From a bacterium (lineage in GTDB: Bacteria > UBP6 > JAFGXH01), in contig JAMOQH010000160.1 in the NCBI GenBank assembly GCA_027064085.1, positions 1-30,348 of the forward strand: a DNA stretch of 30,348 bases, written 5' to 3'. This document shows positions 1 through 30,348 of this stretch, piece by piece. A program made the position numbers and the translations under genes. Under the pieces are notes generated by a model, which was not told the origin of the DNA, did no database searches, and worked only from the letters and a program-made list of their open reading frames with translations. The first letter of the stretch is position 1. Each line of letters opens with the position of its first letter.

Positions 1-1913
1 TGATATCCATTATCACAATTACAAGTTGCTATTCCATTATTGTTTATACAAGTACCATGATTACTACAAGAAATACCATCACATGGGTCAGTAATATCTG
101 GATCACATCCTGTTTGTTCATTATTTACATGATATCCTTCATCACAAAAGCAGTAAGCATTACCGTCTTGAGGGTATATATCACAGTGAGCATTAGGAAC
201 TTGAGAACAGCCAGTTTCAGTTTCCTGCTCTGCTGTACATGAACCCTGCGAATCAGCAATACAGTTAAATCCTTCAGAATGATAATCCACATCACAATTA
301 CAAACAGCATGGCCATTTACCAAACTACAAATACCATGATTACTACAAGAAATACCATCGCAAGAACTAATATTATTGCATTCATCTCTTCTATTTCCTG
401 GAACCCCTACTATATCAAAAGCTCTATTTACCTGTTCTGATTCATTTGAACAATTTCCATATAAATCTTCTGCTGATAAAGAGAGCAATCTTCTTGCATC
501 GCTAAAATCAAAATTTGAATCTCCAGTAAAATGATGTATTTGTGCTTGATAAAAAATTTTAATAGCCTTTTCTAAACCTAATCCCTCTACATCAGGATAT
601 ATATTCTGAAATTCAGCCCTTGGATGATTACCTCCACTTACAAGTAAATAATATGCCAAAGAAATAATTGTTGAATTTATATGAACACCACCTTCATCAT
701 AATCGCCAATATATCTTTGAGAATAATGATCAGGCTTGTATTCATCAGGTCCATCTGCCAGATGAGGATTATTCATATACCTCATTGCAGTTCCATCAGT
801 CATTACATCCTCACCTATTTTCCAAGTATTTTCATCTGGTATAAAATTTGCTGGATTACTAGTTATAGTTCCGCCACTGTTACTCCAAGCCTCAGTTGTT
901 GCACCAAAAATATCACTCATTGCCTCGTTTAAAGCTCCTGATTCTCCATGATAATACAAATTACTTGTTCTATCTGTTACAGCATGTGTTAATTCATGAG
1001 CAGTAACATCTAAACCTTGAGACAAATAATTCATGGTATCTCCGCCATCACCATATACCATTTGGTTATAAGGTTGCCCCATGAAAAAAGCATTATCACC
1101 AATACAACCATAACCATCACCAAAATCAAAAGTCGCGTGAACAGTTGAAATTAATGAAATACCATTATCATCAAAACTATCTCTGTTAAGCATATTTTTA
1201 TAAAACCAATATGTAATACCTGTATTTACATAAGCATCGTTAACAACATTATCACTACCTAAATCATCTCCTTCTCCGAGTTCCATATAACCAGGTAAGT
1301 TATCATAACTATTTTGAGTAGCCAAACATTGATTATTAAAAGTATAAATCTGCCTATTTATTGATTCATAAAGATGAGACTTGAATAAAACTTTTTTGTA
1401 ATTATTTGCATCTAAGTAAAGAACCCCTAAATGATATCCCTTTTTATCAATATATTCAATAAGCGCCTTATATGTTAAAAAGGTATTTCCATTTTTCACT
1501 ACAATTACTTTTTTTATATCACTAAAAAATTTGAGTTTAGTTGTAGAATGCTTAAAGTTTTTAAAAACATTTATGGCACTATTCTTAGCTTCTAGAGTAT
1601 TAATTTTAGGAATATTAAAATTACCAAATAAGAAATATGGTCTTTTAATTTTCATAGAAATAACTATAGTTTGATTTTCAACTAAAATTCCTTTATATGT
1701 GTATGCAAAATGTAAATAACTCATATTATTTGGAGCTTTAGTTGCTTTTTTAATAATAAATTTAATATCTTTTTTATTTTTAACATTATTTAGTAAATAA
1801 TTATTAAAAACATTATCAATATTTTTATTATCCTTTATTTCAGTAAAAAGTTTTCCCTGATTTGCGAATATGCCTAGGGATAGTAACATAAAAATTATAA
1901 TTAATTTACCCAT
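1..1913 (-). CDS. Secreted thermolysin-like (M4) zinc metalloprotease with EGF-like repeats, C-terminus cut by window edge
   Basis: The reading frame is open from ATG at 1913 to the left edge (637 codons, no stop). A signal peptide is clear (MGKLIIIFMLLSLGIFA), and GAGG lies 6 nt before the ATG. Residues about 20-200 look like an FTP/PepSY-type propeptide. The catalytic domain carries HELTH (H306, E307, H310), the third zinc ligand E330 in NEAMSD, and the proton-donor His H411 in GGVHINS. The H306-to-E330 distance of 24 equals that in thermolysin (H142 to E166). From C512 on there are EGF-like modules, two of the form CDGISCSNHG, with a more divergent one between. The expected role is extracellular protein degradation after propeptide removal, with EGF modules for binding or anchoring. 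The M4 call rests on exact motif spacing and is firm; the propeptide limits and the function of the EGF tail are inference. Confidence 0.93.
   Translation of the reverse strand, partial: MGKLIIIFMLLSLGIFANQGKLFTEIKDNKNIDNVFNNYLLNNVKNKKDIKFIIKKATKAPNNMSYLHFAYTYKGILVENQTIVISMKIKRPYFLFGNFNIPKINTLEAKNSAINVFKNFKHSTTKLKFFSDIKKVIVVKNGNTFLTYKALIEYIDKKGYHLGVLYLDANNYKKVLFKSHLYESINRQIYTFNNQCLATQNSYDNLPGYMELGEGDDLGSDNVVNDAYVNTGITYWFYKNMLNRDSFDDNGISLISTVHATFDFGDGYGCIGDNAFFMGQPYNQMVYGDGGDTMNYLSQGLDVTAHELTHAVTDRTSNLYYHGESGALNEAMSDIFGATTEAWSNSGGTITSNPANFIPDENTWKIGEDVMTDGTAMRYMNNPHLADGPDEYKPDHYSQRYIGDYDEGGVHINSTIISLAYYLLVSGGNHPRAEFQNIYPDVEGLGLEKAIKIFYQAQIHHFTGDSNFDFSDARRLLSLSAEDLYGNCSNESEQVNRAFDIVGVPGNRRDECNNISSCDGISCSNHGICSLVNGHAVCNCDVDYHSEGFNCIADSQGSCTAEQETETGCSQVPNAHCDIYPQDGNAYCFCDEGYHVNNEQTGCDPDITDPCDGISCSNHGTCINNNGIATCNCDNGY
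12..359 (-). repeat. Duplicated EGF-module coding sequence, 279-bp offset
   Basis: Bases 53-80 and 332-359 are an exact 28-base direct repeat. The 13-base string at 12-24 recurs at 291-303 with the same 279-base offset (93 codons). Both copies encode the CDGISCSNHG core of an EGF-like module inside the M4 protease. The spacing is a multiple of three, so the frame is kept, consistent with a recent in-frame module duplication. Confidence 0.8.
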
Positions 1914-2105
1914 ATTTAACCTCAAAAAGATAAATAAACAATTAGTCTTACACCAAATATCATAAATTAGCAAGAAAATAAATCCTTTTATTATTCAATC
2001 GCTGTAATTATAAGTAAGTAAATTTCAATTTGAATAATAATTTATAATATGTTATTAATTACAGTATTAATTCCTCAATTTAGAGGTTTTTTTAGAGGTA
2101 TAAAA
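1914..2105. promoter_or_regulatory. Divergent intergenic region with interlocked inverted repeats upstream of queC
   Basis: This region separates the M4 protease (minus) from queC (plus) and must hold both promoters; AT content is too high to place -10/-35 boxes credibly. Two inverted repeats are visible: 11 bp (1988-1998 with 2030-2040) and 9 bp (2002-2010 with 2056-2064). Their arms alternate A-B-A'-B', the order of an H-type pseudoknot. Nearer queC, TTTAGAGGT occurs twice (2079-2087 and 2091-2099). The second copy is the queC ribosome binding site, and CCTC at 2073-2076 could pair with either copy. The known preQ1-I consensus is not recognisable. A leader switch is inference only. Confidence 0.35.
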
Positions 2106-2786
2106 ATGAAAAAAGCAGTAATTTTACTTAGTGGTGGTTTAGACTCAATAACTTGTTTAGCAATTGCAAAACAACAAGGATATGAATGTTATGCAATGAG
2201 TTTTAGATATGGACAACGCCATACTATAGAATTAGATAAAGCTACTGAGATAGCTAAAAAAATGAAAGTAAAGGAGCATATAATTGTTGATATAGATTTA
2301 AGAAAATTTGGTGGCAGTGCTTTAACAGAAGATATTGCTGTTCCTAAACATAAAAAAAATGATAAAGTTGAAGCTAACATTCCAATAACTTATGTTCCTG
2401 CAAGAAATACAATATTTTTATCTTTTGCACTTGGTTGGGCAGAAGTATTAAAAGCCTACAATATATTTATAGGTGTAAATTCTGTTGATTACAGTGGATA
2501 TCCTGATTGCAGACCTGAATATATTCAGGCTTACGAAAAAATGGCTAATCTAGCTACCCGTGAAGGAGTGGAAGGCCGAAAAATAAAAATTGACACTCCT
2601 CTTTTAAAACTCACCAAAGGAGAAATTATCCAAAAAGGTATCTCCCTCGGTGTGGACTATAGTTTAACGATAACCTGCTATGACCCTGTTAACGGAAAAT
2701 CATGTGGTAAATGCGATAGCTGCCTTCTAAGATTAAAAGGTTTCAAGGAAGCAGGAATAAAAGACCCTATTCAATATGTTGATTAA
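2106..2786 (+). CDS. queC: 7-cyano-7-deazaguanine (preQ0) synthase QueC
   Basis: QueC converts 7-carboxy-7-deazaguanine to preQ0 with ATP and ammonia, in the queuosine tRNA-modification pathway; it is cytosolic. The 226-residue product has the PP-loop motif SGGLDS (residues 9-14) and the four zinc-binding cysteines C191, C200, C203 and C206 near the C-terminus ([10 protein letters not shown]), both characteristic of QueC. I chose ATG 2106 over the in-frame ATG 2049 because AGAGG lies 7 nt upstream and [14 protein letters not shown] is the usual family N-terminus; the extra 19 residues would be atypical. The FecCD permease gene begins inside its last codons, suggesting co-transcription. No other queuosine genes are in the window. 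Confidence 0.95.
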
Positions 2787-3753
2787 AACTAAAAATATTA
2801 AATATTCTCTAATAGCTATTACAATTTTCATTATTCTATCCTATTTGGTTATTTTTGCTGGTCAAAAAACAATAAATCCATTTTCCCTAAATGAAAATAA
2901 TATTTTTATAATTAAAAACCTAAGAATTCCGTTTTATATTTCGGCTATTTTAATTGGAATTGTATTTTCCACATCAGGACTAATGATGCAGTTAATATTT
3001 AAAAATAATTTAGCTACTCCATACACACTTGGCATATCATCAGGAAGTGTATTTTTTATATTAATTGGAGTAAAATTAGGCCTAGATTTCAAATTTATAG
3101 GTATCAATAGCTCACTCATATCTTCAATTTTGGGTACTTGGCTAATTTTATTTATTTTACTTAAATTCTTACCTAAAAGAGCTAATATATTTAATACTAC
3201 CCTACTCATTGGAATTGCCTTAAATATATTTTTTAGCTCAGCAATGATGTTAATTCAATATTACTCTAATAGCTCCGAACTTTATCAAATGACTCATTGG
3301 CTTGTAGGCAGTATTGAAATTATTAATATGATAAATTTATTACCAACTCTAATATTTTGGTTAATATTTATTTTTTTTATAATAAAATACGCTCCGGAAA
3401 TAGATTTAATGAGTATAAATACTCAATTAGCATTAGATAGAGGTATAAATGTAAAAAAAATTGGTAAAACTATTATTATATTACAAGCTTTTAGCCTTGG
3501 GGCATTAATTCCATTTACCGGTCCAATTGCTTTTGTAGGATTAATTGTTCCTAATATAATAAGAATATTTATACATTCAGGCATAAAAACTTTAGTTTAT
3601 TATACCATTATAAGCGGAGCAAACTTTATGCTTTTAGCACATTTATTATCTATGAGAGTAAAAAGTGGAGAAATTATTCCTGTTGGTATTATTACCGCAA
3701 TAATAGGAGCACTATTTTTAATTATTTCATTAGTAAGTCAAGTAAAAGAATAA
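2776..3753 (+). CDS. FecCD/BtuC-family ABC transporter permease
   Basis: The product is a 325-residue, highly hydrophobic protein with about nine to ten membrane segments, the usual length for permeases of iron-siderophore, heme or cobalamin importers. Family-typical stretches include [19 protein letters not shown] (residues about 68-86) and [17 protein letters not shown], matching the FecCD/BtuC G-P-I-x-F-x-G-L-x-x-P pattern, with PN where PH is commoner. The gene overlaps queC by 11 bases and has no obvious ribosome binding site of its own, which points to translational coupling. No ATP-binding or substrate-binding partner is adjacent, so the substrate is unknown. Coupling to queC makes a deazaguanine precursor conceivable, but nothing in the sequence proves it. 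Confidence 0.85.
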
Positions 3754-3762
3754 TTTATTTTA

Positions 3763-4452
3763 CTACTTTATAGTTCTTAAAATATTATCAATTTTATTAT
3801 TAGAATCTTTTAACTTAGTAGCAATATCTCTTATTCTAGACTCATTTTCTTTAGCATTATTTGATGTGTCTTCAACACCACTTGAAAATCCTTTTATTCC
3901 TTGCGTTGTATAAATAATCTTATCAGCAATTATTCCGGTTCTATCAGTTACATCATTTATATTAGCTAAAATTTTACCCACAACAGACTTAATATTCGCA
4001 ATTGAATTTTTAGTATTTTCTGCTAGTATTTTGATTTCATTGGCGACCACCGCAAAACCTCTTCCTGCCTCTCCTGCCCTTGCCGATTCTATAGTTGCAT
4101 TTAATGCCAATAATTTGGTTTGGTCTGCAATATCATTAATAATGGTAACAACATCTTCGATTTCTTTTGTATTTAATGATGTGGCTTCTGCTGCTTTTGT
4201 TGCTTCTGCCGAAATAACATTTAAATTATCCATTTCATCTATTATTTTTTCCATTTCTGTTTTAATAACATAAGCAAGTTGTGCCATATCTGATAAATCA
4301 TGAATAGATAAATTAGAATCTTCAATGTTTAAGTTTATTATTTCTTGTAGATTTTTTAAAGAATACTTCAAATTTGCATTTTGATTTTCAATAACAGTTT
4401 TTAATTTTTCATTTTCTTTTTTTAATTTTTCATATTCAAGTTGATAATCCAT
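3763..4452 (-). CDS. Short soluble methyl-accepting chemotaxis protein
   Basis: This 229-residue protein has no membrane segment or signal peptide. Residues 1-45 are a Lys/Glu/Asn-rich probable coiled coil. The rest is the antiparallel signalling hairpin of chemoreceptors, with the conserved tip at residues about 115-145 ([17 protein letters not shown] at 125) that contacts CheA/CheW. HAMP, Cache, PAS and C-terminal CheR/CheB tether motifs are not visible. It probably acts as a cytoplasmic receptor or adaptor feeding a chemotaxis array encoded elsewhere. AGGAG lies 6 nt before the ATG. It is convergent with the FecCD permease gene, 9 bases apart. The family call is secure; the ligand is unknown. 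Confidence 0.9.
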
Positions 4453-4537
4453 AAATTACTCCTAAAATTACTAATTGACTATAATATCGGAATTAATTTA
4501 CAAAAAATAAATCTTTTTTATTTTTTATCTCCATTTG

Positions 4538-4551
4538 CCCACATTCGTGGG
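4538..4551. other. Small GC-rich hairpin between two minus-strand genes
   Basis: CCCAC-ATTC-GTGGG forms a 5-bp stem with a 4-base loop between the metallophosphoesterase and the chemoreceptor gene. A T-rich run (TTTTATTT) follows it on the plus strand only; no T-run follows on the minus strand, where the flanking genes lie. It may be a weak transcription attenuator or a processing site for the minus-strand transcript. The call is uncertain. Confidence 0.35.
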
Positions 4552-4586
4552 TTTTATTTGTTATAATAATGTTTATTTATTGAACT

Positions 4587-5753
4587 TTAAATTAAAGTAA
4601 TATCAGTAATTTCATTCTCTGTTCCTAGCCTCATTGGAGGACCCCAACAACCTGTCCCTTGATTTACATACAATTGAGTATTTCTATATTTAAAATATCC
4701 TTTTAAATACTTTTGCTGTAATTGCACAATATAACCAAAAGGCCATATTTGCCCTCCATGGGTATGCCCTGACAACATTAAATCAACATTGTATTTTGAA
4801 GCATTTTCTACATCAGGTGGCTGATGAGTAAGTAATATTTTAACACTTTCTTGCTTTATATCTTTGAAAGCCTTTTTAAAATCAGGAGCATTTTTTTTAC
4901 CAAAACGGCCTCCCTCACGGTCATTCGTACCAATGACAACTATTTTTTGACCATTTTTTAATATTATTTCTCTGTTTTCATTTTCTAAAACAGTTATTCC
5001 AAATTTTTTAACAGCATCAATCCATTGCTGTGCCCCACTGTAATATTCATGATTTCCTGTAACAAAAAACACACCATATTTTGATTTTAAATCCTTCAAC
5101 GGCGTAATTTCATCATATAAAAAACCAACGCTTCCATCTGCTAAATCACCAGTAATAGCAATCATATCAGGTTTTAACTCATTTACTTGTTTTACTATCC
5201 CTTGTAATGTATGTTTTCTCATTATTTGACCAATATGTATATCTGATATTTGAACAATCTTAAATCTATTAAATCCATCAGGTAAATTTTTTATTTTTAT
5301 TTTAACTTTTTTTACTGTAGCAATATCATAATATTTTTTTATACTTAAAGCCGTTGCTCCAAAAACAACGGTACTTGCTCCTAAAGCGATAGACTTTGAT
5401 ATAAATTCCCGTCTTTGAGGATTATAATCATTTGATTTTTTAAATTTATTAAATGTATAAATAAACAAATAGAGAAAATCAATAAAAAGAAAGCTAAAAA
5501 GATATAACAACATCATTCCTAACCATAAATTACCTATCCATAACAGATAAAATGAAATATTATATGGTATAACCTTAGCCAAACCAAATGAAACAGGAAA
5601 AGAAACACCTAAAAATATAAGTAAAACCGTAAAGAACTTTTTTTTATTTAATCTGGTGTCTTTTATTAATCTTTTCCATAAATAATAATGAACCCCAAAA
5701 ACAGCAATAGCAAATAATCCAAAAAATATCGTAAGGGTAAGCATTCTATTCAT
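4587..5753 (-). CDS. Membrane-anchored calcineurin-like metallophosphoesterase
   Basis: The product is 388 residues. The N-terminal about 105 residues hold three to four membrane segments. A twin-arginine-like RREFISK (114-120) followed by a hydrophobic stretch (121-137) then leads into the catalytic domain. Phosphoesterase metal ligands are complete: D171 and H173 (SDIHIG), D203 (GDLADG), N234/H235 (GNHEYY), H310, and H330/H332 (SGHTHGG). This layout resembles YkuE/YaeI-type enzymes, some of which act on lipid-linked phosphodiesters such as UDP-diacylglucosamine; the substrate here is not known. The catalytic domain likely faces the periplasm, though the topology is not certain. The gene starts 18 bases after the acyl-CoA dehydrogenase stop, so the two are probably co-transcribed; GGAT is the only ribosome-binding-like sequence. 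Confidence 0.88.
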   Translation of the reverse strand: MNRMLTLTIFFGLFAIAVFGVHYYLWKRLIKDTRLNKKKFFTVLLIFLGVSFPVSFGLAKVIPYNISFYLLWIGNLWLGMMLLYLFSFLFIDFLYLFIYTFNKFKKSNDYNPQRREFISKSIALGASTVVFGATALSIKKYYDIATVKKVKIKIKNLPDGFNRFKIVQISDIHIGQIMRKHTLQGIVKQVNELKPDMIAITGDLADGSVGFLYDEITPLKDLKSKYGVFFVTGNHEYYSGAQQWIDAVKKFGITVLENENREIILKNGQKIVVIGTNDREGGRFGKKNAPDFKKAFKDIKQESVKILLTHQPPDVENASKYNVDLMLSGHTHGGQIWPFGYIVQLQQKYLKGYFKYRNTQLYVNQGTGCWGPPMRLGTENEITDITLI

Positions 5754-5771
5754 TAAAATCCATAATATAAA

Positions 5772-6917
5772 TTATTTCAAAACTTCTCTTCCAATTACTA
5801 ATTGCTGAATCTGACTTGTGCCTTCATAAATTGTAGTAACCCTTACATCTCTGTAATATCTTTCTAGATTAAAATCTTCTGTATATCCATATCCACCAAG
5901 CATCTGAATTGCTTTTCCTGCAACCCTATTTGCTGTTTCTGTAGCAAAATATTTTGCCATAGCTGCTTCCTTACTAAATCTTTTAGCCCCGCTTTCTTTT
6001 AAAAATGCAGCCTGCATAATAAGCATTCTAGCAGCTTCAAGCTCTGTTGCACTATCTGCGAGCATCCACTGAATCGCCTGAAATTCAGCTATTTTTCTAC
6101 CAAACTGTTTTCTTTCTTTAACATAAGCAGTTGCATCTTCTAGTGCGGCAAGCCCCAAGCCTAAGCCTTGAGAAGCCACACCAATTCTCCCACCATCAAG
6201 AGCAGTCATTGCTATTTTAAAACCATCTCCCTCTTTACCTAGTAAATTTGATTTATGAACTCTTACATTATCAAAAGACAAAGATACCGTTGATGATGAT
6301 TTTAGTCCCATTTTATTTTCTTCCTTACCGATGGTAAAACCTTCTGTTCCTGGTTTAACAAGTATTGCACTTAAACCCTTAGCTCCTTTTATATCTTTGT
6401 TTGTTCTTGCAAAAACAATAAATATTCCTGCATATCCTCCATTAGTTATCCACGCCTTGTTACCATTAATTACATAATAATCGCCATCGAGCGTAGCTGT
6501 TGTTTTTAAAGACCCCGCATCACTTCCATATTCCGGTTCACTTAATCCAAAAGCACCAGTAACATAAGTCCCATCCATAATCTTAGTAATATGCTCTTTT
6601 TTTTGCTCTTCTGTACCAAAATAATTAATAATTTCTGCTGCCATATTTGTAACCATCATAGTTACAGCCACAGAGGCTGAAACTTTTGCAAGTTCTGTAG
6701 CCGCAAGAGAATAAGCAACTACTCCAGCTTCACTTCCACCATATTCAAAGGGTATATTAACCCCCATAAGCCCCATTTTTGCTAATTCCTTAATATTTTC
6801 AATAGGAAATCTTTTTGTTTTATCTTCTTCAGCTGCTGTTTTAGCCAAAATATCTTTTGCAAATCCAGATGCAACTTTTTTAATTAGTTCTTGTTCTTCT
6901 GTTAATTTAAAATTCAT
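5772..6917 (-). CDS. Short-chain acyl-CoA dehydrogenase (butyryl-CoA dehydrogenase-like)
   Basis: This FAD enzyme oxidises acyl-CoA to trans-2-enoyl-CoA in the cytosol and passes electrons to electron-transfer flavoprotein. At 381 residues it has the standard length. Visible signatures are AFGLSEPEYGSDAGSL (FAD/substrate loop), ITNGGYAGIFIVFART, LGGYGYTEDFNLERYYRDVR and the catalytic base E365 in TIYEGTSQIQ. Its position agrees with Glu367/368 of bacterial short-chain enzymes. AGGGGGT lies a few bases before the ATG. No etfAB, thiolase or crotonase gene is adjacent, so chain-length preference and direction (beta-oxidation or butyrate formation) cannot be decided. The downstream neighbour is the membrane phosphoesterase, with no obvious metabolic link. 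Confidence 0.93.
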   Translation of the reverse strand: MNFKLTEEQELIKKVASGFAKDILAKTAAEEDKTKRFPIENIKELAKMGLMGVNIPFEYGGSEAGVVAYSLAATELAKVSASVAVTMMVTNMAAEIINYFGTEEQKKEHITKIMDGTYVTGAFGLSEPEYGSDAGSLKTTATLDGDYYVINGNKAWITNGGYAGIFIVFARTNKDIKGAKGLSAILVKPGTEGFTIGKEENKMGLKSSSTVSLSFDNVRVHKSNLLGKEGDGFKIAMTALDGGRIGVASQGLGLGLAALEDATAYVKERKQFGRKIAEFQAIQWMLADSATELEAARMLIMQAAFLKESGAKRFSKEAAMAKYFATETANRVAGKAIQMLGGYGYTEDFNLERYYRDVRVTTIYEGTSQIQQLVIGREVLK

Positions 6918-6991
6918 TATACCCCCTAAAAAATAATAATTATTATAAACTATTCTTATGGATAATTACAATAAAAATCAGTATTTAGATA

Positions 6992-8206
6992 TTAATTTGA
7001 AATTTCAAGCTTATCAATAATAAAAATAGATAAAAATACTAATACAGAAACAGCTATAAAAATAAATTTAAAATCTAATACTTTTATTAAAATACCAGAT
7101 ACAATAGGAAAAATCATAACTGTTAAATTCGAGGCCCCTGTTATACCTGTATATAAGGCTCTATTTTCATTATTTGAAATTTCTAATAATATTCCACCTT
7201 TTGCAATCTTTAAGGCAGCAATAGAAACACCAGCTATTATAAATATAGATTGATAAAACATTTCATTATTTGATAATAAAATTGCAATAATAGGTATAGT
7301 TCCACCAATAATAAAAGAAAATTTTAATATAAATTTATAAGATTTTGATATTTTAATAAGAAAAAATGAAGTAATTACAACGCCTATTATTCTAAGAATC
7401 AAAAAATTACCAATATGCTCTTTGGTTAAACCAAAATTTATTTTTGCATACATAATCAAAAAAGGAAGAGTTGAAAAATATAAGCTAGATACATTTAATA
7501 AAATTATATAGTATTTCAAATTTTTATTTTTTTTAATTTCTATAGGAATAGATTTTACTATTTCTAAAAAACTTCTTTTATATTTTGGTTTTATTATTGG
7601 TTCGCTAATTCTTAAAAATCCCCCTGATGCTATAAGCAATAAAACTCCAGCTATTACAAATAAATAAAAGTAATTAATAGGATAATCAAATTTTTTAACT
7701 AAATATCTTACTAAAAAAGATGAAGACAGCATCGCTAGACTTGATATAATTTGCCTTACTGAAAAGAATTTTTTTCTATAATCAGGTAATATGGATTTTC
7801 CAAGTATATCAGTGTATGAAACCCCTGCAAAGGAACCGCTTATTGAAAACACTGAAATTATTACAAAAATTAATACAATAGTAGTTAATGGTGAGATGTT
7901 TTTACTTAAAAAAAACAAAGATGACAATAAAAATAAAGCTCCAACTCTTAAATAAACCCCTAATAATAAAAAAAATTTTTTATTTGTTTTTTTAGATAGA
8001 TAAGACGCAAATAACAATTGAAAAAGCGTTGATGACCCTAGCATTATCGCAGTTAAAAAACCTAAGTGAATGCTATTACCCCCTGCTTGTATCATCATTG
8101 ACGGAATTATAGTATCAACATCCATAAAACTAGAAGCAATAGCTAAAAATGTTGTATGCCATAAAAAAGCTCTATAATTTATTTTAGAAATTTTTTTAGT
8201 TAACAT
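6992..8206 (-). CDS. MFS-type transporter
   Basis: The product is a roughly 404-residue hydrophobic protein with about 12 membrane segments in two halves, and a basic central loop (PIIKPKYKRSFLEIVKSIP). The features fit the major facilitator superfamily: helices run from about residue 20 to the C-terminus, with short charged loops such as SKKTNKK after helix 2. No substrate-specific motif was recognised. The frame extends to a TTG at 8224, which would overlap the preceding small gene by 8 bases. I prefer the ATG at 8206, 10 bases after that gene's stop, because neither start has a good ribosome binding site. Translation is probably coupled to the small upstream gene. Confidence 0.8.
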   Translation of the reverse strand: MLTKKISKINYRAFLWHTTFLAIASSFMDVDTIIPSMMIQAGGNSIHLGFLTAIMLGSSTLFQLLFASYLSKKTNKKFFLLLGVYLRVGALFLLSSLFFLSKNISPLTTIVLIFVIISVFSISGSFAGVSYTDILGKSILPDYRKKFFSVRQIISSLAMLSSSFLVRYLVKKFDYPINYFYLFVIAGVLLLIASGGFLRISEPIIKPKYKRSFLEIVKSIPIEIKKNKNLKYYIILLNVSSLYFSTLPFLIMYAKINFGLTKEHIGNFLILRIIGVVITSFFLIKISKSYKFILKFSFIIGGTIPIIAILLSNNEMFYQSIFIIAGVSIAALKIAKGGILLEISNNENRALYTGITGASNLTVMIFPIVSGILIKVLDFKFIFIAVSVLVFLSIFIIDKLEISN

Positions 8207-8216
8207 TTTATTAGGA

Positions 8217-8438
8217 TTACTCAAAAGGTAATAAATTTTGAAAGTTTAAAGGTTTCATTACAAAGTACTCCTTTCTGTATTTTTTATATAACTTGTTTCT
8301 TTTTTTATGGTCTGGAACAAATTGCTCTAAGACCATTTTTAATTTTTTTTCTTTTATTAATGCTCTAAGACCTACTGTTTTGATGTATTCATCAAGAGAT
8401 ATACCTCTTTCAATATAAAACAATACTTGACCTTTCAA
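8217..8438 (-). CDS. Small basic protein encoded ahead of the MFS transporter, function unknown
   Basis: This is a 73-codon frame starting with TTG at 8438. GAGG lies 5 nt upstream, a better binding site than the transporter behind it has. The product is Lys-rich and soluble, with no signal peptide or membrane segment; the central part (residues about 18-60) is probably helical, with a basic patch DHKKRNKLYKKYRKEY. The stop falls within 11 bases of the transporter start, so the two form a unit. It could be a small regulator or accessory subunit of the transporter, or a DNA/RNA-binding protein. I do not recognise the family. Confidence 0.6.
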   Translation of the reverse strand: MKGQVLFYIERGISLDEYIKTVGLRALIKEKKLKMVLEQFVPDHKKRNKLYKKYRKEYFVMKPLNFQNLLPFE

Positions 8439-8626
8439 AACGACCTCAAAAAAACGATTATTTCTAACATATTAAAACATTAAATTCAATCTATTTTTAA
8501 GATTATAAGCTTAAAAATCTGTGTAAAACACCATTTATGGTGGTTGAAACAGTAAGAAAATTTTACAATTGATAAAAAAACATAAATATGCTAAATAAAA
8601 GAACCTTTAAGAGTAAAGGAGGTGAT
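8439..8626. promoter_or_regulatory. Divergent promoter region with CACCAT-TT-ATGGTG palindrome
   Basis: This AT-rich region separates the minus-strand MFS unit from the plus-strand mgtE operon. It contains a 6-bp perfect inverted repeat with a 2-base centre at 8529-8542, the only GC-containing palindrome here and a possible operator or leader hairpin. The mgtE ribosome binding site AAAGGAGGTGAT (8615-8626) matches the complement of the canonical 16S 3' tail over 12 bases. I saw no Mg2+-sensing M-box fold: the region is short and lacks its conserved GC-rich stems. Confidence 0.45.
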
Positions 8627-9982
8627 GTGTCAAACATATTCTCTAAATTAGTTATGCCAGAAGTAAAATATGCAATACAAAATACGGATGAAGAAAGTTT
8701 AAACTTAATTATTGATGAATTTTTTCCTCAAGACATTGCAGAATTAATGGAAGAACTATCTGAAGAAGAACGAAGCTTTTTATTTGAAATATTACCCAAA
8801 GAAAAAGCTTTAGAAGTTTTCTCCGAACTTGATTATCCAGAACAAGAAGACATCATTGAATCACTTGATGATAAAAAAATAGAAGATATATTAAATGAAA
8901 TGGCTCCAGATGATAGAACAGAGCTATTTGAAGATATGCCAGATAAAATGGCAGAAAGATATATTGATTCTTTGAGCAAAGAAGAAAAAGATATTGCTCA
9001 AAAATATATGGCATATCCAGAAGATTCCGTTGCAAGGTTATCAACACCTGATTTTATTGAATTAAAAGAATTTTTTACTGTAAAAGAAGCCATTGAACAC
9101 ATAAGAAATAATCATCATGAAAAAGAAACAATATTTTATTCTTACATAACAGATAATGAAGATAAATTAGTTGGAGTTGTATCATTAAAAGACTTAGTTA
9201 TTTCACCTGATGACACCAAGATAACAGAAATCATAGAAAATAATATCATAAAAATTGAAGCAGACAAAGACCAAGAAGAGGCTGCAAATCTTATGAAAAA
9301 ATACGACCTTCTTGCTCTTCCTGTTGTTGGAGTAAATAATAAAATAATTGGTATTGTAACATTTGATGATTTAGTTGATATTGTTGAAGAAGAAGCAACC
9401 GAAGATATTCATAAAATGGCTGGTATGTTACCAACAGAAGATAGCTACCTTGATAATAGCTTTAAAGAGGTCTTTAAAAATAGAGTTTTTTGGTTAATTG
9501 TTCTTTTAATAATGCAAACAATTACAGGAATGGTTTTAAAAGGCTTTTCTAATGTATTAGACCAAGTAGTAGCATTATCATTTTATATTCCTCTATTAAT
9601 AGGAACCGGAGGAAATGCAGGAACTCAGTCTTCCACACTTGTTATTCGTGGTATGGCAACAGGAGATATTGAAAATAAAGATATTTGGCAGTTACTAAAA
9701 AGAGAAATGTCACTAGCCTTATCTATGGGAATAGTTTTAGCTATACTTACTTTTGTAAGAGTTTATTTTCAAGAAGGTGATAATGCTTTGGCAATGGTTG
9801 TTTCTTTAGGTTTACTTGCTACAATTACAGCAAGTATGCTTTCTGGAACTTTACTCCCTATGTTTTTCAGATTATTAAAACTTGACCCTGCTCTTATGAG
9901 TGGTCCTTTTATTTCAACTTCAATAGATATTATTGGTCTAGTTATATACCTACAAATAGCTAGATTAATTATGCACATTTAA
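8627..9982 (+). CDS. mgtE: MgtE-family magnesium transporter
   Basis: MgtE is a homodimeric inner-membrane Mg2+ channel gated by its cytosolic domain. The 451-residue product has, in order: the Glu/Asp-rich MgtE N domain (about 10-130, repeated PEDI/LFEDMPDK-type helices); two CBS domains (about 130-260, ending GIVTFDDLVDIVEEEA); and five membrane helices (about 285-451) with the signature PLLIGTGGNAGTQSST and LDPALMSGPF. I chose GTG 8627 because a near-perfect Shine-Dalgarno sequence ends 4 bases upstream. The in-frame ATG at 8588 lacks one and would read through the binding site itself as KSKGGD. The ABC ATPase gene follows after a single base, so the two are translationally coupled. Confidence 0.95.
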   Translation: MSNIFSKLVMPEVKYAIQNTDEESLNLIIDEFFPQDIAELMEELSEEERSFLFEILPKEKALEVFSELDYPEQEDIIESLDDKKIEDILNEMAPDDRTELFEDMPDKMAERYIDSLSKEEKDIAQKYMAYPEDSVARLSTPDFIELKEFFTVKEAIEHIRNNHHEKETIFYSYITDNEDKLVGVVSLKDLVISPDDTKITEIIENNIIKIEADKDQEEAANLMKKYDLLALPVVGVNNKIIGIVTFDDLVDIVEEEATEDIHKMAGMLPTEDSYLDNSFKEVFKNRVFWLIVLLIMQTITGMVLKGFSNVLDQVVALSFYIPLLIGTGGNAGTQSSTLVIRGMATGDIENKDIWQLLKREMSLALSMGIVLAILTFVRVYFQEGDNALAMVVSLGLLATITASMLSGTLLPMFFRLLKLDPALMSGPFISTSIDIIGLVIYLQIARLIMHI

Positions 9983-9983
9983 T

Positions 9984-10622
9984 ATGACTGAAATTAAAAT
10001 TAAAAATCTAAAAAAATCATATAAAAAATTATCATTATTTAACAAATCAGAAAAGATAGTTTTTGAGAATCTAAATTTATCTATTCCATTAAATAAAATG
10101 AGTGTGATTACAGGTAAAAATGGAAAAGGAAAAACAACTTTATTTAAAATTTTAGCATCCTATATCTCATTTAATAGTGGTAAAATAACTATTAATAATG
10201 AAAACTATTTTGACTATATTAAAAAGAATAAGATATTTTTAATATCTCCAGAAAGCCGTTCTATGTATTATAGGCTTACTGTAATGCAAAACTTAAAATT
10301 CTTTACAACAATTATGAATCAAGAACTAAAAGAAGAAGAAATTGATGAAATTTTAACTTTTTTAGAGATTTTAGACTTGAAAAACAATAAATTTTATGAA
10401 CTTTCTACTGGACTGATGCAAAGAGTTATGATTGCAAGAGGTATTTTATTAAAACCTAAGATATTATTTATAGATGAACCGGAAATAGGTTTAGATAAAG
10501 ATATTACTATTAAAATTTTTGAAAAATTTCAAAAATTAACTAAGGATATCACCATAATTTATTCATCTCATAGAGAATCTCTAATAAATAAAGCAGATAT
10601 TATTATTGATTTAGATAAATAG
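9984..10622 (+). CDS. ABC transporter ATP-binding protein, ABC-2/CcmA-like
   Basis: This single 212-residue ATPase domain has Walker A GKNGKGKTT (44-52), signature LSTGLMQRV (140-148; the LSTG form is common in ABC-2 and CcmA-type exporters rather than importers), Walker B ILFIDEPE (160-167) with E165 as catalytic base, and switch His H196. The Q-loop region reads SPESRSMYYRLTVMQNL, with Glu where Gln is usual. The start codon is one base after the mgtE stop. No ABC membrane subunit is adjacent (the next gene is an APC-type permease), so the partner must be encoded elsewhere. The LSTG signature and distance argue against pairing with the FecCD permease at 2776. Confidence 0.9.
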   Translation: MTEIKIKNLKKSYKKLSLFNKSEKIVFENLNLSIPLNKMSVITGKNGKGKTTLFKILASYISFNSGKITINNENYFDYIKKNKIFLISPESRSMYYRLTVMQNLKFFTTIMNQELKEEEIDEILTFLEILDLKNNKFYELSTGLMQRVMIARGILLKPKILFIDEPEIGLDKDITIKIFEKFQKLTKDITIIYSSHRESLINKADIIIDLDK

Positions 10623-10712
10623 ATTTTAAAAATATTAAATAAAGAAAATAATAAATTTGAAATTCTAAGTTATAAATGATATATAAATACTATAATTAAT
10701 TGAGGTATTAAA

Positions 10713-12584
10713 TTGGGAAAAAATAAAAAAAATAAAAATAAATCAGTAACATCTACTAAAAAAACAACGAAAGTAACAAATAGTTCTGAGGTAATTATAT
10801 CTAATAATACTGAAGCTCAAGCAACAAAAAAACATCATAAATTAGGAGAATTATCTTCTACTGCAATTTGTGGAAATGATATTAGTTCATCTGTTTTGTA
10901 TGTATCTGCATTGGCAATTTTTTACGCGGGACAATATGCATGGGTTACCCTACTAATTGTTTCTGCTGTTTTATTTTTATTTAGAAAAATTTATGGAGAA
11001 GTTGTCGGAGCATTGCCTTTAAACGGAGGTGCATACAATGCTCTTTTAAATACAACAAGCAAAGGCGTTGCATCTTTTGCAGCAACCTTAACTTTGTTAT
11101 CATATATGGCAACTGCTGTTATTTCCGCAAATGAAGCAATACATTATTTGCATCACTTAATTACCTCAATGCCAATAATTGCCGGAACAATAGGATTATT
11201 AACATTTTTTGCAATTTTAACAATAATTGGTATTACAGAATCAGCAAAACTTGCAATTGGAATATTTTTATTCCATTTATTTTCATTATTTGTATTATCT
11301 GCTTTTATTATTTATTATTTAACTCAACACGGCTTTAGTCAGTTTTTTGCAAATCAACATGCACCTTTACAAAACGGTAGTATAACAATGGCAATTTTCT
11401 TAGGCTTTGCAGCATCAATGCTTGGAGTTTCAGGATTTGAGAGTTCTGCAAACTTTGTAGAAGAGCAAGAAAAGGGTGTATTTCCAAAAACCTTAAAAAA
11501 CATGTGGATAGTTGTATCTGTGATTAATCCATTGATGGCAATATTTGCATTAGCAATATTTTCAATTTCAATATTACAAAGTGATAAATATCAAAATACT
11601 CTACTTATTGAAATGGGACATCATGTTGGAGGAAGTTGGATTGCAACAATGATTGCAATTGATGCATTTTTAGTTTTAAGTGGTGCCGTTTTAACTAGTT
11701 TTGTTGGTGTAAGTGGCTTACTTGAAAGAATGACCCTTGATAGAATTATGCCAAAATTTTTCTTAAAGAAAAACAAGCGAGGTAGCTCTTACAGAATAAT
11801 AATAATGTTCTTTTTATTATCAGTATCTGTTTTATTAATAACAAAAGGAGATGTTAAATTACTTGCAGGCGTTTACACTATTTCATTTTTATCAGTAATG
11901 ACTCTTTTTGGTATTGGTAATATTTTATTAAAAGTTAGAAGGGCAAAACTTCCTAGGCCAGAAAAAGCATCATGGATAGCAGTGCTATTAGCAATAACAG
12001 CAGTACTTATAGCCTTGACAGGTAATATTTTAATGAAACCTCAAGGAGGAAGACCAAGTAATTTATCTGTATTTTTAACTTATTTTATTCCATCTATGAT
12101 TTTTATTATAATAATGCTCACAAGAACAGCACTTTTAAAGTTACTACTAAATTTTATACACTACTTATTTGACCCCATTAAAAACACAGTTTCTTCTCTT
12201 GATAAAAAAATATTAAATACAATAGATGAAATAAATAAACAACAATTTGTATATTTTACAAAGGGTGACAATATATCAATGCTTAATAAAGTTATGTTGT
12301 ATATTAAAAAAAATGAGCATACTAAAAAAATAAAAATAGTACTAGTAAAGAATGCAAATAACACTATTCCTCCAAATTTTGAATCTGAAATTGATGTATT
12401 AGATAGAGAATATCCTGAAATTAAAATTGAACTCGTTATTATGGATGGCGAATTTACACCTGAATTAGTAAGAGAACTCTCTGAGAAGTGGAATATTCCT
12501 ATTAATTTTATGTTTATTGGCTCTCCAACAGATAAGTTTTCTTATAAAATAGACCAATTTGGTGGAGTTAGATTAATCATTTAA
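10713..12584 (+). CDS. APC-superfamily amino acid/cation permease with soluble C-terminal domain
   Basis: The 623-residue product starts at TTG 10713, with GAGG 7 nt upstream. Residues 1-40 are a Lys/Asn/Thr-rich cytosolic tail. Residues about 45-480 hold about 12 membrane segments, beginning with GNDISSSVLYVSA, which matches the unwound helix-1 substrate motif of APC transporters. GFAASMLGVSGFESSANFVEEQ corresponds to helix 6. Residues about 485-623 form a soluble alpha/beta domain (KIKIVLVKNANN ... LVIMDGEFTPELVRELSEKW) that resembles regulatory tails of some APC carriers but is too divergent to name. The likely role is proton- or sodium-coupled uptake of an amino acid; the substrate is unknown. 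It lies 90 bases after the ABC ATPase. Confidence 0.88.
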   Translation: MGKNKKNKNKSVTSTKKTTKVTNSSEVIISNNTEAQATKKHHKLGELSSTAICGNDISSSVLYVSALAIFYAGQYAWVTLLIVSAVLFLFRKIYGEVVGALPLNGGAYNALLNTTSKGVASFAATLTLLSYMATAVISANEAIHYLHHLITSMPIIAGTIGLLTFFAILTIIGITESAKLAIGIFLFHLFSLFVLSAFIIYYLTQHGFSQFFANQHAPLQNGSITMAIFLGFAASMLGVSGFESSANFVEEQEKGVFPKTLKNMWIVVSVINPLMAIFALAIFSISILQSDKYQNTLLIEMGHHVGGSWIATMIAIDAFLVLSGAVLTSFVGVSGLLERMTLDRIMPKFFLKKNKRGSSYRIIIMFFLLSVSVLLITKGDVKLLAGVYTISFLSVMTLFGIGNILLKVRRAKLPRPEKASWIAVLLAITAVLIALTGNILMKPQGGRPSNLSVFLTYFIPSMIFIIIMLTRTALLKLLLNFIHYLFDPIKNTVSSLDKKILNTIDEINKQQFVYFTKGDNISMLNKVMLYIKKNEHTKKIKIVLVKNANNTIPPNFESEIDVLDREYPEIKIELVIMDGEFTPELVRELSEKWNIPINFMFIGSPTDKFSYKIDQFGGVRLII

Positions 12585-12588
12585 TCCT

Positions 12589-13917
12589 ATGAAAAAGCAC
12601 CTCTTCAAAAAGTTTTTATACCTTAACTATAGCCGATTTAATAAAACTCAAAAATGGAGACAGGAACATATTACAAGATATGGCTATATACTAATTATAT
12701 TCTTATTTATCACTGCTTTAATGGGTTTAGATATAAATAAAAAGCCTAGTTACTATGTATTTTCAATTTTATTATCAACTTTGATTATCTCCATAATCTC
12801 ATCAAGATTTTTTAATTCTAAACTAATGTTAAAAAGAGTTTTACCTAAATATGGAACCGCAAATCAAACTTTAATTTATGACTTAAAAGTAAAAAACTTA
12901 AAAAACAAGGAAGAAATATCAATTTTCTATAAAGATAAATTTGTTAATTCTCTTCCTAGTGTTGAAGAATTTATTAATATCCCTGAGCCGAATGAAAGAA
13001 AAAGAAATATATGGGATAGAAATTTATTATATTATAGATGGCTTTTTTTATTAAAGAAGAAAAGAAATGTTAAAACTAAATTAATAGAACTTCCTAGAAT
13101 CCCAGCTAATAAAGAGATAATCACTAAAATTAAAATTCTGCCAACAAAAAGAGGAATACTTAAATTTGAATTATCATTATTAAATAAACCTGATATTTTT
13201 GCTATGTTTAAAGGAGCTAAATATTTATTAAATGAAGATAAAATACTTATTTTGCCACAAAGATATTTATTAAACTCTCCAAATTTGGACTCAAGAAAGC
13301 TAAACAGTGGCTTAAACACTGAATTTTTATCAGTAATAGGTCATGGAGATGAATTTTTCGCATTAAGAGATTACCGAAACGGAGATTCAATAAAAGATAT
13401 ACATTGGAAATCATGGGCGAAAAAGGGTAAACCTATAGTTAAAGAGTATCAAGAACATTCTTTTTTTAGAAAAGCACTAATATTAGATCCATACTCTAAT
13501 AATGAAGATATTTTTGAAATTGCTGTATCACTAACAGCATCATATATAGCACCCTTAAATAATAAATCATCAAATATTGATAAAATATTTATAAATACCT
13601 ACTCAGCAAACATAAAAAACAATAAAAACCAAATACTAATGTATTTAGCTAAATTACAAAAAAAAGATGATAATTTTAAATTTGAAAAAATTAAAAAAAA
13701 CTTAAAAACTATAACAGGAACAATAGTAATTTTAAATAATTTAGATAACAATAGAATAGAGTTTTTAAACCATTTAAGTTCCCTGGAAATTGAAACATAT
13801 ATAATATTAATTACAAATTTAAATTCAAATAAAGGATACAAAAAAATAATAAAATCCCATAAAATAAAAGTAATTAACATTAACAATTTAGAAATCGAAT
13901 TAAAAAAGCTACAATAA
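12589..13917 (+). CDS. DUF58 domain protein
   Basis: This 442-residue protein has two membrane segments near the N-terminus (about 28-45 and 50-68) and then a cytosolic or periplasmic part. The DUF58 signature is at residues about 255-285: DEFFALRDYRNGDSIKDIHW followed by KSWAKKGKPIVKEY. DUF58 proteins usually sit beside MoxR AAA+ ATPases and von Willebrand factor-type proteins and resemble a vWA fold; no MoxR or vWA gene is nearby here. The start is 4 bases after the permease stop, so it belongs to the mgtE transcript. It is convergent with exbD, 8 bases apart. The function is unknown. Confidence 0.88.
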   Translation: MKKHLFKKFLYLNYSRFNKTQKWRQEHITRYGYILIIFLFITALMGLDINKKPSYYVFSILLSTLIISIISSRFFNSKLMLKRVLPKYGTANQTLIYDLKVKNLKNKEEISIFYKDKFVNSLPSVEEFINIPEPNERKRNIWDRNLLYYRWLFLLKKKRNVKTKLIELPRIPANKEIITKIKILPTKRGILKFELSLLNKPDIFAMFKGAKYLLNEDKILILPQRYLLNSPNLDSRKLNSGLNTEFLSVIGHGDEFFALRDYRNGDSIKDIHWKSWAKKGKPIVKEYQEHSFFRKALILDPYSNNEDIFEIAVSLTASYIAPLNNKSSNIDKIFINTYSANIKNNKNQILMYLAKLQKKDDNFKFEKIKKNLKTITGTIVILNNLDNNRIEFLNHLSSLEIETYIILITNLNSNKGYKKIIKSHKIKVININNLEIELKKLQ

Positions 13918-13925
13918 AATACTCT

Positions 13926-14324
13926 TTATTTGGTTATAAAATCTAAATTAGTTAAATCCAAATCTTGAAGCATTCCCATAATATCTACCACATACTTATA
14001 TGGAGTATCTTTATCTGATTTTATTAAAATAAGCTCTTTTTTACTTTCATTTTGCAAAATATCCTTTAATTTTTCAAGTGTTGCTTCTTTTTTATGAAAA
14101 TAATATTTGCCTTCTTTATTTATTGAAATAACTATTCCATCATTTTTTTTAAACTCTTTTGCAGATTTAGAACTTGCTAAATCTAAGTTTATAGTTCTTT
14201 CTTTTTGGAATGTTGTAGTTATTAAAAAAAAGATAATCAATAAAAAAACAACATCTACCATTGGAGTTAAATCAATAACTACATCATCTCTTGAATTTCT
14301 TTTAGATTTACCCCTTAGATTCAT
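13926..14324 (-). CDS. ExbD/TolR-family biopolymer transport protein
   Basis: The 132-residue protein has a basic N-terminus, one membrane helix with the family signature DLTPMVDVVFLLIIFFLI (residues about 19-36, including the proton-path Asp D25), and a periplasmic domain of about 90 residues. With ExbB/TolQ it forms a proton-motive-force motor that energises TonB- or Tol-type machinery. It overlaps the upstream exbB gene by 17 bases, so the two are coupled. No TonB, TolA or TolB gene follows: this is the last gene of the unit, converging on DUF58. Whether it serves TonB or Tol cannot be told. Confidence 0.92.
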   Translation of the reverse strand: MNLRGKSKRNSRDDVVIDLTPMVDVVFLLIIFFLITTTFQKERTINLDLASSKSAKEFKKNDGIVISINKEGKYYFHKKEATLEKLKDILQNESKKELILIKSDKDTPYKYVVDIMGMLQDLDLTNLDFITK

Positions 14325-14928
14325 CTTTTAACTCAATAACATTAAATAGTTTATCCTCTAAATCTAACACTAAATTATCTATTCGACTATACAAATATTT
14401 ACTTCCAAGTAATGCAGGAATAGCAACAATTAAACCTGCTGCAGTTGTAATTAAAGCTTTTGAAATACCATCAGACATAAATGTCGGGTCTTGCTGAGAA
14501 TATATAAATTGCCTGAAAACAGTTATCATTCCACTAACCGTTCCAAGTAATCCCATAAGTGGTGATATTACCGCAATAATAGAAATTATAGAAATATAGC
14601 TTTCCATTTTTTTTACTTCTCTTTTACCTTTTTCATCGGCAATATCCCTTAAACTTTGCTTATTTTTATGCCAGTTATTCAACAAGATACTAACCAAAAT
14701 AGAAAATGATTGTTTGTCTTCATGTTTTACTAATGTTTTAGCTTCAGAAAGCTTATTTTCCTTTATTAAATCATATAAATCATCATAAAGTTTTTCCGAG
14801 GCGATATTTTTTTCTCTTAGAAATATCAGTCGTTCAAGAAATATAGCCAGTGAAATAACAGACCCTAAAATAATAGGAATCATTAAAATTCCTCCCTGAC
14901 TTATAAATTCATATAATTCTTTTATCAA
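14308..14928 (-). CDS. ExbB/TolQ/MotA-family proton channel protein
   Basis: This 206-residue protein has three membrane helices (about 12-30, 108-130 and 150-175) separated by a cytosolic Lys-rich loop, the ExbB/TolQ layout. Conserved stretches are SPLMGLLGTVSGMITVF and ISKALITTAAGLIVAIPALLG, the latter holding the Thr pair that lines the proton path. The start is TTG 14928, with AGGATAGG just upstream overlapping the TAG stop of the DUF849 gene. It is the stator partner of the ExbD that overlaps its end. Confidence 0.92.
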   Translation of the reverse strand: MIKELYEFISQGGILMIPIILGSVISLAIFLERLIFLREKNIASEKLYDDLYDLIKENKLSEAKTLVKHEDKQSFSILVSILLNNWHKNKQSLRDIADEKGKREVKKMESYISIISIIAVISPLMGLLGTVSGMITVFRQFIYSQQDPTFMSDGISKALITTAAGLIVAIPALLGSKYLYSRIDNLVLDLEDKLFNVIELKDESKG

Positions 14929-14931
14929 AAC

Positions 14932-15765
14932 CTATCCTTTTAAATTTAAAATTTTTCTTGCTTCCTCAACAGTTGCCACACTTCTGCCTGTAATAGGTTT
15001 AAGTTCATTAACTATACTCACCATTTTTTTCACAAGAGCTGCATTTGACGGAGTTAAAACACCTTTTTCTAAAAATATATTATCTTCCATACCTACTCTG
15101 ACATGCCCTCCAAGCTTTATAGCTTCTTTTGTAATTTCAAATTGAGCCCTTCCAATTCCAGCCACACTCCATGTTGAATTTTCAGGAAGTAATGGCAACA
15201 TATACTCTAATGCCTCTTTACTCGCCCTGACACCACCCCTTACTCCTGTTACAAAGTCAAAATGCAAAGGAGCTTCTATATAACCCTTTTTTAACAAATA
15301 TATTGCATTATCTATCATTCCTGTATCAAAAACTTCAATTTCAGGCTTTACACCATAGTTTTTTAATTTATTTGCAATTTCTATCATCTGTGATTCTGTA
15401 TTCATAAAAACTTCATTACCAAAATTTAAACTTCCTGTTGATAATGTTCCCATATCAGGTTTATTTACAAGCCCTTGAGTTCTTGTTGCTATATCCATTC
15501 CAACAGCTCCACCTGTTGAATACTGAATAATAATATCACATTTCTCCTTAATTAGCTCTGTAACTTTTTTAAAAATATCCTTATCTTGACTTGGCATCCC
15601 CTTTTCATCTCTTACATGTAAATGAGCCATACTTGCCCCTGCAAGATAAGATTGATAAACATCCTCTGCAATTTCCTCTGGTGTAATTGGAATATGTGGT
15701 GTATGTTCTCTTAAAACTTCTGCTCCAACAGCAGCAACGGTAATAATAATAGGTGTATTTTCCAT
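14932..15765 (-). CDS. BKACE (DUF849) beta-keto acid cleavage enzyme, Kce-like
   Basis: BKACE enzymes are zinc TIM barrels that cleave beta-keto acids with acetyl-CoA, giving acetoacetate and an acyl-CoA; Kce in lysine fermentation is the founding member. The 277-residue product has the metal motif AHLHVRDEKG (H48, H50). Residues E16, S83, R223, E227 and D228 fall at positions matching the known Kce metal and substrate residues with nearly the same spacing (GHVRVGMEDN at 221-229). The fold and chemistry are therefore secure, but the substrate is not: BKACE members act on many keto acids and no other lysine-fermentation genes are present. The gene begins behind a palindrome enclosing its ribosome binding site and ends 3 bases before the exbB start. 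Confidence 0.9.
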   Translation of the reverse strand: MENTPIIITVAAVGAEVLREHTPHIPITPEEIAEDVYQSYLAGASMAHLHVRDEKGMPSQDKDIFKKVTELIKEKCDIIIQYSTGGAVGMDIATRTQGLVNKPDMGTLSTGSLNFGNEVFMNTESQMIEIANKLKNYGVKPEIEVFDTGMIDNAIYLLKKGYIEAPLHFDFVTGVRGGVRASKEALEYMLPLLPENSTWSVAGIGRAQFEITKEAIKLGGHVRVGMEDNIFLEKGVLTPSNAALVKKMVSIVNELKPITGRSVATVEEARKILNLKG

Positions 15766-15771
15766 AATTGT

Positions 15772-15789
15772 CTCCTAAAAATTTAGGAG
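15772..15789 (-). promoter_or_regulatory. Palindrome enclosing the ribosome binding site of the BKACE gene
   Basis: This is a perfect 8-bp inverted repeat with a 2-base centre, CTCCTAAA-TT-TTTAGGAG on the minus strand. The 3' arm contains the AGGAG ribosome binding site, 6 bases before the ATG. As RNA it could hide the site; as DNA it could be an operator for a dimeric regulator. The palindrome is directly visible; either function is inference. Confidence 0.5.
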
Positions 15790-15827
15790 TTTATGATATA
15801 TTAATTTGAAAATAAGTTCAAGTAAAA

Positions 15828-18368
15828 TTAACTTTTAGGAAGTCTTACCATAAATATAGCTCCGTTTTCATCTTTATTGTTTAAAGCCCAAACTTCACCT
15901 TTATGTGCTTCTACTATTTTTTGGGAAATAGCTAGCCCTAGTCCTGCACCCTTTATTGAATCTTCCTTTGTACGACTACCTTGTATAAAACTATTAAAAA
16001 TAACATTAATATCTTTTTTATCTATTCCAGGACCTTCATCTTTAATTAAAATAGTAACCAAAGTATCACTTTCATTTATTTTTATAAATATGTTTCCGTT
16101 AGTTGGACTAAATTTTATTGCATTTGATAATATATTTAAAAAAACCTGTTTTAATCTCTCATAATCAAATAATAAATCAACACTCTTTTCATATTCAAAA
16201 TGTATTTTAAGCTTTTTTTCAAAAGTAAAAACTTCTAACTCAGAAATTGATTCATCTATTAATTCAACTAAATTATTATTTTTCATATTATATTCTATTG
16301 TACCGGCCTCAAGTTTTGCAATTCTTAACAAATCTTCAAGTAACTTTAATAAGCGTTTGCCACTTGCATTGATATTATTAAAGTATTTTAATAACTTTTC
16401 TTTACTTAAACTATCAATTCTTTTTATTCCCATTGAAGAATAACTTAATATTCCATTCATTGGTGTTCTAAGTTCATGGGAAATACTTGCAAGAAAGTTT
16501 GTTTTTGAATTACTTGATTCTTCTGCAAGTTCCTTGGCTTTAATTAATTTTTTCTCAATTTCAGTTCTTTTAATTATTTCTATTTTCAAATCATTATTCT
16601 TTTTTTCCAATTCTTTAGTTCTCTCCTTAACCTTCTTTCTTAAATGAACTTGATAATATAACAAACCAATTATCATAAAAACAATAATAAGAATAACTTT
16701 CCAAAATAAAGTATAATCAAACTCTTTATTTATCTTTTTATTAACCCACTTATCATAAATAATATCATGTGTTTTATTAGAAATTTCCTTTAATTTTTTA
16801 TTTAAGATATTAAGCAGAATTTTATCATCTTTTCTAACAGCAATACTTAAATTATATTTAGATTTAAGAAATCCTGCAATTTGTAGTTTATTAAATCCAT
16901 ATTTATTTTTATAATATGATAAAATAGGTAGTGTTGTAATCGTAAAATAACTATCTCCACTTAAAACATCTTCAAAAGAATCTAAATAAGTCTTTGTTTC
17001 TTTTATTTCTATATTTGGATATTTATTTTTCAATTTATGAATTAAACCAGAGCCTCTTTTCCTACACATTTTTTTATCTATTATTGAATCAATATTTTTT
17101 ACTAATTGCTTATCATTTCTAGTAATTATTGCTAAATCATACTTTAAATATGGCAAGGTAAAATTAGCATAAAGTTCTCTTTTTTTAGTTTTGCTTGCAC
17201 TTGGTAAAATATCACATTTTCTTTCTTTTAAAAATTTCTGTGACTCACTCCATGATGAAGTTTCAACAAATTCATATTCAATTTTTAATTTCTCCTGAAT
17301 AATTTTTAGAGTATCTATAGAAATACCTTGAGGTTCGTTATTAGCCATAAATTCTACAGGAATCCAATTAGGATTTATACATATCCTAATAACTTTTTTG
17401 TTTTTAAGATATTCCTGCTCATCATCACTTAAAATAGTTTGTAGTTTATTATCAAAAATAAAATCATCTATAGTTTTTTTAGTTTTTATTTTATAATCCT
17501 TTTTAAATAATTCTAATTGCCTGTTTAAAAAATTAATATCAATTGAACCTATCTCATAAGCATAAGGTAAAATTAATTTTTCTATTTTTCTGGCTTCATT
17601 TTCAAGTACATCATAACTTAAATCCTTTCTATATTTTTTTCTTATAATATTAATAATTTCTTTTTTATGGGAAAAGGCATATTCCCAACCTTTTATACTC
17701 GCTATTTTAAAAGCCTGTGTTCTTTCTGAATGATGTTTGATTTCATTTTTAGAAGTAAATAATTCCAAGAGTAAGTTATAGACCCCATAATCACTTGGAT
17801 CTATAATATTATATTTAACACCTAACTTATCTAGCTTATATGGTTCATCAGAAATAAATGCAGCAATCGCATCTACTCTACCATTTGCAAAATCATTTAC
17901 ACTATAAGTATGCTTTACTAAAATCAGGTTATCTGTATTTACTCCCTGTGAATTAAACATATATTTGAATCTTAAATCGAAATCCTTTTTAGTATCTGTC
18001 ATGATTTTTTTACCAACTAAATCTTTTGGAGACTTAATATTAGGCTTTACTACCAAAACCATTGCAGAACGCTTGAAATAACTTGAAATGAGCTTAATTG
18101 ACTTACCTTGTAAATATGATAATAAAATACTAGAACTATAAACTCCGTAAGTTGCTCTACCCTCTAGAACTTCTTTTTCAATATCAGTACCAAAGTTAAA
18201 TTCCCTGATATCAACATCAAGTCCAACTTCTTTATAAAATCCCTTTTCTTTAGCAGCAATAAATCCAGCTGATTCGAATTGATATTTCCAATGCAATTGT
18301 AGTGAAACTTTTTGTACATTCTTAGAAAAGAGTAAAGTTGTAATTAAAAATAGCATTATGAATTTCAT
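15828..18368 (-). CDS. Sensor histidine kinase with NMT1/THI5-like and SBP_bac_3 periplasmic domains
   Basis: The 846-residue product has: a signal peptide (1-15); an NMT1/THI5-like ligand-binding domain (about 20-310, starting QLHWKYQFESAGFIAAKEKGFY, as in ThiY/THI5 pyrimidine binders); a family-3 solute-binding domain (about 325-545, with RICINPNWIPVEFMANNEPQG and CDILPSASKTKKRELYANFT); one membrane helix (about 555-573); a coiled coil (575-620); a HisKA domain with phospho-acceptor H631 in SHELRTPMNG; and HATPase_c with NILSNAIKFSP, DEGPGID and GAGLGLAIS. No receiver or Hpt domain is present and no response regulator gene is nearby. It probably reports two periplasmic solutes, perhaps a thiamine-type pyrimidine and an amino acid; ligand identity is inference. 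Confidence 0.93.
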   Translation of the reverse strand: MKFIMLFLITTLLFSKNVQKVSLQLHWKYQFESAGFIAAKEKGFYKEVGLDVDIREFNFGTDIEKEVLEGRATYGVYSSSILLSYLQGKSIKLISSYFKRSAMVLVVKPNIKSPKDLVGKKIMTDTKKDFDLRFKYMFNSQGVNTDNLILVKHTYSVNDFANGRVDAIAAFISDEPYKLDKLGVKYNIIDPSDYGVYNLLLELFTSKNEIKHHSERTQAFKIASIKGWEYAFSHKKEIINIIRKKYRKDLSYDVLENEARKIEKLILPYAYEIGSIDINFLNRQLELFKKDYKIKTKKTIDDFIFDNKLQTILSDDEQEYLKNKKVIRICINPNWIPVEFMANNEPQGISIDTLKIIQEKLKIEYEFVETSSWSESQKFLKERKCDILPSASKTKKRELYANFTLPYLKYDLAIITRNDKQLVKNIDSIIDKKMCRKRGSGLIHKLKNKYPNIEIKETKTYLDSFEDVLSGDSYFTITTLPILSYYKNKYGFNKLQIAGFLKSKYNLSIAVRKDDKILLNILNKKLKEISNKTHDIIYDKWVNKKINKEFDYTLFWKVILIIVFMIIGLLYYQVHLRKKVKERTKELEKKNNDLKIEIIKRTEIEKKLIKAKELAEESSNSKTNFLASISHELRTPMNGILSYSSMGIKRIDSLSKEKLLKYFNNINASGKRLLKLLEDLLRIAKLEAGTIEYNMKNNNLVELIDESISELEVFTFEKKLKIHFEYEKSVDLLFDYERLKQVFLNILSNAIKFSPTNGNIFIKINESDTLVTILIKDEGPGIDKKDINVIFNSFIQGSRTKEDSIKGAGLGLAISQKIVEAHKGEVWALNNKDENGAIFMVRLPKS

Positions 18369-18420
18369 TATTGAACTACCATAAAGTGTTATTAATGATA
18401 ATATTTAAATATAAGCCAAG

Positions 18421-19962
18421 TCAATCTTTTAGATTAAATTCTAAAAATCTTGTCATAATATCGCCATATTCATTATAACTTTCTTTTAAGAATATTGCAG
18501 AGGCTCTAAAATATTTATTTTTATACTTAAAAAAATAAAATCTTTTAACATTAATAATTTTTAACTTTTTATCAACAATCATTTCAAATTTTATTAAATT
18601 TACATTAATTTTATTTATTTTAATTACAACATTATCAAAATTAATAATTTTTTTATCTTTAGAGTCAAAATTAATAATCTTTGAATTTATATTTTTAGAA
18701 CTTAAGTAAGTATTTTTATCAATTTCTTCAAAAATAAATCTTGATGAAAATAAATCCTGATAAAAAAAATTACCCCCCTCTTTCGTTTTAATCCAAGCAT
18801 CAGGAATTTTAAATTTAATATTTGAAATATTTATATTTTTGGTAAATTTAATATTTTGAGGATAACTTGTTTTAATATTTTTATATAAAAACACAGTACC
18901 ATAAATTATAATTATTATTGCTAGAGTATCAAATATTTTAAACAAAAATTTATTTTTAATTTTATACAAAATATAAGTTAAAAAGCCACCAGCAATTAAT
19001 CCCCCCATATGAGCATAGTTATCTATATTTTTAATACTTAAGCCAAAAGCAATATTAATAACAATAATAAAAACCACATCTTTTAGTATCTTTTTTCTTA
19101 ATTCGTTATTTATCTCATCTTTTAAAAGCCAAACGATAGAAAATAATGAACCAATAAGAGCAAATATCGCTCCACTTGCACCAACAGAATTTTGTTTAGC
19201 TAGAAAATAACTACTCGCTGATGCTAAAACTCCACCAATAATAAAAATAGATAAATAAAAACTTCTTGTAATCGCAATTCTTTCAATAAACATACCTAAA
19301 TAAAAAAGAGCAAAAGCATTCATCAATAAATGCATCCAATTAGCATGTAAAAATATAGAGGAAAAGAATCTAAAATACTCCCCATGATAAACTAGTTCAT
19401 AAAAATTACCACCATATTTAATTAGATTAGATTGTAATTTTATAGGATTTGAACTATTAGTTATTAAAAACATTGTTATTATTATTAACATTAAAATATA
19501 AGTAATATGAGGAACTAATCTTTTAATTATTACTTTATTGTTTAAGTTATTTGTATTTGAAGAAATCTTAGTTTTTTCAGTATTGTCAGCAATGGTTTTT
19601 AAGAAATATTCAATTATTCCATATTCATATTTAAATGCTCTAAAATCAGCAGTCAAAATAAATAACATCCTAAGTCTTTTTTCTATATCATTCTCATTCT
19701 TACCATTAGAACTTATTATTATATTTAAAATTTTTTTAGCCTCTAACTGGGGGTAAAATAAAAATATGAAATAAATAATTATAGAGATACCAAAAGTAAT
19801 TTGATTAATAGAAATATAATTTATTACAAGTAATAAATTATATGCTAGTATAAAAGATAACTGAAGACCTCTTAATGAAATTAATTTTTTAGGAAATAGT
19901 AAAAATCTATAGGCTATAGATGAAATAAATAAATAAACAGCAATAATTTTAATATCAAGCAT
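18421..19962 (-). CDS. Rhomboid-family intramembrane serine protease
   Basis: The 513-residue product has two to three membrane segments plus a loop (1-150), then the rhomboid core (about 155-335), one more helix (about 345-360) and a soluble C-terminal domain of about 150 residues rich in Lys, Asn and Ile. Catalytic Ser S263 sits in GASGAIFAL and His H318 in NYAHMGGLIAGG; the oxyanion motif HLLMNAFALFYLG lies upstream. It cleaves transmembrane substrates in the inner membrane. It is larger than GlpG because of the N- and C-terminal additions, whose roles I do not recognise. The start overlaps the thioredoxin stop by one base (TAATG), so translation is coupled. It ends in TGA. Confidence 0.92.
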   Translation of the reverse strand: MLDIKIIAVYLFISSIAYRFLLFPKKLISLRGLQLSFILAYNLLLVINYISINQITFGISIIIYFIFLFYPQLEAKKILNIIISSNGKNENDIEKRLRMLFILTADFRAFKYEYGIIEYFLKTIADNTEKTKISSNTNNLNNKVIIKRLVPHITYILMLIIITMFLITNSSNPIKLQSNLIKYGGNFYELVYHGEYFRFFSSIFLHANWMHLLMNAFALFYLGMFIERIAITRSFYLSIFIIGGVLASASSYFLAKQNSVGASGAIFALIGSLFSIVWLLKDEINNELRKKILKDVVFIIVINIAFGLSIKNIDNYAHMGGLIAGGFLTYILYKIKNKFLFKIFDTLAIIIIIYGTVFLYKNIKTSYPQNIKFTKNINISNIKFKIPDAWIKTKEGGNFFYQDLFSSRFIFEEIDKNTYLSSKNINSKIINFDSKDKKIINFDNVVIKINKINVNLIKFEMIVDKKLKIINVKRFYFFKYKNKYFRASAIFLKESYNEYGDIMTRFLEFNLKD

Positions 19963-20285
19963 TATTTTGCATACTTATCAACAAGTTTTAATAGTTTACC
20001 TTTTGACATTGCTCCAACAACTTTTTCTACAATTTCCCCATTTCTAAAAATAATAATAGTCGGTAAAGCTCTAATTTGATATCTTGTTGCGATTTCTTGT
20101 TCTTCGTCAGCATTTAATTTTACAAATTTAACTTTTCCGTCGTATTTTCCTTCAACTTGTTCTAAAACTTTACCTATCATCTTACAAGGCACACACCAAG
20201 TTGCCCAAAAATCAACTAAAACAGGTATTTCTGAATTTATTACATCATTTTCCCATTCATTTGTTATAACATGCTTTATTGTCAT
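19962..20285 (-). CDS. Thioredoxin with CVPC active site
   Basis: This is a 107-residue cytosolic thioredoxin fold: the central motif VDFWATWCVPCK has the redox cysteines C31 and C34, and the cis-Pro loop is RALPTIIIF. Classical thioredoxins have CGPC; Val in place of Gly is a known variant expected to shift redox potential. I chose ATG 20285 because GGAGG lies 4 bases upstream; an in-frame ATG at 20321 would add 12 residues and lacks a site. The gene overlaps the rhomboid gene by one base and follows a metallophosphoesterase gene after about 80 bases. Confidence 0.93.
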   Translation of the reverse strand: MTIKHVITNEWENDVINSEIPVLVDFWATWCVPCKMIGKVLEQVEGKYDGKVKFVKLNADEEQEIATRYQIRALPTIIIFRNGEIVEKVVGAMSKGKLLKLVDKYAK

Positions 20286-20364
20286 ATATCCTCCAATTAA
20301 AAATTCAATAAAACTTTTCACTCAACTTAATATATTCATATACCCAAAAAAATCAATAATTATT

Positions 20365-21075
20365 TTAAATAATTTTAACTAAATTAAAATTAACAATATC
20401 TGCAGAAATCAACTTAAATTCAATTCCTTCTATTTTCTTGTTATAAAATTTTTTATTTTTTATTTTATGTAAATGTCCAAAAACAACAAAATCAATAATA
20501 TCTTTTTGTTCTATTATTCTGTCTAAAAACGGAGTTGATGGAAACTCTGCAGTGAAAGGAGGATAATGCATCATAAAAACAACTTTTTTTATATTTTTAT
20601 ATTCATTTAATAGTTTTCTTATGGATAAAACACATAAATCAAATCGAACAAGCTCTTTATTATACTTTTTTTGAGCATCATCATCTAAATTATCATTAAA
20701 TTCCCAACCTCTAACTCCAGAAATAATATAATCTTCAAACACCATTGCATTATATTGTATAAGCTCAATATCAAAGTTCTTTTCTCTAAAATAATGATTT
20801 ATTTTTTTTAATGATGCCCACCAATAATCATGATTTCCCTTTAATAAAACTTTTTTTCCCGGTAAATTACCAATAAATGATAAATCCTTATCTGCATCAC
20901 TTAATTTTAATGCCCATGATAAATCACCAGGCAATAATACTAAATCATTATCAGTAACGTTCTTAATCCAACTTTCTTTTATAATATCTTCATGATTATT
21001 CCAACCAAACTTATTCATTGATTTCTCAGGATTATTAAAAGAAAGATGTAAGTCAGAAATTGAAAATATTGCCAT
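20365..21075 (-). CDS. Cytosolic calcineurin-like metallophosphoesterase
   Basis: The 236-residue product has no signal or membrane segment. Metal-binding motifs are complete: SDLHLS (D8, H10), PGDLSWAL (D51), KGNHDYWW (N81, H82), MMHYPPF and FGHLHK. It belongs to the predicted phosphohydrolases of the SbcD/YfcE-like type; GDLSW and GNHDYWW suggest the small-phosphohydrolase subgroup. The substrate is unknown. The start is 3 bases after the stop of the upstream lipoprotein gene, so it is in the same operon. Confidence 0.87.
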   Translation of the reverse strand: MAIFSISDLHLSFNNPEKSMNKFGWNNHEDIIKESWIKNVTDNDLVLLPGDLSWALKLSDADKDLSFIGNLPGKKVLLKGNHDYWWASLKKINHYFREKNFDIELIQYNAMVFEDYIISGVRGWEFNDNLDDDAQKKYNKELVRFDLCVLSIRKLLNEYKNIKKVVFMMHYPPFTAEFPSTPFLDRIIEQKDIIDFVVFGHLHKIKNKKFYNKKIEGIEFKLISADIVNFNLVKII

Positions 21076-21078
21076 TAA

Positions 21079-21900
21079 TTATTCAGCTTCTAACCTAATC
21101 AGTTGATTTGGTGAGTTTACAGATGTATTTAAGATTCTTATATTGGCTTTAATCCCTGATTCTCCATTATGACAAACTGATAATCCAGTAATACAATTTC
21201 CATTTCCTGTATAATCCCCAGGTATTTTAGCAGGAACATTTAGTTGCTCTAATTCAAAATACTCTAGCGCAAGCCCATCTCCTTCTAGCTTTAAATCAGA
21301 AATAATCAAAGAATCTTTACCAATATTACAAATATTTATTAAGGTTCTTGTGTCAAGGCCTGGTGTACATTTTTTAACAAGTAAATTTTTTATATTTTCA
21401 GATTTTGTAATATAATCACTTTGTGACTTCATTGCTTCATTTACTTGTAAGTTAGCAACGAAATCTAGGGCAGTAACATTAATTTTCTTAACGCTATCAT
21501 CTCCTTCCATATTAGAATCAACCTCTATTGTAGCTTTTTTAATTCCATCATCTGTAGGTATTAGAATTATTTTTACTTTCACTGCTTCATTCTTTTTTAG
21601 AAGAATTGGATATGTTACTTCATTGTATAAAGTACCTCCAATTTCTTCAATAAAATAATCTAATGGTTCTGCAGATTTATTAAAAAATACATTAGTTACT
21701 TTTAAATCACCCTCTCCTATATTTTTTATTTCTAAATATTGGGGATTTGATCTTTCATTTTTAAATAAATCACTATCTTCAAAAGAAATATTAGTTGGAT
21801 TTAGCTTTATTAAAGGTAACTTACCTGTTCCTGCATCTGAAGAACATGAAATTATAAAATAACTTAAAAACACCATCATAATTACAAAAATCTTTTTCAT
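21079..21900 (-). CDS. Lipoprotein, possibly with ASH/Hydin-like beta-sandwich domain
   Basis: This is a 273-residue lipoprotein: the signal ends in a lipobox around C19 (MKKIFVIMMVFLSYFIISC). Residues about 30-145 read like a 'choice-of-anchor D'/ASH-type immunoglobulin-like sandwich (ISFEDSDLF ... YLEIKNIGEGDLKVTNV ... VKVKIILIPTDDGIKKATIEV). A second, weaker copy may follow (TLINICNIGKDSLIISDLKLEG). The ribosome binding site AGGAG overlaps the TAG stop of the upstream acidic-protein gene. It probably sits in the outer or inner membrane facing the periplasm or outside. The domain call is by pattern; the partner is unknown. Confidence 0.7.
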   Translation of the reverse strand: MKKIFVIMMVFLSYFIISCSSDAGTGKLPLIKLNPTNISFEDSDLFKNERSNPQYLEIKNIGEGDLKVTNVFFNKSAEPLDYFIEEIGGTLYNEVTYPILLKKNEAVKVKIILIPTDDGIKKATIEVDSNMEGDDSVKKINVTALDFVANLQVNEAMKSQSDYITKSENIKNLLVKKCTPGLDTRTLINICNIGKDSLIISDLKLEGDGLALEYFELEQLNVPAKIPGDYTGNGNCITGLSVCHNGESGIKANIRILNTSVNSPNQLIRLEAE

Positions 21901-21908
21901 TTTTTCTC

Positions 21909-22340
21909 CTAATCTAAATCATCATCTAATAAATCATCATCTGATAAATCATCATCTTTTTTATCTTCTTTTTTATTTTCTTTTTTATCTTTAATATCTT
22001 CATTCATTAAATCATCACCAAGCTTTTCATCCTCTTTAATTGAACCAAGCTCCCCAATCTCATCATCTTTACTTTCAACTTTTTCAGATTTTCTTCTTCT
22101 ATTTACCTTATAACTAATTGATTTAGCTTCAGATTTATTTTTTTGTTTTGATTTAAGATATGATAAATAAATTTTCATATCTTTCTCGTATGATTCATTA
22201 TAATAAACAACATCCCCATTTCCTTCCATTGTTCCTTCATACCATGATTCAGTACCATCTATTTCCTCAAGCGGGTCTCTTGCGAAGGAAAAAGTAGAAA
22301 ACATAAACATTAACAAAACTGTTAAAAATAATTTCATCAT
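21909..22340 (-). CDS. Small exported acidic protein, function unknown
   Basis: The product is 143 residues with a signal peptide, MMKLFLTVLLMFMFSTFSFA, cleaved before RDPLEEIDG. I chose ATG 22340 because GGAG lies 6 bases upstream; the earlier ATG at 22352 would overlap that site. Residues about 20-65 are ordinary; from about 75 on the chain is highly charged, with Lys/Glu stretches and an Asp/Leu tail (DDDLSDDDLLDDDLD). Such a tail could bind Ca2+ or be disordered. It is the first gene of the unit leading to the possible ASH-like lipoprotein, phosphoesterase, thioredoxin and rhomboid. I do not recognise the family. Confidence 0.65.
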   Translation of the reverse strand: MMKLFLTVLLMFMFSTFSFARDPLEEIDGTESWYEGTMEGNGDVVYYNESYEKDMKIYLSYLKSKQKNKSEAKSISYKVNRRRKSEKVESKDDEIGELGSIKEDEKLGDDLMNEDIKDKKENKKEDKKDDDLSDDDLLDDDLD

Positions 22341-22461
22341 AAGAAACTCCATAAAACTCTATGTATTATATACAAATAATAAAAAATATTCAACATTTTT
22401 TAAGAATCTGCTAAATAATAAAAAAAAATGGGGTAACGATAGACTTAATTGTAACTCTATT
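22341..22461. promoter_or_regulatory. Intergenic region, likely promoter of the acidic-protein operon
   Basis: About 120 bases of AT-rich DNA lie between the lipase stop and the acidic-protein start, both on the minus strand. A run of nine or so Ts after CCCCA on the minus strand follows the lipase gene, but no stem precedes it, so a terminator is not supported. A promoter for the downstream operon is expected here but cannot be placed. Confidence 0.3.
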
Positions 22462-24234
22462 TTAAAACTCATAAGCTTTTAGCCTTATCATTTCATTTTC
22501 ATAAAATTCTAAATGTCTAAATGCATCATTTTCAGTATCATTATCAAAAATCTGTCCAATTTCATCAAAATGGTCTGCAAAAAGCATTCTTATATGTTCT
22601 CCCCAAATCATTGAGTATGTAGGAACTACCCCATCATTATCTCCATATTTATTTGTTAAAATAACATGACTTGTGGCAAGTAATATATTAACCCTTTCCC
22701 CCTCACTTTCATCTTGACAGGTAAATTGCAATATTCCACATGTTCTTGAAGAATAAGACCAATATTTAACAGTATTTTTATTTGGATACTTAGGATTGAA
22801 AATATTTTCAGCATACTCAGGAGAAAAATCTTGAACGGAGACTAAGTTTTCCCCTGGAATACCAATTCCATGATGCGGAGTCCCTATAGTTGTTAAACTA
22901 GCAACAACATCTGCATAGCCTAATCCTGATATTAAAATTCTAGAATCAAGCCCTCCTTGACTATGTGCAATTAAATTAATTTTTCTAGCTCCAGTTTGTT
23001 CTAAAATCTTGTCTATTTGAGTAGCAAGTTGATTTGCTCTATCTTCTGATACATCTATGGGATTAGTATGAGGAGTAAAAACTAAATATCCCTTTTCTGT
23101 TAAAGTATCTTTTACTCTCCAAAAATAATCAGCTATACCAAAATAATTATCTGTTCCTGCGTATCCATGAACTAAAATCACAGGATATCTAGTTGAATTT
23201 AATTTACAATTTTCTATGCAACTAGCTTTAATTTTATATGAATTTGTAGTAAATACATTGTTTCTTTCTATTAATATTAAATGCTCTCCACTTTGATTAG
23301 ACCTAAAGTTGAAATCAATTTTTCCGTTATTTGACATATTACTTAAAAATAATGGAGTAAAACTAGTTTTACTCAAAAAATGACTATCATATATAAATAC
23401 CTTTGAATTACTAGGTAAATCTCTTAATTCAATATGCCACTTTTGATTTTTAGGAATTACAAAAATTTGCCCTACCTGCTTACAAGATGGCATATCATAA
23501 GTTTTAAATTCATTGGTTAATGTTAAATCTTCATTATAAAATGTATCCCAACAATGATGTTCATTTACACATATATTATTTTTACTACAAAAAGAAGTAT
23601 TTTCTATACACTCACCTAAAACACAATTTTCATTTTCTGCACAATTAACATTTTTACATAAATTAACACATTTTAACTTGTCATTTTCTAAATTTCCATA
23701 ACCCCAATCACAAATGCACTCTGAACTCCCCTCTTTTACTGCACAAGAACCATTTATACAATTAATTCCATAACAAAAATCTTTTTTACAACTCAAACTA
23801 TCTGTATAATAGCCATCATCACAATTACAGGTTGTTTCTCCATCTTTTATTACGCAACTACCCTTACCGCAAGCTATTCCGGCACATAAATTTTCACTTA
23901 CACACCTTAGTCCACTTCTAATAAATCCTTTTTTACACTCACAATATGGTTTATTATCTGTAACTGTACAAAATCCTCCATTGTCACAAGTTATATCTTT
24001 ACAAAAGTCGGTACTTGGCATACATTCTTTAGATTCAGGGTCACAATATTCGCCTTCAGAGCAACCTTTATTTGTTTCACAAGTTGTAAAAACACATTTA
24101 GGATCATTGTGGTCGTAACATTTGGGCTTTTCTGTTGCTATAGAGCAAGAACTGAATGATATACTAAATATTAAATATAATATATTCAATAAATAAATAT
24201 TATTTTTCTTTAATGATTTCAGATAGATTAACAT
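22462..24234 (-). CDS. EGF-decorated lipoprotein triacylglycerol lipase
   Basis: The 590-residue product starts at ATG 24234 (AGAGG 5 bases upstream); the frame extends 21 codons further without a binding site. The signal ends SFSSC with C30 as probable lipid site. Residues about 40-230 are four or more EGF-like Cys modules (CKDITCDNGGFC, CAGIACGKGSC, CYGINCINGSC, CKNVNCAENENC). The C-terminal alpha/beta hydrolase has VILVHGYAG (oxyanion), nucleophile S425 in AHSQGG, D534 in NDGVVP and H555 in DHFDEIGQ. The last two match the NDG/NHLDE pattern of Pseudomonas/Burkholderia family I lipases. Predicted role: surface-bound lipid ester hydrolysis. No lipase foldase gene is present. Confidence 0.85.
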   Translation of the reverse strand: MLIYLKSLKKNNIYLLNILYLIFSISFSSCSIATEKPKCYDHNDPKCVFTTCETNKGCSEGEYCDPESKECMPSTDFCKDITCDNGGFCTVTDNKPYCECKKGFIRSGLRCVSENLCAGIACGKGSCVIKDGETTCNCDDGYYTDSLSCKKDFCYGINCINGSCAVKEGSSECICDWGYGNLENDKLKCVNLCKNVNCAENENCVLGECIENTSFCSKNNICVNEHHCWDTFYNEDLTLTNEFKTYDMPSCKQVGQIFVIPKNQKWHIELRDLPSNSKVFIYDSHFLSKTSFTPLFLSNMSNNGKIDFNFRSNQSGEHLILIERNNVFTTNSYKIKASCIENCKLNSTRYPVILVHGYAGTDNYFGIADYFWRVKDTLTEKGYLVFTPHTNPIDVSEDRANQLATQIDKILEQTGARKINLIAHSQGGLDSRILISGLGYADVVASLTTIGTPHHGIGIPGENLVSVQDFSPEYAENIFNPKYPNKNTVKYWSYSSRTCGILQFTCQDESEGERVNILLATSHVILTNKYGDNDGVVPTYSMIWGEHIRMLFADHFDEIGQIFDNDTENDAFRHLEFYENEMIRLKAYEF

Positions 24235-24356
24235 AAAAACCTCTTTAAACTTATTATTAATATAAGATATATATATCAAAAAATAAAGATTTTTCAATAA
24301 TTTATTAGGATAGAAGGATTTTTAAGTAAATTCTAAGTTAAGTATAAGTCTAAAGA

Positions 24357-24401
24357 ATTATAAATAATGTAAGGGGCTAAGCCCCTTACATTATTTATAA
24401 T
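24357..24401 (-). terminator. Terminator-like 45-base palindrome at the end of the metzincin operon
   Basis: Two perfectly complementary 22-base arms (24357-24378 and 24380-24401) flank a single central base. The core GGGGCT/AGCCCC is at the centre and the rest is AT-rich. The upstream arm on the minus strand includes the last codons and TAA stop of the metzincin gene, so the hairpin starts inside the coding sequence. The tail after the stem, TCTTTAGACTT, is only modestly T-rich; a G/C core plus AT arm is still a plausible intrinsic terminator. It lies between the metzincin and lipase genes. Confidence 0.75.
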
Positions 24402-27400
24402 GATGATAAAATCCTCTAATTACATCCATTTTTTCTATTTCACTAGAATATTGCCATTCTGCATGTCCACCTTCTTGATACATTTTTCTAACATGCTTAA
24501 CTAATTCCCAGCCAAGATTAAATTCATTTACTGAATTATCATGGAAGTTATTATATTTTAGAGCAAAATATGTTCTGTGTGTGCTTGGATCAGTAACGGT
24601 AATATAATCTGCAGTAGCTTCATTTGTTCCATCATACTCAGTTAAAGTAGCAAAATCAGGTTGATAATCTTCTCCACTTCCAACAACACCAATTCTTGCA
24701 CTATCATATAATGAAGATGTTAACCATGTAGTTTGGAACATTGCAGGAATAACCCAACCACTATATAACCTAGTTGTATATTGAATATCAGGATCTACAT
24801 ATTCTTTAGTTTCATTTTCAAAATCTTGTTTTTCTTGTTCTGTTAAAAACACTGCTTTTCTACCCTTAAAGGTTCTAGTACCATCTTGATTAACTACAAA
24901 ATATGGACCAAAAGATTTTGGTGTTTCGCTATAAATACCACCTAACACTGTTTGTACTTCAGCAGGATACAAGGTATATAAACTAATTGCATATTTTTTA
25001 AGTACACCACCAAAACTTTCACCTCTTGGTACAAATAAAGGATTACTCATACCTATCATAGCATAAATTTTATCATATAAAACACCTTGAACAGCAGCTT
25101 TATAATAATAGTAATAACCTAAATTAGGATCATAAGAATCGGATTCATATTTAGCATGAGGACCAGGATAAATTAAAGTTTGACCTTGATTTTCTTCTGG
25201 TTCAAAATCATAAACAACTCTATCTTGAGTATATAAATTACTATTTGCATCATAAACATAAACACCAGGATCTGCTGTCTGTAAAGTATTTGCAAATAAA
25301 TTCATAATATTTTTTGTACCCATAATAAAATGCTCACCTTTTGTAGAGTCAGTTATAAAACTACTATCATGTCTTTTTATATATGACTCATATACTGCAT
25401 ATTTGAATTGAGTATCAAATTGATTAAATCTACGATATGCACCAACAATGTAACCCCATAAGTTCATACCAAACAATGCTCTACCACTTTTAAAGTTTCT
25501 GATATAATAGTAATCATCATATAAGCTTATTCTTGCCTTTGTTCTTTCATAAAAATCTGCACCTTCAACAAAACGGTAACACTTCCAATCTGTTCCAACT
25601 TGTTCATCACTGCAGAAATCAATAGGAACTTCCAAGTTTTCAATACACTCACCTGTATCAACTGAGCAAAAAGGCTTAGAAGCATCTGAACAATCAGAAT
25701 TTGTTAAACATTGAACACATTCACCATGTTTATTACAAATACCACCATTACATTGCTCATCTTTTGTACATAAAGCATCATCATAAGTAGTTAATTGAGT
25801 CCACTTTCTAGATCTCATTGCATTTTTTAAATCTTCAGCACTTGTAGTATTTGGATCAAAATCCCTTTTCAATAAATAAGGAACTTGAGTATAGTGATAA
25901 TCATCTGACTTTAATTTATCATAAGAATCTAAATCATAACCACTTCCATCAAATACCATTAATTGATTACCATAACCATAATGAATTGCAGCATAATCAT
26001 ATAAACCTGGGCCTTTTAAGCTTGAGTTTGCTCTCATTAAATAATCCATAATAGATGTATATTGATTTTCTCTCAAACCTTGTTCTAACATTGCTTTAGT
26101 TGGAGCTCTTTTGTATTCTGGTTCTAATCTATTTGAACCAGCTTGTGCTAATTTTAAGTCCCAATATTGGTTAAAATAGTTTAAAGCATCAGAAGAAGAA
26201 TGATAATTATGACGAAGTCCCATTGTATGACCAACTTCATGTAAAGTTGTTGAAAAGAAAATATTCTTTCTAATATTTTCTCTAATTTGCTCTCTTGTCA
26301 TTCCACTATCTTTTAATTTCTTAGCATAAGAAAGCATAGTTTGATCATTAAAACTATTTAACATAACTGTATTTTCAGCCAGTTTTTTCTTAAATTCGTC
26401 TTGTTTTTCTAACTTTTTAATATTGATAATATCAAAAACTGACATTTTATTAAAAGCATTACTATCAAAAACTCCATTTTCATCAATAAATTGACCTTTA
26501 AAACCTGATTTTAAAGCATTTGTAGATAATAAACTATCAAGTTCTGTTCCTTTTAGTTCTTCCAATCTATCCGCAGCAGAAATAGTTTTTGTAAAATCAC
26601 CATTTCTTAAGAAATTAGATATTTTGTCATAATTTTTAACCATATCTTGAGACATTGTTTTATCATGATTAATAACCAATGATTTCGCTTCTGTTGAAAT
26701 ATTCAAATTTTTAATATAATCCTCTAAGTATTTACCACTTGTATAATCAAAAATATCAATATCTCCATTTAATAAATCAACAAGATCCATTACATAACTA
26801 ACATAAGTTTCTACTGCATTTCCATAAACAAAAGCATTTGCTTGGAAGATCTCACCGGTTTCACTATCATCAGCAGCTGGTCCATAACCTAAAGGGGAAC
26901 TCAACTGAGGATTAGCTATCCAATAAATCATACTGTATCTTAAATCACCAATTTGAGGATTAGTTCCCTCTTTTCCACAATATTCAGGATCACCTTTTTT
27001 AACAGGGTTATTAGGACACAAAACAAAAATATCAGGTAAACTAGTTAAATAAGGTTTACAAACTTCATCTTTTGTTAATCCAAGAGCAGTACTTCCATCA
27101 CCAAAGTATTCACCATTAACTTTTAAATACTCTTCATTAAAATCAACATCCATACCTTTAGATTTAGCCACAGTTGATTTTAATATTCTATTCCAAGAAC
27201 AAACAACTTTTTGAGCTTCATCAACTAAGTCAGCAGGAAAAGTATCATTTAAATAGTATACTATCTTTCTTGTTTTTCTTTCAGCAATAGATTTATTAGC
27301 ATCACCTTTTTGCCAGATATTCCATCTATTTATCAAATGTAAATCTTCTCTTTGAGAAAACCCTTTCCAACGATCATATTTATATCTATCTGTTCTAAAA

Positions 27401-28200
27401 AAACCAAATTTAGCAAATTTCACATCATTATAACTATGTGCCTTATAATCATTTTTTAAATCTTTTTTTAGAAAAGAAGTTCTATATTTAATTCGTTGAC
27501 CTAAACAATCAAGATGTTGAGCTGAATATAAGTAACAATAAGGGTATTTATTGTCCCCCCAAGTAAAAGTTTCGGGTTCAGAAAATATCATACCAACTAT
27601 ATCAATATAATCTTTTGATACTTTAGGAGCTTCTTTAGAATCTTCATCTGTTTCGGAAACATAAAAAGAAATTGAGCTTGATGGTATTTTAGAAATTGTA
27701 CCATATCTAAAATCTTTAACTAGATTTTTTGACCAATCAACTCTCATGTATTTTCTTTCCCACCAATTTTTATCAGAAGTATTTTCTACTATAACATTAG
27801 TTTCTTCTCCAGTTGAAGGGTTGTACTGTCTTTGTACATCAAAATGAGATTTAATGGCATAAACAGCAACAGGTGCACCATAATAAATTTCATTACCATT
27901 AACATCTTTTTCTACTAAATACTCTTCACTTCCATCTACCCAATCATGAGCTCTATGTGCATAAAGATAACTCTCTGTAATTCTCCATCTGATTAACTCA
28001 GTTGAACCTTGTTGTCCAATAAATGAGAAACCTGTAGAATAAGGAACATCAATAACAGTATTTCTCATATACCACTCATCTTGTGAGTTAAATAATTCTT
28101 TATCAATTCTATCTGGTTGTGTTCTATCAATATCGCCCATATCTTGAGCACAAGATGCGAAAAGTAAAATCACAACAAATAATAATAAATATTTCTTCAT
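24391..28200 (-). CDS. Large lipoprotein zinc metalloprotease (metzincin-like) with Cys-rich insertion
   Basis: The product is a 1269-residue lipoprotein: MKKYLLLFVVILLFASC, lipid site C17. The protease core has HEVGHTMGLRH (H654, E655, H658, H664) and a Met-turn SIMDY (M718), the metzincin pattern HExxHxxGxxH plus Met. Upstream, RKIVYYLNDTFP resembles the strand preceding the active site in DUF5117/DUF4953-type zinc proteases. A Cys-rich module at residues 811-852 (CTKDEQCNGGIC ... VQCLTNSDC) is absent from the adjacent paralog. GGAGG ends 7 bases before the ATG and overlaps the stop of the upstream paralog, so the two are co-translated. It probably acts at the cell surface; the substrate is unknown. 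The family name beyond metzincin is tentative. Confidence 0.85.
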   Translation of the reverse strand: MKKYLLLFVVILLFASCAQDMGDIDRTQPDRIDKELFNSQDEWYMRNTVIDVPYSTGFSFIGQQGSTELIRWRITESYLYAHRAHDWVDGSEEYLVEKDVNGNEIYYGAPVAVYAIKSHFDVQRQYNPSTGEETNVIVENTSDKNWWERKYMRVDWSKNLVKDFRYGTISKIPSSSISFYVSETDEDSKEAPKVSKDYIDIVGMIFSEPETFTWGDNKYPYCYLYSAQHLDCLGQRIKYRTSFLKKDLKNDYKAHSYNDVKFAKFGFFRTDRYKYDRWKGFSQREDLHLINRWNIWQKGDANKSIAERKTRKIVYYLNDTFPADLVDEAQKVVCSWNRILKSTVAKSKGMDVDFNEEYLKVNGEYFGDGSTALGLTKDEVCKPYLTSLPDIFVLCPNNPVKKGDPEYCGKEGTNPQIGDLRYSMIYWIANPQLSSPLGYGPAADDSETGEIFQANAFVYGNAVETYVSYVMDLVDLLNGDIDIFDYTSGKYLEDYIKNLNISTEAKSLVINHDKTMSQDMVKNYDKISNFLRNGDFTKTISAADRLEELKGTELDSLLSTNALKSGFKGQFIDENGVFDSNAFNKMSVFDIINIKKLEKQDEFKKKLAENTVMLNSFNDQTMLSYAKKLKDSGMTREQIRENIRKNIFFSTTLHEVGHTMGLRHNYHSSSDALNYFNQYWDLKLAQAGSNRLEPEYKRAPTKAMLEQGLRENQYTSIMDYLMRANSSLKGPGLYDYAAIHYGYGNQLMVFDGSGYDLDSYDKLKSDDYHYTQVPYLLKRDFDPNTTSAEDLKNAMRSRKWTQLTTYDDALCTKDEQCNGGICNKHGECVQCLTNSDCSDASKPFCSVDTGECIENLEVPIDFCSDEQVGTDWKCYRFVEGADFYERTKARISLYDDYYYIRNFKSGRALFGMNLWGYIVGAYRRFNQFDTQFKYAVYESYIKRHDSSFITDSTKGEHFIMGTKNIMNLFANTLQTADPGVYVYDANSNLYTQDRVVYDFEPEENQGQTLIYPGPHAKYESDSYDPNLGYYYYYKAAVQGVLYDKIYAMIGMSNPLFVPRGESFGGVLKKYAISLYTLYPAEVQTVLGGIYSETPKSFGPYFVVNQDGTRTFKGRKAVFLTEQEKQDFENETKEYVDPDIQYTTRLYSGWVIPAMFQTTWLTSSLYDSARIGVVGSGEDYQPDFATLTEYDGTNEATADYITVTDPSTHRTYFALKYNNFHDNSVNEFNLGWELVKHVRKMYQEGGHAEWQYSSEIEKMDVIRGFYHHYK

Positions 28201-28211
28201 ATTCCTTCCTC

Positions 28212-30348
28212 CTAGTAGTCAGGGTGTTTAAAATAGAACATCATTTTAGTGATCAGATCGATATAATCTCTCTTCTCTCTTAAAAGTTTACGAGCATTAT
28301 CGAATGCATCGTATTTTGCACTATCATTTGGTGTTGCATCGTAATCAGCTTTAGCTGAGTTATAATTATCACTTAAAACTTTAAAATCTTTTAATAACTC
28401 ATATCCAATAGATATTTTAGCTAAACTAGTATTTGAAAGAGTTTGTTTTGCATACATATTAACAGCAAAATAAGTTCTTTTACTTAAAGGATCTACAACA
28501 GCAACAGTACTATCTTGCCACTTAGCTCTAGCCGTTGCTTCATCTCCACCAAAAGAGGAGATAACAGTATTTTTAATTGGATCTTCTAAATCATCAAAAT
28601 CAGTAGGAATAAATGAATTACCACTTGCAATAACATTGATTTCCATTGATTTTTCAAAATCAAAACGAGTTACATCTGTAAAATATGAAAACCCTAAAAC
28701 AATAGCATAATATTTAACATAAAATGGATTTTTAGCTTTTATATATTTGAACTCAGTACTATGTTCTTTAAATAATTGATCATTTGCATTTGCAACATCT
28801 TCACTAAGTAGTCCTGAACCTAAAGCATTTTCATTAAATAAAAGACCTAAAGGATTGTGATATTCATTATTATAAATAAAAGGAGCATAATATTGAGGCC
28901 TGTCTAAAATAATACCCGCCATTGTTCTCATTAAATCTTCTGTAAAAATAGAAGTATAAGCAATAGCATAAGATAACATATCAGCAGATGCATCAACACC
29001 CATAAAATTTGTATGTTCATCACCTAAAATAAACATTGCAAGAATTTTGTCATACCAAACACCTTGAATAACTGGAGTATAATAGTAACTATATCCTAAA
29101 GATGTATCATAAGATGATTCTTGATATTTACCAACCCCAAGAGGAACTTCTATTTCACCAGCTTGAGCTTGTTCATCCCAATTATTTAAATAATCTTTTG
29201 TTCTTGTTAACTCATATTGATTATCTGCATTTAGTGTATAAAAACCAGGGTCAATACTTCCTAATACTTTAGTAAAGAAATTAAATGACTCAAGAGCTCC
29301 AACTGTTAAGTCTTCACCATGATATCGAGCTGAATCACCTAAGCCCCAACCCTGATTATCTCTTGCAATAAGAGCTTCATAAACCCAATGTTTGAATTGA
29401 TTTGCAATAAAATCAAGCCTTCCATAAATTCTTCTTTGATATCCATTACTATTTTCAGAAAAGAAGCTTTTACCTTTTTTGAAGTTAGTTATAAAATACC
29501 AATTATCAAAATATTCTTCTTGATTTACAATAGATTCGTACATATCAACACCCATAGCAAACCTATAGCATTTATAAGTTCCACTATGATATTCATCAGA
29601 ACAAAAAGCATAAGGTACTTCAACTAAACCATCAGGGTTTCCATTATCATCATTTGCTCTATCTTTTAAATATAGAGAGGGATCATCTTTTACTTCTTGA
29701 TCGTCTTTAGTGTATAGTACTGTTTTCCAGTCAACCCACTTACGATGACCATATAAAGCATCTAGGTTTTGTTCTTTATTTTTTACATAACTAGCACTAG
29801 CAGTAGCACCACCTAAGAATTTTAAAATACCAAATTCAACTCCATCAACATTATTATCATATAAAATTCTTGTATAATGTTGATTTTTATAAATGTCTCT
29901 AGCAATATTTACTTGTTTATCTCTATATTGCCATAATTGAGCACTGTCATTATCAAAAACTTGAATTTTATCACCATAAGCAAACATAATTGCAGCTTCA
30001 TCATAACTTCCCAAGCCTTGAAAATCAGTATTTGCTCTTCCACCATAATCCATAATAGAAGTATATTGATACTCAACAATACCCTTTTCATTTTGTTCTT
30101 GAATTATATCTTTTGATTCAAGATATCTTGGCTGAACACCTTTTGTTGAATCTAATTGTGTAGCATCTCCAAGTCTTATATCCCAGTACTGAGGGAAAAA
30201 GTTCAAACTATCTGTATGAGAAGCAAAGTTATGTCTTAAACCTAAGTTGTGACCAACTTCATGAATTGTTGTTCCATAAAAAATTTCTTTTTGAATATAT
30301 TGAAAAGCTTGTTCTCTTGTCCAATTATCAATAGTTATTTTATCAGCA
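28212..30348 (-). CDS. Paralogous metzincin-like protease, N-terminus cut by window edge
   Basis: The frame stays open to the right edge (last full codon 30345-30347), so the Met at 30206 is internal. Just upstream of it lies HEVGHNLGLRHN (30228-30263), followed by LNFFPQYWD and the Met-turn QYTSIMDYGGR (Met at 30051). It matches the downstream 1269-residue protein block by block: FCSDE...KCYRF, YDTSLGYSYYY, QGVWYDKI. It lacks the Cys-rich module; a charged linker (TKDDQEVKDDPSLYLKDR) sits in its place. The signal peptide and N-terminal region, about 600 residues by comparison, lie outside. The TAG stop overlaps the next gene's ribosome binding site. Confidence 0.87.
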   Translation of the reverse strand, partial: ADKITIDNWTREQAFQYIQKEIFYGTTIHEVGHNLGLRHNFASHTDSLNFFPQYWDIRLGDATQLDSTKGVQPRYLESKDIIQEQNEKGIVEYQYTSIMDYGGRANTDFQGLGSYDEAAIMFAYGDKIQVFDNDSAQLWQYRDKQVNIARDIYKNQHYTRILYDNNVDGVEFGILKFLGGATASASYVKNKEQNLDALYGHRKWVDWKTVLYTKDDQEVKDDPSLYLKDRANDDNGNPDGLVEVPYAFCSDEYHSGTYKCYRFAMGVDMYESIVNQEEYFDNWYFITNFKKGKSFFSENSNGYQRRIYGRLDFIANQFKHWVYEALIARDNQGWGLGDSARYHGEDLTVGALESFNFFTKVLGSIDPGFYTLNADNQYELTRTKDYLNNWDEQAQAGEIEVPLGVGKYQESSYDTSLGYSYYYTPVIQGVWYDKILAMFILGDEHTNFMGVDASADMLSYAIAYTSIFTEDLMRTMAGIILDRPQYYAPFIYNNEYHNPLGLLFNENALGSGLLSEDVANANDQLFKEHSTEFKYIKAKNPFYVKYYAIVLGFSYFTDVTRFDFEKSMEINVIASGNSFIPTDFDDLEDPIKNTVISSFGGDEATARAKWQDSTVAVVDPLSKRTYFAVNMYAKQTLSNTSLAKISIGYELLKDFKVLSDNYNSAKADYDATPNDSAKYDAFDNARKLLREKRDYIDLITKMMFYFKHPDY

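Follow-up and report, generated by a model that had tools for sequence, protein, structure and literature searches.

EGF-like modules occur on at least 57 genes of the bacterium studied here, and they probably form a general-purpose, disulfide-stapled stalk that is shared by many kinds of exported surface proteins. Such modules are usually regarded as an animal invention. Since they are found on at least 57 exported proteins, usually beside the anchor, the two EGF-bearing enzymes of the DNA stretch from which the analysis started are ordinary members of this set rather than parts of a special local one.

The window and its EGF-bearing enzymes

The window, a stretch of 30,348 nucleotides (27.5% GC), is contig C160 in its entirety; the draft genome to which it belongs measures 3.65 Mb (195 contigs, 94.7% complete, 0.6% contamination). 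Both of its ends cut genes, an M4 protease gene at the left and a metzincin gene at the right. The following features are considered:

3..1973, minus strand: M4 (thermolysin-type) metalloprotease with Sec signal peptide and C-terminal EGF run; cut by the contig end, likely ATG at 1913
3..362, minus strand: EGF-like/Cys-rich run of the M4 protease, found by regular expression
18421..19962, minus strand: rhomboid protease of generic type (PF01694)
22462..24297, minus strand: lipoprotein lipase (PF00561, 44.5 bits); likely ATG at 24234, lipobox Cys at 24147-24145
23653..24003, minus strand: EGF run of the lipase, three modules, beginning 48 residues past the lipobox Cys
24391..28200, minus strand: DUF4953-type metzincin lipoprotein (PF16313, 29.5 bits), with HEVGHTMGLRHN at 26241-26206
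25645..25770, minus strand: Cys-rich DxDC-type insert of this metzincin, in mid protein and away from the anchor; no EGF family match
28212..30347, minus strand: second DUF4953-type metzincin (PF16313, 25.3 bits), without Cys insert; cut by the contig end

Assignment of the protease to family M4 is based on two Pfam scores far over cut-off (PF02868, 144 bits; PF01447, 77.5 bits), on the HExxH active-site motif (HELTH at 998-984) and on a downstream Glu. Within the window, its EGF run comprises two modules located by regular expression, of which the first is complete (CDGISCSNHGICS-type, 362-261) and the other truncated (83-3); the truncated module (window 3-86) scores 16.6 bits in PF00008, under the 21.5-bit cut-off. 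The final 85 bases of C160 (minus strand) are identical to the first 85 bases of contig C194, and this exact overlap indicates that the M4 gene very probably continues there. After the overlap, C194 has near-identical 126-bp EGF repeats and more modules, one of which (C194:645-734) reaches 28.5 bits in PF00008, followed by a C-terminal Cys-TM-basic tail. Next come an S8 protease with seven modules and then a second M4 protease with five modules, each ending in a similar tail. The two contigs would therefore hold one cluster of three EGF proteases, split in the assembly by the repeat. A search of nine further genomes of the phylum revealed no M4 protease.

The lipase is composed of a lipobox, three EGF modules, a middle region and an alpha/beta hydrolase core of family I type. 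By sequence, this core matches solved family I lipases of the Protein Data Bank (1cvl, 1hqd and 1ys1, E ~1e-26; 8xy5, E 8.8e-28), and it has a serine nucleophile elbow (AHSQGG, 22968-22951). It resembles the family I lipases of Burkholderia, Chromobacterium and Pseudomonas in its catalytic core, whereas the lipobox, the EGF run and the extra middle region in front are additions. One of its modules scores 25.6 bits in PF00008. Thus, the EGF-like repeats that a first-pass annotation had noticed on the M4 protease and the lipase are real. In the sister genus, the closest homologues of the lipase are bare proteins of 304 aa that lack both a signal and EGF modules, and in another protein EGF modules are combined with an alpha/beta hydrolase region and an FGE-like part (assigned by reading the sequence). 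With bare lipase homologues and another fusion in the sister genus, and no M4 protease in the nine genomes searched, heads and EGF runs seem to be freely recombined.

The first-pass annotation had also grouped these enzymes and the metzincin as a set in one neighbourhood. However, some 20 kb of unrelated genes lie between the M4 and lipase genes, and a PF00008 search of the genome gives 132 matches at E <= 1 on some 40 contigs. A local hydrolase cluster is therefore rejected, as the module is genome-wide. The 20-kb interval contains a queC-like gene, transporters, an acyl-CoA dehydrogenase, ExbB/ExbD-like proteins, a sensor kinase and a thioredoxin-like protein, all named from reading the translations, together with the rhomboid protease. 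The latter was considered as a partner but is not supported, as it stays under the rhombosortase cut-off (TIGR03902, 44.7 bits for a cut-off of 84).

As for the metzincin, its Cys-rich insert had been taken for a related module. Its spacing is CxxDxxCxxGxC...C and it matched no EGF family, so that it is not an EGF module but a second, non-EGF Cys module. In the sampled stretches, this DxDC-type module is carried by 11 non-EGF ORFs, all with lipoprotein-like N-termini, and it is also present in 19 of the 58 EGF ORFs described below; among sampled ORFs it is found only on lipoprotein-like ones.

EGF modules across the genome

EGF ORFs were collected from stretches fetched around the PF00008 matches, using a regular-expression spacing rule. 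This yielded 225 modules in 58 ORFs, corresponding to 57 genes (the M4 gene of the window is split over two ORFs). A further EGF-like ORF adjoins the CPBP protease gene of contig C182, so that 57 genes is a lower bound. No EGF ORF was found in 196 kb of unselected contig starts. Within the phylum, 21 of 28 genomes have a PF00008 match at E <= 1e-4, with 33 such matches in the genome studied here, 26 and 5 in two members of its family and 0 to 4 elsewhere.

An EGF-like domain is characterized by three disulfides, linking cysteines 1-3, 2-4 and 5-6. The modules described here have the six-Cys spacing with C-x-C-x2-G-[YF], and matches over the Pfam cut-off accompany it in the lipase and in the C194 part of the M4 gene. 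In the 66 modules of main spacing, the Cys residues are fixed by the pattern and the Gly and the aromatic residue nearly so; conservation is also seen ahead of the third Cys, where H/N-G is frequent, and ahead of the fourth, where A is. Runs contain 1 to 12 modules of mixed subtypes (Notch-like, Ca-binding-like, short x4-x5-x8). Modules are more alike within an ORF than between ORFs (similarity 0.43 vs 0.26; 0/1000 permutations), which local duplication of repeats would produce; near-identical 126-bp repeats occur in the M4 tail. When six repeats were modelled with AlphaFold (pLDDT 72.5), most of them were predicted to form two beta hairpins; with a pTM of 0.24, the model is to be trusted for the local fold only. 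The best Foldseek match of this model is NELL2 EGF1-6 (E 3.2e-9), and EGF arrays of Notch and Pfs25 are also retrieved.

The six-Cys spacing and the two-hairpin fold are thus common to these runs and to the animal arrays of Notch, Delta-like 1, NELL2 and fibrillin, which some of the runs also resemble by a Notch-like consensus. Contrary to the animal arrays, the runs stand behind bacterial lipoboxes and are fused to bacterial heads. Since they are, moreover, shared by two sister genomes, eukaryotic contamination is rejected. In a limited literature search, nothing relevant was found on bacterial EGF modules.

Export signals and position of the run

Export, signal peptide and lipobox calls were made with one home-made rule, applied both to the EGF ORFs and to a background of 148 ORFs from 20 unselected contig starts. 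All 56 EGF ORFs with an intact 5' end are exported (55 by script, one by eye), vs 41 of the 148 background ORFs (p = 3.5e-22). The script called 48 lipoboxes and 7 signal peptides; L075:1587-3605 was counted by eye, the script having called it multi-TM because of its signal peptide plus tail. A lipobox is thus present in 48 of the 56 ORFs, vs 11 of the 148 (p = 1.5e-27). These excesses support the surface-display scheme suggested in the first-pass annotation. Occurrence of the module on cytosolic proteins, which would have spoken against that suggestion, was seen in none of the 56 ORFs.

The position of the module follows the anchor. The EGF run is closer to the lipobox than to the C-terminus in 35 of the 48 lipoproteins (p = 0.001), with median gaps of 47.5 aa to the lipobox and 382 aa to the C-terminus. 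It is not nearer the anchor in the other 13 (e.g., the papain-like L077:5481-7313, and L047:1359-6245). In the five proteases that have a C-terminal tail, including the M4 protease of the window with its C194 part, the last EGF Cys stands 12-20 residues before the tail Cys. No anchor was seen in two non-lipoprotein EGF ORFs, L078:5025-7007 and L063, the latter being cut by the end of its own contig.

Heads of the EGF proteins

Heads were assigned from Pfam scans of 50 EGF ORFs and of the two in the window, and the near-identical paralogue L064:9095-12241 was counted unscanned. A recognised enzyme domain (E <= 1e-5) is present in 13 of the 57 genes. These heads are M4, S8, endonuclease I, PLD, amidohydrolase, alpha-amylase, lipase and FGE-sulfatase; papain-like and endonuclease/phosphatase heads gave weaker matches. 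The non-enzyme parts include RCC1 and SBBP propellers, FG-GAP, LTD, C-type lectin, DUF285, DUF1554, CARDB and CBM domains, as well as Cys-only proteins.

For comparison, 40 EGF-free lipoproteins were used, a small sample drawn mainly from the neighbourhoods of the EGF genes; enzyme domains are present in at least 7 of them, as judged from the best 25 of 41 families. The EGF module shows no enzyme enrichment against this set (13/57 vs at least 7/40, p = 0.62). Hence, of the proposal that the module occurs mainly on exported hydrolases, the export is supported but the specificity for hydrolases is not. Some EGF-free lipoproteins are Cys-poor and others very Cys-rich, which suggests the idea that Cys-rich stalks extend beyond EGF.

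The C-terminal tail and its possible processing

Six tails of the C-tail type can be aligned; they share C-x-Y, followed by a hydrophobic stretch, and end in basic residues. In the EGF proteases, the motif reads [SG]C[NSDT]Y, followed by a transmembrane segment and a basic tail in which the basic residues are often Lys. A model built from the six tails has 15 matches at E <= 0.01 in the genome studied here, vs 4 and 7 in the two other genomes of the family; in the remainder of the phylum, it has a single weak match (E 0.009). The hallmarks of MYXO-CTERM, i.e. an invariant Cys, a TM helix and a basic C-terminus, are present in the aligned and in further tails. However, neither this genome nor genome G001 has a match to the corresponding model TIGR03901, vs 41 and 14 matches in two other genomes searched.

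A CPBP protease encoded on C182 scores 91-93 bits with Mrt_core, just under the cut-off of 100, and 104.5 bits with the MrtP model, under its cut-off of 250; the G001 homologue, with 103.7 bits, is above the Mrt_core cut-off. Of the 28 genomes examined in the phylum, 27 have a homologue, and EExxxR and HxxxN are kept in all 27 homologues examined. The genome also encodes the type II secretin GspD (508.9 bits, over cut-off). As in the MYXO-CTERM/myxosortase systems (MrtX, MrtC, MrtP), a tripartite tail, an Mrt-type CPBP protease and GspD are thus found together (PMC11980579). The differences are the tail motif with its frequent Lys, a protease below the Mrt_core cut-off and the lack of a TIGR03901 match. 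It can be proposed that the Mrt-like protease processes the tail and that the type II secretion system (T2SS) is responsible for export. Since the protease occurs throughout the phylum and the tail model is narrow, the co-occurrence of the two is no real test of this proposal. The myxosortase-like protease and the T2SS, the sole partner candidate, would act on the C-terminal tail and not on the EGF module.

Role of the EGF run

In about 48 genes, the run follows the lipobox of a lipoprotein and usually stays nearer the lipid anchor than the opposite end. In the secreted proteases (M4, S8), which form a smaller set, it lies at the C-terminus, 12-20 residues before the Cys-TM-basic tail. In both layouts, a run of 1 to 12 modules, stapled by disulfides, would keep the head at a distance from the outer membrane, whatever its type (protease, lipase, nuclease, amylase, propeller, lectin or others without assignment), the lipoproteins being presumably located in the outer leaflet.

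A comparable, rigid-stalk role was put forward for the Cys-rich repeats of TraA of Myxococcus xanthus (PMC3325183). TraA consists of a PA14 head, Cys-rich tandem repeats (TIGR04201) and MYXO-CTERM. Like TraA, the EGF proteases have a signal peptide, a distal head, a Cys-rich repeat run and a C-terminal Cys-TM-basic sorting tail. They differ from TraA in that their repeats match EGF families, in having protease heads and in a tail that fails TIGR03901; moreover, most EGF carriers use an N-terminal lipobox instead.

Alternatively, the EGF arrays could be the active part of the proteins and bind ligands on cells, particles or hosts, as Notch, Delta and NELL do. Some runs are indeed strikingly Notch/Delta-like (L061 vs Delta-like 1, E = 6.6e-54; L062 vs NELL2 and Notch-1, ~1e-26), Pfam Ca-binding EGF models match several ORFs, and L062, L069, L073 and L076 are almost EGF only. 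However, most EGF ORFs have a separate head domain, the two enzymes of the window have a plainer module type whose matches to animal EGFs are weak (about 1e-3 to 1e-4), and a search of the genome for an Asp/Asn hydroxylase (PF05118) gave none. Adhesion or recognition appears unlikely. A bolder version, to which we give little credit, is that the lineage has assembled an extracellular EGF toolkit of animal type, whose Notch/Delta-like arrays would be cell-cell recognition surfaces and not only stalks.

The shared docking envisaged in the first-pass annotation would make the EGF module a tag for one scaffold or receptor that gathers hydrolases, in the manner of dockerin and cohesin. That one module type sits on very different exported heads is consistent with such a tag, as is the conservation of the non-Cys positions (H/N-G, A). 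The latter counts against a pure stalk and could also be explained by a binding surface. Nevertheless, copy number varies between 1 and 12 and the runs are of mixed subtypes. The position of the run, moreover, is linked to the anchor, which favours a stalk over a docking tag. Most carriers also own a lipid anchor, so that a docking tag is not needed for their display, and no common partner was found in the searches and stretches analysed. Docking appears improbable.

Disulfide-rich modules are generally protease resistant, and the C-terminal runs with a tail do occur on proteases, but the view that the modules are resistant spacers or inhibitors of their own head, without a role in display, has very little to recommend it, as at least two thirds of the carriers lack a recognised enzyme head and the anchor bias is left unexplained.

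Implications

For the window, the EGF module is a common element of the genome and no marker of a special hydrolase locus. The tails of the EGF proteases point to a C-terminal sorting signal with a likely processing protease, myxobacterial-like but outside current models. Finally, with at least 57 EGF genes, whose testable products are all exported and whose runs are mostly on the anchor side, this bacterium offers a simple system in which the function of EGF runs can be tested.

A bacterial lipoprotein in one genome stretch (L061:1453-3492) carries six Notch/Delta-like EGF modules followed by DUF285 repeats, and by sequence comparison its top PDB match is Delta-like 1 (6.6e-54). Two almost identical endonuclease I lipoproteins with EGF modules and LTD domains are encoded in tandem (L064:5867-8986 and L064:9095-12241). 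In the sister-genus genome G001, a lipoprotein chain that is incomplete, ending at the locus boundary (L094:220-3378), appears from its sequence to combine EGF modules with both an alpha/beta hydrolase region and an FGE-sulfatase-like part.

On contig C182 of the draft genome (~42200-44000, stretch L168), the gene of the myxosortase-like (Mrt-like) CPBP protease candidate is adjoined by a gene for an EGF-like protein and also by one reading as FtsY. In the window, two DUF4953 metzincins are neighbours (24391-30347), one with the non-EGF Cys insert and the other without it.

Among EGF-free lipoproteins (stretches L033-L078 and L117-L136), Cys content ranges from poor to very rich. Judging from this range, it is as if Cys-rich stalks marked one lipoprotein class.
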